DNA from: an uncultured Lachnospiraceae bacterium
GTDB lineage: Bacteria; Bacillota; Clostridia; Lachnospirales; Lachnospiraceae
Reading direction: 5' to 3'
Assembly (NCBI GenBank): GCA_947243855.1
Contig: CAMXIK010000002.1
Span: 101,417-165,416, forward strand
DNA length: 64,000 bases
Position 1 is the stretch's first letter; every line of letters begins with the position of its first letter. Below are positions 1 through 64,000 of this stretch, piece by piece. The position numbers and the translations under genes are program-made. Under the pieces are notes generated by a model that made no database searches, was not told where the DNA came from, and saw only the letters and a list, made by a program, of their open reading frames with translations.

Positions 1-152
1 TCGGTGAGAATGCCGTGGTAGGCGCGATGCCTACCGATGACGAAAATGGCGTGGCAACTGTCGGTTCGGATGTGATCATAGGCGAAAATGCTGTGGTCGG
101 GCCTACTGCCATGGTCAGAAATAATGTAGAAGGTGGTGAAACGGTATGTTAA
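1..152 (+). CDS. glgC: Glucose-1-phosphate adenylyltransferase GlgC, C-terminal end (partial)
   Basis: Only about the last 49 codons lie in the window, open from position 3 and stopping with TAA at 150-152. The peptide has the hexapeptide-like pattern of a left-handed beta helix (GENAVVGAMP, then VIIGENAVVGPTAMV), which is how GlgC ends after its nucleotidyltransferase domain. The enzyme makes ADP-glucose from ATP and glucose-1-phosphate for glycogen synthesis. The assignment rests mainly on the next gene: in Clostridia and Bacilli glgC and glgD are adjacent and their products form a hetero-oligomer. The stop overlaps the glgD start by 7 bases, indicating translational coupling. Without the N-terminal catalytic part the call is strong but not certain. 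Confidence 0.85.
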   Translation, partial: GENAVVGAMPTDDENGVATVGSDVIIGENAVVGPTAMVRNNVEGGETVC

Positions 153-1291
153 AATCAAGCACAGATGTAATCGGTATTATATTTCCTAACAGTTATGACC
201 CTTTGATTCCGGAGCTGGTCAGCGTGCGTTTGATGGCTTCTATCCCTTTTGCCAGCCGTTACCGTATCATTGATTTTATTTTGTCCAGTATGACGCATTC
301 CGGCATTGATAATATTTCCGTCGTGGTAAATAAAAACTACCATTCCCTGATGGACCATCTTGGTTCCGGGCGCGAGTGGGATTTGGTCCGTAAAAACGGC
401 GGCCTGCATATTTTCCCGCCTTTTGCCGAAAAGCAGGTGGGCGGCCCTTATGTGGGACGTGCCGGCGCGTTGGCAAATCTCTTGGGATTCTTGAAGTCCC
501 AGAAGGAAAAGTATGTGGTTATGTCGGACACCAATGTGGTAGTCAACTTTGACTTTAACGCGATGATTAAAGCTCATGAGGAAAGCGGCGCGGATATCAC
601 TATCGCTTACAATGAGCAGGAGCTGCCGAAGGAGCTTTTGGATTACCCGACAAACGACCAGATCTTCTATTATACCTTTGACATCGAGCAGGGACGCATC
701 CGCAAGGTGAGCATCAACCCGAAGACGGACGGCGTGCAGAACACGTCCATGAATATTTTTATCATTGGGCGGGAACTGTTGATCGAGCTTGTCAGCAACG
801 CGTATATGCAGGGACGCTCCTTCTTTATGCGCGATGTGATCATGCCGCAGCTTAGCAAGCTGAATGTGCAGGCCTACAAGTATACGGATTATGTGGCGCG
901 CATCTGCGGTATGAAGAGCTATTTTGAAGAGAACATGAAGCTTTTAGACGATTATAATCTGGACGCTTTGTTCTCGTCCGCGCCTATTTATACGAAGATT
1001 CGCGGCGACAACCCGACCCATTATAAAGACGGCGCGAAAGTACAGAACGTGATGATGGCGGACGGCTGCGTGATTGAGGGCGAAGTGGAAAACAGCGTGA
1101 TTTTCAGGGGCGTTACAATAGGAAAGGGAGCTGTAGTTAAAAACTGTATTCTGATGCAGGACACGGTGGTGGAAGCGGGCGCGAACGTGGAATATCTCAT
1201 TACCGACAAGAACGTCACCATTTCGGCAGGCAAGGAGATGAAAGGCACCGATACCTTCCCGGTTTATATTGAGAAATTTAAAACTGTGTAG
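146..1291 (+). CDS. glgD: Glucose-1-phosphate adenylyltransferase subunit GlgD
   Basis: 381 residues, the usual length for GlgD. It begins IGIIFPNSYDPLIPELVSVR and continues with RLMASIPFASRYRIIDFILS, the degenerate nucleotidyltransferase start typical of GlgD: the glycine-rich GG.GTRL loop of the catalytic GlgC is missing. The C-terminal third (from about residue 290) is a left-handed beta helix (VIEGEVENSVIFRGVTIGKG). From family knowledge GlgD is a weakly active or regulatory partner that raises the activity of GlgC in ADP-glucose formation. It overlaps the end of glgC by 7 bases, so the two are co-transcribed, and a hairpin terminator follows. The start was chosen because of this overlap and the conserved N-terminus. 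Confidence 0.95.
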   Translation: MLKSSTDVIGIIFPNSYDPLIPELVSVRLMASIPFASRYRIIDFILSSMTHSGIDNISVVVNKNYHSLMDHLGSGREWDLVRKNGGLHIFPPFAEKQVGGPYVGRAGALANLLGFLKSQKEKYVVMSDTNVVVNFDFNAMIKAHEESGADITIAYNEQELPKELLDYPTNDQIFYYTFDIEQGRIRKVSINPKTDGVQNTSMNIFIIGRELLIELVSNAYMQGRSFFMRDVIMPQLSKLNVQAYKYTDYVARICGMKSYFEENMKLLDDYNLDALFSSAPIYTKIRGDNPTHYKDGAKVQNVMMADGCVIEGEVENSVIFRGVTIGKGAVVKNCILMQDTVVEAGANVEYLITDKNVTISAGKEMKGTDTFPVYIEKFKTV

Positions 1292-1325
1292 GCGGGAGCA
1301 AATAGTATAAATTACATGTGTTATA

Positions 1326-1358
1326 AAAAAACTGCATTGTTAAAATGCAGTTTTTTTT
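1326..1358 (+). terminator. Rho-independent terminator after glgD
   Basis: A 13-bp perfect inverted repeat (arms 1326-1338 and 1344-1356, 5-base loop) centred on ACTGCATT/AATGCAGT and running into eight T. It lies 34 bases after the glgD stop and about 50 before the carB start, so it should separate the glycogen operon from carB. Because its outer part is A/T, it could act in both directions. Confidence 0.85.
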
Positions 1359-1405
1359 GTATACTTATTTCTAGTACAGAAACAGAGAAGACATGGAGGG
1401 AAAAT

Positions 1406-4400
1406 ATGCCACGCAGAACAGATATTCACAAGGTATTGATCATTGGCTCCGGCCCGATTATTATTGGACAGGCGTGCGAGTTTGACTATTCGGGAACACA
1501 GGCGTGTAAGGCGCTGCGGAAATTGGGATATGAGATTGTGCTTGTCAATTCCAATCCGGCGACGATTATGACCGACCCGGAGACGGCGGACGTCACTTAT
1601 ATCGAACCGCTCAATGCAGAACGGTTAGAACAGATCATTGCAAAGGAACGCCCCGATGCGCTGCTTCCGAATCTGGGAGGGCAGTCCGGGCTTAATTTGT
1701 GCGCCGAGCTGAACAAGGCGGGTGTTTTAGAGAAATACAATGTCAAGGTGATCGGCGTGCAGGTGGACGCCATCGAGCGAGGGGAAGACCGGATCGAATT
1801 TAAGAAGACCATGAACGAGCTGGGAATTGAGATGGCCCGCAGCGAGGTGGCTTATTCTGTGGATGAGGCGCTGGCCATTGCGGAGAAATTAGGTTATCCA
1901 GTAGTGCTTCGTCCCGCCTACACCATGGGCGGTGCGGGCGGCGGTCTCGTTTATAACAGGGACGAGCTGAAAGTGGTGTGCGCTAGAGGGCTGCAGGCCA
2001 GTCTGGTGGGGCAGGTTCTGGTGGAGGAATCGATTCTCGGCTGGGAAGAACTGGAGCTTGAGGTGGTGCGCGATGCAGACAACAATATTATTACGGTCTG
2101 CTTTATCGAAAATATCGACCCGCTCGGCGTGCACACGGGGGATTCCTTCTGTTCCGCGCCCATGCTTACCATTTCGGAGGAATGCCAGAAGAAGCTGCAG
2201 GAGCAGGCTTATAAGATTGTAGAGTCGGTACAGGTAATCGGCGGTACGAACGTGCAGTTTGCCCACGACCCGGTGACCGACCGCATCATTGTGATCGAGA
2301 TTAACCCCCGTACGTCCCGCTCTTCGGCGCTTGCGAGCAAAGCGACGGGCTTTCCCATTGCGCTGGTGTCTTCCATGCTGGCGGCGGGCCTTACGCTTAA
2401 GGATATTCCCTGCGGCAAGTATGGGACTTTGGACAAATATGTGCCAGACGGCGATTATGTGGTGATCAAGTTTGCCCGCTGGGCTTTTGAGAAATTCAAA
2501 GGGGTGGAGGATAAGCTGGGTACGCAGATGCGCGCCGTGGGCGAGGTCATGAGTATCGGCAAGACTTACAAGGAGGCGTTCCAGAAAGCCATCCGTTCTT
2601 TGGAGACGGGGCGTTATGGACTCGGCCATGCGAAGGATTTTGATACCCTGCCGAAAGAGGAACTGCTCAGAAGATTGTCTACGGCTTCCAGCGAACGGCA
2701 TTTCCTCATGTATGAGGCTCTTCGCAAGGGAGCTACGGTGGAGGAAATCTTTGAGATTACCAAAGTGAAGGCGTACTTTATCGAGCAGATGAAGGAGCTG
2801 GTGGAGGAAGAAGAGTCCATTCTGAACTACAGAGGGAAAATGCTGCCGGACGATATGCTGATTACGGCCAAAAAGGACGGCTTTTCCGATAAGTATTTAA
2901 GCCAGCTTCTGGAAATACCGGAGGCGGATATCCGTAACCGCCGTCTTGCGCTCGGCGTGGAGGAAGCGTGGGAGGGCGTTCATGTCAGCGGCACAAAAGA
3001 TAACGCCTACTATTATTCGACCTACAATGCGCCGGACAAGAATCCTGTGAATGAGGATAAACAAAAAATCATGATTCTGGGCGGCGGGCCAAACCGTATC
3101 GGACAGGGCATCGAGTTTGACTATTGCTGCGTTCACGCGGCGATGGCCCTGAAAAAGCTGGGCTTTGAGACGATTATCGTGAACTGTAATCCGGAGACTG
3201 TGTCCACCGACTATGACACTTCGGATAAGCTGTATTTTGAGCCGCTTACCTTGGAAGATGTGCTGAGTATTTACAACAAAGAAAAGCCCCTTGGCGTGAT
3301 TGCGCAGTTTGGCGGGCAGACGCCTTTGAATCTGGCGTCGGAGCTGGAAAAGAACGGCGTGCGTATCTTGGGCACGTCCCCTTCCGTCATCGATCTGGCG
3401 GAGGATCGCGACCAGTTCCGGGCGATGATGGAGAAACTGGAAATTCCCATGCCGGAGTCTGGCATGGCCACCACCGTGGAGGAAGCTCTCGGCATTGCGG
3501 CAAAGATCGGCTATCCTGTGATGGTGCGTCCTTCTTATGTGCTGGGCGGCAGAGGCATGGAGGTGGTTTACGACGACGAGAGCATGACGGAGTATATGAA
3601 TGCGGCAGTGGGCGTGACCCCGGACAGGCCGATTCTGATCGACCGCTTCTTAAATCATGCGTTAGAGTGCGAGGCGGACGCCATCAGCGACGGTTCCCAC
3701 GCCTTTGTGCCTGCTGTGATGGAGCATATCGAGCTTGCGGGCATCCATTCCGGCGATTCGGCCTGTATCATTCCTTCCGTGCACATCCCGGAGGAGAGCG
3801 TGGAGACGATCAAAGAGTACACGAGAAAGATCGCGGAGGAAATGCACGTCAAGGGCTTGATGAACATGCAGTATGCGATTGAGAATGGCAAGGTATTTGT
3901 GTTGGAAGCCAATCCCAGAGCGTCCCGTACGGTGCCGTTAGTGTCTAAAGTCTGCAATATCCGTATGGTGCCTCTGGCCACGGATATTATTACCGCAGAT
4001 ATCACGGGCCGGCCTTCGCCGATTTTGGGGCTTCATGAACAGACGGTGCCTTACTACGGCGTAAAGGAGGCAGTCTTCCCCTTCAATATGTTCCCGGAAG
4101 TAGATCCCATTCTGGGGCCGGAAATGCGCTCTACTGGCGAAGTGCTGGGCCTGTCCCGTTCCTACGGCGAAGCCTTTTTCAAGGCGCAGGAGGCGGTGCA
4201 GTCAAAGCTTCCTATGGGGGGAACGGTGTTAATCTCCGTCAACAAGAAGGATAAGGATGAGGTGGTCGAGGTAGCGAAGCGGCTTTCGGAGGACGGTTTT
4301 AAAATCGTTGCTACGGAAGGCACGTACAATTTGATTACGGCGGCGGGGATTCCCGCCACAAAGGCGAAAAAGATTTACGAGGGACGGCCAAATGTAAACG

Positions 4401-4624
4401 ATATGATTACCAACGGGGATTTTGACCTGATCATCAACTCCCCTGTAGGCAAGGACAGCGTGCACGACGACAGCTATCTACGCAAGGCGGCGATTAAGGC
4501 GAAGACGCCCTATATCACCACGGTGGCGGCGGCGAAAGTGACGGCCGAGGGGATTCATTACCTGAAAACCCACAAAGGCAGCGAAGTCAAGTCCTTGCAG
4601 GAACTGCACGGGGAGATACAGTAA
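1406..4624 (+). CDS. carB: Carbamoyl-phosphate synthase large subunit
   Basis: 1072 residues, matching the usual 1060-1075 of CarB. The enzyme forms carbamoyl phosphate from bicarbonate, ammonia (supplied by CarA from glutamine) and two ATP, for pyrimidine and arginine synthesis. Two homologous ATP-grasp halves are visible: the first opens with LIIGSGPIIIGQACEFDYSG and the second (about residue 555) with ILGGGPNRIGQGIEFDYCC; the C-terminal MGS-like allosteric domain (about 930 on) follows. The reading frame extends upstream to 1316 through the terminator hairpin, but ATG 1406 is preceded by GGAGGG at the right spacing and gives the conserved start PRRTDIHKVL. No carA is adjacent, which is unusual, so the small subunit must be elsewhere or upstream of the window. 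Confidence 0.97.
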   Translation: MPRRTDIHKVLIIGSGPIIIGQACEFDYSGTQACKALRKLGYEIVLVNSNPATIMTDPETADVTYIEPLNAERLEQIIAKERPDALLPNLGGQSGLNLCAELNKAGVLEKYNVKVIGVQVDAIERGEDRIEFKKTMNELGIEMARSEVAYSVDEALAIAEKLGYPVVLRPAYTMGGAGGGLVYNRDELKVVCARGLQASLVGQVLVEESILGWEELELEVVRDADNNIITVCFIENIDPLGVHTGDSFCSAPMLTISEECQKKLQEQAYKIVESVQVIGGTNVQFAHDPVTDRIIVIEINPRTSRSSALASKATGFPIALVSSMLAAGLTLKDIPCGKYGTLDKYVPDGDYVVIKFARWAFEKFKGVEDKLGTQMRAVGEVMSIGKTYKEAFQKAIRSLETGRYGLGHAKDFDTLPKEELLRRLSTASSERHFLMYEALRKGATVEEIFEITKVKAYFIEQMKELVEEEESILNYRGKMLPDDMLITAKKDGFSDKYLSQLLEIPEADIRNRRLALGVEEAWEGVHVSGTKDNAYYYSTYNAPDKNPVNEDKQKIMILGGGPNRIGQGIEFDYCCVHAAMALKKLGFETIIVNCNPETVSTDYDTSDKLYFEPLTLEDVLSIYNKEKPLGVIAQFGGQTPLNLASELEKNGVRILGTSPSVIDLAEDRDQFRAMMEKLEIPMPESGMATTVEEALGIAAKIGYPVMVRPSYVLGGRGMEVVYDDESMTEYMNAAVGVTPDRPILIDRFLNHALECEADAISDGSHAFVPAVMEHIELAGIHSGDSACIIPSVHIPEESVETIKEYTRKIAEEMHVKGLMNMQYAIENGKVFVLEANPRASRTVPLVSKVCNIRMVPLATDIITADITGRPSPILGLHEQTVPYYGVKEAVFPFNMFPEVDPILGPEMRSTGEVLGLSRSYGEAFFKAQEAVQSKLPMGGTVLISVNKKDKDEVVEVAKRLSEDGFKIVATEGTYNLITAAGIPATKAKKIYEGRPNVNDMITNGDFDLIINSPVGKDSVHDDSYLRKAAIKAKTPYITTVAAAKVTAEGIHYLKTHKGSEVKSLQELHGEIQ

Positions 4625-4650
4625 AAAAATTGTGAAAGGATGGAAAAGAA

Positions 4651-5031
4651 ATGAAATTGGATGCAGCGGCGGTAAACAAGTGGGAGACGTCTTTGAAAGA
4701 GGCGGAATATATGAGTGCGGACGACCACATTGTCGAACATACGAAGGGTGATTTGTGGGAATTTATGTCCCAGACCAGAGGTAATTTTTTCTTTACCAAC
4801 GAGAAGTTTATTTTTGCAGGCGGACTGCTTGGCGCGAGCAATTTTGCCGTAAAGTACAGCGACATTAAGGAATTGAAGCTTGTCAATGTGGGCGGATTGA
4901 TTCCGATCATTCCCACGGGCATTATGGTGATCTGCCAGAATCCCGAAAATGGAAAAACCGTGAAGCATAAATGCTCTGTTATGAAGAGAAAAGAGTGGAT
5001 CGAGTATCTGCGGGGAAAAGCAAGACTGTAA
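4651..5031 (+). CDS. Small PH/GRAM-like domain protein, unknown function
   Basis: 126 residues, soluble, no signal or membrane segment. The central part (FFFTNEKFIFAGG, then SDIKELKLVN, then GIMVICQN) has the alternating strand pattern of bacterial PH-like or GRAM-type domains, and the C-terminus (KRKEWIEYLRG) would be the closing helix of such a fold. I do not recognise a specific family, so the fold is an inference. It has its own ribosome site (GAAAGGATGG), begins 26 bases after carB and is followed by a strong terminator, so it is probably the last gene of the carB transcript. No functional link to CarB is evident. Confidence 0.75.
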   Translation: MKLDAAAVNKWETSLKEAEYMSADDHIVEHTKGDLWEFMSQTRGNFFFTNEKFIFAGGLLGASNFAVKYSDIKELKLVNVGGLIPIIPTGIMVICQNPENGKTVKHKCSVMKRKEWIEYLRGKARL

Positions 5032-5049
5032 ATAGTGGGTACATAGAGG

Positions 5050-5086
5050 CTGCCGCATCGCGAATGGTGCGGCAGTTTTTGTTTTG
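5050..5086 (+). terminator. Rho-independent terminator after the PH-like gene
   Basis: GC-rich 8-bp stem (CTGCCGCA 5050-5057 with TGCGGCAG 5068-5075, 10-base loop), followed by TTTTTGTTTT. It closes the carB transcript. Confidence 0.88.
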
Positions 5087-5121
5087 TAAAATAAAAACTT
5101 GTTACTATTTTTAGCTTTTTG

Positions 5122-5130
5122 TGATATACT
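5122..5130 (+). promoter_or_regulatory. Extended -10 promoter for the DUF4143 ATPase
   Basis: TGATATACT at 5122-5130 fits an extended -10 (TGn plus TATACT). A weak -35 (TTACTA, 5102-5107) lies 17 bases upstream. It is placed between the terminator at 5050-5086 and the ATPase start at 5163, where a new promoter is needed. Confidence 0.5.
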
Positions 5131-5162
5131 ATAAAAAATAAAAACATATATAGGTGGGAAAT

Positions 5163-6350
5163 ATGGTACAGAGAAAACAATATCTGGACAAATTGATAAA
5201 GGCAAGGGACAAGCAGATCATCAAGGTGGTGACCGGCGTGCGCCGCTGTGGAAAATCCACCTTATTACAGCAATTTCAGGCGTACTTGCGAGAGCAGGGC
5301 GTGGAGGAGAGGCAGATCATTTTCCTAAATTTTGAGCGGCTGGAAAATGAGCCGCTGTTGGAATATCATGCGCTGTATGAGTATGTCAAGCAAAGACTTG
5401 TTTCAGGGCGGACGACTTATATTTTTCTGGATGAGATTCAGGCTGTGCCGGAGTTTCAGAAAGCGGTTGATTCCCTGTTTGTCATGGAATACACAGACCT
5501 CTATCTCACGGGTTCCAATGCGCATATGCTTTCTGGTGAGCTGGCCACGTTTTTGTCGGGAAGGTATCTGGAAATACAGATGCTGCCGTTGTCATTTGCG
5601 GAATATCTGGAATTGTCGGGAGGCGATAGGAGGGACGCGTGGAACAGATATTTTGTGAACGGCGGTTTTCCCTATACGGCCAGCATTGAGGAGGAAGAGA
5701 TCAGACGAGACTACCTACAGGGGATTTATCATACGGTTTTATTAAAGGATATAGTGGAACGGAAACGGATTCAGGATGTTACCCTGTTAGAGAGTGTGAT
5801 ACGGTTTCTGTTTGACAATGTGGGCAATATGGTGTCTTCCAAGAAAATAGCGGACAGTCTCACGTCTTTCGGGAGAAAAACCACTTCTGCAACCGTAGAA
5901 AACTATATTCATGCGCTGGAGGAGGCGTTTATTCTATACAGGGCGGGAAGATATGATGTAAAGGGAAAACAGTATTTAAAGTCTCTGGAAAAATATTATT
6001 TAGTAGATCAGGGGCTGCGAAATCTGGTATCTGGCAGACGGGGACGGGATGTGGGATATGTGTTGGAAAATATGGTATATCTGGAACTTCGACGGCGGGG
6101 ATATCAGGTTTTTGTCGGTAAAGTGGGAAATTTGGAGATTGATTTTGTCGCCGAAAGGGGAGGGGACAGAGCGTATTATCAGGTTTCCGCCAGCATTCTT
6201 GATTCGCAGACCTATCAGAGGGAATTGGCGCCGCTTAAGGCGGTCAAGGATCATTATCCCAAATATATCGTGACGATGGATGAGATACCGATGAGTGAGG
6301 ATGGCATAAAGCAGATCAATGCGATGGCCTTTCTGCTGGGTGAGATTTAA
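5163..6350 (+). CDS. AAA-family ATP-binding protein with DUF4143 C-terminus
   Basis: 395 residues. Walker A is GVRRCGKST (residues 25-33) and Walker B is TYIFLDEIQ (about 80-88), followed by the sensor-like LTGSNAHML and a winged-helix/DUF4143 region (from about 200: VGNMVSSKKIADSL) that ends in a nuclease-like core, LEIDFVAERGG...AYYQVS, resembling the D-E-Q/K pattern of restriction-like folds. These proteins are widespread in Clostridia and Bacteroides, with no settled function; roles in defence or DNA handling have been suggested. ATG 5163 has GGTGGG 5 bases upstream; an in-frame GTG nine bases earlier lies inside that site and is less likely. A second, diverged member of the family lies 3 kb downstream, on the far side of the ABC exporter. 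Confidence 0.9.
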   Translation: MVQRKQYLDKLIKARDKQIIKVVTGVRRCGKSTLLQQFQAYLREQGVEERQIIFLNFERLENEPLLEYHALYEYVKQRLVSGRTTYIFLDEIQAVPEFQKAVDSLFVMEYTDLYLTGSNAHMLSGELATFLSGRYLEIQMLPLSFAEYLELSGGDRRDAWNRYFVNGGFPYTASIEEEEIRRDYLQGIYHTVLLKDIVERKRIQDVTLLESVIRFLFDNVGNMVSSKKIADSLTSFGRKTTSATVENYIHALEEAFILYRAGRYDVKGKQYLKSLEKYYLVDQGLRNLVSGRRGRDVGYVLENMVYLELRRRGYQVFVGKVGNLEIDFVAERGGDRAYYQVSASILDSQTYQRELAPLKAVKDHYPKYIVTMDEIPMSEDGIKQINAMAFLLGEI

Positions 6351-6378
6351 AAGGACGGCGTTTTATTATAATTAATGT

Positions 6379-6407
6379 TTGACAGATTTTAAAGACTGTG
6401 ATATTCT
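6379..6407 (+). promoter_or_regulatory. Strong sigma-A-type promoter of the ABC exporter leader
   Basis: TTGACA (6379-6384), 17-base spacer, TATTCT (6402-6407) with a TG at 6399-6400 making an extended -10. Transcription would start near 6414, giving about 250 bases of leader before the ATPase gene. It is one of the best promoters in the window. Confidence 0.75.
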
Positions 6408-6436
6408 ATCTGAAAATTCAAAGAGGAGAACGAGAT

Positions 6437-6514
6437 ATGTTACACACGATTTTATCCCGAATTTTGGTCATTATGGGTATTATGCAGATTTTTCAGATTA
6501 CGGTCACAGCCTGA
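6437..6514 (+). CDS. Putative 25-residue leader peptide upstream of the ABC exporter
   Basis: An ATG-to-TGA ORF of 25 codons preceded by GAGGAG at 6423-6428 and lying about 23 bases into the predicted transcript. The peptide is strongly hydrophobic (SRILVIMGIMQIFQITVTA at its end). Its place directly after a strong promoter, before two strong RNA hairpins and an exporter operon, is what one expects of a translation-sensing leader peptide. It could instead be a tiny membrane peptide or type I toxin-like protein. I know of no homologue; the evidence is the ribosome site, the position and the length. Confidence 0.5.
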   Translation: MLHTILSRILVIMGIMQIFQITVTA

Positions 6515-6660
6515 AAGTGGCGAAAAGCCAATAGACGCATGGCCGTAAGACGGAAAGTCTTATTTGGCTATGCGGGGATCAGGATTCAGATAGGAGAACC
6601 GCATGGGAAGTGCACGAGAGTGTACGGAACAGGCGGTTCTCTTCGCGTTTAAAGGAGAAG
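6515..6660 (+). promoter_or_regulatory. Structured RNA leader of the ABC exporter
   Basis: Two extended hairpins fill the space between the leader peptide and the ATPase gene. The first pairs 6536-6544 with 6566-6574 (9 bp, one G-U) and carries an inner 6-bp hairpin, TAAGAC/GTCTTA, closing the GGAAA loop at 6552-6556. The second pairs GAGAACCGC (6594-6602) with GCGGTTCTC (6633-6641), a perfect 9 bp, and carries an inner 6-bp hairpin closed by the GNRA-type loop GAGA (6616-6619). Neither is followed by a proper T-run, so this does not look like a plain terminator. A second possible start, ATG 6603 with AGGAGA just before it, opens a 38-codon frame that overlaps the ATPase start out of frame. 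I could not match it to T-box, ykkC, yybP or c-di-GMP consensus elements. Confidence 0.55.
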
Positions 6661-6666
6661 ACAGAA

Positions 6667-7467
6667 ATGCAGGCAATCAAGGTGGAAAATTTATCGAAGA
6701 CATTCCGGGTAAAGCGTAAGGAAAAAGGGATGAAGGGAAGCGTCAAGGCCATTCTGCATCCGCAGACGGAAGAAATTCGGGCGGTGAAGGATGTTTCCTT
6801 TGCCGTGGAGGAGGGGGAAATGCTGGCTTTTATCGGGCCAAACGGCGCAGGGAAGAGCACGACGATCAAGATGCTGACAGGGATTCTCTATCCCGACGGC
6901 GGTCATGCGGAGGTGCTTGGCGTTGACCCCGTGAAAAAGCGCAGGCAGCTTGCTTACAGAATCGGAACGGTATTCGGGCAGAAGGAGCAGCTTTGGACAC
7001 ACTTAACTCCTTATGACAATTTTCGTTTTTTCGGGGCAATCTATGATCTTTCGGAGAAAGAGACAGAGGCGCGGATCGACGAGCTTTTGGAGCGGTTTGC
7101 ATTGGAGGATTTTATCAATACCCCGGTGCGGAATCTATCGCTGGGACAGCGCATCCGCTGTGAGATTGTGGCTTCGCTGCTTCATCGGCCTAAGGTGCTT
7201 TTTCTGGATGAACCCACAATCGGCTTAGACCCAGTGGTGAAGGAAAACGTTCGGGAACTGATCAGGCAGATGAACGAGGAGGAGCAGACCACCATTTTTC
7301 TGACTAGCCACGATGTGGGAGACATCGAGAAGCTTTGCAGGCGCATGATCGTTGTAAATGCGGGACAGATTGTGCTGGATGATTCCGTGGAGCATTTGAA
7401 ACGTCATGATCCGCAGCATTCTCTGGAAGAGATTATTGTGGATATTTATAAATCGGAGGAGGACTGA
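6667..7467 (+). CDS. ABC-2 type exporter, ATP-binding subunit (COG4586-like)
   Basis: 266 residues. Walker A GPNGAGKST (57-65), signature LSLGQ (157-161) and Walker B VLFLDEP (177-183), followed by the D-loop GLDP and the switch His in TSHDVGD. The insert before Walker A (about residues 14-37, basic and including HPQTEEI) is characteristic of the COG4586 ATPases that work with COG4587/COG3694 permeases. It would hydrolyse ATP to drive export through the two membrane subunits encoded next. The substrate is unknown; relatives include drug and viologen exporters. ATG 6667 follows AAAGGAGAAG; an upstream in-frame start at 6610 would lie inside the leader hairpin. The stop is one base before the next start, so the three genes are one operon. 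Confidence 0.93.
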   Translation: MQAIKVENLSKTFRVKRKEKGMKGSVKAILHPQTEEIRAVKDVSFAVEEGEMLAFIGPNGAGKSTTIKMLTGILYPDGGHAEVLGVDPVKKRRQLAYRIGTVFGQKEQLWTHLTPYDNFRFFGAIYDLSEKETEARIDELLERFALEDFINTPVRNLSLGQRIRCEIVASLLHRPKVLFLDEPTIGLDPVVKENVRELIRQMNEEEQTTIFLTSHDVGDIEKLCRRMIVVNAGQIVLDDSVEHLKRHDPQHSLEEIIVDIYKSEED

Positions 7468-7468
7468 A

Positions 7469-8260
7469 ATGAGAAAATATGCGGTGATTTACAGTTCGGT
7501 TCTGATGGAGAACCTACAGTATGCGGCGAATGTAGCGCTCGGATTTTTCGGCTATTTTGTTTTTATTTTTATCTTTATCAAGCTCTGGGGATACATGTAC
7601 CGTACGCCCGGGGAGTTGATTGCGGGCTATACGAAGGAGCAGATGATTTGGTATGTGATGATGACGGAAATGTTGTTTTTTGGTTCTGGCGCGGCTTCTG
7701 TGGCAGGAGAGGTGGCGGGGGATATCCGGGGCGGCAATATCGTCTATCTGCTCAATAAGCCATACCACTATACGCTGTATGTCCTGACCAAATATACCGG
7801 GGAGTGGAGTGTCCGGCTGCCCATGTACGCAGCTTTGGCTGTGGTGATCGGGGTGGTGATGGTAGGGCCGCTGCCAAGGTTTCCGCTTGCAGCGGTTCCA
7901 GCGATGGCGCTGTGCGTGGTTCTGGGACTTACCATTAACGCGGTGTTCAAGTTGTGTATCAGCCTGTTTTCTTTCTGGATTGAAGATACGACGCCCTTCC
8001 AGTGGCTGTATAATAAACTGATCGTGGTGTTGGGAATCCTGTTTCCGGTAGAAATCTTTCCACAAAAATTACAACCGTTATTAAAAATGACGCCGATTTA
8101 TACGGTGTGCTACGGACCGGCCAAGCTGATTGTGGATTTTAGTCCGGAGAAATGTGTGGAAATTCTGGCGGCGCAGGGAGTATATCTGGCAGTAGGTTGT
8201 GGGCTGATGTTCTTGATTTACGGAAAAGGGGTGAAGAAGCTGTATGTTAACGGCGGTTAA
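7469..8260 (+). CDS. ABC-2 type exporter permease (COG4587-like)
   Basis: 263 residues with about six hydrophobic segments: near 20-45 (ALGFFGYFVFIFIFIKLW), 60-80, 105-160, 170-190 and 225-250. The start (KYAVIYSSVLMENLQYAAN) and the cytosolic segment GGNIVYLLNKPYHYTLYVL fit the COG4587 half of the COG4586-4587-3694 exporter. It should sit in the cytoplasmic membrane and form the pore with the following gene product. The ATG lies directly after the ATPase stop with GGAGGA upstream, and its 3' end overlaps the next gene by 17 bases, so translation is coupled. Nothing in the sequence shows the substrate. Confidence 0.9.
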   Translation: MRKYAVIYSSVLMENLQYAANVALGFFGYFVFIFIFIKLWGYMYRTPGELIAGYTKEQMIWYVMMTEMLFFGSGAASVAGEVAGDIRGGNIVYLLNKPYHYTLYVLTKYTGEWSVRLPMYAALAVVIGVVMVGPLPRFPLAAVPAMALCVVLGLTINAVFKLCISLFSFWIEDTTPFQWLYNKLIVVLGILFPVEIFPQKLQPLLKMTPIYTVCYGPAKLIVDFSPEKCVEILAAQGVYLAVGCGLMFLIYGKGVKKLYVNGG

Positions 8261-9038
8261 AAATCAAATACGGGTATGTTCGCTTTCCGTCAAATATAAT
8301 ATCATGCGGGAGATGGTGAACAAGGTTACCTTTCTTACCAATGTAGGCTTTATGGCGCTGAACAATGCCACTTTTTTGGTGCAGTGGATGATTCTGCTGC
8401 GGCTGCGGGGGGATGTAGGGGGCTACGCCATGCGGGAAATTATGCTGCTATGGGGGCTTATGGCAGCGTCTTACGGCCTGTCCCATATCCTGTTTGCAAG
8501 GGCCTTTTCCCTGTCGGAGCTGATTATCAAAGGAAAACTGGACGCCTATTTGGTACAGCCCAAGAATGTGTTGGTAAGTGTGCTCACTTCTTCCACCGAT
8601 GTGTCGGCAATTGGGGATTTCCTGTACGGAACGGTGTTAGTGTGCGCCTGTAAGCCCGGTATGGGCGGATTTTTCTTGTTTCTTTTGTTTGTGGTAACGG
8701 GAGCGGTGATTTTTACGGCCTTTGCCGTGCTTATGGGGAGCCTGTCTTTCTGGTTTGTGCGGATGGATATGCTGCAAAACCAGATTGTTATGGGGATTGT
8801 AAGCTTCGGCACTTATCCTGATGGCATTTTTAAGGGCGTTTCCCGGTTTTTACTCTATTTTATCATTCCGGTGGGGATGGCGGTCTGGCATCCCGTGCAT
8901 GTAATAGTCGGCTTTGACGCAGGGATGCTTTTGACGGTGTTGGGATATGCCGCTTTGCTTGCTGGGATTTCCGTGACGGTGTTTTACAGGGGGCTTAGGC
9001 GGTACGCTTCCGGAAATCTGATGGGGGCGAGGGTGTGA
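8244..9038 (+). CDS. ABC-2 type exporter permease (COG3694-like)
   Basis: 264 residues with about six membrane segments (near 33-52, 65-90, 115-140, 150-175, 185-205 and 225-250). The N-terminus (SVKYNIMREMVNKVTFLTN) and the segment LIIKGKLDAYLVQPKNVL resemble the COG3694 permease, the usual partner of the COG4586 ATPase and COG4587 permease encoded just before. The start overlaps the previous gene by 17 bases. It completes a three-gene exporter, and a strong inverted repeat that may be the terminator follows after about 60 bases. The two permeases are distant from each other in sequence, which is normal for this family. Confidence 0.9.
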   Translation: MLTAVKNQIRVCSLSVKYNIMREMVNKVTFLTNVGFMALNNATFLVQWMILLRLRGDVGGYAMREIMLLWGLMAASYGLSHILFARAFSLSELIIKGKLDAYLVQPKNVLVSVLTSSTDVSAIGDFLYGTVLVCACKPGMGGFFLFLLFVVTGAVIFTAFAVLMGSLSFWFVRMDMLQNQIVMGIVSFGTYPDGIFKGVSRFLLYFIIPVGMAVWHPVHVIVGFDAGMLLTVLGYAALLAGISVTVFYRGLRRYASGNLMGARV

Positions 9039-9100
9039 AGACGGTTATTTTAGCTGTTATGCGCTAAATTAAGAGAAAGACGGGCTTGATAAATTTTTTG

Positions 9101-9141
9101 AATCCGAGTAAAATAAAGCATGACTTTATTTTACTCGGATT
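9101..9141 (+). terminator. 18-bp perfect inverted repeat, probable terminator or operator
   Basis: Arms 9101-9118 and 9124-9141 are perfectly complementary (AATCCGAGTAAAATAAAG and its complement) with a 5-base loop, followed by TTTTG. It is the longest perfect hairpin I saw. It is well placed to end the exporter transcript, but it also ends about 8 bases before the ribosome site of the next gene, so it could equally control that gene. Confidence 0.7.
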
Positions 9142-9161
9142 TTGCGAGAGGAGGTTTGTAT

Positions 9162-10388
9162 TTGTATATTCAGAGACATTTGGAAAGTCAAATCAGGGAA
9201 GCGTCGAACTGTTATTCCGTGGTAATGGTTTGCGGGCAGCGTCAGGTGGGAAAATCGACGATGCTCTATCACATTAAGGAAGAAAACAGGCGTTATGTAA
9301 CGCTGGACGATGGCAATGCGAGAAGGCTGGCACAGAAAGACCCGCAGCTTTTCTTTGAAACCTATGGCAGTCCCTTACTGATCGATGAATTTCAGCGCGT
9401 ACCGTCTATACTTCTGGAAATGAAACGGATTGTAGACCAGAAGGCGCTGGAGGGAGAGGATGTTAATGGAATGTATTGGCTTACCGGTTCCCAGAAATTC
9501 AGAATGATGAAAGATGTATCGGAATCTTTGGCTGGAAGGATTGCGGTTTTTGATCTGTCCGGTATTTCTGCTGCGGAGCTTGACGGAAGGGAAGCAAAGC
9601 TTTTTCATCCTTCCTTGGACTGTCTGCGAAAAAAAATGCAGGGATTTCAGAAAAAAAATGTCCATGAGATATATGAGCGGATTTTTACGGGAGGTATGCC
9701 GAAACTGATTGCGGAGGGGCTGGACAGGGAGCGTTTTTACACCGATTATATTAATACTTATTTGGAACGGGATATCAAGGAACTTGCGCTGGTTGGGAAA
9801 CTTGGGGAGTTTTATGATTTTTTGGTATTTATGGCGGCCCGCACTTCTATGGAATTAAAATACAGCGAGATTGCCAAGTCAATCGGCGTGTCGGCTCCTA
9901 CGATCAAAGAATGGGTATCCGTTTTGGAGCGTTCCGGCGTTATCTTTATTTTGCGTCCTTATTATAATAATGTGACAAACCGATTGGTTAAGACGCCGAA
10001 AATGTATTTTATGGATACGGGTTTGGCTGCTTATTTGTGCAGATGGCCGAATGCGGAAACTTTGGAAAAGGGCGCGATGGACGGGGCGTTTTTTGAAACC
10101 TATGTCGTCAGCGAGATTGTCAAAAGCTATTATAATGCAGGAAAAAGGCCGGATCTTTATTTCTACAGGGATATAGACGGGAAAGAGATCGACTTGCTGC
10201 TTGCAGAGGGAGATCGGCTTTATCCAATGGAGATCAAAAAGGCGAAAGCGCCGGAACATGCGGACAAAAATTTCCATGTGTTAGAAAAACTGAAATTGGA
10301 TGTACAGCCGGGGATTATTTTATGTATGGCGGACGAATTACTGCCTTATAATCGGGAGGCATGGTATTTTCCTGTGGCGGCGATATAA
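9162..10388 (+). CDS. AAA-family ATP-binding protein with DUF4143 C-terminus
   Basis: 408 residues from TTG 9162. Walker A is GQRQVGKST (residues 25-33) and Walker B is LLIDEFQRVP, then LTGSQKFRMM (sensor), a winged-helix part (ARTSMELKYSEIAKSIGVS) and a C-terminal restriction-like core (FYRDIDGKEIDLLLAEGD then YPMEIKKAK). The same layout as the ATPase at 5163 but clearly diverged. AGGAGGT at 9149-9155 lies 6 bases before TTG 9162; an ATG at 9120 is in frame but sits inside the 18-bp inverted repeat and has no ribosome site. Function is unsettled for the family. With the first ATPase it brackets the ABC exporter, which may be coincidence. Confidence 0.88.
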   Translation: MYIQRHLESQIREASNCYSVVMVCGQRQVGKSTMLYHIKEENRRYVTLDDGNARRLAQKDPQLFFETYGSPLLIDEFQRVPSILLEMKRIVDQKALEGEDVNGMYWLTGSQKFRMMKDVSESLAGRIAVFDLSGISAAELDGREAKLFHPSLDCLRKKMQGFQKKNVHEIYERIFTGGMPKLIAEGLDRERFYTDYINTYLERDIKELALVGKLGEFYDFLVFMAARTSMELKYSEIAKSIGVSAPTIKEWVSVLERSGVIFILRPYYNNVTNRLVKTPKMYFMDTGLAAYLCRWPNAETLEKGAMDGAFFETYVVSEIVKSYYNAGKRPDLYFYRDIDGKEIDLLLAEGDRLYPMEIKKAKAPEHADKNFHVLEKLKLDVQPGIILCMADELLPYNREAWYFPVAAI

Positions 10389-10469
10389 AATTTTTCTTCC
10401 TTTTTCCGTCTGTCTATGGTAAAATGCTTTTGCGGATTGAAGTAAAAAATAGGAAGAGGGTTATAAAAT

Positions 10470-10511
10470 ACCACAAATGCGTGGCGATAGGCGGCGTATC
10501 TGTGGTTTTTT
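10470..10511 (+). terminator. Terminator-like hairpin ahead of the NhaC-type gene
   Basis: A 12-bp stem with one mismatch (10470-10481 with 10495-10506), a 13-base loop and a TTTTTT tail. It lies 80 bases after the ATPase stop and about 30 before the antiporter start. It may end the ATPase transcript. If transcription starts near the TAAAAT at about 10420, it would be a leader attenuator for the antiporter instead. Confidence 0.65.
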
Positions 10512-10540
10512 CATAAATACAAGAAGAAGGAGAGAATGTG

Positions 10541-12163
10541 ATGAAACAAATGAAAAAAAGGTGGATGATGCTTTTGCCCACGGTACTTTTGATGGCGCTT
10601 GCATTTTCCACGACCGTGTTTGCTGCTGAGGAGGAGGCTGAGTATGTGCCCGCCCTTCACGCGACTTTTTGGGCGCTGGTTCCGGCTGTTGTGGCCATCG
10701 GGCTTGCGCTGATTACCAAGGAAGTTTATAGTTCCCTGTTTGTCGGTATTTTAATGGGAGCGCTTCTGTATTCCGGTTTTCAGTTTGAACGGACGGTTAC
10801 CCATATTTTTGTGGACGGCATCATCGGCGTGTTGTCGGACAGCTACAATGTGGGTATTTTGGTGTTCCTAGTCATTCTGGGAGCTATGGTCAGCCTGATG
10901 AATAAGGCGGGCGGATCGGCGGCCTTCGGGCAGTTTGCCGCAGGCAAGATCAAAAACCGGGTGGGCGCGCAGCTTGCGACGATCTTACTGGGCGTGCTTA
11001 TTTTTATCGACGACTATTTTAACTGTCTGACGGTGGGGAGCGTGATGCGTCCGGTGACGGACAAGTTCAAGGTTTCCCGGGCGAAGCTGGCTTATCTGAT
11101 CGACGCGACGGCGGCGCCAGTGTGTATCATTGCGCCGATTTCTTCATGGGCGGCGGCTGTGACTGGATTCGTGGAGGGGGAGGACGGATTTTCGATCTTT
11201 ATCCGTGCTATTCCCTATAACTTTTACGCAATTTTGACGATTGTCATGATGGTAGGTATGGTGTTGATGAAAACGGAGTTCGGCAAGATGAAGACCCATG
11301 AGCAGAACGCACAGAAAGGCGACCTCTACACCACGCCGGGACGCCCTTATGAGAACGTGAAGGAGGAGAAAATCAGCACGAAAGGCGGCGTTGCCGATCT
11401 TCTGATTCCGATTATTTCCCTGATTATCTGCTGTGTGATTGGCATGATTTATACAGGCGGCTTCTTTGAGGGCGCGGATTTTGTGACGGCTTTTTCCAAT
11501 TCGGACGCTTCTTTGGGGTTGACCCTCGGCAGCTTCTTCGGACTGGTGATTACCATCGTGCTTTATCAGATTCGCAGGGTGCTTTCCTTCAAGGACTGCA
11601 TGGACTGCATTCCGGAAGGATTCCGCGCGATGGTGCCCGCGATCTTGATTTTGACTTTTGCGTGGACGCTTAAGGCAATGACGGACAGTCTGGGGGCTGA
11701 TCTTTATGTGGCGGGTCTGGTAGAATCCAGCGCAGGCGCTTTCCTGAATTTCCTGCCGGCGATTATCTTTGTGGTGGGCTGTCTGCTTGCGTTTGCGACG
11801 GGCACCTCATGGGGCACCTTCGGTATTCTGATTCCTATTGTGGTGGCGGTTTTCCAGAACAGCAACCCGCAGTTAATGATTATCTCTATCTCCGCTTGTA
11901 TGGCGGGCGCGGTGTGCGGCGACCACTGTTCCCCGATTTCCGATACCACGATTATGGCTTCGGCCGGCGCGCAGTGCGAGCATGTGAATCATGTCACCAC
12001 CCAGCTTCCCTATGCGGTAATGGCGGCGGCGATTTCTTTTGTCACTTATATCGTGGCCGGATTTGCGCAGAGCGCGTGGATTGCATTGCCGGTAGGAATT
12101 GTGCTGATGGTGGCGGCGCTGTTTGTGATTCGGAATATCAGCGGAAGTTTGGAAGAAAAGTGA
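10541..12163 (+). CDS. Na+/H+ antiporter, NhaC family
   Basis: 540 residues with many hydrophobic segments, a cytoplasmic-membrane transporter of the NhaC/COG1757 type that exchanges Na+ (or an organic substrate, as in malate/lactate relatives) for H+. Diagnostic stretches are GVLIFIDDYFNCLTVGSVM (about 150-170), LAYLIDATAAPVCIIAPISS (about 185-205) and, near the C-terminus, GDHCSPISDTTIMASAGA. The first 30 residues (hydrophobic then VFAAEEE) look like a cleavable signal or an extra helix before the first core segment. ATG 10541 follows AGAAGGAGAG; a GTG three bases earlier is less likely. The gene ends 8 bases before a convergent lipoprotein gene. The exact ion or substrate cannot be read from the sequence. 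Confidence 0.92.
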   Translation: MKQMKKRWMMLLPTVLLMALAFSTTVFAAEEEAEYVPALHATFWALVPAVVAIGLALITKEVYSSLFVGILMGALLYSGFQFERTVTHIFVDGIIGVLSDSYNVGILVFLVILGAMVSLMNKAGGSAAFGQFAAGKIKNRVGAQLATILLGVLIFIDDYFNCLTVGSVMRPVTDKFKVSRAKLAYLIDATAAPVCIIAPISSWAAAVTGFVEGEDGFSIFIRAIPYNFYAILTIVMMVGMVLMKTEFGKMKTHEQNAQKGDLYTTPGRPYENVKEEKISTKGGVADLLIPIISLIICCVIGMIYTGGFFEGADFVTAFSNSDASLGLTLGSFFGLVITIVLYQIRRVLSFKDCMDCIPEGFRAMVPAILILTFAWTLKAMTDSLGADLYVAGLVESSAGAFLNFLPAIIFVVGCLLAFATGTSWGTFGILIPIVVAVFQNSNPQLMIISISACMAGAVCGDHCSPISDTTIMASAGAQCEHVNHVTTQLPYAVMAAAISFVTYIVAGFAQSAWIALPVGIVLMVAALFVIRNISGSLEEK

Positions 12164-12171
12164 CAGGAGCG

Positions 12172-13263
12172 TCAATAAATAGCTTCCACGTTGGAGATAC
12201 CGCTTTCGGTAATGTCGAATTTCCAGACAGCATGTCCGGGAATGCGGTGTTCGGTTAAATAATAACTGTTATCTATAAAAGTAATATAATAAGGGGTGCC
12301 GCCGCCGATGAAATTCGCATAGACGTCCTCGTAAGCTCCTTCCGTGAGCTGCGATAAATCTTCTGTGCGTATCATGGTGGCGGCATCTTGATTTCCCATA
12401 ATGTCCGTGGAGACAGTGAGATAAAAGCTGTCCTCTGCGACGGTGAGCTGTACCATGCCAGCCATAGACTCCGGTACGGGATAGGTCTCCTCGATGGCAA
12501 AGGTGGACAGATCGGCCCGCAGGATGGCGGGCGAGCCGGGAATACCGGAGACGAAATAGATATCGCTGTCTTTGATGGTGAAAGAGCGCACGTAGGCATC
12601 CGCAAGGTTTTCTATTTTGCGGATCTCGGTGAGATACATCTGCGGGCTGTCTGGATCGTGGCGGCAGAGAAACATTTCGCCGCTCATGGAGCTCCATACG
12701 TAGAAGGTGTCCGTGGGCGCGTCATAAAGAATATAGTGAGGGCGGTTTCCGACTGCATCCAGTGTCTGGGTGTGATAGAAAACGCCTTCTTTTTTTTCAA
12801 AGACAAGGATGCGGTTTCCCTCTGTGTCGTCCGCCAGATACACCATACCGTCGCTGGCGATGGTGTGCCCCTTGTCGATTTCGCCGGTCAGCACCTGCCA
12901 GTCGGTCAGGGGGTCGGAGAGATTGTCGTGGTAGATGATCTGGTCGTGATAGCAGTCCACGATAAACCAAGTGTCCTCCACTTTTGTGACATAGGTGGGG
13001 ACGCTTAAGTCGGGATAGGGATTTGTTGGTATGGACGTAGCGGAAACAGGGGTGAAGTCTTCCCCTTCGATATCCAGTATCTGATCAAAGGCGCGCAGGT
13101 GCTCTTCGCTTGGAAGCGGGGCGTCTATGCGCTTTCCCTCGGATTCGTTTTCGTGGATGGCGGAGGCGGGCGAGGCGTCCGAGCCGCAGGCTGTGAGGAC
13201 TCCGCAGAAAAACGGCAGAAATAGGGTGAAGAGGCATGAAAATAACATATGTTTTTTATTCAT
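12172..13263 (-). CDS. Putative lipoprotein, beta-propeller-like, unknown function
   Basis: 363 residues on the reverse strand. The N-terminus is a lipoprotein signal: two lysines, a hydrophobic run and the lipobox LTAC with Cys 26 as the predicted lipidated residue, followed by a polar GSDASPAS linker. The rest is rich in short beta strands with repeated aromatic and aspartate-containing turns (DTWFIVDCYHDQIIYHD, DGMVYLADDTEGNRILVFE, DTFYVWSSMSGEMFLCRHD), which suggests a beta propeller of four to six blades. It would sit on the outer face of the cytoplasmic membrane. I do not recognise the family. Convergent with the antiporter gene (8-base gap) and divergent from the acyltransferase gene, 133 bases away. 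Confidence 0.85.
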   Translation of the reverse strand: MNKKHMLFSCLFTLFLPFFCGVLTACGSDASPASAIHENESEGKRIDAPLPSEEHLRAFDQILDIEGEDFTPVSATSIPTNPYPDLSVPTYVTKVEDTWFIVDCYHDQIIYHDNLSDPLTDWQVLTGEIDKGHTIASDGMVYLADDTEGNRILVFEKKEGVFYHTQTLDAVGNRPHYILYDAPTDTFYVWSSMSGEMFLCRHDPDSPQMYLTEIRKIENLADAYVRSFTIKDSDIYFVSGIPGSPAILRADLSTFAIEETYPVPESMAGMVQLTVAEDSFYLTVSTDIMGNQDAATMIRTEDLSQLTEGAYEDVYANFIGGGTPYYITFIDNSYYLTEHRIPGHAVWKFDITESGISNVEAIY

Positions 13264-13396
13264 CGGTATAGAGACACTTTCTTTCTTTTGGATTTCCTGT
13301 TAAGATAAATCAGGTAGTAGTTTTAGTGTATCACAAATTTTACACTTTGTCCTGTGAGGGGCGGGGATAGAATATAAGGAAAGGCAAGAAAGGAAT

Positions 13397-14566
13397 ATGA
13401 CATTTGTGACACGTTTGAAAATGGAGAAAAGCGAGGGAATGGAAATGCAGGAGCAGGAGTCTCCGTATCATGTTGCGTTCGGCATTCTCTCAGCCTTCGC
13501 CATCCTGATGGTTGTGGCGGGCCACGTGGGTTATGACATTCTGACGGTGGGCGGTCTGTTTCCCTACTATTCTTTCCATGTGCCGCTTTTTCTGTTTATT
13601 TCGGGCTATTTTTACCGGGAGAAGGAGGAAGAGAAGCCTTTTTTCTATTTGAAGAAAAAGGCGAAGCGGCTGCTTGTGCCCTATTTGCTCTGGAATCTGG
13701 TCTATGGGGTGATTGCATGGGCCTTGAGAGCTTTCGGCGGGTTTTCCATGGGAGAGCCGATCTCCCTAAAGAGCCTGTTTCTGGACCCGTTTCTTCACGG
13801 GTATCAGTTTCTCTATCATTTCGCGGCATGGTTTGTGCCAGCGCTTTTTTTGATAGAGGTTATGAACCTGTGTATGCGGCTTCTGCTAAAAAAGATGCGT
13901 ATCGACAAGGAATGGCTGATCCTTTTGGGAACCCTTTTGGTGGGAATGGCGGTGGTGCAGCTTTCCATCGGCGGTCATGTGTGGGGCTGGTATAAGATGC
14001 CGGGACGGATTCTTTTTCTCTATCCCTGTTTTCAGATGGGGCAGTTTTATAAGAAAAAACTGGAAGTAAGAGATACGCTCGCAAATTTTCCTTATTTTAG
14101 TATCGTGATCGGCGTGCAGGTGGTTTTATCCTTGTGTTGTAATGGTCTGGCCTACAGCAGCGTTTGGTGCACGGGCTTTGCCAACGGCCCTCTTATCCCA
14201 TATGTGACAGTGGTGTCAGGTACTGCCTTTTGGCTGCGGGTGGCGAAGATTCTGGCTCCGCTCTGTGAGGGGAACCGTAGCGGCGGGGTTCTTTTGTACC
14301 TAGGCCGCAACACGTATGCGGTGATGATGCATCACATTATGGCGTTTATGCTGGTTAAGATGATTCTGGCGGGCATTGCCGCGCACACGGGATATCTGGC
14401 GGATTTTGATTTCGTACAGTTTCACGAAAACATCGACTATTATTATCTTGTAAAAGGCTCGGAAGCCTTTAAAATGGTCTATCTGGCGGCAGGGATCGCG
14501 CTGCCGTTACTGCTGCAGAGAGGGATTGATCAATTGCGGTCTGCCTGTCGTCTTACCGATAAGTGA
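13397..14566 (+). CDS. Acyltransferase 3 family membrane protein
   Basis: 389 residues with about ten hydrophobic segments. The first membrane helix holds the conserved His of the family (LMVVAGHVGYD), followed by FHVPLFLFISGYF and the basic loop KKKAKRLLVPYLLWNL, both standard for acyltransferase-3 (OafA/WecH-like) proteins, and a C-terminal region including RNTYAVMMHHIMAFM. Such proteins move acyl groups onto sugars or cell-wall polymers at the membrane. The acceptor is unknown. ATG 13397 has AAAGGA 3-4 bases upstream; ATG 13445, with GAGGG 7 bases before it, is a real alternative. Its last 14 bases overlap the end of a convergent gene. Confidence 0.88.
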   Translation: MTFVTRLKMEKSEGMEMQEQESPYHVAFGILSAFAILMVVAGHVGYDILTVGGLFPYYSFHVPLFLFISGYFYREKEEEKPFFYLKKKAKRLLVPYLLWNLVYGVIAWALRAFGGFSMGEPISLKSLFLDPFLHGYQFLYHFAAWFVPALFLIEVMNLCMRLLLKKMRIDKEWLILLGTLLVGMAVVQLSIGGHVWGWYKMPGRILFLYPCFQMGQFYKKKLEVRDTLANFPYFSIVIGVQVVLSLCCNGLAYSSVWCTGFANGPLIPYVTVVSGTAFWLRVAKILAPLCEGNRSGGVLLYLGRNTYAVMMHHIMAFMLVKMILAGIAAHTGYLADFDFVQFHENIDYYYLVKGSEAFKMVYLAAGIALPLLLQRGIDQLRSACRLTDK

Positions 14567-15668
14567 GTTTGGCGGGACAGGAGACTAACAGGCCCTGCAT
14601 CTTGCGGCAGAGTGTCTGCCAATTTCCGTGTCCCAGCCCGGCGGTATTGCCAAGCCAGTATTGGTGCGTGCCGTCCATGGTGATGAGGGTGATTCGGTAA
14701 TGGCCGAACAGGGGCAGTTTCCTTGCGGGCGGATTCATGATGACCTGTTGGATACGGTTTACGCTGTACATAGTATGATCGATCTGCAGCATATTGCCCG
14801 CGAAAACGATTTTTTGAGGACAGGATCGTTTCAGCACGGCGTTGACAACCAAGGCCCAAAAAGAGCGGCACAGCAGGACGAGGCTTCCAAGGGAAAGCGC
14901 AATGGAACCGTAGCCTATGATGGTAACGAGCACAGAGCCGGTGTCGTACTGCGGGGGAATGAAGATCATCCGGTAAAACAGCCAGAGAAATACGCCAAAA
15001 GATGCCACGCTGAGCAGGAAGAGAATGCCAAGGGGACGCAGCATCTGGCGCCAGAGATGCCGGGGATCTATGGTCATTTCCGACGTATTTTGAAAAGCGT
15101 TCATCATGATTTCCGTCTTATCGTCTTCCGCAAGCTGTTCCGTGCGGCTTACCCGTGTCAGTAGCTGCATCACTTGATTCAAGTCTTTTTCACTGTATTC
15201 GTAGAGCCGGTATTTGACTTCTTTCCCACTGTCATTTTGAAAAATCAGATAGCGTCTGCGGAAGACCCAGCCGACGAAATGGAAGCTGATATAGGATTCC
15301 ACGGTTTTTGGACGGATAAAATCCGCTAGAAAAAGACGGTCTGTATGACCGGGCCGCCGGATGATTACGGTATTGTCGGACAAAGAGACTTCTGTGCGGC
15401 GCAAAACGCAGCGGATGATCGTGATAACCAGAGCGGTGAGCATGACATTCGGCCATTCAAAGAACATGTTCAGACAATACAGGAGCGGCATCAGGAGGCG
15501 GCGCAGCATGCCGATACCGGGCAGATCCCGTAAAATCGACAGGAGTAATTGGAACACGTAAAACAGAACACAGAGCGCAAAGCCCCATATGATCGTATGG
15601 ATGATGATAAATTCAAGGTGCATGAGGGGGCTGCTTGTGACGCTGTGGCTATCTTTGTGTGTATTCAT
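14553..15668 (-). CDS. Membrane protein with PH-like segments, unknown function
   Basis: 371 residues on the reverse strand. Hydrophobic segments lie near residues 22-45, 60-85, 205-230 and 240-270. Between and after them are stretches with the strand pattern of PH-like domains (TVIIRRPGHTDRLFLADFIR; NMLQIDHTMYSVNRIQQVIM; HYRITLITMDGTHQYWLGN), suggesting a two-copy arrangement of membrane hairpin plus PH-like domain. I cannot name a family. A clear promoter lies just upstream (TTGCAA, 17 bases, TATAAT on the reverse strand). It overlaps the 3' end of the acyltransferase gene by 14 bases. Confidence 0.82.
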   Translation of the reverse strand: MNTHKDSHSVTSSPLMHLEFIIIHTIIWGFALCVLFYVFQLLLSILRDLPGIGMLRRLLMPLLYCLNMFFEWPNVMLTALVITIIRCVLRRTEVSLSDNTVIIRRPGHTDRLFLADFIRPKTVESYISFHFVGWVFRRRYLIFQNDSGKEVKYRLYEYSEKDLNQVMQLLTRVSRTEQLAEDDKTEIMMNAFQNTSEMTIDPRHLWRQMLRPLGILFLLSVASFGVFLWLFYRMIFIPPQYDTGSVLVTIIGYGSIALSLGSLVLLCRSFWALVVNAVLKRSCPQKIVFAGNMLQIDHTMYSVNRIQQVIMNPPARKLPLFGHYRITLITMDGTHQYWLGNTAGLGHGNWQTLCRKMQGLLVSCPAKLTYR

Positions 15669-15699
15669 GGCGGTGATCCTTTCGCTGATTGTTGCGTTT

Positions 15700-15728
15700 A
15701 TTATAGTCTATGCGGGTTTGAATTGCAA
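15700..15728 (-). promoter_or_regulatory. Promoter of the reverse-strand membrane protein
   Basis: On the reverse strand, TTGCAA (15728-15723), a 17-base spacer and TATAAT (15705-15700), about 30 bases before the start codon at 15668. It overlaps the divergent promoter at 15718-15746, so the two may compete. Confidence 0.75.
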
Positions 15729-15746
15729 TCGGCGGGGGAGTATGAT
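15718..15746 (+). promoter_or_regulatory. Promoter of the 127-residue membrane protein
   Basis: TTGAAT (15718-15723), a 17-base spacer and TATGAT (15741-15746). Start of transcription near 15753, about 38 bases before the gene start at 15791. Its -35 shares bases with the -35 of the divergent promoter. Confidence 0.6.
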
Positions 15747-15790
15747 ACTCTAGTGTGTATATGGGGAGAATGTGCCGAAACGGAGGCACA

Positions 15791-16174
15791 ATGATAGGAG
15801 AATGGATGGTAACTTGGGACGACGGCCTGTTGTGGGCCGCCGCCGTACTGCTGTTTCTGCTTGTTGTTCTGGGGGCAGTACAGCATGACCTTACGTATCA
15901 TACGGTAAGGATTTATAACTGGGACGGGAAAAGATACCGTTTTTTAGGCAGAGAGAGACTGCGGAAGAAAAATGACGCATATGTCGTAAAGATGCGTGAA
16001 CGGATGGGGGATATGTCCTTTACTACCAGGTATCTGCTTTTGCCCTCAAGGAAGCTTGTGAAGAAACACCGCTATGGAAACCTGCTTTTTTGCGCGGGAG
16101 AGACACAAAGGTGGCTGCCTGTGGAGGAGAGAATGCGGGCGGACGCGCTGTACGGTTATCGGCGGGGACGGTGA
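15791..16174 (+). CDS. Small single-pass membrane protein, unknown function
   Basis: 127 residues from ATG 15791, which has GGAGG 5-9 bases upstream; an in-frame ATG at 15755 lacks a ribosome site. One membrane helix (about residues 11-34, LLWAAAVLLFLLVVLGAV) precedes a basic soluble part with strand-like segments (TYHTVRIYNWDGKRYRFLG; TTRYLLLPSRKLVKKHRYG). No family recognised. It lies 45 bases before a glycosyltransferase gene and may be co-transcribed with it. Confidence 0.7.
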   Translation: MIGEWMVTWDDGLLWAAAVLLFLLVVLGAVQHDLTYHTVRIYNWDGKRYRFLGRERLRKKNDAYVVKMRERMGDMSFTTRYLLLPSRKLVKKHRYGNLLFCAGETQRWLPVEERMRADALYGYRRGR

Positions 16175-16219
16175 AAGACGCGGCGGACAGAGCGGCGCCC
16201 ATGAAGAAAGGTTTGGAAA

Positions 16220-17233
16220 ATGGTCACAATCAGCCTGTGTATGATCGTGAAAAATGAAGAGCGGATTCTTGCCAGATGTCTAGACAGCCTAAAAGGGCTG
16301 ATGGACGAGGTGATCATTGTCGATACGGGTTCCACGGACAGAACCAAGGAGATCGCGGCGGCGTACACGGATCAGGTTTATGATTTTGTATGGACGGGGG
16401 ATTTTTCCGAGGCGAGAAACTTTGCTTTTTCCAAAGCAAAGATGGAGTATATTTATTCGGCGGACGCGGACGAGGTGTTGGATGCGGAAAACAGGGAGGC
16501 ATTCTTTCGCATGAAACAGGCGCTTCTGCCGGAGATTGAGATTGTGCAGATGTATTATGCCAATCAGCTTGAAAACGGGACGATCTATAACTATGATAAG
16601 GAGCTTCGGCCCAAATTGTTTAAGCGGAATAGGACTTTCCGTTGGCAGGGGGCAATTCATGAACAGGTAGGGATTACGCCTGTTATTTATGATAGTGAAA
16701 TCTGCATTCAGCATTTGCCGGAGGAGAACCATAAGAACCGTGATCTGGCGGCGTTTGCGCGGCTTGTGGAGAAGGGGGAGCCTCTTGACAAGAGACTGCA
16801 CAATATCTATGCAAAGGAGCTTTTCATCTCTGGGGATGCGCAGGATTTTCTGGCGGCCCGGGCTTTTTTTCAGGCCTCCTGCGCGGACGGAAAGCGGGGG
16901 GATGAGGAGCTTATGGAGGCGGCCTGCGTAGCGGCCAAAGCGGCCAGACTGGCCGGGGATGTGCCAGACTTCTTTAAATATGCCATGAAAGCGGTGACTG
17001 CCGGGGGATGCGCGGAGATCTGCTATGAATTGGGAAATTTTTATACGGAGAGACGGGATTATGACGAGGCCGTCGTCTGGCTGTACAATGCGGCCTACGA
17101 GACAGAGAGCGTTTTGAATATCCACAGCGGCGGCGATCTGCCGCTTCGGGGGCTGGCGGCCTGCTATCAGGCGCTCGGCAATGAGGAGCAGGCGGCGGAG
17201 TATACGAGACTGGCGGCGGAGTGGACTGTATGA
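16220..17233 (+). CDS. Family 2 glycosyltransferase with TPR-like C-terminus
   Basis: 337 residues. The N-terminal 100 residues are a GT-A domain (ISLCMIVKNEERILARCLDS, DTGSTDRT, and the metal-binding SADADEVLD). After about residue 190 the protein is helical with repeat-like units (ELGNFYTERRDYDEAVVWLY and LRGLAACYQALGNEEQAAEY), typical TPR motifs. This SunS-like architecture is common in Bacillota, where such enzymes glycosylate peptides or make surface glycans. The TPR-like tail may bind the acceptor. ATG 16220 follows GAAAGG. It precedes hisC by 41 bases with no terminator between, so the two could share a transcript without being related in function. Confidence 0.9.
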   Translation: MVTISLCMIVKNEERILARCLDSLKGLMDEVIIVDTGSTDRTKEIAAAYTDQVYDFVWTGDFSEARNFAFSKAKMEYIYSADADEVLDAENREAFFRMKQALLPEIEIVQMYYANQLENGTIYNYDKELRPKLFKRNRTFRWQGAIHEQVGITPVIYDSEICIQHLPEENHKNRDLAAFARLVEKGEPLDKRLHNIYAKELFISGDAQDFLAARAFFQASCADGKRGDEELMEAACVAAKAARLAGDVPDFFKYAMKAVTAGGCAEICYELGNFYTERRDYDEAVVWLYNAAYETESVLNIHSGGDLPLRGLAACYQALGNEEQAAEYTRLAAEWTV

Positions 17234-17274
17234 GACATAGTAGGAACGGATATGACGAGAAAGGATAAAGCATC

Positions 17275-18327
17275 ATGAAATGGGAAGAAAATGTGCGGCG
17301 CGTAACGCCATATACGCCCGGCGAGCAGCCGCAGAAAGCAGGCATTATCAAACTGAATACCAACGAAAACCCTTACGGGCCTGCGCCGGGAGTGGCAGAA
17401 GCCATTCGTGAGCTGGACGCGGAGAAATTGCGGTTGTACCCCGCTTTTCCAGAGAAAACGGATCTGGTGAAGGCGCTTGCGGAGCACTATCAGATCGGAA
17501 CCGATCAGATTTTTATCGGCGTAGGTTCGGACGATGTGCTGTCTATGATCTTTTTGACCTTTTTCCAGTCGGATAGGCCGGTCTTTTTCCCGGATATTAC
17601 GTACTCCTTCTATGATGTGTGGGCGGATGTGTACCGGATTCCCTATGAGACGAAAGCGCTTGACGCGGATTTTCGGATTCGTCCGGAGGATTACAGACAG
17701 CCCAATGGGGGCGTGATCTTTCCCAATCCGAACGCGCCCACGGGCGAGCTGATATCCCTTGACGCGGTGGAGGAGATTGTGAAGAATAACCGCGACGTGG
17801 TGGTGATCGTGGACGAGGCTTATATTGATTTCGGTGGGATAAGCGCCCTGCCGCTGATTGAAAAGTACGACAATCTGCTTGTGGTACAGACCTTTTCCAA
17901 GTCACGCTCCATGGCTGGAATGCGGATCGGTTACGCCATGGGACAGCCGCCGTTGATTCGTTATCTCAACGATGTGAAATATTCCGTCAATTCTTTTACC
18001 ATGAATATGCCTGCGCTGGCTCTCAGCGTGGAGGCGGTGCGGGATGAGGCTTATTTTACGGATTGCTGTAATAAGATCATGAAGACAAGGGAGAGAGCGG
18101 AGGAGGAACTTGCAAAACGGGGCTTTGTGTTCCCAAAATCCAGCGCTAATTTTATCTTTGCCTCTCACAAAGCCGTGCCAGCCCGCGAGATTTTTGAGAA
18201 GTTAAAGGAACATGACATTTATGTCAGGTGGTGGAACAAGGCGAGAATCGACAACTATCTGCGGATTACCATTGGCACCGACGAACAGATGGAGGCGCTT
18301 TACCGGGCGCTGGATCAGATTGTATAG
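17275..18327 (+). CDS. hisC: Histidinol-phosphate aminotransferase
   Basis: 350 residues, a class I/II PLP aminotransferase of the HisC type, which moves the amino group of glutamate to imidazole-acetol phosphate in histidine synthesis. Visible features: the N-terminal LNTNENPYGPAPGV, FPNPNAPTGE at the cofactor site, DEAYIDFGG, and the PLP lysine in TFSKSRSMAGMRIGYA. The C-terminus has VRWWNKARIDNYLRITIGT, where the arginine of LRITIGT binds the substrate carboxylate. No other his gene is adjacent, so a role in aromatic amino-acid transamination cannot be excluded for this HisC homologue. Confidence 0.93.
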   Translation: MKWEENVRRVTPYTPGEQPQKAGIIKLNTNENPYGPAPGVAEAIRELDAEKLRLYPAFPEKTDLVKALAEHYQIGTDQIFIGVGSDDVLSMIFLTFFQSDRPVFFPDITYSFYDVWADVYRIPYETKALDADFRIRPEDYRQPNGGVIFPNPNAPTGELISLDAVEEIVKNNRDVVVIVDEAYIDFGGISALPLIEKYDNLLVVQTFSKSRSMAGMRIGYAMGQPPLIRYLNDVKYSVNSFTMNMPALALSVEAVRDEAYFTDCCNKIMKTRERAEEELAKRGFVFPKSSANFIFASHKAVPAREIFEKLKEHDIYVRWWNKARIDNYLRITIGTDEQMEALYRALDQIV

Positions 18328-18429
18328 CGTAGGAGCGCGAAAGCGCGGCTTTGCGAGTGCGCGTATATCTACAACAGAAAACTCGTATAATTACATAAAA
18401 GAATACAAAAGGGAGAGGAATATCATAAT

Positions 18430-18930
18430 ATGGAAAGTTTAGCAGTGGCGTTTGCCAATACGTTAGGAAGATATGTGAGTAAGGAGATCGTGGTCTTTCT
18501 GATCTCCATGGTGCCGATTTTGGAGCTTCGCGGCGGGTTGATTGTTTCACAGTTGATTCAGGTTCCGATTACGACGGCGATTCCGATCTGTATCATAGGA
18601 AACATCATTCCGATTCCCTTTATCCTGCTGTTTATCAAGCAGGTGTTTAAATGGATGAAAAAGATAAAACTGTTCCGCGGTATCATTGAGAAACTGGAAA
18701 GCCGCGCCATGAGCAAGAGTGACAATATCAAGCGTTATGAATTTTGGGGATTGGTGCTCTTTGTGGGAATCCCTCTTCCGGGCACGGGCGCGTGGACGGG
18801 TTCCCTGATTGCGGCGCTTTTGGATATCGATTTCAAGAAGGCCATTCTGGCGGAGCTTTTGGGGATTGCGATTGCGACGGTGATTATGTCTTTCCTTTCC
18901 TACGGGCTTTTAGCGGCGCTTGTGGGATAG
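18430..18930 (+). CDS. Small multidrug export family (COG2426) membrane protein
   Basis: 166 residues with four hydrophobic segments. It shows the family hallmarks VPILELRGGLIVSQL near residue 25-40, IPIPFILLFIKQVFKWM, and LVLFVGIPLPGTGAWTGS near 110-125, followed by a final helix. The family is called small multidrug export protein, but transport has not been well shown and its fold is related to DedA/SNARE-associated membrane proteins. Preceded by GGGAGAGG. It begins about 100 bases after hisC and is followed within 41 bases by the GH20 gene. Confidence 0.9.
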   Translation: MESLAVAFANTLGRYVSKEIVVFLISMVPILELRGGLIVSQLIQVPITTAIPICIIGNIIPIPFILLFIKQVFKWMKKIKLFRGIIEKLESRAMSKSDNIKRYEFWGLVLFVGIPLPGTGAWTGSLIAALLDIDFKKAILAELLGIAIATVIMSFLSYGLLAALVG

Positions 18931-18971
18931 AAAACATTGGGAAAAGGAAAAAGCGTACGGGATCTTGACGG

Positions 18972-21806
18972 ATGGGATCGTGGATGAAAGAGAGCGAAAA
19001 GAAGAAAACATATATGCTGGCGGGAGCGGCCTTCGCGGTGGTTTTGGCGGCGGCGGGGCTGATCGGCGTTTTGCTTCGCGGTGTGTCTTTTGGGGACAGC
19101 AATCCAAATCTGGCCCTGAAAAGGGGCGTGAAGGCCACCTGTGACAGCGTGGAGCAGGAGGCGCTGTCTGCGGCTATGGCCATCGATGGAAACGACACGG
19201 ACCGCGCCTCCCGCTGGTCAAGCGAGAATAACAGGGAGGACGCCTCCCACTATATTAGGCTGGAATTTCCCAAAGAAATTTCAGTTTCTTTTGTTGTACT
19301 GAAATGGGAGCGGGCGAACGTCACATCCTATGCGCTGGAAAGCTCTTTGGACGGGGAGACTTGGCGGACGCTGCAGCGTTTTGAGACGGCGCCGGAGACG
19401 TTACAGCAGGAGATCGTTTTGGAGGAAGCTGTACAGACGCGGTATCTGCGCCTGTCCACGTATGCGGTGTCGAAGGAGGAGGCGGATTTTTCCGATCTCT
19501 ACCAGAATGTTTCCCTCTATGAATTTGAAGTATATGGGGACAAGCCCACGGCTTATAAATTAAGAACACCTGTTATTGAAACTGCGGCGAATGGTACGCG
19601 CCAGTTGGTATCGCCGGAGGCTCCCGACGGTTTTCAAGTCAGCCTGATCGGCGCGGATTTGGAGCAGGTGATTGGCGCGGACGGCAGGGTCTATGATACC
19701 ATTCAGGACAAGGAAGTGACGGTGGGGTATCTTGTGGAGGACACGAGGGGCATGGAGGAGACGAGGGAGGTTTCCTTCAAGGTGACGGTGCCAGCGGCGG
19801 ATGGGGTGTCTGATACGGCGTCGGGACAGGCGGAAGACGAGGCAAACGGCTGTCCGTACTGGGTGATTCCCTCGATTGCGGAATGGCGCGGCGGCAAAGG
19901 CGTCTTCAATTTGGCCGAGGGAGAGACGGTGCGGATTATTGTGGGCGGCGACGAGCAGGCCCTGTGGGATGTGGCAACGCTTTTTCAAAAACAGTGTGAA
20001 AACAGCCGTATGCATTTTCAGGCGGAAGTGTACCGGGGAAATTTGGAGGATATGGGGCCGGGAGACATCTATTTGGGTTATGCGCAAGAGCAAAACGGTT
20101 TGGGGGAGGAAGGATATACCTGCGACATTACTGACAGATGCGTCATAAAAGCGGAGAGTGCGACGGGGATTCGCTGGGGCGTCGTTACCCTGATGCAGAT
20201 GCTGTGCTATGGGCCAAATCTGCCGCAGGGCCAGATCCGCGATTATCCGCTCTATCAGGTGCGGGGGTTCGGCATCGATGTGGCCAGAAAACCCGTGTCT
20301 CTGGATACGCTCTATCGAATGATGGAGACGATGTCATGGTATAAAATGAACGATCTTACGATTCACTTAAATGATAATGAGATTCTTGCCACCAGCGGCC
20401 TGACCGATTCACCGGAGCAGGCGATGACGGCTCAGAGCGCGTTTCGTCTGGAATCTTCGCTTACAAATGAAAAGGGGGAAGCGTTGACTTCGGCGGAGTA
20501 CGCCTATACGCAGGAGGAGTTTGCCCAGTTTATTGCCGCGGCGAAGTCTTATGGCGTAACGGTGGTGCCGGAGATCGATACCCCGGCGCATTCCCTCTCC
20601 ATCACAAAGCTTTATCCCGAGTATGCCCTGCGCACCTCAAACGAGTCGGTAGATCAGATTGACCTAGGAAATGACAAAGCTGTCGCTTTTGTGGAGGGAA
20701 TCTGGCGGGAGGCATTGGATGAGAAAAACGGCGCGTTCCGAGAGGCGGAGATCGTGAATATCGGCATGGACGAGTATTACGGCGACGGGGAGCAGTACCG
20801 GCAGTATTTGACGAGAATCAACGATCTGGTGCAGGAGTCGGGTAAGACGGTGCGCCTCTGGGGCAGCCTCACTAACATGGGCGGTACGACCAAGCCTTCC
20901 CCCGAAAATCTGCAAATGAATCTTTGGAGTACGGTGTGGGCGGACCCGCTTCAAATGTACGAAGAGGGATATTCCTTGATTAACATGCAGAATAACCACC
21001 TTTATATCATACCTGGCGGCGGCTATGACTGCCTGAACGCCAAAGAATTGTATGAAAACTGGGAGCCGAACCGATTTTACGATTACAACCGGATAGAAAC
21101 CATACCCGTTTATTCTCCCCAGATGCTGGGCGCTTCCTACATGATCTGGAACGATATGAGCGGCGGACTGGACTTAGGTCTCTGCGAGTACGATCTGTTT
21201 TTGCGGTTCCGTGGGCCGCTTGATACGCTGGCCGTGAAGCTGTGGGGTGCGGAGAAGCTGGAAGCGTTTGCGCAGAAACGACGGGAGTCGGGCTATGAGA
21301 CGTTATTTGACATGAGTGTAGATTTTATGCCGCGAATGTTTGAGGGGACGGACGGTCATGACGACTCTTATCTGTACGCTGAGACAGAGGCGGCGGAGCC
21401 GAGCTATGAGATTGAAATGAAGGTGAAGCTGGATGCGGATGCGGCCGGAGAGCAGATTCTTGCGGAGGGGGACGGCGTCTACGGCAAGTGGGCTTTCTAT
21501 GCGGCGGAGGAAAAGACGGGAAAGGTCGGTTTTACCAGAGAGGGAAAAACCGAGACCTTTGATATTACCTTGCCGAAGGGCGAATGGGTGCATCTCACGC
21601 TTTCTGGCAGACTCGGAAAGACCACCCTTTGGGCGGTGGGAGAAACGATAGAGGCGGTGGATCGGCTTGGAAGCGGGGAGCCTTTTGAGAAGTACGCGAC
21701 CTTCGTCTTTCCCTTGCAGAGAGTGGGGAAAGAGACGGGATGTTTTGACGGGGAAGTGGAGTGTAAGGTGAACTTCACTTCCCATGAAAGTCTGATATAC
21801 CGATAG
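18972..21806 (+). CDS. Membrane-anchored GH20 beta-hexosaminidase with F5/8C domain
   Basis: 944 residues. A membrane anchor (about 14-35) is followed by an F5/8-type C (CBM32-like) domain (about 40-180: RWSSENNREDASHYIRLEFP, YLRLSTYAV), a linker and a GH20 domain. The latter includes RGFGIDVARKPVSLDTLYRM, DLTIHLNDNE and the catalytic Asp-Glu pair at residues 600-601 in NIGMDEYYGDG. The C-terminal 140 residues look like a LamG/concanavalin-type beta sandwich. It should hydrolyse N-acetyl-hexosaminides of host or microbial glycans outside the cell while tethered to the membrane. No clear ribosome site precedes ATG 18972; ATG 18984 is an alternative. Convergent with the DUF2461 gene, 12 bases away. 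Confidence 0.9.
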   Translation: MGSWMKESEKKKTYMLAGAAFAVVLAAAGLIGVLLRGVSFGDSNPNLALKRGVKATCDSVEQEALSAAMAIDGNDTDRASRWSSENNREDASHYIRLEFPKEISVSFVVLKWERANVTSYALESSLDGETWRTLQRFETAPETLQQEIVLEEAVQTRYLRLSTYAVSKEEADFSDLYQNVSLYEFEVYGDKPTAYKLRTPVIETAANGTRQLVSPEAPDGFQVSLIGADLEQVIGADGRVYDTIQDKEVTVGYLVEDTRGMEETREVSFKVTVPAADGVSDTASGQAEDEANGCPYWVIPSIAEWRGGKGVFNLAEGETVRIIVGGDEQALWDVATLFQKQCENSRMHFQAEVYRGNLEDMGPGDIYLGYAQEQNGLGEEGYTCDITDRCVIKAESATGIRWGVVTLMQMLCYGPNLPQGQIRDYPLYQVRGFGIDVARKPVSLDTLYRMMETMSWYKMNDLTIHLNDNEILATSGLTDSPEQAMTAQSAFRLESSLTNEKGEALTSAEYAYTQEEFAQFIAAAKSYGVTVVPEIDTPAHSLSITKLYPEYALRTSNESVDQIDLGNDKAVAFVEGIWREALDEKNGAFREAEIVNIGMDEYYGDGEQYRQYLTRINDLVQESGKTVRLWGSLTNMGGTTKPSPENLQMNLWSTVWADPLQMYEEGYSLINMQNNHLYIIPGGGYDCLNAKELYENWEPNRFYDYNRIETIPVYSPQMLGASYMIWNDMSGGLDLGLCEYDLFLRFRGPLDTLAVKLWGAEKLEAFAQKRRESGYETLFDMSVDFMPRMFEGTDGHDDSYLYAETEAAEPSYEIEMKVKLDADAAGEQILAEGDGVYGKWAFYAAEEKTGKVGFTREGKTETFDITLPKGEWVHLTLSGRLGKTTLWAVGETIEAVDRLGSGEPFEKYATFVFPLQRVGKETGCFDGEVECKVNFTSHESLIYR

Positions 21807-21818
21807 GCTGCGTCTTAT

Positions 21819-22502
21819 TTATCTTGTGGGCATCTGAAAGTCTGCAAGCGCCCGGTTCAGGAAGTCGTTAAAAGGTTTCATGATACGGAACATTTCGACT
21901 GCCTTAGCGAGAAAAGCATCCGCGTCGGTCAGTTCCTCGTCCTTTAACGGATATTCCAGATACCAGCTTTTGTATTTTAAATATTCCGCCTGCGGATGTT
22001 CTCTGTCGTATCCGGCGGGAACATTCTTAAGTGCGGTTCCCTTCACGGTGAAATATTTGGCAAACGTCGGCTCATGGATCAGCGAATCCCATTCTTCGCC
22101 GTTTTCCGCAATAGAATCCCGCACCATCGTCGTGGCGTCTTTAAACATATCGGCAAACAGACCGCCGCCCAGAAAAGATTGATTTTGCGGTTTGATCATC
22201 AGGTAATAGCCCACGGGAACCGGAAGCTTTCCTTTGGAGGAAATATGTGCCCGGAATGCGGGATTGTAGGGGGATTTGTCATGGCTGAACCGGGTATCGC
22301 GCACCAGTTTAAAAGTTAGATTTTTGGGGTCGTTCTGTATGACGCTGCCGTCAAAAGCCCCGATGTTAAAAATCAGCTCTTGCAGTAATGTCTCAAATGC
22401 CGTATTTGCTTCTTTGTAGTCCGTTTTGTGGGCGTGATACCATTCCCGGTTATTGTTTTCGCTCAATTCGTTTAAGTATTTTAAAATCAGGGATAAATTC
22501 AT
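21819..22502 (-). CDS. DUF2461 family protein
   Basis: 227 residues. The N-terminus (LKYLNELSENNNREWYHAHK), the segment KLVRDTRFSHDKSPYNPAFR, the GYYLMIKPQNQSFLGGGLF region and the C-terminal PLKDEELTDADAFL identify the DUF2461 family, whose function is unknown. The start is ATG at 22502 because AGGAGG lies just upstream on the reverse strand; the frame stays open into the sigma-factor gene but that extension has no support. It follows the sigma-factor stop by 14 bases, so the two form an operon. Confidence 0.93.
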   Translation of the reverse strand: MNLSLILKYLNELSENNNREWYHAHKTDYKEANTAFETLLQELIFNIGAFDGSVIQNDPKNLTFKLVRDTRFSHDKSPYNPAFRAHISSKGKLPVPVGYYLMIKPQNQSFLGGGLFADMFKDATTMVRDSIAENGEEWDSLIHEPTFAKYFTVKGTALKNVPAGYDREHPQAEYLKYKSWYLEYPLKDEELTDADAFLAKAVEMFRIMKPFNDFLNRALADFQMPTR

Positions 22503-22516
22503 ATGTTTATAACCTC

Positions 22517-23362
22517 CTATGCGTTTCGGATGACGGAAAATGAGGTTCCGTCTAAAAACTTGGTGACAAACTCTTTCAGGCTTTCGGGTGATCGGTAAGT
22601 TTTGCAAAAAGAGAAATGCTGGGACAGATCGTCGATCTCTTCCATTGCTTTTTTGACTTCCAGCATGGCCTCGGAGGGAGCGGCGGTAGTAAAATCCAAC
22701 TGGTCTGGGCTGATTCTGTGATTTTGGATGGCATAATTCACCCGCTTCGCGCAGCGGCATGTCCCTTGTCCGTATTCGCCGCAGTATTCTTTCAGGAAAT
22801 CCGCCATTTTGCTGCGGATTCTTGATAGGCGCTGGCGGTAGGCTTCGGGGGTGATGCCGAGAATATCTCCGGCAATCCGGCTGTCCACCTGAAACATCGT
22901 GCCTAGGATAAAGATACACCGGCTCTCGGCGTCTAAACATTGCAGCATAACGTTGGTGCAGGAAAGCTTCAGTTCTTCGGCAAGGATGGAGGCCTCTACA
23001 TTTTGTGTCAGATCGGGCACATCGTCGATTTTCCCATTCTTGATGTCATCCCCATAGAACTCAAAACTTAAGGGAAATTTGGCAAACATATGTTTCTTGT
23101 AGTTTTTCAAATGATTTGTGGCAATGCTGAATACCCAAGTGGAAAAAGCGCTGTCTCCCCGAAAAGAGGAGAGATGGGTCATAATTTTCAACAGAATGTC
23201 CTGTGTGGCGTCCTCTGCGTCGGGAAACGTGCCGAGCATTCGCAGGGAAAGGTTAAAGACTAGATCCTGTACGCTGAGAATGACAGTTTCCAGAGACGCT
23301 TTGTCTCCGGCCACAGCCTGTTCTACCAAGCGTTTCAATTCATCGTTTGTTTTTTGATTCAT
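22517..23362 (-). CDS. ECF-type sigma-70 family factor with Cys-rich C-terminal extension
   Basis: 281 residues, longer than a minimal ECF sigma (about 180). Region 2 includes FPDAEDATQDILLKIMTHLS and STWVFSIATNHLKNY; region 4 includes VDSRIAGDILGITPEAYRQR, the DNA-binding helix-turn-helix. After it comes CGEYGQGTCRCAKRVNYAI, three cysteines in a C-x7-C-x-C arrangement, and a further helical tail of about 80 residues. The tail may sense a ligand or metal, or replace an anti-sigma factor; none is encoded nearby. It directs RNA polymerase to an unknown regulon, possibly its own operon with DUF2461. ATG 23362 has GGAGGA upstream on the reverse strand. Confidence 0.9.
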   Translation of the reverse strand: MNQKTNDELKRLVEQAVAGDKASLETVILSVQDLVFNLSLRMLGTFPDAEDATQDILLKIMTHLSSFRGDSAFSTWVFSIATNHLKNYKKHMFAKFPLSFEFYGDDIKNGKIDDVPDLTQNVEASILAEELKLSCTNVMLQCLDAESRCIFILGTMFQVDSRIAGDILGITPEAYRQRLSRIRSKMADFLKEYCGEYGQGTCRCAKRVNYAIQNHRISPDQLDFTTAAPSEAMLEVKKAMEEIDDLSQHFSFCKTYRSPESLKEFVTKFLDGTSFSVIRNA

Positions 23363-23684
23363 ATGTTGTAAGATTCCTCCATTCCGAAGCGTTAAGGTTA
23401 GAAAATATGGTACGCATACGCTTCTGATTAATGAGACAACGTTTTTTCCTCTGTGTGACGTTAAAAATAAAAATAACGATTGTTCTGTTTGCATTTGCAC
23501 GAACGATCCGCTTTTTACGATTTCACTATGACATATTTTTGAGAGGCTGTCTACATGCTTTCCTGTTTCTTAAGAAATGGGGAAAACATTGGAAAGAGGC
23601 GGATTTGGGTGTTGCGAAAGCCCGTCTGTTGTTATACAGTAAAGGAAAGCGTTTTACATGCGAAATGGAAAAGGTGATTAAAAA
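23363..23684. other. Intergenic region between divergent sigma-factor and methyltransferase genes
   Basis: 322 bases, A/T-rich, holding the promoters of both flanking genes. A forward TTATAC (23632-23637) is a possible -10 for the methyltransferase but its -35 is poor. A 98-codon open frame crosses it into the methyltransferase gene; its composition and lack of a ribosome site argue against coding. No RNA structure stood out. Confidence 0.5.
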
Positions 23685-24512
23685 ATGGAAGCCTATACGG
23701 ATTTTGCGCAGGTTTATGATGAACTGATGGACGATACCCCCTACGAGGAATGGTGCGGGTTTTTGATGGAATTGTTTCAAAAGTATGGGGTGGACGATAT
23801 TTCAAAAAGTGAAAAAGCGTCTGATCCTCTTTGGCAGGAGCGCAACACAATCCTCGATCTTGGCTGTGGGACTGGCACTTTGACGGAACTGCTCGCCCGT
23901 AAAGGATATGATATGATCGGTGTGGATAACGCGCAGGAAATGTTAGAGATCGCCATGGAAAAACGGGAGCGGTCCGGTCTTTCGATTCTGTATCTTTTGC
24001 AGGATATGCGGGAATTTGAGCTTTACGGCACGGTGGGGACGGTGGTCTGCGTCTGCGACAGTCTGAACTACCTTCTGGAAGAGGAGGACGTGTCACAGAC
24101 CTTTCGCCTTGTCAATAATTATCTTTATCCGCAGGGCATTTTTATTTTTGACTTTAATACGGTGTATAAATATGCTACGGTGATCGGCGACGCCACCATT
24201 GCGGAAAATAGGGAAGACTGCAGCTTTATTTGGGAAAACTATTATCATGAGGAGCAGGAGATCAATGAGTACGATCTGACGGTCTTTGTGAGGGGAGAAC
24301 AGGAGGCGTGGTTTCGGCGGTTTCAGGAAATCCACTACCAGCGGGGGTATCGTCTGGAACAGATGAAGGCGCTTCTCATGGAGGCGGGGCTTACCTTTGT
24401 GGCGGCGATAGACGCCGACACCCATGGAACAGTGACGGATGAGAGCGAACGGATTTATGTGGTGGCGCGCAAGGGAACGGAAACGACGGCCAATCAAGAA
24501 GTGATAAAATAA
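23685..24512 (+). CDS. Class I SAM-dependent methyltransferase
   Basis: 275 residues. The nucleotide-binding glycine motif is NTILDLGCGTGTLTELLARK (about 45-65), followed by the acidic loop GVDNAQEMLEIA and VVCVCDSLNYLLEEEDVSQT. The N-terminal YTDFAQVYDELMDDTPYEEW is typical of a clostridial family whose substrate is not known. It uses S-adenosylmethionine as methyl donor and is soluble. AAGGTG lies 8 bases upstream of the start. It is followed after about 60 bases by hslO; in several Clostridia these two genes are neighbours, though I recall this only in general terms. Confidence 0.92.
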   Translation: MEAYTDFAQVYDELMDDTPYEEWCGFLMELFQKYGVDDISKSEKASDPLWQERNTILDLGCGTGTLTELLARKGYDMIGVDNAQEMLEIAMEKRERSGLSILYLLQDMREFELYGTVGTVVCVCDSLNYLLEEEDVSQTFRLVNNYLYPQGIFIFDFNTVYKYATVIGDATIAENREDCSFIWENYYHEEQEINEYDLTVFVRGEQEAWFRRFQEIHYQRGYRLEQMKALLMEAGLTFVAAIDADTHGTVTDESERIYVVARKGTETTANQEVIK

Positions 24513-24575
24513 CCTAAAAAATACGGACATGTGCAAAACGCATGTTATGAATTGCGAAAGAAAGGAATAGACGGC

Positions 24576-25481
24576 ATGGCGGATTATATGGTGCGGGCGA
24601 CCGCGGCGGACGCGCAGATACGCGCTTTTGCGGTGACATCTAGGGAGCTGGTGGAGACGGCAAGGGCGGCTCATGATACAAGCCCGGTGGTGACGGCGGC
24701 TTTGGGACGGCTGATGACAGGCGCGCTGATGATGGGAAGTATGTTAAAGGGAGAAGAGGATATCCTGACTTTGCAGATCAAGGGGGAAGGGCCGGTACAC
24801 GGTCTTACCGCCACGGCGGATGCGGCGGGATGCGTGAAGGGTTACGCGGACAATCCGCAGGCCATGATGCCTCCAAACAGCGCGGGGAAATTGGACGTAG
24901 GCGGTGTGATCGGGGCAGGCGTTCTGCATGTCATGAAGGATATGGGCTTGAAGGAGCCTTATGCTTCCACGGTGGATTTGCAGACGGGAGAGATCGGGGA
25001 CGATTTAACTTATTATTTTGCCGTTTCCGAGCAAGTGCCCTCTGTGGTGGCCTTGGGGGTTTTGATGAACCGGGACAATACGGTGCGGCAGGCGGGCGGT
25101 TTTATCGTCCAACTGATGCCTTTTACGCCGGACGAGGTGATCGATCGTTTGGAAGAGAAGCTTTCCGGTCTTTCGTCGGTGACCGCCATGTTGGAAGCGG
25201 GCAATACGCCGGAAGAGATCCTAGAGTTGGTATTAGGCGAGTTTGGCGTGGAGATCACCGACAGGATGCCCGTGGCTTTTCGTTGTAATTGCAGCAGGGA
25301 GCGTGTGGAGAAGGTGCTTTTGAGTCTTGGGAAACAGGAATTGGAAGAGCTGGCGGCCGAGGGAAAAGAAGTGGAACTGCACTGTCATTTCTGTAATAAA
25401 AGATATGCTTTTTCAACGGAGGAGGTCGAAAGACTGATGAAAGCAGGAGAAGTATCTGATGCGCCAAACCGATGCGATTAA
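24576..25481 (+). CDS. hslO: Hsp33 redox-regulated chaperone
   Basis: 301 residues. The N-terminal part (RATAADAQIRAFAVTSRELV; TAALGRLMTGALMMGSMLKG) and the C-terminal zinc site with CNC (Cys 237, 239) and CHFC (Cys 270, 273) identify Hsp33. In reducing conditions the four cysteines hold zinc. Oxidation to disulfides unfolds the linker and activates the chaperone, which protects proteins during oxidative and heat stress in the cytosol. ATG 24576 gives the conserved N-terminus; an in-frame upstream start at 24531 is not supported. Confidence 0.97.
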   Translation: MADYMVRATAADAQIRAFAVTSRELVETARAAHDTSPVVTAALGRLMTGALMMGSMLKGEEDILTLQIKGEGPVHGLTATADAAGCVKGYADNPQAMMPPNSAGKLDVGGVIGAGVLHVMKDMGLKEPYASTVDLQTGEIGDDLTYYFAVSEQVPSVVALGVLMNRDNTVRQAGGFIVQLMPFTPDEVIDRLEEKLSGLSSVTAMLEAGNTPEEILELVLGEFGVEITDRMPVAFRCNCSRERVEKVLLSLGKQELEELAAEGKEVELHCHFCNKRYAFSTEEVERLMKAGEVSDAPNRCD

Positions 25482-26125
25482 AGCAGGATTTAATGATTGA
25501 TAATAAACATGCGAAAGAATGGAATTTTGATTATAGAAAGAAACGCAGGATGAAACAAAAATAGAAAAAAGAACGACTGAAATCTTATTTGGAATATGGA
25601 TAAAACGCTGATAAATAGGGAAGAGTAAGATTGCGTGGAGAAAATTGAGAAGGGGAAAAACACATCGGAGATTTTCTCAAAATAACGGTAGATACTAAAA
25701 GAGAAAGGGAACAGGAAAGAAAAGTATTGGAAAAATGCTGGCGGCAGGCGGGGACAGAAAAAATTAGAAAACGGCTGCTGTGGAATAAAATTTGTCTGAT
25801 GGCTCCCTTTTTGTGAGAGGAAAGAAAAAGTCAAAAACTAAAAGAAGATTTAACGAAAATATACAGACGATTTTTTGGATTTTGCAATTTTTCTGCAACA
25901 TAGGGACTGAAATCTAAAATTCCTTGTATTTACGGGAAAAACAAGGATTAAAATAACGAGTGTTAACAAAAAAATAACAGATTATATATAACAGAAAATA
26001 TGATTTTTGACGGGCGTATTGCGAATGACAAGCAGAGGTTAGAGATTAAAAACAGATATAAAAAACGGAAAAAATCAGTAAAAGGAGAAACAAAGAAGAA
26101 GCAGGGAAGAGAGGGAGAACGGAAC
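25482..26125. other. 644-base intergenic region upstream of nadE
   Basis: Very purine-rich on the forward strand with few pyrimidine runs, unlike any coding region nearby. The only long open frame (reverse, 114 codons) is a Phe/Ser/Ile-rich by-product of this bias. A promoter-like pair, TTAACA (25963-25968) and TATATA (25985-25990) with a 16-base spacer, lies at its downstream end. A short repeat TCCTTGT/ACAAGGA (25921-25927, 25941-25947) is just upstream. It may be a decayed region or a long untranslated leader; nothing else could be supported. Confidence 0.5.
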
Positions 26126-28033
26126 ATGAAACATGGATTTGTAAAAGTGGCGGCAGTGACGCCAAAAATCAAAGTGGCTGATCCTCATTATAATGCGAAA
26201 GAGATCTGTAAAGAGATTGAGACTGCGGCGGAACGCGGCGCAAAAGTGATTGTGTTTCCGGAACTTTGTCTTACGGGATATACCTGCGGCGATCTGTTTT
26301 TGCAGGAGCTTCTGCTTGCGCAGGCGCTGGAGGCGCTTTCAGAGGTGGCGTCGGCTACGGAGGGGAGCGACGCGCTTGTTTTTGTGGGACTTCCCATTAT
26401 AAAAAAACATAAGTTATATAATGTGGCGGCGGTGTTACAGGACGGAGAAGTGCTTGCGTTTGTTCCGAAAAGGCATATTCCCTCCTATGCGGAGTTTTAT
26501 GAGACAAGACATTTTGCACCGGGAAATTTGCTGCCGGAGCCTTTTTTCTACGAGGAGCGGGAGGTTCCCTTCGGAACCGATCTTCTTTTTCAGGTGGACG
26601 CAGTGCAGGGAATGACGGTCGGATGTGAAATTTGCGAGGATATTTGGGTGCCGGAGACGCCGGGAACGGCTCACGCGCTGGCAGGAGCTACGGTGATCGT
26701 GAATCTTTCCGCTTCTAATGAGACGGTGGGCAAAGACGTTTACCGGGAGATGCTGGTAAAATCCGCCAGTGCAGGACAGATTTCGGCTTATATCTTCTGT
26801 TCGGCGGGGGAAGGGGAATCTACGCAGGATCTGGTGTTCGGCGGCCATAATATGATTGCGGAGAATGGCATCGTGCTGGCGCAGGCAAAGCGGTTTGCTA
26901 CGGGAGCCATTTACGCGGATATCGATATTCACAGACTCTGTCATGAACGGCGCAGAATGAGCACTTTTGGGGAAAATGCGCGGGAACATGGGATTCTGCT
27001 TGTTCATATGGAACAGGAAGAAACGATTGTGGAGAGAAGCTTTTCGGCAAGACCCTTCGTACCGGACCAGACCGGGGAGCGCGAGAAGCGCTGTGAGGAG
27101 ATTTTGTCGATTCAGTCCTACGGCTTGAAAAAGCGGTTGGAACACACGGGCTGCCAGTCGGCGGTGTTAGGGATTTCCGGCGGACTGGATTCTACGCTTG
27201 CTTTGCTGGTGACGGCGCGGGCTTTTGATATGCTGGGCCTTGCACGAGATAAAATAACATCTGTTACAATGCCGTGCTTTGGCACCACTGATAGAACTTA
27301 CGATAACGCCTGCAAGCTTGCGCGGCTGCTTGGGACTACTTTGCGGGAAGTGGATATCAAGGAGGCGGTGAACGTTCATTTTAAGGATATCGGACAGGAC
27401 GTGGATTGTCATGACGTGACTTATGAAAACGGACAGGCGAGGGAACGTACGCAGGTGCTGATGGACACTGCCAATCAAACCGGAGGGCTGGTGATCGGTA
27501 CGGGGGATATGTCGGAGCTGGCGCTTGGCTGGGCTACGTACAACGGGGATCATATGTCTATGTACGGTGTGAATGCGGGTGTGCCAAAGACGCTGGTCAG
27601 CCATTTGGTGCGTTATTACGCGGATACCTGTGGTGAGGAAGCGCTTAGAACGCTTTTACTGGATGTGCTGGATACGCCGGTAAGTCCAGAGCTTCTGCCG
27701 CCCGTGGACGGCGTCATTGCCCAGAAGACGGAGGATCTGGTGGGGCCTTATGAGCTGCATGACTTTTTCCTATATTATATGCTCCGCTGCGGGTTCGAGC
27801 CAGCCAAGGTATACAGGGTGGCCTGCATGGCTTTTGTGGGAATTTATGACAACGACGTCATATTGAAGTGGTTAAAAGTTTTTTACCAGAGGTTTTTTGC
27901 ACAGCAGTTTAAGCGGTCCTGTCTGCCGGACGGGCCGAAGGTGGGCAGCGTTGCGCTTTCGCCGCGGGGCGATCTGAGGATGCCATCGGACGCCTGCGCA
28001 AGGATGTGGCTGGAGGCGTTGGAAGAGCTGTAA
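26126..28033 (+). CDS. nadE: Glutamine-dependent NAD+ synthetase
   Basis: 635 residues in two domains. The N-terminal nitrilase-type glutaminase (about 1-290) has VIVFPELCLTGYTCGDLF and, around the nucleophile, MTVGCEICEDIWVPETPG. The C-terminal synthetase has the P-loop LGISGGLDSTLAL and the segment IGTGDMSELALGWATYNGDH. It makes NAD+ from deamido-NAD+, ATP and glutamine-derived ammonia, the last step of NAD synthesis. ATG 26126 follows GAGGGAGAAC and gives the usual MKHGFVKVA start; the frame upstream to 26000 is not coding-like. It appears to be a single-gene unit. Confidence 0.96.
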   Translation: MKHGFVKVAAVTPKIKVADPHYNAKEICKEIETAAERGAKVIVFPELCLTGYTCGDLFLQELLLAQALEALSEVASATEGSDALVFVGLPIIKKHKLYNVAAVLQDGEVLAFVPKRHIPSYAEFYETRHFAPGNLLPEPFFYEEREVPFGTDLLFQVDAVQGMTVGCEICEDIWVPETPGTAHALAGATVIVNLSASNETVGKDVYREMLVKSASAGQISAYIFCSAGEGESTQDLVFGGHNMIAENGIVLAQAKRFATGAIYADIDIHRLCHERRRMSTFGENAREHGILLVHMEQEETIVERSFSARPFVPDQTGEREKRCEEILSIQSYGLKKRLEHTGCQSAVLGISGGLDSTLALLVTARAFDMLGLARDKITSVTMPCFGTTDRTYDNACKLARLLGTTLREVDIKEAVNVHFKDIGQDVDCHDVTYENGQARERTQVLMDTANQTGGLVIGTGDMSELALGWATYNGDHMSMYGVNAGVPKTLVSHLVRYYADTCGEEALRTLLLDVLDTPVSPELLPPVDGVIAQKTEDLVGPYELHDFFLYYMLRCGFEPAKVYRVACMAFVGIYDNDVILKWLKVFYQRFFAQQFKRSCLPDGPKVGSVALSPRGDLRMPSDACARMWLEALEEL

Positions 28034-28076
28034 ACGGTGGGGAAAAGCGGAAAAAGGGGAAAAAGTTAAGAAATGA

Positions 28077-28106
28077 TTGACTTTTTTCCTCCTTTTTGCA
28101 TATAAT
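28077..28106 (+). promoter_or_regulatory. Promoter of the Abi RNA and Abi-family gene
   Basis: TTGACT (28077-28082), an 18-base T-rich spacer and a perfect TATAAT (28101-28106). Transcription would start near 28113, so the structured segment downstream lies within the first 50 bases of the transcript. Confidence 0.75.
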
Positions 28107-28112
28107 ACAAAT

Positions 28113-28165
28113 AACAGAACCCGACACGCCTCTCAACGATGCGGACCACGTTGGGTCTTTTAATT
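28113..28165 (+). ncRNA. Candidate Abi-associated structured RNA (abiF-RNA-like)
   Basis: A short G/C-rich island in an A/T-rich spacer directly after the promoter and before the Abi gene. ACCCGAC near its 5' end can pair with GTTGGGT near its 3' end (7 bp, one G-U). Alternatively CAACG can pair with CGTTG inside it, so the molecule may switch or form a pseudoknot. It is followed by TCTTTTAATTTT, a weak terminator-like tail. Comparative work has described an RNA upstream of abiF-type genes, thought to act as an RNA antitoxin. I match it by position and general shape only; I could not check the consensus. Confidence 0.5.
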
Positions 28166-28181
28166 TTGGGGAGTATTATAT

Positions 28182-29066
28182 ATGGGAGAATTGAAAAAGC
28201 ACCAACCTTCAATGACGGTTGAGGAGCAGATCAAAAATTTAAAAAGTATCGGATTGGTCATAGAAGATGAGGCATATGCTCGGAAGATTCTGAACGATAT
28301 TTCTTATTTTAGGCTTGTAAAAGCATACAGCCTCAATTTGAAAGCAAAGAATGACGATTATGACGGGAGCGTCACATTTGAGCAGATTGTAGATTTATAT
28401 TTGTTTAACGCCAATTTTCGACAGATTCTTTTTCCCGTTGTAGAGAAGATAGAGATCAACGTCAGATGCCGATTAGGGAACTATTTTTCCGAGCGGTACG
28501 GAGTGTTGGGATACTTGCAAAAAGATAATTTCGCCAATGGAGAATATTTTGACATTTTTTTAGACGACATGGCGGAAGAGCTCAGAAGAAATTCCAAGGC
28601 GCCGTTTGTGCAAAATTTTCAGAAAAATTATGAAGGAGGCCATCTGCCCTTCTATGCTTTGGTTGAGGTGTTCAGCTTTGGGACTTTATCCAAATTTTAT
28701 AAAAATATGTTGAATGCGGATAAGAAAGCGGTTGCAAAAACCTTTGGGGTGGGCTATACATATCTTGAAAGCTGGTTGGAGAGCATTTCCTATGTGAGAA
28801 ATATCTGCGCCCACTACGGAAGACTATATAATGCGAAGCTGTCAAAGACGCCAATGTTATATAAAGAATATAGTGGGGCTGGAATTGGCAATAATCGGAT
28901 TTTTGGCGTTTTATTATGTATGCGGACGCTGCTGAAGGGAGATTCTCATTGGAATATTTTTGTAGATCAGATAGATATGCTTTTTGAAAAATACGAAAAA
29001 GTGGATATAAAGACGATGGGATTCCCGGAAGATTGGCAGAGTTTGTTAAGGATGGACAATCGCTGA
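28182..29066 (+). CDS. Abi family protein (AbiD/AbiF, HEPN RNase-like toxin)
   Basis: 294 residues. The N-terminus (KHQPSMTVEEQIKNLKSIGL) and ISYFRLVKAYSLNLK with VEKIEINVRCRLGNYFSE identify the Abi_2 family of phage abortive-infection proteins. The HEPN active-site motif R-x4-H is seen at Arg 206 to His 211 (VRNICAHYGRLYN). These proteins are predicted ribonucleases that stop growth on phage infection; the family has been linked to the origin of Cas13. GGGGAG lies 8 bases before ATG 28182. The RNA-like element and promoter are immediately upstream and a GC-rich terminator follows, so it is a stand-alone module. No protein antitoxin is adjacent. Confidence 0.92.
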   Translation: MGELKKHQPSMTVEEQIKNLKSIGLVIEDEAYARKILNDISYFRLVKAYSLNLKAKNDDYDGSVTFEQIVDLYLFNANFRQILFPVVEKIEINVRCRLGNYFSERYGVLGYLQKDNFANGEYFDIFLDDMAEELRRNSKAPFVQNFQKNYEGGHLPFYALVEVFSFGTLSKFYKNMLNADKKAVAKTFGVGYTYLESWLESISYVRNICAHYGRLYNAKLSKTPMLYKEYSGAGIGNNRIFGVLLCMRTLLKGDSHWNIFVDQIDMLFEKYEKVDIKTMGFPEDWQSLLRMDNR

Positions 29067-29086
29067 GAGGGGTTACTGCATCAGTG

Positions 29087-29118
29087 AAACGGCCGGAGTA
29101 GAAACCGGCCGTTTTTTT
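29087..29118. terminator. Bidirectional terminator between the Abi gene and the reverse membrane protein
   Basis: A 10-bp perfect stem, AAACGGCCGG (29087-29096) with CCGGCCGTTT (29105-29114), 8-base loop and a T-run. It serves the Abi gene and probably, in the other direction, the reverse-strand gene ending at 29127. Confidence 0.9.
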
Positions 29119-29126
29119 CTGCGGCA

Positions 29127-29600
29127 TTATTCCGTCTCCACATCCCCATCGTTCTCATAGGCCTTTTCCAGTGAAGTGGTGATGGCGTCAAGGAGGATCA
29201 TGGAGGTGTATTTACTGTCGTCAGAGTATGTAATCCCTTCCAGACTTTGGTTTTTGATGATCTGGTCGGCGAGATCCTCGAAGGAAGGCTGGATGAGAGG
29301 ATACATGGTTGTGACGGCTTCATCCAGATTGACCAGACGGATGGCATTGATATTTTTTTCGTCTACAGTCACCTCGATTTCCACCACGTTGTCGTTTAAG
29401 ATCAGCGAAGTTGTATATACGCCGGGCACATAGGTGTCTGTGGCAGTCTGCGTTACGGTGGACATAGTTTCCTGCTTTTTTTCTTTGGGAAGAAACATGA
29501 TGATGAGCAGGATGATAAAAAGGATACCGAGTGCAGCAAAAATACCGGTATATATTAACTCTTTTACATGAAGCACGACAATTTTGGTTTTAGAACTCAT
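29127..29600 (-). CDS. Single-pass membrane protein, FMN-binding-like extracellular domain
   Basis: 157 residues. One membrane helix (about 15-38, ELIYTGIFAALGILFIILLI) is followed by a Thr-rich linker and an extracellular domain (GVYTTSLILNDNVVEIEVTV, INAIRLVNLDEAV, DLADQIIKNQSLEGITY) with the strand-helix pattern of FMN-binding or small-molecule-binding domains as found in RnfG relatives, but without their Thr flavinylation motif. No family confirmed. A GTGGGGA ribosome site precedes the start. It is transcribed divergently from glnA. Confidence 0.75.
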   Translation of the reverse strand: MSSKTKIVVLHVKELIYTGIFAALGILFIILLIIMFLPKEKKQETMSTVTQTATDTYVPGVYTTSLILNDNVVEIEVTVDEKNINAIRLVNLDEAVTTMYPLIQPSFEDLADQIIKNQSLEGITYSDDSKYTSMILLDAITTSLEKAYENDGDVETE

Positions 29601-29706
29601 ACAAATATCCCCACAGTGATTCTTTTTTATCAGTTTATGTGGAGGGGCTTTAGTTTATGCCCTTATTTTCGCGCGCAGTCAGAGCTTGTTTATGTGCTAT
29701 GCGGGG

Positions 29707-29736
29707 TTGACAGGAGAACTTGCAAACTGCTATGAT
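29707..29736 (+). promoter_or_regulatory. glnA promoter
   Basis: Consensus TTGACA (29707-29712) with TATGAT (29731-29736), spacer 18. The start of transcription would be near 29743, which puts the terminator at 29748-29780 at the very 5' end of the leader. Confidence 0.7.
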
Positions 29737-29747
29737 AATACGGAACA

Positions 29748-29780
29748 AGGGCGTTCTGATGGGAAGAGAGCGTCCTTTTT
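29748..29780 (+). terminator. Leader terminator (probable attenuator) of glnA
   Basis: A 10-bp stem (29748-29757 with 29767-29776; two G-U pairs), a 9-base loop GATGGGAAG and five T. It lies inside the leader, between the glnA promoter and gene, so transcription must read through it to make glutamine synthetase. The loop contains ATGGGA, which has the A1/G4 pattern of RNA loops bound by ANTAR proteins, although the pair closing it would not be canonical. An ANTAR gene follows glnA, so antitermination is a reasonable inference. Confidence 0.65.
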
Positions 29781-29781
29781 G

Positions 29782-29826
29782 TGCGTATAAGCAGAGTTAG
29801 AAGCATTTCGAATCTGCTTATACGCA
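29782..29826 (+). repeat. 14-bp perfect inverted repeat in the glnA leader
   Basis: TGCGTATAAGCAGA (29782-29795) and its exact complement (29813-29826) with a 17-base loop. It starts two bases after the T-run of the leader terminator and ends 20 bases before the ribosome site of glnA. It could be a second RNA hairpin of an antitermination system or a protein-binding operator. Confidence 0.7.
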
Positions 29827-29860
29827 GCGGTCGAAGAGAATGTAGGAAGGAAGGTATTTC

Positions 29861-31195
29861 ATGAGAAAAAATTATAGTAGGCAGGATATTATTAATTTGG
29901 TCGAGGAGGAGGATGTGGAATTTATCCGTATGCAGTTTACGGATATTTTCGGCAATCTGAAAAATGTGGCGGTTACGGCGGCGCAGTTAGAAAAAGCGCT
30001 GGATAATGAATGTATGTTTGACGGGTCTTCCATCGCAGGTTTTACGGATGTGGAGGACTCCGATATGTATCTTTATCCCGATCCCAGCACGCTTGAGATC
30101 TTCCCGTGGAGGCCGCAGCAGGGAAAGGTGGCGCGGTTTATCTGCGACGTGTACCGTCCTGATGGGAAGCCTTTTGCGGGCGATCCCCGTTATGTGCTGA
30201 AACAGGCCATCAAAGAGGCGGAGGAGATGGGGTACACGTTCCGCGTGGGTGCGGAGTGCGAGTTTTTCCTCTTCCATCTGGATGAAAACGGTATGCCTAC
30301 CACGGTGAGCCACGAAAAAGCGGGATATTTTGACGTGGGGCCGGTGGATTTGGGCGAGAACGCCAGAAGGGATATGGTGCTCACATTGGAGGATATGGGG
30401 TTTGTGGTGGAAGCCTCCCATCACGATGTAGCGCCGGCACAGCATGAGATCAATTTTCTCTATGATGAGGCTCTTGCCACAGCCGACAATATCATGACTT
30501 TTAAGCTGGCGGTCAAGACGATTGCGCGCAGACACGGCCTCCATGCTACCTTTATGCCGAAACCTAAGTATGGCATGAACGGGTCGGGGATGCACATTAA
30601 TATGTCCCTTCTGAAAGACGGGAAAAATATTTTCGCAAATGAGAGCGACGCCAACGGCTTGAGCCAGACGGCTTATGACTTTTTGGGAGGCGTTATGGAG
30701 CATATGAGGAGCATGACGGCGGTTACAAACCCCATCGTTAACTCTTACAAGCGGCTTGTGCCCGGGTATGAGGCGCCGGTATATATCGCGTGGAGCGCCA
30801 CAAATAGAAGTTCCTTGATCAGGATTCCGGCAGCCGAGGGGGATGCGGTGCGGATGGAGCTTCGTTGTCCGGATGCGGCGGCAAATCCTTATCTGGCGCT
30901 GGCGGCTATTCTGCGGGCTGGATTGGACGGGATCAAAAAGAAGACAGTTCCGCCTGAAAGCGTGGATTGCAATATTTTCCGCATGAGCGGGGAGGAGCGC
31001 AAAAAGCGTAACATTGAGGAACTGCCGGGCACGCTTGCGGAGGCGGTTTCCTGTATGGAGAAGGACGCCTTTATGAGACAGACGCTGGGGGATCATGTGT
31101 TTGAGAAATATATTGCGCTGAAAAAGGAGGAGTGGAACCGTTACCGCAGTCAGATCACGGATTGGGAGATCAACGAATACCTGAATCAATATTAA
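29861..31195 (+). CDS. glnA: Glutamine synthetase type I
   Basis: 444 residues, the length of the shorter GSI-alpha enzymes of Bacillota. It makes glutamine from glutamate, ammonia and ATP and works as a dodecamer. Motifs: FTDIFGNLKNVAV, MFDGSSIAGF, RVGAECEFFLF, EVD-like EASHHDVAPAQHEINF, FMPKPKYGMNGSGMH (ATP-binding and His at the active site) and RSSLIRIPAA. The tyrosine region of the adenylylated GSI-beta type is not evident, consistent with feedback control and not adenylylation. ATG 29861 follows GGAAGGAAGG. A leader terminator and hairpin lie upstream and an ANTAR regulator downstream. Confidence 0.97.
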   Translation: MRKNYSRQDIINLVEEEDVEFIRMQFTDIFGNLKNVAVTAAQLEKALDNECMFDGSSIAGFTDVEDSDMYLYPDPSTLEIFPWRPQQGKVARFICDVYRPDGKPFAGDPRYVLKQAIKEAEEMGYTFRVGAECEFFLFHLDENGMPTTVSHEKAGYFDVGPVDLGENARRDMVLTLEDMGFVVEASHHDVAPAQHEINFLYDEALATADNIMTFKLAVKTIARRHGLHATFMPKPKYGMNGSGMHINMSLLKDGKNIFANESDANGLSQTAYDFLGGVMEHMRSMTAVTNPIVNSYKRLVPGYEAPVYIAWSATNRSSLIRIPAAEGDAVRMELRCPDAAANPYLALAAILRAGLDGIKKKTVPPESVDCNIFRMSGEERKKRNIEELPGTLAEAVSCMEKDAFMRQTLGDHVFEKYIALKKEEWNRYRSQITDWEINEYLNQY

Positions 31196-31237
31196 GTAAC
31201 GACTGATATACAATACTGGAAGAAGGGAGGTGTGCGT

Positions 31238-31786
31238 GTGATTAATATTATAGTAGTTTTGCCAAAGCCGGAAGAGGCCAAAGGAATCCGAAATCTGCTC
31301 ATGAAAAACGGATTTCGTGTGGACGGCGTGTGCAGCACCGGGTCTCAGGCATTGAGCAGGATGGACGATTTAAACGGCGGGATTGTGATATGCAGCTATA
31401 GACTGTCGGATATGATGTACAGCGAATTGCACGCCTGCCTTCCCAAAGGATTTGAAATGCTGCTGATTGCTTCCGCGAACACCTTGCAGGAGTGTGACTG
31501 CCGGGATATTATGAGCCTTTCTATGCCGCTTAAGGTACATGATCTGATCAACACAGTGGATATGATGGCGCAGGCTATCGAGCGGCGCAGACGCCGGGCC
31601 AGACAATTTCCGAAAGAGCGCAGCGCGGAGGAGGAGGAGGTCATCCGGGAGGCCAAGGAGCTGCTGATGAACCGCAATCATATGACAGAGCAGGAGGCCC
31701 ACCGTTATCTGCAAAAATGCAGTATGGACAGCGGTACAAACATCGTGGAGGAGGCGCGCATGGTTCTCGTCATGATGCGGACGTAG
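31238..31786 (+). CDS. ANTAR-domain response regulator (probable antiterminator of glnA)
   Basis: 182 residues. The N-terminal two thirds resemble a receiver domain (LLMKNGFRVDGVCSTGSQAL; GIVICSYRL), with the phosphorylation-site position occupied by Ser-Tyr in place of the usual Asp, so it may be a pseudo-receiver. The C-terminal 50 residues are an ANTAR domain (EEVIREAKELLMNRNHMTEQ then EAHRYLQKCSMDSGTNIVEE). ANTAR proteins bind paired RNA hairpins and stop terminator formation; in solventogenic clostridia such a gene lies next to glnA and responds to nitrogen. GTG 31238 has AAGGGAGG 7 bases upstream, better than the GTG at 31232. Confidence 0.9.
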   Translation: MINIIVVLPKPEEAKGIRNLLMKNGFRVDGVCSTGSQALSRMDDLNGGIVICSYRLSDMMYSELHACLPKGFEMLLIASANTLQECDCRDIMSLSMPLKVHDLINTVDMMAQAIERRRRRARQFPKERSAEEEEVIREAKELLMNRNHMTEQEAHRYLQKCSMDSGTNIVEEARMVLVMMRT

Positions 31787-31940
31787 CGAGGGGATAGTCG
31801 GAATAATGAAAAACAGTTGTTATGTATGGTGAAAATGAAAAAGCTGTGTTATACTTGGACTCGTATCTGGTCAGAAGTCCTTACAAACACAGATTTTGAC
31901 CGGAATAGGCGGGAAAGGCTTTCTGAAATCGGAGGAAAAC

Positions 31941-32774
31941 ATGAAATTCACAAAAATGCAGGGCTGTGGGAATGATTACGTTTATATAGACGGGCACAAA
32001 GAGCAGATTTCGCCGGAAAAAAAGCCGGAGCTTGTGCGGCGGTTAAGCGACAGACATTTTGGCATCGGCTCGGACGGGGTGATTTTTATCAATCCCTCCG
32101 ACGAGGCGGATTTTGAGATGGAGATGTACAATGCGGACGGCACCCGCGCCGAGATGTGCGGAAACGGCATTCGCTGTGTGGGTAAGTTTGTTTATGACAA
32201 GGGACTTACGGATAAAACCGACATTACTGTCATAAGTGCGGGGAAGATTAAATATCTGACGCTTTTTGTGAAAGAGGGCAAGGTGGAGACCGTGAAGGTC
32301 AACATGGGTGCGCCGGAACTGACAGCGGCGCTTGTGCCTGTGCTCTGCAAAGGCGTACAGGCCGTGGACGAACCGATTACGGTGCAGGGCAGGGAGTACA
32401 AAATGACCTGCGTTTCCATGGGAAATCCGCATGCGGTGGTTTTTGTGGACGATGTGGAAGGGCTCGCCATAGAGGAAATCGGGCCTTACTTTGAGAGCCA
32501 CGAGCGGTTTCCCAAGCGGACGAACACGGAGTTTGTGAAGGTGATTGATAAACATACGGTACAGATGCGGGTCTGGGAGCGGGGTACAGGGGAGACGCTG
32601 GCCTGCGGGACAGGGGCCTGCGCCACGGCGGCAGCCTGTGTGTTAAACGGGTTGACCGAGGAGACCGTGACAGTAAAACTGTTAGGCGGCGATCTTACCG
32701 TCACATGGGACAGGGAGGCTGATCTGATCTATATGACGGGTCCAGCGGCCACGGTTTTTGAGGGCGTAATTTGA
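31941..32774 (+). CDS. dapF: Diaminopimelate epimerase
   Basis: 277 residues. It converts LL-diaminopimelate to the meso form for lysine and peptidoglycan. Both catalytic cysteines are visible, in EMCGNGIRC and in LACGTGACAT; the conserved FTKMQGCGNDYVYID start is also present. ATG 31941 follows CGGAGGAAAAC; the in-frame extension to 31896 lacks support. It is followed after 55 bases by dapL, which makes its substrate, so the two form the end of the DapL variant of lysine synthesis. Confidence 0.97.
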   Translation: MKFTKMQGCGNDYVYIDGHKEQISPEKKPELVRRLSDRHFGIGSDGVIFINPSDEADFEMEMYNADGTRAEMCGNGIRCVGKFVYDKGLTDKTDITVISAGKIKYLTLFVKEGKVETVKVNMGAPELTAALVPVLCKGVQAVDEPITVQGREYKMTCVSMGNPHAVVFVDDVEGLAIEEIGPYFESHERFPKRTNTEFVKVIDKHTVQMRVWERGTGETLACGTGACATAAACVLNGLTEETVTVKLLGGDLTVTWDREADLIYMTGPAATVFEGVI

Positions 32775-32829
32775 AAAGAGTCATAATTGGTTTACATAAA
32801 ATATATAAATACGGAGGTTGTTTTATTCC

Positions 32830-34050
32830 ATGATAAAAGTAAACGATAATTATCTGAAATTACCGGGGAGCTATCTTTTTTCCACCATAGGAAAGAAAGT
32901 GAACGCCTATACGACGGCGAATCCGGACAAAAAAGTGATCCGTCTGGGAATCGGCGATGTGACAAGGCCGCTCTCTCCTACTATTATCGACGCCATGCAC
33001 AAGGCGGTAGACGAGATGGCGGATGAAAAGACGTTCCGCGGTTACGCGCCGGATCTTGGCTATGAATTTCTGAGAAACGCCATTGCGGAAAACGACTTTA
33101 AGGCGAGGGGCTGTCAGATTGAGGCGGATGAAATCTTTGTCTCCGACGGCGCAAAGTGTGATTCCGGCAATATTCAGGAGATTTTTTCTACGGACAATAA
33201 AATTGCGGTCTGTGATCCCGTATACCCGGTTTATGTAGACACCAACGTGATGGCGGGCAGAACAGGCGTCTATGATGAGAAGACGGGAAACTGGAGCGAT
33301 GTCATTTATATGCCCTGTACGCAGGAGAACGGTTTCGCACCAGAACTGCCAAAGACCGTGCCGGATCTGATTTATCTGTGCTTCCCGAACAATCCTACCG
33401 GTTCCACGATCACGAAAGCGCAGTTACAGGAGTGGGTGGATTATGCCAATAAAAACGGTTCCGTCATCATTTATGACGCCGCCTACGAGGCTTATATTTC
33501 CGAGGCGGACGTGCCCCACAGCATTTACGAGTGCGAGGGAGCGAGAACCTGCGCCATCGAGCTTCGGTCTTTTTCCAAAAATGCGGGCTTTACCGGCGTG
33601 CGTCTTGGGTATACCGTAATTCCGAAGGAGCTTAAGGCGGGGGATGTGTCCCTGCACGCTCTCTGGGCAAGGAGGCATGGCACCAAGTACAACGGCGCGC
33701 CCTATATCATCCAGCGGGCCGGCGAGGCGGTTTACAGTGAGGCCGGAAAGCGGGAGACGAAGGAACTGGTAGCTTATTATATGAAAAATGCGGCTTACAT
33801 TTTAAACGGCCTGAAATCTGCGGGATATCAGGTGTCCGGTGGCGTCAATGCGCCTTACATCTGGTTGAAAGCGCCAAAGGGCATGACAAGCTGGGAGTTT
33901 TTTGATTATCTGCTGGAGACGGCCAATGTGGTGGGAACTCCCGGTTCCGGTTTCGGACCAAGCGGAGAGACGTATTTTAGACTGACGGCTTTTGGCAGCT
34001 ATGAAAATACGGTGGAGGCAGTGGACCGGATCAAGGCGCTGCCGCTTTAA
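32830..34050 (+). CDS. dapL: LL-diaminopimelate aminotransferase
   Basis: 406 residues, a PLP aminotransferase that makes LL-diaminopimelate directly from tetrahydrodipicolinate and glutamate, bypassing the acylated intermediates. It has the family start ([20 protein letters not shown]), [19 protein letters not shown], and the PLP lysine in [33 protein letters not shown] near the end holds the substrate arginine. ATG 32830 fits the conserved N-terminus. It lies just after dapF. Confidence 0.97.
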
Positions 34051-34136
34051 GAATGGAACTATCATATCATATATAGATAATATAAAAGAAAATGCCGCTT
34101 GTGGGGAGGGGGAAGCGGGAGAGGAGTATCAGTTTT

Positions 34137-34775
34137 ATGGACATTTATTTAATACGACACGGGGAAACTGATTGGAATAAGACGGGACGTTTACAGGGGC
34201 ATGCGGATATTCCGCTGAATGCGCACGGAAGGGTGCAGGTGGACGATGCGGTCAGGATATTGCGTAATATGGGGGTCCGCATGGACGCCATGGTTTCGAG
34301 TCCCCTTAAGAGGGCGCAGGAAAGCGCCGTGATTGCGGCGGCTTTGCTGAATTTTCCGAGGAACAGGATTATGACGGAAAATCTTTTGATCGAACGGGAT
34401 TTCGGGGAAGGCGAAGGCCTGACCATCAAGGAGGGAGAGATCCGTTATCCCGGCTGTGATTTTCCGGGCATTGAGCTTCATACGGATCTGGTGGCGAGAG
34501 CAGGCCGGGCTTTTCACAAGATTGTGGATTCCTGTAAAGGTGCGGAGCGGGTTCTTTTGGTGGCCCATGGGGCAATTTTATTTGCACTTTTAGAGGCGGT
34601 TTCCGAGACGCCCATTTCCTATAACGGACGGGCCGCCTGCATTGCGCAGGGCAGTATATACGGGATTCGTTATGTGGATGAAAAAGTCCGCTTTGCGAGA
34701 TACGAGGAGAGAGTGAACGCGTTTGTGGAGACGAATGCGGCCGAGATCGGGCGTGAGGCGATTATCTATATGTAG
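34137..34775 (+). CDS. Histidine phosphatase (phosphoglycerate mutase-like) family protein
   Basis: 212 residues. The catalytic signature LIRHGETDWN at the start has the phospho-accepting His, and the second His is in LLVAHGAIL. The pattern GRLQGHADIPLNAHG, SSPLKRAQESA and ERDFGEGEG is typical of the cofactor-independent-looking branch of histidine phosphatases that act on small phosphate esters (CobC/GpmB-like). The substrate cannot be told from sequence. ATG 34137 follows GAGGAG. It probably ends the dap unit or stands alone; the T-box leader begins about 120 bases further on. Confidence 0.92.
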   Translation: MDIYLIRHGETDWNKTGRLQGHADIPLNAHGRVQVDDAVRILRNMGVRMDAMVSSPLKRAQESAVIAAALLNFPRNRIMTENLLIERDFGEGEGLTIKEGEIRYPGCDFPGIELHTDLVARAGRAFHKIVDSCKGAERVLLVAHGAILFALLEAVSETPISYNGRAACIAQGSIYGIRYVDEKVRFARYEERVNAFVETNAAEIGREAIIYM

Positions 34776-34862
34776 TTTTGGAAAAATGGGTTGAAAGTAG
34801 GAGAGGCGGAGATAGCGGTTGTATTTTTTGGAGTACAAGATCCGGTTTTTGTTATAAAGGAC

Positions 34863-34890
34863 TTGCACATTGGAAAGAACTATGTTATAC
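34863..34890 (+). promoter_or_regulatory. Promoter of the aspS T-box leader
   Basis: TTGCAC (34863-34868), a 16-base spacer and TTATAC (34885-34890). Transcription would start near 34897, at the 5' end of the T-box element. Confidence 0.6.
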
Positions 34891-34896
34891 ATGTAT

Positions 34897-35222
34897 ACAA
34901 AGAAAATGCAATGAAGGAGACTCACCCTGAGGGAAGCGACAGGAATACGGCGTCACCGACTGAGAGCGCTGTTTGTGAAAGACGGGGATGGGAACACTCC
35001 GGAGCAGATTGCCTGAACCCGGCGCTGCGGTGGGAATATGCGCAGCATATGACGGGATTGTCATAAATGTGGCGGCTAGGGCAGTACGTTACACGCGTTA
35101 AGTGTTTGAGTGGGCAGAGCGGTTAACAATCTTGTCAGAGAGGTCGGTTTGCCAATGCGGGTGGTACCGCGGATAAAGAAATATCCGTCCCGGAATACAG
35201 GAATGTGTTCCGGGGTTTTTTA
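34897..35222 (+). promoter_or_regulatory. T-box riboswitch controlling aspS-gatCAB
   Basis: The T-box sequence GGGTGGTACCGCG is exact at 35159-35171, followed by a strong terminator at 35189-35222 and then aspS. The stem III-like segment (GCGTTAAGTG then GAGTGGGCAG, 35090-35115) also fits. Uncharged tRNA pairs with the specifier codon in stem I and with the TGGN bulge, letting transcription continue. Several GAC triplets lie in stem I, but I could not fix the specifier. The bulge base is T (TGGT), which pairs best with an A discriminator base; Asp and Asn tRNAs of bacteria usually have G, so a G-U pair is expected. Confidence 0.93.
35189..35222 (+). terminator. T-box regulated terminator
   Basis: An 11-bp stem, CCCGGAATACA (35189-35199) with TGTGTTCCGGG (35204-35214), GGAA loop, then GTTTTTT. 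It competes with the antiterminator formed by the T-box sequence. Confidence 0.92.
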
Positions 35223-35258
35223 TTTTCGGGACACCATATTGGAAAGGATGGTAAAGCT

Positions 35259-37010
35259 ATGACAATCAAAAACAAGTACAGGGACGTCACATTACAGGAA
35301 ATCAGTGAGGCCGACATTGACAAAGAACTGCGCGTGGCGGGATGGATTGAGAATATCAGGGATCACGGCGGCGTGTCCTTTGTGGATTTGCGGGATATGT
35401 ACGGGGTGCTGCAGGTGGTGATGCGGGACACTTCTTTGCTGGAAGGCCTGACGAAAGAAATGAGCGTTTCCATAGAAGGGCTGATTGAGAAGAGGGACGA
35501 GGAGACTTACAACCCCAGAATCCCGACGGGCACCATCGAAATGGAGGCTCATAAGGTGGATGTGCTTGGCAAAGTTTATAAACAGCTTCCGTTCGAGATC
35601 ATGACGTCGAAAGAGACAAGGGAGGATGTGCGCTTGAAATACCGTTATCTCGACCTGCGCAACCAGAAGGTGAAAGATAACATTGTGTTCCGCTCCCAGG
35701 TGATCGCTTTTCTGCGGGAGAAGATGACGGAACTGGGATTTTTGGAGATTCAGACGCCGATTCTGTGCGCTTCCTCTCCGGAAGGCGCAAGAGACTATAT
35801 TGTACCGTCAAGAAAGTATAAAGGGAAGTTTTACGCCCTGCCGCAGGCGCCCCAGCAGTTTAAACAGCTTTTGATGGTGTCTGGCTTTGACAAATATTTT
35901 CAGATCGCGCCCTGTTTCAGGGACGAGGATGCAAGGGCCGACCGGTCCCCCGGCGAGTTCTATCAGTTAGATTTCGAAATGAGCTTCGCCACGCAGGAAG
36001 ATGTGTTCCGGGTGGGGGAGGAAGTGCTCTCGGCAGCGTTTGAGAAATTTGCGCCGGAAGGGTATGAAGTGACGAAAGCGCCTTATCCGATTATCAGCTA
36101 TAAACAGGCCATGCTGGAATTTGGCACGGATAAGCCAGACCTGAGAAATCCGCTGCGGATTATAGATCTGACGGACTTCTTTCAGGCTTGTACTTTTAAG
36201 CCCTTTCACGGCAGGACAGTCCGGGCGATCAAGGTTCATGCGGAAATGTCCAAGGGTTTTCATGAGAAGCTGTTAAAATTTGCAACGGATATGGGCATGG
36301 GCGGACTCGGTTATCTGGAAGTGGCCGATGACTTAAGTTATAAAGGCCCCATCGACAAGTTTATTCCCGAGGAGAAGAAAGGGGAGCTTCGGGAATTGGC
36401 AGGGCTTGCCGCTGGCGATACCATTTTCTTTATGGCGGATAAGGAGGAGCGGGCGGCCTACTATGCGGGACAGATTCGCACGGAGCTGGGGCAGAAACTC
36501 GATCTGATCGAGAAAAATGCGTACCGTTTCTGCTATATCAATGATTTCCCGATGTTTGAGCGGGACCCGGAGACAAAGCAGATCGGGTTTACCCACAATC
36601 CCTTTTCCATGCCGCAGGGCGGTTTGGAAGCGCTTAACACGATGGACCCGTTGGAGGTGCTGGCTTATCAGTATGATATTGTCTGCAACGGCGTGGAGCT
36701 TTCCTCCGGCGCGGTGCGAAACCACGATATGGAGATTATGGAGAAAGCCTTTGCCATTGCGGGGTACGACGAGGAGACGTTAAAGACGAAATTCGGCGCT
36801 CTTTACAACGCCTTTCAGTTCGGCGCGCCGCCCCATGCAGGCATGGCGCCGGGAGTGGATCGCATGATTATGCTGCTTCGAGGCGAAGAAAATATCAGGG
36901 AAGTCATTGCTTTCCCCATGAGCGGTTCCGCGCAGGATCTGATGTGCGGCGCGCCGGGGGATGTGACGGAGCAGCAGCTTAGGGAAGTGCATATTAAGGT
37001 GAGGGCGTAG
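35259..37010 (+). CDS. aspS: Aspartate-tRNA ligase
   Basis: 583 residues, class II bacterial-type AspRS. The N-terminal OB fold (RVAGWIENIRDHGGVSFVDL), motif 2 (FRDEDARADRSPGEFYQLDF), the bacterial GAD insertion (about 280-410) and motif 3 (GMAPGVDRMIMLLRGEENIR) are clear. It charges tRNA-Asp. Because gatC, gatA and gatB follow, it may be non-discriminating and also charge tRNA-Asn with Asp, which GatCAB then amidates; no residue that settles this was identified. ATG 35259 follows GGAAAGG after the T-box terminator. gatC begins 48 bases after its stop. Confidence 0.97.
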   Translation: MTIKNKYRDVTLQEISEADIDKELRVAGWIENIRDHGGVSFVDLRDMYGVLQVVMRDTSLLEGLTKEMSVSIEGLIEKRDEETYNPRIPTGTIEMEAHKVDVLGKVYKQLPFEIMTSKETREDVRLKYRYLDLRNQKVKDNIVFRSQVIAFLREKMTELGFLEIQTPILCASSPEGARDYIVPSRKYKGKFYALPQAPQQFKQLLMVSGFDKYFQIAPCFRDEDARADRSPGEFYQLDFEMSFATQEDVFRVGEEVLSAAFEKFAPEGYEVTKAPYPIISYKQAMLEFGTDKPDLRNPLRIIDLTDFFQACTFKPFHGRTVRAIKVHAEMSKGFHEKLLKFATDMGMGGLGYLEVADDLSYKGPIDKFIPEEKKGELRELAGLAAGDTIFFMADKEERAAYYAGQIRTELGQKLDLIEKNAYRFCYINDFPMFERDPETKQIGFTHNPFSMPQGGLEALNTMDPLEVLAYQYDIVCNGVELSSGAVRNHDMEIMEKAFAIAGYDEETLKTKFGALYNAFQFGAPPHAGMAPGVDRMIMLLRGEENIREVIAFPMSGSAQDLMCGAPGDVTEQQLREVHIKVRA

Positions 37011-37058
37011 TTCTTCCGGCATTGCGAAGGATTACAGTATCTGAGAAATGAGGTAACT

Positions 37059-37352
37059 ATGGCGAATATCATAAGCGATGAGACAATCGAATATGTAGGC
37101 ATTCTTGCCAAGCTGGAACTGTCTGACGAGGAGAAGGAGCAGGCCAAGTCGGACATGGGCAGAATGTTGGATTATATTGATAAGCTGGGGGAACTGGACA
37201 CGACGGATGTGGAGCCGATGTCCCATGTGTTTCCCGTGCAGAATGTGTTCCGCGAGGATGTGGTGACCAATGGGGATGATAGAGAACAACTGTTATCTAA
37301 CGCGCCTCAGGAGAAGGACGGGATGTTTATGGCGCCGAGGACGTTCGAATAA
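37059..37352 (+). CDS. gatC: Asp/Glu-tRNA amidotransferase subunit C
   Basis: 97 residues, the normal size. GatC wraps around GatA and GatB and helps fold the complex. Features: [20 protein letters not shown], then [20 protein letters not shown] and the C-terminal [20 protein letters not shown]. It is the second gene of the T-box controlled aspS operon. AGGTAACT precedes the start and 14 bases separate it from gatA. Confidence 0.95.
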
Positions 37353-37366
37353 GGGGTGAAAAGAAT

Positions 37367-38812
37367 ATGGCGATTACAGACATGACCGCAGTACAGCTTG
37401 CGGCCGCAATCAAGGCGGGAGAAACCACCGCGGTGGAGGCTGCAGAGGCTGTGCTTGCGCAGATTGAAAAAGAAGATAAAAAGTACAACTGTTATGTAAC
37501 TGTGGACAGGGAAGGGGCGCTGGCACAGGCCAAGAGCGTGCAGGAGCAGATTGAGACGGGAACGCTGACGGGGCCGCTGGCGGGCGTGCCGGTGGCGGTG
37601 AAGGACAATCTCTGTACGGAGGGACTGCTTACCACCTGTTCTTCAAAAATTCTGTATAATTTTGTGCCCACTTACACGGCGGAGGCCGTGAAGAATTTAA
37701 AACAGGCGGGGGCGGTGATTCTTGGCAAAACCAATATGGACGAGTTTGCCATGGGCTCCACTACGGAAACCTCGGCCTATGGACCCACGAAAAATCCGAG
37801 AAATCCGGAATATGTGCCGGGCGGTTCTTCCGGCGGCTCTGCGGCGGCGGTGGCAGCAAATGAGTGTACTTACGCCATTGGTTCCGATACGGGCGGTTCC
37901 ATCAGACAGCCGGCTTCCTACTGCGGCGTTGTGGGCATGAAACCTACTTACGGCACAGTGTCCCGCTATGGACTGATTGCCTACGGCTCTTCCTTAGATC
38001 AGATCGGCCCGCTGACAAAGGACGTGACGGACTGCGCCACTGTGTTGGAGGCGCTTGCTTCCCACGACGAGAAGGACTCTACCTCTATTGCCAGAGATGA
38101 CACGGATTTTACTTCGGCCTTGACGGAAGATGTGGCAGGACTCCGCATCGGCATCCCTAACGATTATCTGGGGGAGGGGCTTGACGACGAGGTGAAGACG
38201 GCTGTCCTACAGGCGGCGGGAGCGCTTGAGAAAAAGGGCGCGGTTGTGGAACGGTTTGATTTGAGTCTGGTGGATTATGCGATCCCAGCTTACTATACGA
38301 TAGCGGCGGCGGAGGCAAGCTCGAATTTGGAGCGGTTCGACGGCATTAAGTACGGCTACCGCGCAGAGGAGTATGCGGGTCTTCACAATATGTACAAAAA
38401 ATCCCGTTCGGAGGGGTTTGGCGAGGAAGTGAAGAGGCGCATTATGCTGGGTTCCTTTGTGCTGAGTTCCGGCTACTACGACGCATATTACTTAAAGGCG
38501 TTGAAAGTAAAAGCGTTGATTAAGAAAGCGTTTGACGAAGCCTTTGCGAAGTACGATATCATACTCGGCCCCGTGGCTCCCACTACAGCTCCCAAGCTGG
38601 GGGAAAGTCTGACGGACCCGATACAGATGTATCTGGGAGATATTTATACCATAGCCGTTAATTTGGCGGGTCTGCCGGGAATCAGCGTGCCTTGCGGACA
38701 GGACGGTAAGGGGCTGCCCATTGGTCTGCAGATGATCGGGGACTGTTTTCAGGAGAAGAAGCTGATTCGGGCGGCGTATACTTATGAGCAGGAGGTGGGC
38801 AGGCATGAATAA
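37367..38812 (+). CDS. gatA: Asp/Glu-tRNA amidotransferase subunit A
   Basis: 481 residues, the glutaminase subunit that releases ammonia for the amidation of Asp-tRNA-Asn or Glu-tRNA-Gln. It carries the amidase signature: the catalytic Lys in VAVKDNLCTEG, the Gly/Ser-rich GGSSGGSAAAVA and the cis-Ser and nucleophile Ser in GSDTGGSIRQPA. The C-terminal GLPGISVPCGQDGKGLPIGL is standard. Its 3' end overlaps gatB by 8 bases, so translation is coupled. Confidence 0.97.
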   Translation: MAITDMTAVQLAAAIKAGETTAVEAAEAVLAQIEKEDKKYNCYVTVDREGALAQAKSVQEQIETGTLTGPLAGVPVAVKDNLCTEGLLTTCSSKILYNFVPTYTAEAVKNLKQAGAVILGKTNMDEFAMGSTTETSAYGPTKNPRNPEYVPGGSSGGSAAAVAANECTYAIGSDTGGSIRQPASYCGVVGMKPTYGTVSRYGLIAYGSSLDQIGPLTKDVTDCATVLEALASHDEKDSTSIARDDTDFTSALTEDVAGLRIGIPNDYLGEGLDDEVKTAVLQAAGALEKKGAVVERFDLSLVDYAIPAYYTIAAAEASSNLERFDGIKYGYRAEEYAGLHNMYKKSRSEGFGEEVKRRIMLGSFVLSSGYYDAYYLKALKVKALIKKAFDEAFAKYDIILGPVAPTTAPKLGESLTDPIQMYLGDIYTIAVNLAGLPGISVPCGQDGKGLPIGLQMIGDCFQEKKLIRAAYTYEQEVGRHE

Positions 38813-40238
38813 ACAATACGAGACGGTAATCGGCCTTGAGGTGCATGTGGAATTGGCTACTAAGACGAAGATTTTCTGCGGCTGTTCCACCGCTTTTGGG
38901 GCGCAGCCGAACACCCAGACCTGCCCGGTATGTACGGGAATGCCCGGTTCCCTGCCGGTTTTGAATAAACAGGTTCTGGAATATGCCATAGCGGTGGGGC
39001 TTGCCACAAATTGCAATATCACTAGGTATGCTAAATTTGATAGGAAAAACTATTTTTATCCCGATAATCCGCAGAATTACCAGATTTCCCAGCTCTACCT
39101 TCCCATCTGCCGAAACGGCGGCGTGGAGATCGAGACTGCGGAGGGCGGCGTAAAGACGGTGGGCATTCATGAGATACACATGGAGGAGGATGCCGGAAAG
39201 CTGATTCATGACGAGTGGGAGGACTGTTCTCTGGTGGATTACAACCGCTCCGGTGTGCCGCTCATTGAGATTGTCTCCGAACCGGACATGAGAAGCGCCG
39301 AGGAGGTTATCGCCTATTTGGAGAAGCTTCGTCTGGTGATCCAGTATCTGGGCGCATCCGACTGTAAATTGCAGGAAGGCTCCATGCGCGCGGACGTAAA
39401 CCTCTCCGTCAGGGAGGCAGGAGCGAAGGAGTTCGGAACCAGAACGGAGATGAAGAACTTAAACAGCTTCAAAGCGATCACCAGAGCCATCGAGGGAGAG
39501 AGAGACAGGCAGATCGATTTGATAGAATCGGGAGAGAGCGTGGTGCAGGAGACCAGAAGATGGGACGATACGAAGGGCGAGTCCTATGCGATGCGGAGCA
39601 AGGAGGACGCGCAGGATTACCGGTATTTTCCTGATCCCGACCTGACGCCCATCAGCGTGAGCGAGGAAATGCTTGCCGAGATCCGGGCGAAACAGCCGGA
39701 GTTTCGGACTGAGAAAATGAAACGCTATAAAGCGGAATTTGATATTCCCGATTATGACATTGAGATTATTACGGGGGAAAAGCCGCTGGCGGATCTCTTT
39801 GAGGCCACTGTGGCTCTTGGCGGCCAGCCGAAGAAGGTTTCTAATTGGCTGATGGGGGAGACCCTGCGCCTGATGAAGGAGCGGGAGACGGACGCTTCCG
39901 ATCTGTGCTTCTCCCCGGAACATCTGGCGAAACTGATCGGTCTTACAGAGCGGAAAGAGATTAACAGTTCGGTGGCCAAAGAAGTTTTTGAGGTCATGTT
40001 CGAGAAGGATATTGATCCGGAAATTTATGTGGAGGAGAAGGGCCTAAAGACCGTTACCGACGAGGGAGCGCTTAAGAAAACCGTGGAGGAAGTGATTGCG
40101 GCAAATCCGCAGTCCGTGGAGGATTACCGAAACGGCAAGGAAAAGGCGATCGGATTCCTTGTGGGGCAGACTATGAAAGCCATGAAGGGCAAAGCCGATC
40201 CCGGCGCTGTCAATCAGATGTTGAAGGAACTACTGTAA
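38805..40238 (+). CDS. gatB: Asp/Glu-tRNA amidotransferase subunit B
   Basis: 477 residues, the kinase and tRNA-binding subunit that activates the misacylated tRNA and uses ammonia from GatA. It has the N-terminal TVIGLEVHVELATKTKIFCG, the zinc and active-site area (CPVCTGMPGSLPVLN), DFDRKNYFYPD-like YAKFDRKNYFYPDNPQNYQI and the C-terminal YqeY domain (GFLVGQTMKAMKGKADPGAV). ATG 38805 overlaps the gatA end; the frame upstream is not needed. The last 9 bases overlap the end of a convergent gene. Confidence 0.97.
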   Translation: MNKQYETVIGLEVHVELATKTKIFCGCSTAFGAQPNTQTCPVCTGMPGSLPVLNKQVLEYAIAVGLATNCNITRYAKFDRKNYFYPDNPQNYQISQLYLPICRNGGVEIETAEGGVKTVGIHEIHMEEDAGKLIHDEWEDCSLVDYNRSGVPLIEIVSEPDMRSAEEVIAYLEKLRLVIQYLGASDCKLQEGSMRADVNLSVREAGAKEFGTRTEMKNLNSFKAITRAIEGERDRQIDLIESGESVVQETRRWDDTKGESYAMRSKEDAQDYRYFPDPDLTPISVSEEMLAEIRAKQPEFRTEKMKRYKAEFDIPDYDIEIITGEKPLADLFEATVALGGQPKKVSNWLMGETLRLMKERETDASDLCFSPEHLAKLIGLTERKEINSSVAKEVFEVMFEKDIDPEIYVEEKGLKTVTDEGALKKTVEEVIAANPQSVEDYRNGKEKAIGFLVGQTMKAMKGKADPGAVNQMLKELL

Positions 40239-41054
40239 AAGATATTCCAGAAACTGCAATGCCAGTTTGGGATTTTCAACCGACAGGGGAATACCGATCA
40301 CCACTTCGGATGGGTGTCCCTGAAAGGTGTAGTCCAATTCGTCGAGATAGTCATAGTAACCGGCCTCGGCCAGTTTATTGCCTGTTTTGGGAATACAGAT
40401 ACCGACGGCAATCGGTTTTTCCATGGCGGAGGGGTCCCGATGGTCGATGATCTTTTGGTAAACTTCGGCCTGTGCGGCTTCCAACTCTTCTAAGGTGCTG
40501 CCGACTTCCGCCTCAAAGTCGGCGGCGTCTGTGTAATAGAAATAGTCGGCATAGGGGGCAAGTTCTTCCGCGCTGAAAGCATCGGTGAGCACATAAAAAT
40601 TTTCCAGGCGGGCGTAGCTCTCGAAGGTTTCGGTATCCGCCACGATGGCGTGGATATCCCCAACCTGCATCATGGCTGCCATTTTTTGGCGGTTGGCCAG
40701 TTCGTACTGGTCGCCCCCGCCGGCGGAAATGTCCGTAGTGGTGTCGATATTTACCTGATACGCCTCCGGATCAATTCCGGCATACTCTAGAAATTCACTG
40801 GCCCACAGAGCGGGAGTATCACGGTTTTCCTCCGAATCCGCCGCGTTTAACAGGACAGTATAAAAGGCGTAGGGTTTGTTGGAAAGGTAGGAATTGATAA
40901 AACTGATGAGAAAGATAATAATACACACTGCCGCAATGGTGTGTACTTTATAGTAGTCCCAGAAATAGGAAAGTTTCTCCTTAAAATTCATGGTTGCAAA
41001 CGCTTTTTTCTGTTGTTCCCTGATTTCTTCAGCGACCGATGGTTGTGATGACAT
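40230..41054 (-). CDS. Single-pass membrane protein with periplasmic-binding-like domain, unknown
   Basis: 274 residues on the reverse strand. A cytosolic N-terminal stretch (about 1-38) is followed by one membrane helix (about 39-60, HTIAAVCIIIFLISFINSYL) and an extracellular domain of about 210 residues (ASEFLEYAGIDPEAY, AMMQVGDIHAIVADTETFES, PYADYFYYTDAADFE, SEVVIGIPLSVENPKLALQF). The last part resembles the fold of extracellular solute-binding proteins, but I name no family. AAGGAGAAGG precedes the start. It overlaps the 3' end of gatB by 9 bases. Confidence 0.8.
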   Translation of the reverse strand: MSSQPSVAEEIREQQKKAFATMNFKEKLSYFWDYYKVHTIAAVCIIIFLISFINSYLSNKPYAFYTVLLNAADSEENRDTPALWASEFLEYAGIDPEAYQVNIDTTTDISAGGGDQYELANRQKMAAMMQVGDIHAIVADTETFESYARLENFYVLTDAFSAEELAPYADYFYYTDAADFEAEVGSTLEELEAAQAEVYQKIIDHRDPSAMEKPIAVGICIPKTGNKLAEAGYYDYLDELDYTFQGHPSEVVIGIPLSVENPKLALQFLEYLLQ

Positions 41055-41177
41055 AGAACCTTCTCCTTACATTTTAAACCGTTTCTTCTATGATAAATAC
41101 TATCCAAACGGATGTCAATGAGAGAAGAATTGTGTTTGTGTGAAATTTTCATAAACAGGCGGAGAAAGGAGTGGACG

Positions 41178-41537
41178 TTACGTCGGATGATTCATCGAGT
41201 TGCGCATGGACAGCAGCTCATAATAGTCAAGCAGCGCGTCTGTATTGTGGCGGTCCAGTTCTAAAGTGGTGTTCATGAGATCGCTCACGGTATAGTCGGC
41301 GGATAAGCGCTTGTTCAGGGCGCTGAAATTTGCTTTATATCTGGTTCTCTGTAACAGATAATCGGTAGACACATCATAGAAATCCGCCAGTTTAACCAGC
41401 GTTTTGAGATCGGGAGTGTGGACGCCGCGTTCATAGTTGGAGATGGCGCCTATGCTCAGATTCAGGTAAGCGGCGAGTTCTTTTTGTAAAATGCCTCTTT
41501 CTTTGCGCAGTTTCGCTAAAAATTCACCAAATTCCAT
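41178..41537 (-). CDS. XRE-family helix-turn-helix regulator
   Basis: 119 residues. The first 65 residues form a Cro/C1-type HTH (LAKLRKERGILQKELAAYLN then LSIGAISNYERGVHTPDLKT) ending in the SinR-like LADFYDVSTDYLL. The C-terminal 45 residues are helical and may dimerise. It should bind DNA as a repressor; possible targets are its own promoter or the palindrome at 41787-41800 ahead of the Panacea gene. GGAGGATA precedes the start on the reverse strand. It is read away from the toxin-antitoxin-like pair. Confidence 0.93.
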   Translation of the reverse strand: MEFGEFLAKLRKERGILQKELAAYLNLSIGAISNYERGVHTPDLKTLVKLADFYDVSTDYLLQRTRYKANFSALNKRLSADYTVSDLMNTTLELDRHNTDALLDYYELLSMRNSMNHPT

Positions 41538-41772
41538 TTTTATCCTCCATGTCAGGGCAGCCTGCTGCGATGACAGTTTTTTCTATGTGTAAATGTGCCG
41601 CGTCTAAGCAGGCGGTAATGCTGACTCTACTGTACATGATTTCATGGGAAATAGAATGAAAATATATATAACGCATAAAAAATGGAAAAATATGGCAGAA
41701 AAGTTTATAAAATGTGAAATTTGGAAAACGATATGTGAAGTGGAAAAATATGGAAGAAGGGAGGGCGGAGGA
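41538..41772. other. A/T-rich intergenic region ahead of the Panacea module
   Basis: About 235 bases, with several runs resembling ATGGAAAAATATGG (near 41680-41695 and 41740-41755) that could be degenerate repeats. It holds the promoter of the reverse-strand XRE gene, which I could not place with confidence. No gene was seen. Confidence 0.4.
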
Positions 41773-41802
41773 TTGACAACTGAACTTATATCATGATATA
41801 GT
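41773..41802 (+). promoter_or_regulatory. Promoter with palindromic operator of the Panacea toxin-antitoxin-like operon
   Basis: TTGACA (41773-41778), an 18-base spacer and TATAGT (41797-41802). A perfect 14-base palindrome, TATATCATGATATA (41787-41800), covers the spacer and the first half of the -10. A repressor dimer bound there would block polymerase. Candidates are the divergent XRE protein or the antitoxin itself. Confidence 0.7.
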
Positions 41803-41808
41803 TAACAT

Positions 41809-41919
41809 ATCGTTGATGAGTTCTTTAGAGGCACCGCAATTTCAGTAATGGTTAGGTGCTAGAATGATTTGTAGACGATTGATAACAATATTTTAGCAGG
41901 CTTTTATGTCTGCTTTTTT
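41809..41919 (+). ncRNA. Structured, terminator-ended leader or small RNA ahead of the Panacea gene
   Basis: From the predicted transcription start to a terminator hairpin. GCACC (41831-41835) pairs with GGTGC (41855-41859), extended by TTCT (41821-41824) with AGAA (41861-41864). The terminator is AGCAGG (41895-41900) with TCTGCT (41909-41914) including a G-U pair, followed by six T (41914-41919). The Panacea start lies only 22 bases after the T-run, so the operon can be transcribed only by reading through, or this is an independent small RNA of about 110 bases. It fits none of the RNA classes I know. Confidence 0.5.
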
Positions 41920-41940
41920 CATATGGAAAGGAGGATTATG

Positions 41941-42438
41941 ATGCTGAAGGGTGTGGATGTGGCCATTTACTTTTTGAGCCTTGATAAAAAGCAGGATGTT
42001 TTCAATAAGGAAATTCTTGTGAAAAACGGGAGAAAGTTTTATGTAGGAAATGCACGGCTTAACAAATATTTGCACATGGCGCAGAATATTTATATTGCGA
42101 AATACGGAAAACCACTTATGGATTCTGTATTTTATGCGTATGACAATGGCGCGGTAGACCCAAATGTGCAGGAAAAATATTCTGTACTGTTAAATATGCG
42201 AAATAATCCGGTGTCTATAGGGGAAGATGAAAAAAAATATCTTGACAGTATTTATGATGCATTCAAGAATGCGCCGCTTGATGAACTGATAGAACTTTCG
42301 CATGAAGATCCGGAGTGGATTGATAAACACGGATACTATAAAAAAGAAGATCAAATTATGGATTCTATGGCACGTAAAGAAGAATATGCGGAACAATATG
42401 CAGATATGATAAAAGTGTTAGAGAGGATGCGCGCATGA
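41941..42438 (+). CDS. Panacea (DUF4065/SocA-like) domain protein, probable antitoxin
   Basis: 165 residues. The Panacea-type pattern is seen in VDVAIYFLSLDKKQDVFNKE, ARLNKYLHMAQNIYIAKYGK and DSVFYAYDNGAVDPNVQEKY. The domain is known as a versatile antitoxin that pairs with many unrelated toxins. ATG 41941 has AAGGAGG 6 bases upstream; ATGs at 41938 and 41923 are in frame but worse placed. It overlaps the next gene by 4 bases (ATGA), the usual coupling of toxin-antitoxin pairs, and has a palindromic promoter. Confidence 0.88.
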   Translation: MLKGVDVAIYFLSLDKKQDVFNKEILVKNGRKFYVGNARLNKYLHMAQNIYIAKYGKPLMDSVFYAYDNGAVDPNVQEKYSVLLNMRNNPVSIGEDEKKYLDSIYDAFKNAPLDELIELSHEDPEWIDKHGYYKKEDQIMDSMARKEEYAEQYADMIKVLERMRA

Positions 42439-42863
42439 TAGAAGTAGGGCAGGTTCTCTCTTTGAAAATGCGGTTTAATAATAGCGGTTTGATTTCCAAA
42501 ACAAGGCATCCATACCTTGTAGTTGAAATAAACGATGAATTCGGCACAGTAGAGATCGCACAGTTGGATTCCTTAAAAGGAAAGGAATACAAGGCTGCAA
42601 GAAAGAGCAATAAAGTAATATACAATAATAATCCGGATGAAACTGTGATTGATACAGACAGCTATATTCAGATGGATAACACATTTCTTTTGGAAAATCA
42701 TGACGGATTAGAAAAATATAGAAGGCAGGAAGATAAGCTTAGTGAAGTGAAATTAAAAGATGCCATATACGCATACAAAGAGTACCATAGGAAAAATGAG
42801 ATAGACGAGGACAAGCAAGTTTATCTATCGAAGGATGAATTATCGAAGTTGCAGCATATATAA
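42435..42863 (+). CDS. PemK/MazF-like protein, probable toxin partner of Panacea
   Basis: 142 residues. The N-terminus (IEVGQVLSLKMRF, then KTRHPYLVVEINDEFGTVEI) resembles the SH3-like barrel start of MazF/PemK ribonucleases (G-x-V then RHPYLVV), and TDSYIQMDNTFLLENHDGL would be the following strands. A charged helical tail follows. In MazF toxins this fold cuts mRNA; catalytic residues are not conserved clearly enough here to assert activity. The start overlaps the Panacea gene by 4 bases. As the downstream partner of a Panacea gene it is the predicted toxin. Confidence 0.75.
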   Translation: MIEVGQVLSLKMRFNNSGLISKTRHPYLVVEINDEFGTVEIAQLDSLKGKEYKAARKSNKVIYNNNPDETVIDTDSYIQMDNTFLLENHDGLEKYRRQEDKLSEVKLKDAIYAYKEYHRKNEIDEDKQVYLSKDELSKLQHI

Positions 42864-42866
42864 ATT

Positions 42867-42904
42867 CTTAAAGTTTTTTCTCTATTCAGCCGATAAACTT
42901 TAAG
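42867..42904 (+). terminator. Weak inverted repeat after the toxin-like gene
   Basis: CTTAAAGTTT (42867-42876) with AAACTTTAAG (42895-42904), a perfect 10-bp A/T-rich stem but an 18-base loop, with a T-run (42874-42879) inside the loop side. It may be a weak terminator of the Panacea operon. Confidence 0.4.
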
Positions 42905-42939
42905 ATGTCACTTTACATTTGACAGGACGGTCCGAGACC

Positions 42940-44307
42940 ATGAGAAAATCACAGAAAAATCAGATATTGGATGCGCTCGGACTGTTGGACAGGGCGCATG
43001 ACGCCATAAAAAAGGCAATAGAGACGGGAAATCAGGAAGCAGCGTTTACGCTTTTAGAGCAGTGTCAGGACAGCGCAATCCAGATTGGCGGTATGATTGA
43101 GGAGGCCGAAGGGGAGGAGTTTGCCACAGTCGGTCTTTTGGAGCATTATTGCGAACAGCTTTACCAGACCTATGAGCTGATCCGGCAGCAGCAGTCTGTT
43201 TCCAGCGGTAAACTCTATAAAAATCTGCGAAAAGACCTGATCCGGATTGAGAATAGCGTGAAAAACGATATTTTGGTAAGGAAGAGCGCGGTGTTTCTGC
43301 CCTACAAGGCTTCCATGTGGGACAGCCTTGAGAGCGTGTGGAGGACGGCGGACGCCGATCCCGATTGCGACGCGTATGTGATTCCGATTCCTTACTTTGA
43401 TAAAAACCCTGATGGGAGTCTGGGGCAGATGCATTACGAGGGAGATCAGTACCCCAAGGATGTGCCGATTACCCGCTATGACGAGTACGATCTGCAAGCG
43501 CAGCGCCCGGATGTCATTTATATTCATAATCCCTATGATGAATGCAACCATGTGACCAGCGTACACCCTTATTTTTATGCGAGGGACTTGAAAAGTTATA
43601 CAGATAAATTAGTATATATACCATATTTTATATTGGAGGAGATCGAACCGGATAATCAGGCGGCCATTGATAGAATGAAGCATTTTTGTTTCACACCGGG
43701 AACGATCTACGCCGATCAGGTGATTGTCCAGTCGGAAAATATGCGGCAGATTTATATCAATGAATACATGAAAGCCGCGAAAGAAATGGGCCTTGGCGGA
43801 GAACATACGGACAGAAAGTTTCTGGAACAAAAGTTCAAGGGGACGGGTTCGCCGAAGATTGATAAGGTGTTGCATACCAAGAAGGAAGATTTGGAGATTC
43901 CGGGGGAATGGCTGAAAATTATTGAGAAGCCGGACGGGAGCTGGAAGAAGATCATTTTCTATAATACCAGTGTGAGCGCATTGTTACAGCATAGTGATAA
44001 GATGCTGGAAAAGATGGAGTCGGTGTTTGAGACATTCAAGAACAACAAAGACGAGGTGGCGTTATTATGGCGTCCGCACCCGTTGATTCAGGCGACGATC
44101 GAGAGCATGAGGCCGCAACTTTGGGCGGAGTATCAGCAGATCAAAGACAGATATATAGAAGAGGGCTGGGGGATTTATGACGATACGCCGGATGTGGATC
44201 GGGCGGTGGTGCTCTCTGATGCGTATTATGGGGATTGGAGCAGCGTGGTGCAGCTTTGCAAGGAAAAGGGGATACCAATGATGATACAAGATGTGGCAGC
44301 GGAATAG
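42940..44307 (+). CDS. CDP-glycerol glycerophosphotransferase-like protein
   Basis: 455 residues. Residues 1-110 are helical and coiled-coil-like. The rest is a GT-B-type fold: KNDILVRKSAVFLPYKASMW, RPDVIYIHNPYDECNHVTSV, IIFYNTSVSALLQHSDKML, then LLWRPHPLIQATIESM and VVLSDAYYGDWSSVVQLC. WRPHP and SDAYYGDWSS are the conserved patterns of the CDP-glycerol:poly(glycerophosphate) transferase family, which builds teichoic-acid-like polymers. It is the first gene of the surface-glycan block and may work with the CDP-sugar-type cytidylyltransferase at 63030. Confidence 0.82.
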   Translation: MRKSQKNQILDALGLLDRAHDAIKKAIETGNQEAAFTLLEQCQDSAIQIGGMIEEAEGEEFATVGLLEHYCEQLYQTYELIRQQQSVSSGKLYKNLRKDLIRIENSVKNDILVRKSAVFLPYKASMWDSLESVWRTADADPDCDAYVIPIPYFDKNPDGSLGQMHYEGDQYPKDVPITRYDEYDLQAQRPDVIYIHNPYDECNHVTSVHPYFYARDLKSYTDKLVYIPYFILEEIEPDNQAAIDRMKHFCFTPGTIYADQVIVQSENMRQIYINEYMKAAKEMGLGGEHTDRKFLEQKFKGTGSPKIDKVLHTKKEDLEIPGEWLKIIEKPDGSWKKIIFYNTSVSALLQHSDKMLEKMESVFETFKNNKDEVALLWRPHPLIQATIESMRPQLWAEYQQIKDRYIEEGWGIYDDTPDVDRAVVLSDAYYGDWSSVVQLCKEKGIPMMIQDVAAE

Positions 44308-44364
44308 CCGTATATTTTACCAGTGAGATGAAATGAAAATATAGGTTTAGAAAGAGCTAATAAT

Positions 44365-45483
44365 ATGACAACAAAAATTTTGGTTACAAAATCTTCTATG
44401 CCGCCTTATGAAGAGTATATAGAGGCAATAAAGCCGCTTTGGGATACGCATTGGCTTACCAATATGGGGATTTATCATAAGCAGCTAGAAGGTGAACTGC
44501 GCGATTTTTTGAATGTGAAGGAATTATCTTTGATGGTAAACGGGCACATGGCGCTGGAAATGGCAATCCAGATGATGGGGTTTCCGTCTGGGGCGGAGGT
44601 GATAACAACACCATTCACCTTTATATCTACGACCCATGCGATTGTGAGAAATAATTTAAAGCCAGTATTTTGCGACGTGAAAGATGCGGACGGAACAATA
44701 GATGAGACAAAAATTGAGGATTTGGTAACCGAGAATACCGTGGCAATCGTGCCAGTCCACGTATACGGGAATGTTTGTAATGTGGAGGAAATCCAGAGAA
44801 TTGCGGATAAATATAATTTAAAGGTAATTTATGATGCGGCTCATGCATTTGGGGTGAACTATAAAGGATTGGGAATTGGCAGCTATGGGGACGCATCAGT
44901 TTTCAGCTTTCATGCGACAAAGGTATTTAACACCATTGAGGGTGGAGCTGTGGCTTTTAAAGAACACCTATATTACGAAAAATTATATAATCTTAAAAAT
45001 TTCGGAATCCGGGGAGAAGAGCTTGTAACCTCTGTGGGCGCCAATGCGAAGATGAATGAGTTTTGTGCGGTCATGGGGCTTTGTAATATACGGCACTTAA
45101 AAGAAACGTTTCAAAGTCGTGAGGAACGGTATTCATTTTATAAAAAAGAGCTTTCCGGTATAAGGGGAATCCGTCTGTTTGAAGAAAAGGAGGCGGTAAC
45201 AAAAAACTATGCGTATTTTCCTGTTTGTATTACGGAGGAATATGGGCGAACGCGCGATGAAGTATACGACATGCTTGCAGAACAGGACATTCATGCCCGT
45301 AAATATTTTTATCCGTTGACGGCGGATCAGGCGTGTTTCAGAAACAAGTACAGGGATATGAACTTGTCTGTTGCAAGGACTTTGGCGAGCCAGATTCTAG
45401 TGCTGCCGTTTTGGGCGGATATGGAGTTCGATAAACTGCAATATATAGTAGATCTGCTTGGGAAATTTGGAGGAGCCATATGA
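44365..45483 (+). CDS. DegT/DnrJ/EryC1/StrS aminotransferase
   Basis: 372 residues, a PLP-dependent sugar aminotransferase. The PLP lysine is in SFHATKVFNTIEGGAVAFKE; VIYDAAHAFGVNYKGLGIGS and VIVPVHVYGNVCNV-like segments are also typical. It transfers an amino group to a nucleotide-linked keto sugar (or a free small ketone) for surface glycans. The substrate-building genes that usually accompany it (dTDP- or UDP-sugar dehydratases) are absent from this window, which is notable. The 3' end overlaps the ATP-grasp gene by 4 bases. Confidence 0.94.
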   Translation: MTTKILVTKSSMPPYEEYIEAIKPLWDTHWLTNMGIYHKQLEGELRDFLNVKELSLMVNGHMALEMAIQMMGFPSGAEVITTPFTFISTTHAIVRNNLKPVFCDVKDADGTIDETKIEDLVTENTVAIVPVHVYGNVCNVEEIQRIADKYNLKVIYDAAHAFGVNYKGLGIGSYGDASVFSFHATKVFNTIEGGAVAFKEHLYYEKLYNLKNFGIRGEELVTSVGANAKMNEFCAVMGLCNIRHLKETFQSREERYSFYKKELSGIRGIRLFEEKEAVTKNYAYFPVCITEEYGRTRDEVYDMLAEQDIHARKYFYPLTADQACFRNKYRDMNLSVARTLASQILVLPFWADMEFDKLQYIVDLLGKFGGAI

Positions 45484-46697
45484 AAAAGGCATTAGTGTTG
45501 GCCGGGGGAATACCGCAGATTAGGTTAATTCAGGATCTGCAAAGCAGAGGATATTATGTGATATTGGCTGATTACAATAAATTACCTGTGGCGAGTCCGT
45601 ATGCAGATAAATTTTTACAAGAAAGTACATTGAATGTTGATGCGATGAGGCATATTGCTATATCAGAGCAGGTTGACTTAGTAACCACATGCTGTACGGA
45701 TCAGGCGCTGGCGGTTGCTTCCTTGTTGTCTCAGGAATTGGGACTACCGTGTTATGTGGATGGTAACACGGGAAAGACGGTTACTAACAAGCAGTATATG
45801 AAGAGTCGGTTTGCGGAATGGAACATACCGACAGCGGATTTTTGTATTGTTTCAGAAACCGAACCGGAAATAAAGATGGAATACCCTCTTATCGTGAAAC
45901 CGGTGGACTGCAACAGTTCAAAAGGTGTAACGAAGGTAAATTCAAAAGCAGAGTTGTATGCTGCGGTTCGGATTGCAAGGGAAATGAGCAGGACAAATAC
46001 GGCGATTGTGGAGAGATATATTGATGGATTTGAAGTTTCTATAGATGCATTTGTGATAAATAGGGAAGCAAAGATATTATGCCGATCGCTTACTGAGAAA
46101 ATCAAGAGTGAGGATAAATTTATCATCAATCGGGGCATTTACCCAGCGCCGATTACAAAGGAATTGGAAGATGAAATAGATTTGGTGGTTGAGAAAATTG
46201 TAGAGGCATTTTCGATAGATAACGGGCCGCTGTTAGTACAGCTTCTGGTAAAAGAGGAAGATATCTATGTGATAGAATTTAGCGCGAGAACCGGAGGATG
46301 TATCAAATATCATATGATTGAGCTTGCATCAGGTGTTGATGTGATCAAAGCAATGCTGGATGTTACGGAGGGAAAGCGTGTGAATCTGCCATATAGAAAA
46401 TCAAAGAAATCAGTTGTCAATGAGTTTTTATATGCAAATAATGGAGTGCTTTCACATTTGGAAGGCGTTGAGGAATGTAAACATCAAGGATGGGTTGAGG
46501 AGGTATTTGCGCTGAAAGCGAAAGGCGCAGTGGTGAAAAATCCAACATGTAGTGGCGATAGGGTAGCTGCATTAACATATGTCGCAGACAGCATGGAGGA
46601 ATATCGTAAGATGCGGGAAAAAACGATGAAACATTTGAAAGTCATGGACGAAAATGGAAGAAATCTGATTCGATACGATTTATTGGGGGATATGTAA
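45480..46697 (+). CDS. ATP-grasp ligase
   Basis: 405 residues. It has the three parts of ATP-grasp enzymes: an N-terminal Rossmann-like part (ALVLAGGIPQIRLIQDLQ), the glycine-rich ATP loop (YPLIVKPVDCNSSKGVTKV), and the metal site ending in VIEFSARTGGCIKYHMIEL. Such enzymes join a carboxylate to an amine or thiol through an acyl phosphate. Overlapping the aminotransferase gene suggests it acts on the amine made by that enzyme. Substrates are not predictable. Sequence resembles the carbamoyl-phosphate-synthase-like group used in surface-polymer and antibiotic pathways. Confidence 0.92.
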   Translation: MKKALVLAGGIPQIRLIQDLQSRGYYVILADYNKLPVASPYADKFLQESTLNVDAMRHIAISEQVDLVTTCCTDQALAVASLLSQELGLPCYVDGNTGKTVTNKQYMKSRFAEWNIPTADFCIVSETEPEIKMEYPLIVKPVDCNSSKGVTKVNSKAELYAAVRIAREMSRTNTAIVERYIDGFEVSIDAFVINREAKILCRSLTEKIKSEDKFIINRGIYPAPITKELEDEIDLVVEKIVEAFSIDNGPLLVQLLVKEEDIYVIEFSARTGGCIKYHMIELASGVDVIKAMLDVTEGKRVNLPYRKSKKSVVNEFLYANNGVLSHLEGVEECKHQGWVEEVFALKAKGAVVKNPTCSGDRVAALTYVADSMEEYRKMREKTMKHLKVMDENGRNLIRYDLLGDM

Positions 46698-46703
46698 GTA
46701 CAT

Positions 46704-48068
46704 ATGGATAATCAGACAGATATTTTGCTGAGGAAAATAGATGAGCTATATAAGGCTGATGTACCGGAGCTTGTATATGAAAGGGCAAAACTGGCGCTTC
46801 TTGATTACATAGGAGTTACCCTTGCAGGCACAGAAGCTATGAAGGAAAAAGTGAAAGAATATTTTGCAGCTGCACAGCCGGAGGCTGGAATATTTACTGC
46901 AATTGGCGTGTCAACAAAGTGCAATTTGAAAGATGCCGTTTTTTTAAACGGTTTGCATGCGCATGCCATGGATTTTGATGATGGGACAAACGCTGGCATT
47001 ATTCATCTTGGCTCTCCTGTTTTTTCTGTTTTGCTGCCTCTGACACAGCGTTGTCAGGCGGATATGAAAAAGCTGCTGCGCTCGGCCATAATCGGCTACG
47101 AGATGTCTTATACGCTGGCAACAACAATCCAGCCAAGACATAAGGAAATGGGTTATCATGCCACTGGAACATGCGGAGTATTGGGAGCTGCCGTTGCAGC
47201 CTCTTATTTGTTGGATTACAGCGAAGAGGAAAGGAAACGTGCGGTTGCTTTTGCTAGTGTGTCAGCATCAGGGATGCTGCAAGTATTGGACGACGGCTCG
47301 GAATTAAAACCTTATAACGTGGCGAAAGCTGCATTGCTTGGGCTTGTTGCCGTGCAAATGGCAAAATGTTCCTTTCAGGTTCATGCAAATCCGATCGGCG
47401 GGGAGCGGGGATTTTTGCAGATGATGGCCGGGGATGCTTCAATCAGGGTTAAGAGTCCGAAGCAGGAGGGAAGATATGCAATAGAGAGGGCTTATGTGAA
47501 ACCCTATGCGGCCTGTAGATATTGTCATCCGGCAATCGATGCGGCGATACAAATACATAAAGCCGGCACGGTCAAGATAACCAATATCGAAAAGATTTTG
47601 GTAAAGACGTATGCGCTTGCCGTAAACAAGCATGATCACACGGTAATACCGACGGCCGCGTCTGCCAAGATGAGCATTCCATACGGCGTTTCCGTGGGGT
47701 TATTATACGGAAAGGCAGGGTTTGAACAATATCAGGAAAAATATCTTCATCTTGCGGATATGGAAAAATTGATACAGAAGATTTCCGTGGAAGCAGATAA
47801 GGATATGACAGATGCATTTCCGCAGCGTACATATGCAAAAGTTGAGATTTGGATGAAAGATGGCGGAAAAATGGAAAAAAGGGTTTCATTACCAAAAGGC
47901 GAGCCGGAGAATCCGTTGACTCCGGACGAGTTTTATAAACGGTTTGAGGAACTGTTGGTGTATGGCGGAAAAACAGCGGGCGATGCGGAACAGATTTGGG
48001 AATGCGTAATACGGGAGCGGGATATCAGAAACTTATTGGCAGGGCTTGGAGGAAGGTGCTTTGGATAG
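46704..48068 (+). CDS. MmgE/PrpD family protein
   Basis: 454 residues, soluble. The family pattern is clear: AKLALLDYIGVTLAGTEAMK, NGLHAHAMDFDDGTNAGIIH (the catalytic region), LRSAIIGYEMSYTLATTI, HATGTCGVLGAAVAASYLL and KPYAACRYCHPAIDAAIQI. Family members dehydrate 2-methylcitrate or decarboxylate cis-aconitate. Here, with no methylcitrate synthase or lyase of the propionate pathway nearby, it probably acts on another hydroxy-acid in the glycan-linked pathway. Its last 8 bases overlap the next gene. Confidence 0.93.
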   Translation: MDNQTDILLRKIDELYKADVPELVYERAKLALLDYIGVTLAGTEAMKEKVKEYFAAAQPEAGIFTAIGVSTKCNLKDAVFLNGLHAHAMDFDDGTNAGIIHLGSPVFSVLLPLTQRCQADMKKLLRSAIIGYEMSYTLATTIQPRHKEMGYHATGTCGVLGAAVAASYLLDYSEEERKRAVAFASVSASGMLQVLDDGSELKPYNVAKAALLGLVAVQMAKCSFQVHANPIGGERGFLQMMAGDASIRVKSPKQEGRYAIERAYVKPYAACRYCHPAIDAAIQIHKAGTVKITNIEKILVKTYALAVNKHDHTVIPTAASAKMSIPYGVSVGLLYGKAGFEQYQEKYLHLADMEKLIQKISVEADKDMTDAFPQRTYAKVEIWMKDGGKMEKRVSLPKGEPENPLTPDEFYKRFEELLVYGGKTAGDAEQIWECVIRERDIRNLLAGLGGRCFG

Positions 48069-49101
48069 TGCGGTAAAACTGATACAGGGGAATTATTGTT
48101 GTCGTTATCAGGGTAAAATGCTGTATGTAACCGAGCAAGGCTCATTACTTGCGGGACTGGAGCCGCAATCAGGAAAAATAGAAATCTTTCAGGCAGAACC
48201 CCTCAAAAACAGAATTTATAAATTGATGGTGGTGGATAATGCTGTATACGCAGTTGATATAAAAGGATATTGGATTGCGGAGTTGGTAATGGGTGAAACA
48301 AAGTACCGATATTATGAAACAGGCTGTCATAAGACGGATATAGGAAACGAAGCTTTCATCTGCGTATGGAATAAAAAAATACATCTGTTTGCGAATGACG
48401 GGGCGGAAGTGACGGTTTTTGATACGGCTACTAAGAAAATATGTAAAGACAGAATTGGACTGTGGGAAAAGGGGAAGACGCCGCGTTTTGATTGTGGATT
48501 TTTGGAGAAAGATGATTTTACATGGCTGTTTAGCGGCTCTATGAAATTGGTAATTAAATATGACATGAGGAAAAAAGAGATTGTGGATACACACAGCCTT
48601 CCTCAGTCAGAACAGGTTATGTTCGCTTGTCGGTTTGGCGAAAGTATTTTGGTTTTATGTGCGAATACAGTATACCAGATCGGTAGGAAAACGGAGGCAC
48701 TGTTTACAGTTCCGGAGACAGAGCCGTTGACAAAATTATGTCTTACAGAAAAAAACATATGGGTTTTGCCGGGGGACGGAGAACATATTTACCTTTATGA
48801 TTTGGAGACGGGGAGATACGAAAAGTATAACGATTATCCGTTAGATTTTCAATATGATATACCGAAAGGCTGGGGAAAATATACAAGCTATTGCGAAGAT
48901 GAGAATGCCTATTACTGGGTAATGCGTTCAAATAATTATTTCTTGCGGATTGATAAGGAAACAGGGCTAGGTACGTGGATATATCCGCAAAATATAAAAA
49001 AGGAATATTTGTTAAAAAGATACTATATTGAGGGGAAGAAAACGATATCGGAAAAAATACTTCCATTAGATGAATACTTAGAATGGATCATGCTGCTGTG
49101 A
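48061..49101 (+). CDS. Beta-propeller-like protein of unknown function
   Basis: 346 residues with no signal or membrane segment. It consists of short beta strands with repeating motifs such as YKLMVVDNAVYAVDIKGYW, ICVWNKKIHLFANDGAEVTV and KNIWVLPGDGEHIYLYDLE, suggesting a 6- or 7-bladed propeller. No family was recognised. TTG 48061 has GGAGGA 7 bases upstream and overlaps the end of the PrpD gene by 8; an in-frame TTG at 48046 lies on top of that ribosome site. It sits between the PrpD-like gene and the first radical SAM gene. Confidence 0.82.
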   Translation: MDSAVKLIQGNYCCRYQGKMLYVTEQGSLLAGLEPQSGKIEIFQAEPLKNRIYKLMVVDNAVYAVDIKGYWIAELVMGETKYRYYETGCHKTDIGNEAFICVWNKKIHLFANDGAEVTVFDTATKKICKDRIGLWEKGKTPRFDCGFLEKDDFTWLFSGSMKLVIKYDMRKKEIVDTHSLPQSEQVMFACRFGESILVLCANTVYQIGRKTEALFTVPETEPLTKLCLTEKNIWVLPGDGEHIYLYDLETGRYEKYNDYPLDFQYDIPKGWGKYTSYCEDENAYYWVMRSNNYFLRIDKETGLGTWIYPQNIKKEYLLKRYYIEGKKTISEKILPLDEYLEWIMLL

Positions 49102-49129
49102 GAAAGGCAGCTTAGAACAGGAGGGAAAA

Positions 49130-50527
49130 ATGAAATTTTGTAAGCGGCCTTTTGAGCAGATTTATGTAAGCGACAGTTATATTAAGACCTGTCCGTGGAC
49201 AAATTTAGAGCTGGGAAATCCGTTGGAAGAATCTATAGACAAGCTCTGGCATAATGATAAGGCGGAAGAAATTCGGGAATCTATTCGGGATGGAAGTTTC
49301 CGCTTTTGCAGGAAAGAGGAATGTCCATGGTGTGCCAGCGATCAGTTGGAAGAGGTTCCGGAGGAAGTGGGAAAAAACTATAGGGCGGAGGAAACGCCGA
49401 CGAACATGAATGTTTCCTATGACAGATTCTGCAATCATTCCTGTCCGTCTTGCCGGAGTCAAATATTTCGCCCGGATGAAGAATATGTGGAGCGCATGAA
49501 ACAGATGAAGGCGACAGTGCTCCCGATAGCCAACAGAACCCAAAGATTAAGCACTTGCGGAATGGGAGACTGTTTTTCCAGTCCATTTATTATGGAGTTT
49601 TTGCAGGAACTCAGACCAGAAAGGCCGGACTTTTATCTTTCGTTCGAGACAAACGGCGTTCTGGCTGATGAAAAGCATTGGGAGGCAATTCGGCATCTGC
49701 ATAAATACCCGATTAATTTTACGGTTACGCCCAATAGTTTTGAACGATATACATACCGTTATCTGTCTGGCGGACATGACACTTTGGAACTATGCAAGAA
49801 AAATTTGAAATTTATCAGTACCTTGCGGAAAGAAGGAAAAGTAGACAGCTTCAAAATCAATATGGTTGTGCAAGAAAGTAATTACTGTCAGATTCCAGAC
49901 TTTATTCAATACTGTCTTGACGAATATGATCCGGATATTATTCAGATTAAGCCGTTGAACCGGTGGTTTTGTCTGAATGCGGAAGGATATTGGTTTAAGA
50001 ATATTTTAAATCCATTACATCCTTATCATGAAAATTATCTTGCCGTAATGAATCATCCGATTTTACAGCATCCGAAGGTTTTTGATTGGACGACGGTCAG
50101 CCATGACCGGGCGGAGAAAAAGCACCCTGCCGCATATGATGAAAAGATAGTCGGACTGCTTTATGGCCTGTTGCAGAAAGAAAATTGCGGCCGGTATATT
50201 ACGGAAAGGTTGGAACAATTGCAGTGTAGAAAGGCAGCTATTTATGGCGCGTGGAAATACGGAGAATTAACGCATGCGTTACTTACAAAATCGCCCGAGT
50301 GTTCGGTTGTGTTTTTTATTGATAAATATAAAGGAGGAGGGCAAAATTTGCTATGCTGTGATTTGCCGATCCGTAAAGTATGGGGAGAAAATTTTAACGA
50401 GGTAGACGCTATCTTTATTTCCGTGCTTTCCTTGTATGAGGAGGTATCGAAGAATCTCCGGGACGGCGGATTTCAGGGAAAGATTTTGTCTTTGCTGGAT
50501 TTAATTAATCAGGGGGATGCTGGATAA
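49130..50527 (+). CDS. Radical SAM protein with N-terminal SPASM-like Cys region and Rossmann tail
   Basis: 465 residues. The radical SAM C-x3-C-x2-C is at Cys 101, 105 and 108 (DRFCNHSCPSC). Before it, Cys 4, 21, 60, 65 and 68 form a SPASM-like pattern (FRFCRKEECPWC) that in ordinary SPASM proteins follows the radical SAM core, so the order is inverted. Typical barrel strands follow (LSFETNGVLADEKHWE, VTPNSFERYTYRYLSGGHD). The last 100 residues are a Rossmann-like tail (KAAIYGAWKYGELTHALL). The enzyme would use a 5'-deoxyadenosyl radical on an unknown substrate, perhaps a sugar or peptide. AGGAGGG precedes the start. A paralogue is at 54158. Confidence 0.9.
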   Translation: MKFCKRPFEQIYVSDSYIKTCPWTNLELGNPLEESIDKLWHNDKAEEIRESIRDGSFRFCRKEECPWCASDQLEEVPEEVGKNYRAEETPTNMNVSYDRFCNHSCPSCRSQIFRPDEEYVERMKQMKATVLPIANRTQRLSTCGMGDCFSSPFIMEFLQELRPERPDFYLSFETNGVLADEKHWEAIRHLHKYPINFTVTPNSFERYTYRYLSGGHDTLELCKKNLKFISTLRKEGKVDSFKINMVVQESNYCQIPDFIQYCLDEYDPDIIQIKPLNRWFCLNAEGYWFKNILNPLHPYHENYLAVMNHPILQHPKVFDWTTVSHDRAEKKHPAAYDEKIVGLLYGLLQKENCGRYITERLEQLQCRKAAIYGAWKYGELTHALLTKSPECSVVFFIDKYKGGGQNLLCCDLPIRKVWGENFNEVDAIFISVLSLYEEVSKNLRDGGFQGKILSLLDLINQGDAG

Positions 50528-50697
50528 GCTTAACGGTATGGCTGCTATTTCCATTGTGGATCTTAGGTCTGGCAAAACAGATTTATAATTGTACAGCCGA
50601 CTCAAAGAGATCTCTAATTTGGAATTTACAAGTATGTGGCGTGCAATCAGTATGGAAACATGGTGCCAGTTATTTTTAGACAGGAAAGGATTTGCTG

Positions 50698-52017
50698 ATG
50701 ACAGAGCATAATGAAGTGGGACAGATGGAGCCGCTGGTATCGGTACTTTCTCTTACCTATAATCAGGCGGAATATGTGGAGGATATGCTGGAGGGATTCC
50801 TAAAACAGAAGACTACATTTCCAGTAGAATATATTATCCATGATGATGCGTCGACTGACGGGACAAAGGAAATCCTGAAGCGGTATGAGGAAAGCTATCC
50901 GGGAAAATTTCAAATAATTTATGAGAATGAAAACCAATGGAGTAAGGGGGTTAAAATCACACGAAATATACTGCTGCCCAAAGCAAGGGGAAAGTATATC
51001 GCATTTTGTGAAGGAGATGATTTCTGGATTGATAGAAATAAGCTGCAAAAGCAGGCAGACTATTTAGAAACGCATTCCGATTGTGTTTGTGTAGCGCACA
51101 ATGCCTTGATGTGGGACTGTGAAAATAACGTGATAGGAGCGATGGATGTTTTTGATTCTGAAAGAGTTTTGACTGCAAGAGATATTATTGACAGACAGCA
51201 TCCGTCGCTGGCAACTGCTTCAAAGATGCATCGAAAGGAAATGCTGTTTTTACCCAGACTGTTTCTTGAATGTGGAGAGGTCGGGGATATGCCGACGGAT
51301 TTTTATACGTTTACAAAAGGGAAGATGTTTTATTCGGATGAAATCATGTCTATCTATCGGTATAAAAGTAAGGGTTCATGGTCGAAAAGGGTAGATAGTG
51401 ACATTAAAAATTTGATTAAGTGGAGCGCTGTCAGGTGCTCTTTTCTCAGTAAATATAATGCGTATACGCGTGGTGATTATGAATTATATGTAAGTATTTA
51501 TATGACTAGATCGGTACAAAATGTCATAGACTGGCTGGATCGGGCTGGAATGAGTGAAGAATTGTTTTTGCAGGCATTTTATGAAGTGCAAGAAAACACA
51601 AACGGGCATGATGTGGCATTGCAGGAGATAGAGCGGGTGGTCTCGCTTCTGCTTTATGGAAAAGAGGAGAAGTTTTCTGCGCAGTTAAAGGGGCTAAAGG
51701 CAAAAAAGTTTTATTTATATGGGGCAGGCAATTACGGACATATGCTTGCAAACTTTTTTCGGGTAAACGAGCTGGATTTTGAGGGTTTTGTTGTAGGGGA
51801 TACCAGCAAAAATCCTTCAGAAGCAGCAGGGAAAAAGGTGATTGGTATTGTAGATTATGAGCGCATAAAAGAGGAGTCCATTCTCATCATTGCATTGGGC
51901 AGTACCCATTGGGAGGAGGTTTCCCATACGCTGCGTGAGCATGGAATCAGCGAGTATATTTATCCGATTTTGGTAAATCCTTACACATCTTATGAGGAGA
52001 TAAAAAATTATGGGTAA
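50698..52017 (+). CDS. Family 2 glycosyltransferase with C-terminal Rossmann-like domain
   Basis: 439 residues. The GT-A part has VSVLSLTYNQAEYVEDMLEG, IIHDDASTDGTKEILKRYEE and the metal motif CEGDDFWID. After about residue 325 a separate domain begins with KKFYLYGAGNYGHMLANFF, a G-x-G-x-x-G nucleotide-binding start, and runs to the end. ATG 50698 is preceded by AGGAAAGG; a TTG at 50692 is an alternative. It overlaps the next glycosyltransferase by 8 bases. About 170 bases before it, after the radical SAM gene, hold no gene. Confidence 0.92.
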   Translation: MTEHNEVGQMEPLVSVLSLTYNQAEYVEDMLEGFLKQKTTFPVEYIIHDDASTDGTKEILKRYEESYPGKFQIIYENENQWSKGVKITRNILLPKARGKYIAFCEGDDFWIDRNKLQKQADYLETHSDCVCVAHNALMWDCENNVIGAMDVFDSERVLTARDIIDRQHPSLATASKMHRKEMLFLPRLFLECGEVGDMPTDFYTFTKGKMFYSDEIMSIYRYKSKGSWSKRVDSDIKNLIKWSAVRCSFLSKYNAYTRGDYELYVSIYMTRSVQNVIDWLDRAGMSEELFLQAFYEVQENTNGHDVALQEIERVVSLLLYGKEEKFSAQLKGLKAKKFYLYGAGNYGHMLANFFRVNELDFEGFVVGDTSKNPSEAAGKKVIGIVDYERIKEESILIIALGSTHWEEVSHTLREHGISEYIYPILVNPYTSYEEIKNYG

Positions 52018-53008
52018 TGATGAAGTCATGCTCACGGTTAAAATGCTTGCGTACAATCATGAAAAATACATAGCGCAGGCTATAGAGAGCGTTATATCCC
52101 AAAAGACAAAATATCGCTATGAGCTTTTGATCGGCGAGGATTGCTCTACGGATGCCACGAGAGAGATCATAAAACGATACAGGGATCAGTATCCGGAGAT
52201 TATCCATGTTATCTTTCACAAACAAAATATGGGCTGTACAAAAAATTCGTACTCTCTGGATATTCACGCGCGGGGAAAATATATTGCAGGGTGCGAGGGA
52301 GACGACTTTTGGTGTGATGAAGAGAGAATCCAGAAGGACGTAGATTTTCTGGAAGCCAACCCGCAGTATGCGGGCATATGTCATAGATGTGCCGTTGTGG
52401 ACGAGGCGGGAAGGGAGCTGGCGGAAAATCAGATTCCCGACAGAGCCGGTTTCTGGAAATTTGATAAACAAATTTATACTTTAGCGGATTTTCAGGAATG
52501 GAAAACGCCGGGACACGGATCGGCACATACAAGAAGAAATTTCTTTTGTAATACGGATGTGGATTATTCCATTGTCTTCAAAGCCTCAAAACGGGTAGGC
52601 GATCGTACGCATCTGCTCATTGCTGCGATAGAAGGAGACATCTATTGTGCGGATGACGTGGTAAGCTGTTACCGTTATCGGACAAGCGGTGGACAGGGCA
52701 ATTATATGGAGACACAAAAAAAGCGAAATCTAAAAGCGGAAGATTTTCTCATGATGAGGCGGCTGGAGCATTGGAGCCTGCAAGAGAAAGGAATACGATT
52801 GAATTTGGACGGCATTAAAAAAGATCGGCTTGCTGGAAGCGTCGTTATTTTTTTAAAAGATCCGAGTAGGGAGAACTTGAACGTGGTATTACGGATCGTT
52901 CGATACAGCGGAGAGCCGCTGCGATATCTGTACTATGCCTTCAAAACCATTGGGATCAAATGGTTTTACTGGAAGATTCGTGGAACGGATGCGTTGGTTA
53001 GTTTGTAG
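52010..53008 (+). CDS. Family 2 glycosyltransferase
   Basis: 332 residues. GT-A hallmarks: MLTVKMLAYNHEKYIAQAIE, LLIGEDCSTDATREIIKRYR and AGCEGDDFWCDEERI. It is related to the N-terminal domain of the preceding gene product but lacks the Rossmann tail; its C-terminus is helical and basic. Substrate unknown; it presumably adds a sugar to a surface glycan. TGAGGAGA lies upstream of the start inside the previous gene. Confidence 0.92.
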   Translation: MGNDEVMLTVKMLAYNHEKYIAQAIESVISQKTKYRYELLIGEDCSTDATREIIKRYRDQYPEIIHVIFHKQNMGCTKNSYSLDIHARGKYIAGCEGDDFWCDEERIQKDVDFLEANPQYAGICHRCAVVDEAGRELAENQIPDRAGFWKFDKQIYTLADFQEWKTPGHGSAHTRRNFFCNTDVDYSIVFKASKRVGDRTHLLIAAIEGDIYCADDVVSCYRYRTSGGQGNYMETQKKRNLKAEDFLMMRRLEHWSLQEKGIRLNLDGIKKDRLAGSVVIFLKDPSRENLNVVLRIVRYSGEPLRYLYYAFKTIGIKWFYWKIRGTDALVSL

Positions 53009-53040
53009 GGAACGTCTACAGCGTAAGAGAGGAGAAACCA

Positions 53041-54138
53041 GTGTTTTATGAAGAACTTATCAAAGTAATTGAAGATTTTACATATAAATTGATGGATGAG
53101 GAATCAAGGAATCTATATGATGTAAGGCTTCGGTATTTTTTCGACGGAGACAGGGACAGACTGGAAGAACAAATCATGGAGCTGTCAATGAAAAATAAAG
53201 ATTCTTTTTCCTGCTGGGTCTTAGATGAATATTTTAAGCGGTGTCCGCATAATCAGGGATTGCCGTTTGTCGTATTTGCAGGGGGAAGACTGGCGGGGAG
53301 AACGGTAAGGACGCTTTTGGCTATGGGACTGCCGATTCGCGGCGTGGTAGATAACAATCAGGAGAAGTGGGGAAAGCAGTTGTATGGCCATACCATAGAA
53401 AATCCGAAGGCAATAAAGGCAGAATATGGAGATTGTGTAGTTGTGGTCGATGTACCCCGCGACAGCCGGATAGAGGTATACCATCAGTTGTACCATATGG
53501 GCATACCTATGGACCGGGTATGTATGCCGCCCGCAGGAGGACTGTATTGTGATTTTGGGGTGCAGTATTTTGATTTAGACGCCCTGAAGCCAGACTCCAA
53601 AGGAGAGATTTTTATTGATGCGGGCTGCTTTAATGGAGGCTCTTCCGTTAAAGCGGCGGAATGGGCGGAAGGAAACGTTCGCAAGATATATGCTTTTGAG
53701 CCGGACGGAGATAGTATTCAGCGGTGCGAGGCGGCGTTGGGAAAATTGGGCTGCGAGTACGAGCTTTATAATATGGCGACGTGGTCCGGCAAACAGACAC
53801 TGTTTTTTGAAAGCAGTGGTTTTAACAGGAGCGGTTCCAAAACGGATATGAACGCTGATAAGGGAATCAAGGTTGAAGCGGACAGTATTGACAATGTACT
53901 GCAAGGGAGACCGGCTACTTATATTAAGCTTGATGTGGAGGGCAGCGAACTGCATACGCTTAAAGGCGCAATAAAGACAATAAAGAAATATAAGCCAAGG
54001 CTGGCAATCTCCATATATCACAAGCCGGAAGATATCATTGAAATTCCACAGTTTATGGAAAAGTTGGGGATGGATTACCGTTATTATATCCGGCAATACC
54101 AGACTAGGTGGTGTGAGACAACGTTATATGCAATATGA
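53041..54138 (+). CDS. FkbM-family methyltransferase with N-terminal Rossmann-like domain
   Basis: 365 residues. The C-terminal half is a FkbM methyltransferase: FIDAGCFNGGSSVKAAEWAE, KIYAFEPDGDSIQRCEAAL and YIKLDVEGSELHTLKGAI. It uses S-adenosylmethionine to O-methylate, in this context probably a sugar. The N-terminal half contains FVVFAGGRLAGRTVRTLLAM and GVVDNNQEKWGKQLYG, the same kind of Rossmann-like module found in four other proteins of this block. The start is GTG 53041 with GAGGAG 6 bases upstream; no in-frame ATG fits. Confidence 0.92.
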   Translation: MFYEELIKVIEDFTYKLMDEESRNLYDVRLRYFFDGDRDRLEEQIMELSMKNKDSFSCWVLDEYFKRCPHNQGLPFVVFAGGRLAGRTVRTLLAMGLPIRGVVDNNQEKWGKQLYGHTIENPKAIKAEYGDCVVVVDVPRDSRIEVYHQLYHMGIPMDRVCMPPAGGLYCDFGVQYFDLDALKPDSKGEIFIDAGCFNGGSSVKAAEWAEGNVRKIYAFEPDGDSIQRCEAALGKLGCEYELYNMATWSGKQTLFFESSGFNRSGSKTDMNADKGIKVEADSIDNVLQGRPATYIKLDVEGSELHTLKGAIKTIKKYKPRLAISIYHKPEDIIEIPQFMEKLGMDYRYYIRQYQTRWCETTLYAI

Positions 54139-54157
54139 GCAGGAGAGGTGTTGGAAG

Positions 54158-55549
54158 ATGATAAAGTTTTGCGACAGACCATTTAATTCGATTCATTTGG
54201 ACCCTAATGGGGGATGTAGATTATGCGCATGGACAAATGCCAATCTTGGGGATTTGACCAAGGAAGATTTGGAAACAGTTTGGAATAGCGAGAACGCAAA
54301 TAAAATTCGGGAAGCTGTGAAGCAGGGGAATTATGAATTTTGCAGAAAAACTTCCTGCCCGTTTTTGGAGAACGATTCGCTTCCAGAAATTTCTGAGGAG
54401 GAAGCGGAAAAAATGGTTCCGGAAAAGCTGCCTACTCACTATAGTGTGGCGTGCGATTTTATCTGCAATCACAGTTGCCCATCCTGCCGAAATGAGATTT
54501 TCCAGCCGGATGAAGCGTACAGAGACCGATTAAAGCTGATTCTGGATAAAATTCTGCCGTATCTGAACAGAAAAGAGACGGTTAAGGTATTGACGGATGG
54601 AAATGGAGATTGCTTTGCCAGTCCTTATATTATGGATATGCTGGAACGTCTGCATCCTGAGAATGAGGATTGTCAGATTGGTTTTGAGACGAATGGAGCG
54701 CTGTTGGATGAAGCGCATTGGAAACGGATCAGACATCTTGCAAAGTATGACGTTCATGTTACGGTTACTCCTAACAGTTTTATTCGTTCAACGTTTACTT
54801 ATCTGAACGGAGGGCATGACAGTTATGACGCTGTGATGCGCAATCTTGCATTTCTCAGAAAACTGCGGGAAAAGGGAGACGTAAATTGGATTCGCATTTC
54901 TATTGTCCTACAGGAACGGAATTTTTGGGAATTTCCTGAGTTTGCGAGACGGTGTATTGAAGAGTTCTCGGCAGATGAGGTGGTTGCTAAACCGTTATAT
55001 CGTTGGTTTATGCTTTCTCAGGAGGATTACTGGTTTAAGGATGTGCTGAATCCATTGCATCCGTATCATAAAGAGTATTTGGAGATGCTGGAAAACCCGA
55101 TTTTAAAAGATCCTAAAATTTTCTACTGGGGCGCGCGTAATCTTCATGCTAGGAGAGAGCATCCGGCACAGCTTTATAAAGAACATATGAAAATTACGGA
55201 AATGCTTTTGGACAGACAGGATGCGGCGGAAGTGCTACAGAAACGTCTTCATGAGAAAAACGTCATATCGCTATACATATACGGAGATATGGAGCTTGCC
55301 AGTGTATTGTACCATGTACTGTCAAAAACAGATATCGAATTGAAGGGGTTTATAGCGAGAGATATGGTAAAGGGCGAACGCTGTGGACAAAAAGTCATAT
55401 GTCTGCATGATTACGAGCCTCAAGACACAGACGCCATATTGATATTGAATAATTCCTATATGGCGGAGATAGTGCGGGATTTTCATTTTAAGGGTTTTTA
55501 CGGGACGCTTCTGCCTGTAAACGAATTGGTTGAGGACTTGGATAGATAA
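54158..55549 (+). CDS. Radical SAM protein, paralogue of the protein at 49130
   Basis: 463 residues from ATG 54158, aligning end to end with the first radical SAM protein. Cluster cysteines are 103, 107 and 110 (ICNHSCPSC). The N-terminal Cys set is 5, 20, 23, 62 and 67; the cysteine at the position of the first protein's Cys 68 is replaced (CPFL instead of CPWC) while an extra CRLC motif appears, so the auxiliary cluster has a changed ligand set. The C-terminal 100 residues form a Rossmann-like domain (SLYIYGDMELASVLYHVL). The two proteins probably work on related substrates. AGGAGAGG precedes the start. Confidence 0.9.
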   Translation: MIKFCDRPFNSIHLDPNGGCRLCAWTNANLGDLTKEDLETVWNSENANKIREAVKQGNYEFCRKTSCPFLENDSLPEISEEEAEKMVPEKLPTHYSVACDFICNHSCPSCRNEIFQPDEAYRDRLKLILDKILPYLNRKETVKVLTDGNGDCFASPYIMDMLERLHPENEDCQIGFETNGALLDEAHWKRIRHLAKYDVHVTVTPNSFIRSTFTYLNGGHDSYDAVMRNLAFLRKLREKGDVNWIRISIVLQERNFWEFPEFARRCIEEFSADEVVAKPLYRWFMLSQEDYWFKDVLNPLHPYHKEYLEMLENPILKDPKIFYWGARNLHARREHPAQLYKEHMKITEMLLDRQDAAEVLQKRLHEKNVISLYIYGDMELASVLYHVLSKTDIELKGFIARDMVKGERCGQKVICLHDYEPQDTDAILILNNSYMAEIVRDFHFKGFYGTLLPVNELVEDLDR

Positions 55550-55564
55550 ATGCGGGGAAACAGG

Positions 55565-56542
55565 ATGAAACTGATATTAGGGACGATGACTTTCGGTGAG
55601 CGTATTTTTGAAACGGACACAAAGGAAGTGTTGTCTGCGTTTCTAGGGGCTGGATATAACGAAATAGATGCGGCTTATGTATATAACAACGGAAGCTGTG
55701 AAAAGATGCTGGGTAATCTTTTCAGAAAGATGGATAGAGCCGCATACCGTATTGCGTCAAAAGCAAATCCCCGAATTACGGGGAGACTAGATGAGGAAGC
55801 AGTGCTGTTTCAGGTGGAAGAATCATTGGAAAGGCTGGGAGTGGACTGGCTTGACACACTGTACCTGCATTTTCCAGACGAAAATACACCAGTGTCGGAA
55901 GCGCTTAAAGGCTGTGCGAGGCTTTATGAGGCGGGAAAAATACGGGAAATTGGCTTGAGTAATTTTCCCGCATGGTTAGTGCAGGAAGCCTGCCAGATTT
56001 GTAGGGAAAACAACTGGCCTTTACCGGGAGTATACGAAGGCTTATACAATCCTTTAAGCAGAAAAGCGGAGGAAGGGTTAGAGGAATTGCTTTCGACATG
56101 CGGGATGCGGTTTTATGCTTATAATCCATTGGCCGGCGGCATTTTGACAGACAAATATATTGCAGCGGGCTGGCAGCTTCAGGAAGGAAGATTTATGAAC
56201 CGGCCAAACTATCAGCAGCGTTATTGGAAGAAAAGTTATTTCAAGGCGGTCGAGTTGGTAAACGAGATTTGCAGCCGGTATGGGATTAGCATAAGCGAGG
56301 CTTCTTACCGTTGGCTTACCTATCATTCGATGCTGAAACAGGAGCGGGGTGACGGGATTATTGTCGGCGTGTCAAGGCTGTCACAGCTAGAAGCCAACAG
56401 GAAGGCGCTGGAACAAGGAAGTCTGCCGAATGCGGTTGCAGATGCATTTGAACAGGCATGGGAAATATGCAGGATGGATGCGCCGGAATATTTTCGGTTT
56501 TATAAAAGTCAGACAATCGAGGAAAGCAGGGGAAAAATATGA
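55565..56542 (+). CDS. Aldo/keto reductase
   Basis: 325 residues, a TIM-barrel NADPH-dependent reductase. The catalytic tetrad is visible: Asp and Tyr in NEIDAAYVYNNGSCEKMLG, Lys in ASKANPRITG and His in LYLHFPDENTPVSEAL. GLSNFPAWLVQEACQICREN and VGVSRLSQLEANRKALE are standard cofactor-binding parts. The closest group appears to be the AKR7-like aldehyde reductases. In this place it could reduce the aldehyde made by the following ThDP decarboxylase. The start could be ATG 55565 or ATG 55550 right after the previous stop. Confidence 0.93.
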   Translation: MKLILGTMTFGERIFETDTKEVLSAFLGAGYNEIDAAYVYNNGSCEKMLGNLFRKMDRAAYRIASKANPRITGRLDEEAVLFQVEESLERLGVDWLDTLYLHFPDENTPVSEALKGCARLYEAGKIREIGLSNFPAWLVQEACQICRENNWPLPGVYEGLYNPLSRKAEEGLEELLSTCGMRFYAYNPLAGGILTDKYIAAGWQLQEGRFMNRPNYQQRYWKKSYFKAVELVNEICSRYGISISEASYRWLTYHSMLKQERGDGIIVGVSRLSQLEANRKALEQGSLPNAVADAFEQAWEICRMDAPEYFRFYKSQTIEESRGKI

Positions 56543-57657
56543 TAGACCAGTCGGCCTTTTTAAAGATGTTAACAGACAAGGGCATTACATTTTATACGGG
56601 AGTGCCGGATTCCTATCTAAACGGGTTCTGCACACAACTTGCAGGTTTACCGCAGGAGAGGCATATTATCGCAGCAAATGAGGGTAATGCTATTGCCATT
56701 GCTGCGGGGCATTATTTTGCAACCGGAGAAATTCCGCTTGTCTATATGCAAAATTCTGGTATGGGAAATGCAATGAATCCGTTGCTTTCACTTACGGACA
56801 GGAATGTATACTCTGTGCCAATGCTGCTTTTGATTGGATGGAGAGGGGAGCCGGGAACCAATGATCACCCGCAGCATGACAGGCAGGGAAAAATTGTGAC
56901 CGAACTGTTAGAACTGTGGGACATTCCTTACATAATAGCATCAGAAAAAGAGATAGAAAGTCAGGTTGATTGGGCAGTTTGTGAAGCAAAAAGAAGAAAA
57001 TTGCCAACAGCCATCATTGCAAGAAAGGGAACGTTCGGAAAGAGCGAGAAGGAGAACATTGCGGACGACAGCTACGAGCTTAGCAGGGAGGAAGCGATAG
57101 AGGAGACGTTAAATCTGATGCCGGCGGATACCATTTATGTCGCAACAACAGGACGCGCCACGAGAGAGTTGTTTTATTTGCGGGAAAAAAGAAGGGAAAA
57201 GCATGATAATGATATTTTAAACGTGGGAGCTATGGGGCATGCGTCTTCGATCGCGCTGGGACTTGCGCTGGCCGATAAGCGCCATTATATCGTGTGTCTG
57301 GATGGGGATGCGGCTGCTATTATGCATATGGGAGCGATGGCGGTTAATGCAAAAAGCAGTCCTCCAAACTTGCTGCATATGGTATTGAACAATGGCGCTC
57401 ATGAAAGTGTGGGTGGGCAGCCCTCGGCGGGGCATTTTATGAATCTGACAAAGGCGGCACAGGCAGCAGGTTATCGGACCTTTGACAGGCAGGTGGAGAA
57501 TCGCGTGGATTTAAAGGCGGCAATCGCTTTGTTTCAAAAGGAACAAGGGCCTTTCTTTATTGATATGAGAATACATAAAGGACTGAGAGGAACGCTTCCA
57601 CCATTACATGTTTCGTATGTAACGCTAATAAAAGAATTTACGGATAACCGAAAATGA
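56539..57657 (+). CDS. Phosphonopyruvate decarboxylase-like ThDP enzyme
   Basis: 372 residues, the length of Ppd. ThDP and substrate features match the family: YTGVPDSYLNGFCTQLAG, the Glu in IIAANEGNAIAIAAGHYFAT, NSGMGNAMNPLLSLTD, GWRGEPGTNDHPQHDRQG, and the Mg/ThDP motif LDGDAAAIMHMGAMAV with VLNNGAHESVGGQPSAGH. Ppd converts phosphonopyruvate to phosphonoacetaldehyde; relatives decarboxylate sulfopyruvate and other 3-substituted pyruvates. No PEP mutase gene is in the window, so another 2-oxo acid substrate is possible. It overlaps the aldo/keto reductase gene by 4 bases. Confidence 0.9.
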   Translation: MIDQSAFLKMLTDKGITFYTGVPDSYLNGFCTQLAGLPQERHIIAANEGNAIAIAAGHYFATGEIPLVYMQNSGMGNAMNPLLSLTDRNVYSVPMLLLIGWRGEPGTNDHPQHDRQGKIVTELLELWDIPYIIASEKEIESQVDWAVCEAKRRKLPTAIIARKGTFGKSEKENIADDSYELSREEAIEETLNLMPADTIYVATTGRATRELFYLREKRREKHDNDILNVGAMGHASSIALGLALADKRHYIVCLDGDAAAIMHMGAMAVNAKSSPPNLLHMVLNNGAHESVGGQPSAGHFMNLTKAAQAAGYRTFDRQVENRVDLKAAIALFQKEQGPFFIDMRIHKGLRGTLPPLHVSYVTLIKEFTDNRK

Positions 57658-57682
57658 GATTTGGTGCAGGGAGGGACAGACA

Positions 57683-58567
57683 TTGAAAGAAACAAGAAAC
57701 TTTTTGAAGTCATTAGGACTGCCGGCAGGAGACGCATACAGTTTGGAGAGCTCTGAAAAAAGATTTGATGATGGCGGACAATATCGATTTGAAGTGCCCG
57801 GAATTCAGGGACCGAAGGCGATGGAAGCTTTACTTGATGAGCTTGATAAGTATCAAATTGCACTTCACAGAGTTACGCAGACCAAGGGGATTATGATGTT
57901 GTCAGATCAGGAAATTATGTCCATGGTGCGGCTGGCGGAACAGGAAAAGCTGGAGCTTATTCTTGCAATTGGACCGAGAGCAACGACAGATACCAGCGCT
58001 TCTGTTAATACGCCGGAGGGCGTGAGGATGGGATATCGTCTGAGGGGGCAGGAGCAGATTGTGAGAGCTGTGGAAGATGTGAAAAGAGCAGTCTCCTTTG
58101 GATGTAAATCGTTTTTGGTTTATGACGAGGGCTGTCTGTGGCTCCTTAATGAGATGAGAAAAGCCGGTGAGCTTCCGGTTGGGTGCCGTTTCAAGGTTTC
58201 CGCACATATGGGTCAAGGGAATCCTTGTTCGGCAAAGGTACTTGCAATGCTGGGGGCGGATTCTATTAATCCGGTCAGGGATATTCAGCTGCAGATGTTG
58301 GGAGCGATTCGGCAGGCAATTGACATACCGATTGATATACATACGGAAAATCCCAAATCGACGGGAGGATTTATCCGTCACTACGAAGTTCCGGAAATGA
58401 TTCGGATTGCTGCCCCTATTTACTTGAAAACCGGAGGCTCCGTTGCAGCTACACATAGTTGGGATACAACGGAAGAGGATGCGAAGAAGAGAGCCAAACA
58501 GGTTTCTTTGGTAAAACGGGTAATCGACGTTTATTATCCGGAAGCTATACAGTCGAAAAAAGAATAG
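57683..58567 (+). CDS. TIM-barrel protein, U32-peptidase-like
   Basis: 294 residues. Repeating strand-helix units (ALHRVTQTKGIMMLSDQEIM, LELILAIGPRATTDTSAS, GCKSFLVYDEGCLWLLNEM, FKVSAHMGQGNPCSAKVLAM, IPIDIHTENPKSTGGFIRHY) suggest a TIM barrel; the closest resemblance I can see is to U32-type peptidases. An isocitrate-lyase-type PEP mutase was considered and excluded because the EDK motif is absent. The start is TTG 57683 with GGAGGGAC upstream; no ATG fits. Conserved Asp, Glu and His residues in IHTENPK and SAHMGQG could be active-site parts. It lies between the Ppd-like and lyase genes, so a related catalytic role is likely. Confidence 0.8.
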   Translation: MKETRNFLKSLGLPAGDAYSLESSEKRFDDGGQYRFEVPGIQGPKAMEALLDELDKYQIALHRVTQTKGIMMLSDQEIMSMVRLAEQEKLELILAIGPRATTDTSASVNTPEGVRMGYRLRGQEQIVRAVEDVKRAVSFGCKSFLVYDEGCLWLLNEMRKAGELPVGCRFKVSAHMGQGNPCSAKVLAMLGADSINPVRDIQLQMLGAIRQAIDIPIDIHTENPKSTGGFIRHYEVPEMIRIAAPIYLKTGGSVAATHSWDTTEEDAKKRAKQVSLVKRVIDVYYPEAIQSKKE

Positions 58568-58580
58568 AGGGGAATAACCG

Positions 58581-59732
58581 ATGAAGCATCATAAGTACCA
58601 TCCGGGATTTCCATTTGTGAGAGAACCGGAGGAATTTGATAAATACACGGATAAGGAATTACTGCAATATTGCCTTGGCGCGACCATTTATATGCCGGGG
58701 ACAATGCAGTTTGCAGAAAAGCTGATGAAAGGCGCCATACCGGGACTGACATCCCTTGTCTTCTGTTTTGAGGACGCTTGTCCGGAAGAAGAGGTGGAAA
58801 ATGCAGAAAAAAATGTGTTGGATATGCTGGAACAAATATACAGTGAGATAGAAAAGGGGAATATATCGTTTGCCGATTTGCCGCTGATATTTGTACGAAT
58901 CCGCAACCAGCAGCAGTTTGAGCACTTTGCTGAGCAGCTTACAAAGAAGCACATAAAGGTGCTGACGGGTGTAAACTTTCCAAAGTTTAACAGAGAGAAT
59001 GGGGAACAGTATTTGGGGTATTTACAGAAGCTGAACAATAAGTTTCATGAAGTGCTGTATGCCATGCCTATTATTGAGGATTCGGGTGTGGCATTTAAAG
59101 AGACAAGGCTGGAAGAATTGGTTGGCATTCGGGAAGTGCTGGACCAACATAAAGAGATCGTTTTACAGGTTCGGGTAGGTGCGACGGATTTTTCTTCCTG
59201 CTTTGGCGTAAGAAGGGGTGTAGATTATTCCATTTATGATATTTTAACGGTGCGGGAAATTCTGTCTGACATCATAAATATATTTGGACGTAATAATGAC
59301 TATGTTATATCGGGGCCTGTGTGGGAATATTTCCGTGCAAGCAAGCAGATGATGTTTCGCGAGCTTCCTGGATATGATATAGAAGATTGCCTTTTAAAGA
59401 GGATTCCGATTGTAAACACAGAGATAGACGGTCTGCTTCGAGAGGTAATTTTGGATAAGGCGAATGGTTTTGTTGGCAGAACGGTTATTCACCCAACCCA
59501 TATTAAATATGTGAACGCTATGCAGGCAGTTACGAAAGAGGAGTATCAGGATGCCGTTAATATTATCAGCAGCAAGAGCGGCGGCGTTTTTAAAGGAAGC
59601 GGCGGAAACAAGATGAATGAGGTGAAGCCACATACAAACTGGGCGACAAAGGTTTATATGAGGGCAAGGGCATATGGGGTAATCGAAAACGAGAATAGCT
59701 ATATTCGATTGTTTACTATGGAGAACGAATAG
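58581..59732 (+). CDS. HpcH/HpaI aldolase / citrate lyase beta-like C-C bond lyase
   Basis: 383 residues. Like CitE-type lyases it has YMPGTMQFAEKLMKGAIPGL, the acidic pair in VFCFEDACPEEEVE, arginine in LIFVRIRNQQQFEH and a glutamate in YAMPIIEDSGVAFKETRLEE; RVGATDFSSCFGVRRG and FVGRTVIHPTHIKYV complete the barrel. The family splits or forms carbon-carbon bonds of hydroxy- and keto-acids such as citrate, malyl-CoA and citramalyl-CoA. It resembles the longer HpcH/HpaI lyases of accessory metabolic operons. AGAGGGG precedes the start. It sits directly before the two fumarase-like subunit genes. Confidence 0.87.
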   Translation: MKHHKYHPGFPFVREPEEFDKYTDKELLQYCLGATIYMPGTMQFAEKLMKGAIPGLTSLVFCFEDACPEEEVENAEKNVLDMLEQIYSEIEKGNISFADLPLIFVRIRNQQQFEHFAEQLTKKHIKVLTGVNFPKFNRENGEQYLGYLQKLNNKFHEVLYAMPIIEDSGVAFKETRLEELVGIREVLDQHKEIVLQVRVGATDFSSCFGVRRGVDYSIYDILTVREILSDIINIFGRNNDYVISGPVWEYFRASKQMMFRELPGYDIEDCLLKRIPIVNTEIDGLLREVILDKANGFVGRTVIHPTHIKYVNAMQAVTKEEYQDAVNIISSKSGGVFKGSGGNKMNEVKPHTNWATKVYMRARAYGVIENENSYIRLFTMENE

Positions 59733-59745
59733 AAGAGGGCTTGCA

Positions 59746-60249
59746 ATGAGAGAGATCAGGACACCGATCGGCGAGGATGTGGCAAAGACGGTTTGCGTTG
59801 GGGAAAAGCTGCTCATAAGCGGAAAAATATATTGTGGCCGGGATGCGGTACTGCCAAAAATCTGCGCGTTAGCGGAGCAAGAGGAATTGCGGGAAAAGGG
59901 GATATCGCTTGTAGGGAGCGTTATTTTCCATACGGCTGTCAGTGTGGCTGGTGTTGGGCCAACCTCAAGTAACAAATTGGAGATAGAAACTAGTATTCCA
60001 ATTCTTTCAAAAAGAGGCGTGAAACTGCATCTAGGCAAGGGCGCATTATCCAAAGAGACGGTTCGTGCATTGGGTGAGTATCATTCGATATATGCGGTAA
60101 TGCCTCCGGTTACGGCTTTGCTGAAAAATAATACTATATCCACTCGGCTTATTGCGTATCCAGAATTGGGAATGGAGGCTTTTTATGAGTTGGAAGTATG
60201 CGGTTATCCGGTGATTGTGGCAGCCGCAAAGGGGGAGTGTATCTGGTAG
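59746..60249 (+). CDS. Fumarate hydratase C-terminal-type (beta) subunit
   Basis: 167 residues, the size of the beta subunit of class I fumarases and L-tartrate dehydratases. The pattern KLLISGKIYCGRDAVLPKIC, SVAGVGPTSSNKLEIETSIP and SKETVRALGEYHSIYAVMPP is characteristic. At the conserved TTS-x-RM substrate site the sequence reads TSSNKLE, with Lys in place of Arg and without the Met, which points to a substrate other than fumarate. It lies before its alpha subunit, the reverse of the common order. Confidence 0.88.
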   Translation: MREIRTPIGEDVAKTVCVGEKLLISGKIYCGRDAVLPKICALAEQEELREKGISLVGSVIFHTAVSVAGVGPTSSNKLEIETSIPILSKRGVKLHLGKGALSKETVRALGEYHSIYAVMPPVTALLKNNTISTRLIAYPELGMEAFYELEVCGYPVIVAAAKGECIW

Positions 60250-60308
60250 GTCTGCATGGCGGTGGAATGCGGGAAAAGGAATAATAATGTTTTGTATGGA
60301 GCAATGAT

Positions 60309-61199
60309 ATGAAAGAACATGATGAGATTGTTGAGTTGGTATGTCAAACTTTGGTGTCAGCCGGTTCTGTTTTTCGATCGGACAAGCAGGAAGCTTATCA
60401 ACGAGCTGTTCTGAAGGAGAAAAATGAGAGCGCAAAATGGGTGTTGGAGACAATCTGTGAAAATGCAGCCACAGCAGAGAAAAATGGAAGCCCATTGTGT
60501 GACGATACAGGGATTCCGCATCTCATTCTGGATGTTGGATCGGAATGTGCTGTCACAGGTGGGCTTTTGGATGCGATTTATGAGGGTGTGTCGAAGGGAC
60601 TTAGAACGCTTCCCGGCAGACCAATGGCAGTCAAAGGGGAGGAACGAGTTTGTCTGGAGCAATCGGAAGGAATAGAGGAAGATTCAGGACTCCTTGAAGC
60701 AGCTCCTGTTATGATTCGGCGTATTGATCAAAACTTGCTCAGACTGCACATTTTGTTACTTGGAGGAGGACCTGCAATTCGTGGGAAAACCTATCGTGTA
60801 TTTCATAAACATGACGCGCAGAATATAGTGGATGAAATTGTAGAATGGGGCAGGGAAAGCGTGCGACTTTTGGGCTGTACGCCGTGTACGATTGCGGTTG
60901 GCATCGGACGTTCTCAATATGAAGCTTCAGCCCTGATGTTACAGGCTATGGCGGAAGGAAATTACAGCGTGCAAAGCGAGCTAGAGCAGGAAATTACTGA
61001 CCGCCTGAATGAAACAAATGTGGGTGCAATAGGACTCGGCGGAAATACGACTGTTTTGGCTACCTTTATGAAGATTGGGCAGCAGAGAGCAAGCGGCGTG
61101 AGAATTGTCAGCATGAGACCGTGCTGCTGCTTTGAGCCGCGAATTGCCAGTGTAGTGTTGGAGGATAGGGAAAACAAAAAATACGGAGAAATTGTATGA
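60309..61199 (+). CDS. Fumarate hydratase / tartrate dehydratase-type alpha subunit
   Basis: 296 residues. The [4Fe-4S] ligand cysteines are in GSPLCDDTGIPHLILD and LLGCTPCTIAVGIGRSQYEA, and a third is likely in SMRPCCCFEPRIASV; the region GLGGNTTVLATFMKIGQQRA is typical. Together with the beta subunit it would add or remove water across a small dicarboxylate. The CDDTG motif differs from the CQDTG of fumarases. It overlaps the next gene by 4 bases. Confidence 0.88.
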   Translation: MKEHDEIVELVCQTLVSAGSVFRSDKQEAYQRAVLKEKNESAKWVLETICENAATAEKNGSPLCDDTGIPHLILDVGSECAVTGGLLDAIYEGVSKGLRTLPGRPMAVKGEERVCLEQSEGIEEDSGLLEAAPVMIRRIDQNLLRLHILLLGGGPAIRGKTYRVFHKHDAQNIVDEIVEWGRESVRLLGCTPCTIAVGIGRSQYEASALMLQAMAEGNYSVQSELEQEITDRLNETNVGAIGLGGNTTVLATFMKIGQQRASGVRIVSMRPCCCFEPRIASVVLEDRENKKYGEIV

Positions 61200-61579
61200 G
61201 TGAAGAAAAGAAAAGAGTCTATATAGCGGGCGCTCATTCCAGAGGCAGGACGCTCCGCGCCTATCTGGAATATCTTTATCCGGATTTGAAGGTGGAGGCT
61301 TTTTTAGTTGACGATATGACTGAAAATGCGGAGATGGTTGACGGCCTGCCGGTACGGCTGATCGGGCAGGGCATACATACGGAATATCCGGTCTATCTGG
61401 GGATGCGCGGAGTAAACCATGAGAAGGTTTCGGGAGAGCTTCGGGATGCAGGGGTGAAGGAGATCATTCCGGTGACGGTGGAACTGGATATGCGGCTTAG
61501 AAATGCTTATGTCCGCAGATATGAGCAGGACAAAGGCAGGACATTTTGCGTGATTGATGAACTGACGGCAGGAGAATAA
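61196..61579 (+). CDS. Small stand-alone Rossmann-like protein
   Basis: 127 residues. The start RVYIAGAHSRGRTLRAYLEY and the continuation KVEAFLVDDMTENAEMVDGL, then YPVYLGMRGVNHEKVSGELR and VKEIIPVTVELDMRLRN, follow the Rossmann-like pattern found as an added domain in four other proteins of this block; here it stands alone. It overlaps the fumarase alpha gene by 4 bases and is 3 bases from the DUF4422 gene. In other surface-glycan loci such a module is fused to glycosyltransferases. Its function is unknown. Confidence 0.75.
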   Translation: MSEEKKRVYIAGAHSRGRTLRAYLEYLYPDLKVEAFLVDDMTENAEMVDGLPVRLIGQGIHTEYPVYLGMRGVNHEKVSGELRDAGVKEIIPVTVELDMRLRNAYVRRYEQDKGRTFCVIDELTAGE

Positions 61580-61582
61580 CGA

Positions 61583-62281
61583 ATGAAGGAGAAAACAGCC
61601 AGAATCTACGTGGCGGGTTCTATTTTCGACAAACCCTTACAGGACAGTTATACCTTTATAAGAGAAGAGAAACTTCTACAGGCCGGAGCCGCCCTGACAA
61701 AGGAAAGGCTATCGTTGGATGCCGTTTTGGACTGCGAAGGTGAAAATATTTCAGACAAAAACCAACAATTCTGTGAACTGACGGGGCTTTACTGGATCTG
61801 GAAGAATGCCTGTGAGGATTATGTGGGGCTGGTGCATTACAGGAGGCATTTCCTTCTGCCTGATAACTGGGTGGAGCGGATGGAAGCCAACCGGGTTGAC
61901 GTGATTCTGCCGGTGCCGCTGTATGTGGCGCCAAGCATTGCGGGGAACTATAAGGAGCGACACATTGCGTCAGATTGGGAATACCTGATGGAATATTTTG
62001 CAACAGAACTTTTGGAAGAATCTGAGGCGGCAAGACAGTTTTTTGGCGGGAACCTATACTCTCCTTGTAACATGCTGATCGCGCGAAAAGAGGTATTGGA
62101 TCAGCTTTGTGGGTGGATGTTTCCCATTCTCTTTGCGGTGGCTGAGCACGGAGGGAAGAGGGAGGATTCTTATCAAAACCGCTATCCAGGATTTATATCG
62201 GAGCGGCTGATTACTTATTTTTTTGAGAGCCGCAGGGATAGATACCGGGTGGTGTATGCAAATAAGAATTTTTTGAAATAA
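61583..62281 (+). CDS. DUF4422 glycosyltransferase-like protein
   Basis: 232 residues. The DUF4422 pattern is present: LSLDAVLDCEGENISDKNQQ, the signature ELTGLYWIWKNACEDYVGLV and HYRRHFLLP, and SPCNMLIARKEVLDQLCGWM. Proteins of this family are found in capsule and LPS loci and are thought to be glycosyltransferases. AGGAGAATAACG precedes the start. From here on the sequence is visibly more G/C-rich again, closer to the left half of the window. Confidence 0.9.
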   Translation: MKEKTARIYVAGSIFDKPLQDSYTFIREEKLLQAGAALTKERLSLDAVLDCEGENISDKNQQFCELTGLYWIWKNACEDYVGLVHYRRHFLLPDNWVERMEANRVDVILPVPLYVAPSIAGNYKERHIASDWEYLMEYFATELLEESEAARQFFGGNLYSPCNMLIARKEVLDQLCGWMFPILFAVAEHGGKREDSYQNRYPGFISERLITYFFESRRDRYRVVYANKNFLK

Positions 62282-62343
62282 ACTGGTTTGTGCAGACAAT
62301 AGATGTATTTCTGGTATAAGCAACAGAAGAAAGGAAAAAGCAC

Positions 62344-63006
62344 ATGGACTTTGAATTAAACGCCTCCATGATGTGCGCTAACTATGGCAGTCTGGAAAAA
62401 GAGGTAAGAGATTTGGAGGAGGGTGGGATCGACTCCTTCCACATCGATATCATGGACGGGCGCTATGTGCCCAACTTTGCCATGTCTTTAAACGACATGG
62501 CTTATATCGCGTCCGCAACCAAGAAGCCCTTGGATGTGCACCTGATGATCGAGCATCCCAACAACAATATCCATATCTTTCTGGATAAGCTGCGTAAAGG
62601 AGACACGGTCTACATCCATCCGGAGGCGGAATACCACCCCTCAACCACCCTGCAAAAGATTATCAATGCGGGCATGGTGCCGGGCATCGCCATTAATCCG
62701 GGCACCAGCATAGAGACGGTCATGGAAATGCTGGTGATCGTGAAAAAGGTGCTTGTCATGTCGGTGAACCCGGGCAATGCGGGGCAGATGTACCTGCCCT
62801 ATGTGGGGAAGAAGATCACGAAGTTGTTGGCGATTAAGGATGAAATCAACTTTGAGATTTACTGGGACGGGGCCTGCGGTGCGGACAAGATCAGGCAGTA
62901 TGCGCCCAGAGGAGTGAAAGGGTTCGTACTGGGGACGACGCTGCTGTTTGGCAAGGAAGCGCCTTATGGGGAGACGCTGCGCAATATCCGGGAACTGCAT
63001 TTTTGA
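62344..63006 (+). CDS. Ribulose-phosphate 3-epimerase-like protein
   Basis: 220 residues, a TIM barrel. The active-site metal ligands of ribulose-phosphate epimerase are conserved: His and Asp in SFHIDIMDGRYVPNFAMS, His in PLDVHLMIEHP, and Asp in YWDGACGADK. The phosphate loop reads MSVNPGNAGQMYLP where the housekeeping enzyme has SVNPGFGGQ, so it may be a specialised paralogue. It interconverts ribulose-5- and xylulose-5-phosphate. It overlaps a cytidylyltransferase frame, so the product may feed a CDP-linked pentose or pentitol. AAAGGAAA precedes the start. Confidence 0.88.
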   Translation: MDFELNASMMCANYGSLEKEVRDLEEGGIDSFHIDIMDGRYVPNFAMSLNDMAYIASATKKPLDVHLMIEHPNNNIHIFLDKLRKGDTVYIHPEAEYHPSTTLQKIINAGMVPGIAINPGTSIETVMEMLVIVKKVLVMSVNPGNAGQMYLPYVGKKITKLLAIKDEINFEIYWDGACGADKIRQYAPRGVKGFVLGTTLLFGKEAPYGETLRNIRELHF

Positions 63007-63029
63007 GCAAGCGGCAGGAGGATGAAATT

Positions 63030-63719
63030 ATGGTGACAGCGCTTCTTTTGTCCGGCGGGATAGGGACAAGAATGGGCATGGGGATACCGAAGCAGTACAT
63101 AGAGGTAAAGGGAAAACCGGTCATCGCTTACTGCCTGCGGACGCTCCTTTGTCATGAGGGCATTGACGCGTTGCAGATCGTGGCGGACCAGATGTGGCGG
63201 GAAACAATTCTGCAATGCATGGCTTCCCTGCGCGTGCAGGGGGCGGAAGAGAAATTCCGTGGGTTTTCGGAGCCGGGGAAAACAAGGCAGCTTTCCATTC
63301 TAAACGGCTTGGAGGATATCAGAAAGTATGCAGGGGACTCGGATTATGTGCTGATTCATGATGCGGCCAGGCCGTTAGTTTCAGCAAAACAGATATCGGA
63401 CTGTATCGAGGCTGTGTGCTCTGGGCATGACGGGGCGCTTCCGGTTTTACCTATGAAGGACACGGTGTATCTGAGCGGGGACGGCAAAACGGTTACTTCC
63501 TTATTGGATAGGAAGAAGGTATATGCAGGGCAGGCGCCGGAGATCTTTGTGTTAGGAAAATACTATGAGGCGAACCGGGCGCTTCTGCCAGACCGGATTT
63601 TAGAAATCAATGGTTCCACGGAGCCTGCGATACTGGCTGGGATGGACATTGCCGTGATACCCGGGGATGAAGGCAACTTTAAGATCACGACAAGGGCGGA
63701 TTTGGAACGGTTTTTGTAA
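63030..63719 (+). CDS. IspD/TarI-type cytidylyltransferase
   Basis: 229 residues. The nucleotide loop LLSGGIGTRMGMGIPKQYIE, the HDAARP motif in YVLIHDAARPLVSAKQ and VYAGQAPEIFVLGKY identify the IspD/TarI family, which joins CTP to methylerythritol-4-phosphate or to ribitol-5-phosphate. Next to an epimerase and glycosyltransferases it is more likely to make a CDP-sugar-alcohol for a surface polymer than an isoprenoid. No TarJ-type reductase was seen in the window. ATG 63030 follows CAGGAGGA; the frame is open further up but overlaps the epimerase. It ends in a terminator. Confidence 0.88.
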   Translation: MVTALLLSGGIGTRMGMGIPKQYIEVKGKPVIAYCLRTLLCHEGIDALQIVADQMWRETILQCMASLRVQGAEEKFRGFSEPGKTRQLSILNGLEDIRKYAGDSDYVLIHDAARPLVSAKQISDCIEAVCSGHDGALPVLPMKDTVYLSGDGKTVTSLLDRKKVYAGQAPEIFVLGKYYEANRALLPDRILEINGSTEPAILAGMDIAVIPGDEGNFKITTRADLERFL

Positions 63720-63733
63720 AACCGTTCTCTTTA
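63705..63733 (+). terminator. Terminator at the end of the cytidylyltransferase gene
   Basis: GAACGGTTTT (63705-63714) with its perfect complement (63718-63727), 3-base loop, then TCTTTATT. It spans the stop codon and ends the long forward transcript. Confidence 0.75.
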
Positions 63734-64000
63734 TTCTGGAGTGCCGTTATTGGCTTTTTTTAACTGTTCAATTTCAGCACGGAGCTGCTCAATCGTTTTC
63801 TGGTAAGCCTGAATATCCTGCTCGTGTTCGATCCGGTCTTGCTTGATGGCCGCTTCCTTCTCGGCAATTGCATTCTGGTAAGCCCGGATGTCCTCCTCAT
63901 ATGCGATATGATCCAGCCTGCTGGCTTCTTCTTTCTCAGCGATCGTTTTCTGGTAAGCCCGGATGTCCTCCTCATATGTGATATGATCCAACTCAATCTT
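63731..64000 (-). CDS. C-terminal coiled-coil repeat protein (partial, runs off the window)
   Basis: Reverse strand, open to the window edge; only the last 89 codons are seen. It holds three copies of a 25-residue (75-base) repeat with the pattern EEDIRAYQKTIAEKEEASR, well conserved between the first two and looser in the third, ending in TIEQLRAEIEQLKKAN. Heptad spacing of hydrophobic residues predicts a coiled coil. The whole protein could be a glycosyltransferase or methyltransferase with a coiled-coil tail, as is common in such loci, but nothing visible proves this. Confidence 0.75.
   Translation of the reverse strand, partial: KIELDHITYEEDIRAYQKTIAEKEEASRLDHIAYEEDIRAYQNAIAEKEAAIKQDRIEHEQDIQAYQKTIEQLRAEIEQLKKANNGTPE

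Follow-up and report, generated by a model that had tools for sequence, protein, structure and literature searches.

Gene content of the locus

The region under study comes from an uncultured Lachnospiraceae bacterium (assembly GCA_947243855.1, contig CAMXIK010000002.1, positions 101,417 to 165,416 of the forward strand). The whole 64,000 nt stretch analysed is referred to here as the window, and its end is also the end of the contig. All the families that a first-pass annotation had named between positions 44365 and 61199 were recovered there, on one strand (Table 1). These limits contain the families concerned but not the whole locus, which continues past 61199 with a small ORF and DUF4422, Rpe-like and IspD-like genes. 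The claim of many overlaps of 4-8 bases was overstated, as they are found at four junctions only: DegT/ATP-grasp (4 bases), the two GT2 genes (8), AKR/Ppd (4) and fumA with the next ORF (4). The PrpD gene overlaps its neighbour by 23 bases, provided that the listed start of that ORF is right, and the remaining spacings are 0-164 bases.

Table 1. Genes of the locus in window coordinates, with the matches on which their assignment rests
Feature	Position	Strand	Evidence
DegT/DnrJ aminotransferase	44365..45483	+	PF01041, 306 bits
ATP-grasp ligase	45480..46697	+	PF13535; PF18603 LAL_C2 (L-amino-acid-ligase C-terminal domain)
MmgE/PrpD-type hydro-lyase (cassette)	46704..48068	+	PF03972, 153 bits; PF19305, 122 bits
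Unknown protein (local accessory, outside cassette)	48046..49101	+	No Pfam/NCBIfam match
Radical SAM protein (local accessory)	49130..50527	+	PF04055, 34 bits; PF13186 SPASM, 20.2 bits (cut-off 21.5)
GT2 glycosyltransferase	50692..52017	+	PF00535
GT2 glycosyltransferase	52010..53008	+	PF00535
FkbM-type methyltransferase (local accessory)	53041..54138	+	PF05050, TIGR01444
Radical SAM protein, N-terminal SPASM (local accessory)	54158..55549	+	PF13186, PF04055
Aldo/keto reductase (cassette, Ppd variant)	55550..56542	+	PF00248, 195 bits
Ppd-type thiamine-diphosphate 2-oxo-acid decarboxylase (cassette; PepM-less branch)	56539..57657	+	TIGR03297, 398.7 bits
U32-like TIM-barrel enzyme (cassette)	57683..58567	+	AF2 TIM barrel; no Pfam match
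C-C bond lyase, CitE/malyl-CoA lyase fold (cassette)	58581..59732	+	PF15617, 388 bits
Fumarase-like hydro-lyase beta subunit (cassette type)	59746..60249	+	PF05683
Fumarase-like hydro-lyase alpha subunit (cassette type)	60309..61199	+	PF05681, 160 bits
Small ORF (locus continuation)	61196..61579	+	No family match; relative in locus L009
DUF4422 protein	61583..62281	+	PF14393, 152 bits
Ribulose-phosphate 3-epimerase-like	62344..63006	+	PF00834, 158 bits
IspD-like cytidylyltransferase	63003..63719	+	PF01128, 122 bits

Within the window the PrpD gene is parted from the other cassette genes by six further genes. The radical SAM, FkbM and unknown genes among them are found in the window and in few relatives besides, and fall outside the cassette. 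Both radical SAM proteins carry the SPASM stretch at the N-terminus, narrowly under the cut-off in the first, and have a close relative in locus L009. Of 86 loci compared, no more than two, L009 and L017, have a relative of the unknown protein, weak in both cases.

Recurrence of the gene set

With the barrel gene as query, the best 80 of 241 confirmed genome loci, from seven phyla, were taken for comparison, and the set is therefore skewed towards the barrel of the window. Full loci, having at least 5 kb on either side of the barrel gene, number 55 of these 80, the other 25 being left outside the 55-locus counts. Gene counts rest on HMM matches; a simple gene caller had chosen some antisense ORFs. 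Two of the sampled check genomes, G060 and G699, have contigs equal in length to loci L017 and L011 (7722 and 42029 bases, respectively), and these are probably the same records. Within 9 kb of the barrel gene the C-C lyase was found in 53 of the 55 full loci, PrpD and fumB in 52 each and fumA in 51, and both the gene set and the gene order are kept across the 80 loci. The C-C lyase is missing from L035, L039 and L041, and both fumarase subunits are missing within 9 kb in L040, L068 and L074, so not every member of the cassette is indispensable. It had been proposed at the outset that the reading would fail if these genes did not co-occur in related genomes; this comparison was made, and the gene set recurs. 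Many cassette carriers have rumen or faecal isolate names. Among the titles and abstract openings of the matches listed from open-licence PMC literature, no description of the gene combination was found.

Enzymes of the cassette

The barrel is the most conserved cassette gene, with 76-84% identity over the best 80 loci, and its AF2 model is a TIM barrel with a pLDDT of 91.7. Its description as U32-like rests on a fold match to U32 Mk0906 and on a distant homologue in locus L110 that passes PF01136 (30.9 bits, cut-off 22.4), but the window protein itself has no match to any Pfam or NCBIfam model. No solved structures related to the barrel by sequence were found. CutC, class II aldolases and RuBisCO-like proteins are matched at a Z similar to that of Mk0906, a result typical of a generic TIM barrel, and the reaction is therefore not readable from the fold. 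The fold matches listed did not include phosphosulfolactate synthase (ComA), an absence that carries no weight. The idea of a peptidase, or of an Fe-S enzyme of the U32 kind, was dropped in view of the lack of a Pfam match and the generic fold. The family comprises 5785 proteins at E<=1e-3, and its named members among the matches listed are mostly called "peptidase"; a plasmid search gave four distant matches, uninformative for the cassette. Considering fold and family together, the barrel may act on 2-oxo/2-hydroxy acids as a lyase or aldolase.

The three cysteines of class I fumarases are cluster ligands, and the CQDTG and GPTTSxR motifs have a role in substrate binding. Three cysteine columns are common to the cassette and canonical alpha subunits: RPxCC occurs in all 69 cassette copies and C[ST]PCT in 65, and of the four exceptions at least three retain the first cysteine, the fourth being L038. 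The substrate-binding motifs are altered throughout the cassette, with CDD[TS]G in 69/69 alpha copies where canonical copies have CQDTG, and lysine for the arginine of GPTTSxR in 70/70 beta copies. Copies from malic-enzyme operons keep the canonical motifs (5/5 alpha, 6/6 beta). In one locus, L152, the same barrel and cassette-type fumarase are accompanied by CitE-like and CitF proteins instead.

The protein first annotated as an HpcH/HpaI lyase belongs to PF15617 C-C_Bond_Lyase (cut-off 28.4 bits) and is predicted to fold like CLYBL, malyl-CoA lyase and CitE. This family is presumably linked to the ter operon, a link for which no paper was found among the literature matches listed. None of the 20 locus proteins matched CoA ligase, CoA transferase or ACP families. 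In PrpD both domains pass their models (153 and 121.6 bits, cut-off 32.1 each). Judging by their folds and families, the C-C lyase would use enolate chemistry of the CitE/malate-synthase type, and PrpD and the fumarase-like enzyme would add or remove water.

Glycan context and the catabolic alternative

At least two glycan families are present in 45 of the 55 full loci, a count from HMMs built on the cassette loci themselves and so favouring these over controls. The ATP-grasp gene is found in 22/25 non-TRAP Ppd-type loci, 23/23 non-Ppd loci and 1/7 TRAP full loci, and DegT in 18/32 Ppd-type and 19/23 other full loci. The earlier proposal of an acid pathway for glycan decoration is supported as far as the tie to glycan loci is concerned. 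The pathway is not confined to glycans, however, since the same enzymes occur with a TRAP-type permease and LysR. A DctM-type (TRAP-type) permease lies upstream in 10 of the 80 loci, seven of which also have LysR (in L045 the LysR match is split over two ORFs and that of DctM is a short one; L080 is truncated by the start of its contig). These loci are mostly without ATP-grasp and DegT and resemble stand-alone acid use. The association suggests that the starting acid may also be imported.

It could be argued from this arrangement, in which LysR and the permease precede all seven enzymes, that the cassette serves to break down a di- or tricarboxylic acid from the environment, such as a plant acid in the rumen, and merely happens often to lie in or near glycan loci; Ppd with the aldo/keto reductase, or 2-HADH/Ldh_2, would then serve as fermentative electron sinks. 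Barrels with 46-55% identity have as neighbours, in six loci, a canonical fumarase together with malic enzyme and, in L159, tripartite tricarboxylate transporter genes, both indicating catabolism; TctA/TctC, an aconitase-family protein and CitF are also among the neighbours of distant homologues. Against this stand the frequency of glycan families and the presence of ATP-grasp in 45 of the 48 non-TRAP loci. Moreover, the TRAP loci are scattered in one part of the U32 tree amid glycan-context loci, and five of the ten (L045, L055, L058, L067 and L073) carry at least one glycan-family gene. We consider a purely catabolic role unlikely, while granting it real weight.

The interchangeable 2-oxo-acid enzyme

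The annotation's decarboxylation of a 2-oxo acid to an aldehyde would be one fate among three alternatives. Within 9 kb of the barrel gene, the range to which this mutual exclusion applies, the 55 full loci have Ppd (32), D-2-hydroxyacid dehydrogenase (15), Ldh_2 (7) or none (1), and never two kinds; over all 80 loci there are 51 with Ppd, 25 with 2-HADH/Ldh_2, four with neither and none with both. The only whole locus with two kinds is L048, where 2-HADH and a second PrpD lie about 9 kb upstream of the barrel gene. Aldo/keto reductase accompanies Ppd in 31 of 32 full loci and is found in 0 of the 23 others.

Gene trees divide the remaining enzymes. The barrel and fumarase subunits have been exchanged between variants (11-12 changes), and the C-C lyase and PrpD follow the Ppd or non-Ppd variant (2 changes each), although these trees were quickly built and recombination could mimic module swapping. 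It may therefore be that the barrel and fumarase act on a compound common to the variants, and the C-C lyase and PrpD on variant-specific compounds.

The shared 2-oxo acid might also be sulfopyruvate, phosphonopyruvate or another 3-anionic pyruvate. Ppd would then decarboxylate it, or an Ldh_2 of sulfolactate-dehydrogenase type would reduce it, giving sulfonate or phosphonate decorations. The window Ppd passes the phosphonopyruvate decarboxylase model TIGR03297 (cut-off 312.5 bits), and a PepM-Ppd locus lies elsewhere in the genome, on a different contig. However, that PepM has its own Ppd, 41-42% identical to the one in the window, no PepM-type family was matched among the 20 locus proteins, and PepM lies near the barrel gene in just one of the 55 full loci (L058, which also carries a second Ppd on the opposite strand), on which ground a plain phosphonate pathway was dropped. 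Ppd also matches both sulfopyruvate decarboxylase subunits, and the variant-B Ldh_2 of L036 matches L-sulfolactate dehydrogenase best, but all these scores fall below cut-off (TIGR03845, 83.2 against 147.95; TIGR03846, 91.3 against 221.5; Ldh_2, 289.4 against 500), and a route like that to coenzyme M was demoted to a rival. Gene neighbours of distant barrel homologues point to carboxylates, and a 3-anionic intermediate seems to us improbable. That ordinary central-metabolism enzymes gathered by chance in one genome can be dismissed, for although the C-C lyase is rare within the genus (3 of 60 genomes, including its own and one weak match), the set recurs in conserved order over many loci, and the genome has, apart from the cassette copy, another fumarase alpha subunit in which the canonical CQDTG motif is kept.

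Relationship to known pathways

The 2-methylcitrate cycle consists of PrpC, PrpD, an aconitase-type hydratase and PrpB. By analogy the cassette resembles it in having PrpD-type and Fe-S-type hydro-lyases, a C-C enzyme and a TIM barrel, apparently arranged around 2-oxo and hydroxy acids. It differs in having a fumarase-type enzyme for the aconitase-type one, a CitE-type enzyme for PrpC and the U32-like barrel for PrpB; citrate synthase and isocitrate-lyase-family domains were not matched among the 20 locus proteins. In the mesaconate/citramalate route, as described in PMC4682846, a class I fumarase acts as mesaconase and is followed by citramalate or citramalyl-CoA lyase. The cassette shares with the route in that account a class I fumarase-type enzyme and a C-C lyase, for which the citramalyl-CoA lyase fold was matched. 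Unlike it, the cassette has altered fumarase motifs and, in addition, the U32-like barrel, PrpD and the 2-oxo-acid enzyme, and the glutamate mutase family was not matched among the 20 locus proteins. A Ppd-family decarboxylase, and a cytidylyltransferase-type gene in the wider locus, recall the PepM-Ppd phosphonate pathways; the cassette, however, is without PepM, and a hydroxyacid dehydrogenase replaces Ppd in 22 of the 55 loci. N-acyl amino sugars are decorations of O-antigens and capsules, and in their glycan loci, too, a DegT aminotransferase goes together with a step of acyl transfer or ligation. Here, by contrast, the acid would come from a dedicated multi-enzyme pathway and be attached by ATP-grasp.

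A proposed acid pathway and its implications

We give roughly an even chance to the view that the cassette, in several phyla, makes an unusual hydroxy acid through a 2-oxo-acid intermediate, and that the ATP-grasp enzyme couples it to an amino sugar made by DegT. The whole route would follow a logic like that of the methylcitrate cycle, namely joining or cleavage, dehydration, hydration, cleavage and release of a 2-oxo acid. The core genes would deliver the 2-oxo acid and the swapped enzyme would set its fate, which is either to be shortened to a hydroxy acid or to become a 2-hydroxy acid. DegT would provide an amino sugar as acceptor for the acyl group, and the ATP-grasp ligase may join the two. 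A likely 2-oxo-acid intermediate and ATP-driven joining as a plausible last step, both put forward in the first-pass annotation, find support.

A more specific and more tentative reading, to which we lean somewhat less than evenly, is that this is an undescribed modular acid pathway of several phyla. A U32-like barrel and a re-tooled class I fumarase would be shared, the C-C lyase and PrpD would be specific to the variant, and with a single interchangeable 2-oxo-acid enzyme they would produce related hydroxy-acid decorations of surface glycans, the barrel being a new class of 2-oxo/hydroxy-acid lyase. If this is so, one recurring gene set would predict a class of unseen glycan decorations, and the version made by a given strain could be foretold from the swapped enzyme. 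A large family of barrels, whose named members among the matches listed are mostly called "peptidase", would thereby gain a function, and the occurrence of fumarase, PrpD and citrate-lyase-like genes in polysaccharide loci would be accounted for.

Recurrence of the cassette

All of the enzyme families named in the first-pass annotation were found in the window, on a single strand. The genes do run in one direction as it had described, but of the many overlaps that it reported few were counted between them, and the lyase, which it had placed with HpcH/HpaI, belongs instead to PF15617 (C-C_Bond_Lyase). No Pfam or NCBIfam model matched the U32-like barrel of the window. The locus extends beyond 61199 by a small ORF, a DUF4422 gene and genes for an epimerase resembling Rpe and a cytidylyltransferase resembling IspD; the contig ends where the window ends.

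Scanning the barrel against one genome per species confirmed 241 stretches, and the best 80 of the 241 loci (76-84% identity), many of them from MAGs, were kept. Having been picked by the barrel, this set is biased towards barrels like that of the window. The 80 loci fall in Bacillota, Bacteroidota, Fibrobacterota, Lentisphaerota, Actinomycetota, Spirochaetota and Pseudomonadota. The co-occurrence in other genomes on which the earlier proposal turned is borne out: in the 55 full loci, those whose barrel gene is flanked by 5 kb or more on either side, the C-C lyase (53), PrpD (52), fumB (52) and fumA (51) each recur within 9 kb of it in at least 51. The cassette pathway is real as a genomic unit. 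Its most frequent gene order is PrpD-AKR-Ppd-U32-CClyase-fumB-fumA, where AKR is the aldo/keto reductase; in the window, PrpD is set apart from the other cassette genes by six further genes. L073 and L035 carry two PrpD genes per locus.

As a check, genome samples were searched as well; own genome excluded, barrels with an identity of roughly 70% or higher came from G060, G081, G244, G699, G706 and G877. The cassette was found in the first four, on a 7.7-kb contig in G060 where the reductase was not seen; G060 and G699 are probably records identical to L017 and L011, respectively. In G706 the sequence breaks off at 3.1 kb, and the operon of G877 is related but lacks PF15617. Own genome included, the barrel occurs in three of 150 family genomes and the C-C lyase in three of 60 genus genomes, one of these matches being weak; such sparse occurrence fits a horizontal spread of the cassette.

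Locus L009 is a sister of the window locus, with radical SAM, GT2, DUF4422, Rpe-like and IspD-like genes in common; it differs in a PrpD only 29% identical and in having no aldo/keto reductase match. A 351-aa window protein without a Pfam or NCBIfam match has weak relatives only in the window-like loci L009 and L017. Elsewhere in the own genome (contig C35, L123), a second Ppd lies beside PepM and a nucleotidyltransferase in a separate phosphonate locus, as also in L002.

Coordinates of features in the window and in related loci
Feature	Sequence	Coordinates	Strand
Glycan locus as first annotated	window	44365-61199	+
351-aa protein	window	48046-49101	
2-HADH and second PrpD	L048	2-2248	
Operon with barrel, CitE-like and CitF genes	L152	6820-17535	

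Chemistry of the cassette

Ppd, D-2-hydroxyacid dehydrogenase (2-HADH) and Ldh_2 all act, by family, on 2-oxo acids. The full loci have Ppd (32), 2-HADH (15), an Ldh_2-type dehydrogenase (7) or none (L034), and in none of the 55 do two kinds lie within 9 kb; the reductase accompanies Ppd in 31 of 32. Over all 80 loci, Ppd is present in 51, 2-HADH or Ldh_2 in 25, neither in four and both, within 9 kb, in none. Cultured carriers include Mediterraneibacter glycyrrhizinilyticus An427 (L008) with the Ppd type and Billgrantia campisalis A4 (L068) with the 2-HADH type, the latter having no fumarase subunits within 9 kb. The single exception over whole loci is L048, in which 2-HADH and a second PrpD lie at the locus edge, about 9 kb upstream of the barrel gene of a full Ppd-type cassette; these are perhaps two cassettes side by side. 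When enzyme kind is mapped on the barrel tree, 16 changes are needed against a minimum of 2, with starred sister pairs of unlike kind (L030/L042, L018/L021, L051/L076 and L036/L056). Since three kinds of 2-oxo-acid enzyme replace each other, the common product of the cassette would be a 2-oxo acid.

On quick single-gene trees, to which recombination may have contributed, the Ppd-versus-dehydrogenase label changes 12 times for the barrel, 11 each for fumA and fumB, and twice each for the C-C lyase and PrpD; counting only the well-supported branches, the minimum is 4, 6, 4, 2 and 1 changes, respectively. These counts suggest that the barrel and fumarase may act on a substrate shared by both variants, and the C-C lyase and PrpD on substrates specific to each.

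The neighbours of distant relatives of the barrel make, use or transport 2-oxo and hydroxy acids. Canonical fumarase and malic enzyme accompany barrels of 46-55% identity in L101, L102, L103, L104, L107 and L109, together with Ldh_2 in L101, L103, L107 and L109 and PrpD in L104; L159 additionally has PrpD, Ldh_2, TctC/TctA and an aconitase-family protein. A barrel subfamily of 31-40% identity adjoins a PanB-type ketopantoate hydroxymethyltransferase (L111, L114, L118, L119) and an ELFV amino-acid dehydrogenase (L118, L119, L126). All these neighbours lead us to expect that the barrel acts on 2-oxo/hydroxy acids as a lyase or aldolase. In L136, an Enterobacter chuandaensis plasmid, a U32-like gene lies with a phosphotransferase, an aminotransferase, two iron-containing redox enzymes, an M14 peptidase and MFS, in what looks like a natural-product cluster.

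Catabolism or glycan decoration

The main rival reading is that the route is catabolic. In L152 a barrel of 71% identity is found with CitE-like, CitF, cassette-type fumarase, Fe-ADH, PrpD, FAD-linked oxidase and ETF beta and alpha genes, an operon that looks catabolic. A DctM-type permease also precedes the cassette enzymes in 10 of the 80 loci, with LysR in seven of the ten. Seven of the ten permease loci have full flanks, and among these ATP-grasp and DegT occur in one each, the sole ATP-grasp gene (L058) being partial and at the locus edge. With this permease alongside and these genes scarce, the chemistry may also use imported acid or be catabolic. In L057, L059, L067, L075 and L079 the seven-enzyme set is preceded, upstream of PrpD, by LysR, the permease and a small membrane protein whose position suggests a DctQ-like role.

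Outside the permease loci, ATP-grasp is present in 22 of 25 Ppd loci and in all 23 non-Ppd loci. Genes of two or more glycan families were found in 45 of the 55 cassette loci and in none of the 21 control loci, which surround distant homologues of the barrel; the comparison is tilted to the cassette loci, as the glycan HMMs were built from them. We consider a catabolic route rather unlikely. The best reading, to which we give about an even chance, is that the cassette is a predicted hydroxy-acid supply route for glycan decoration.
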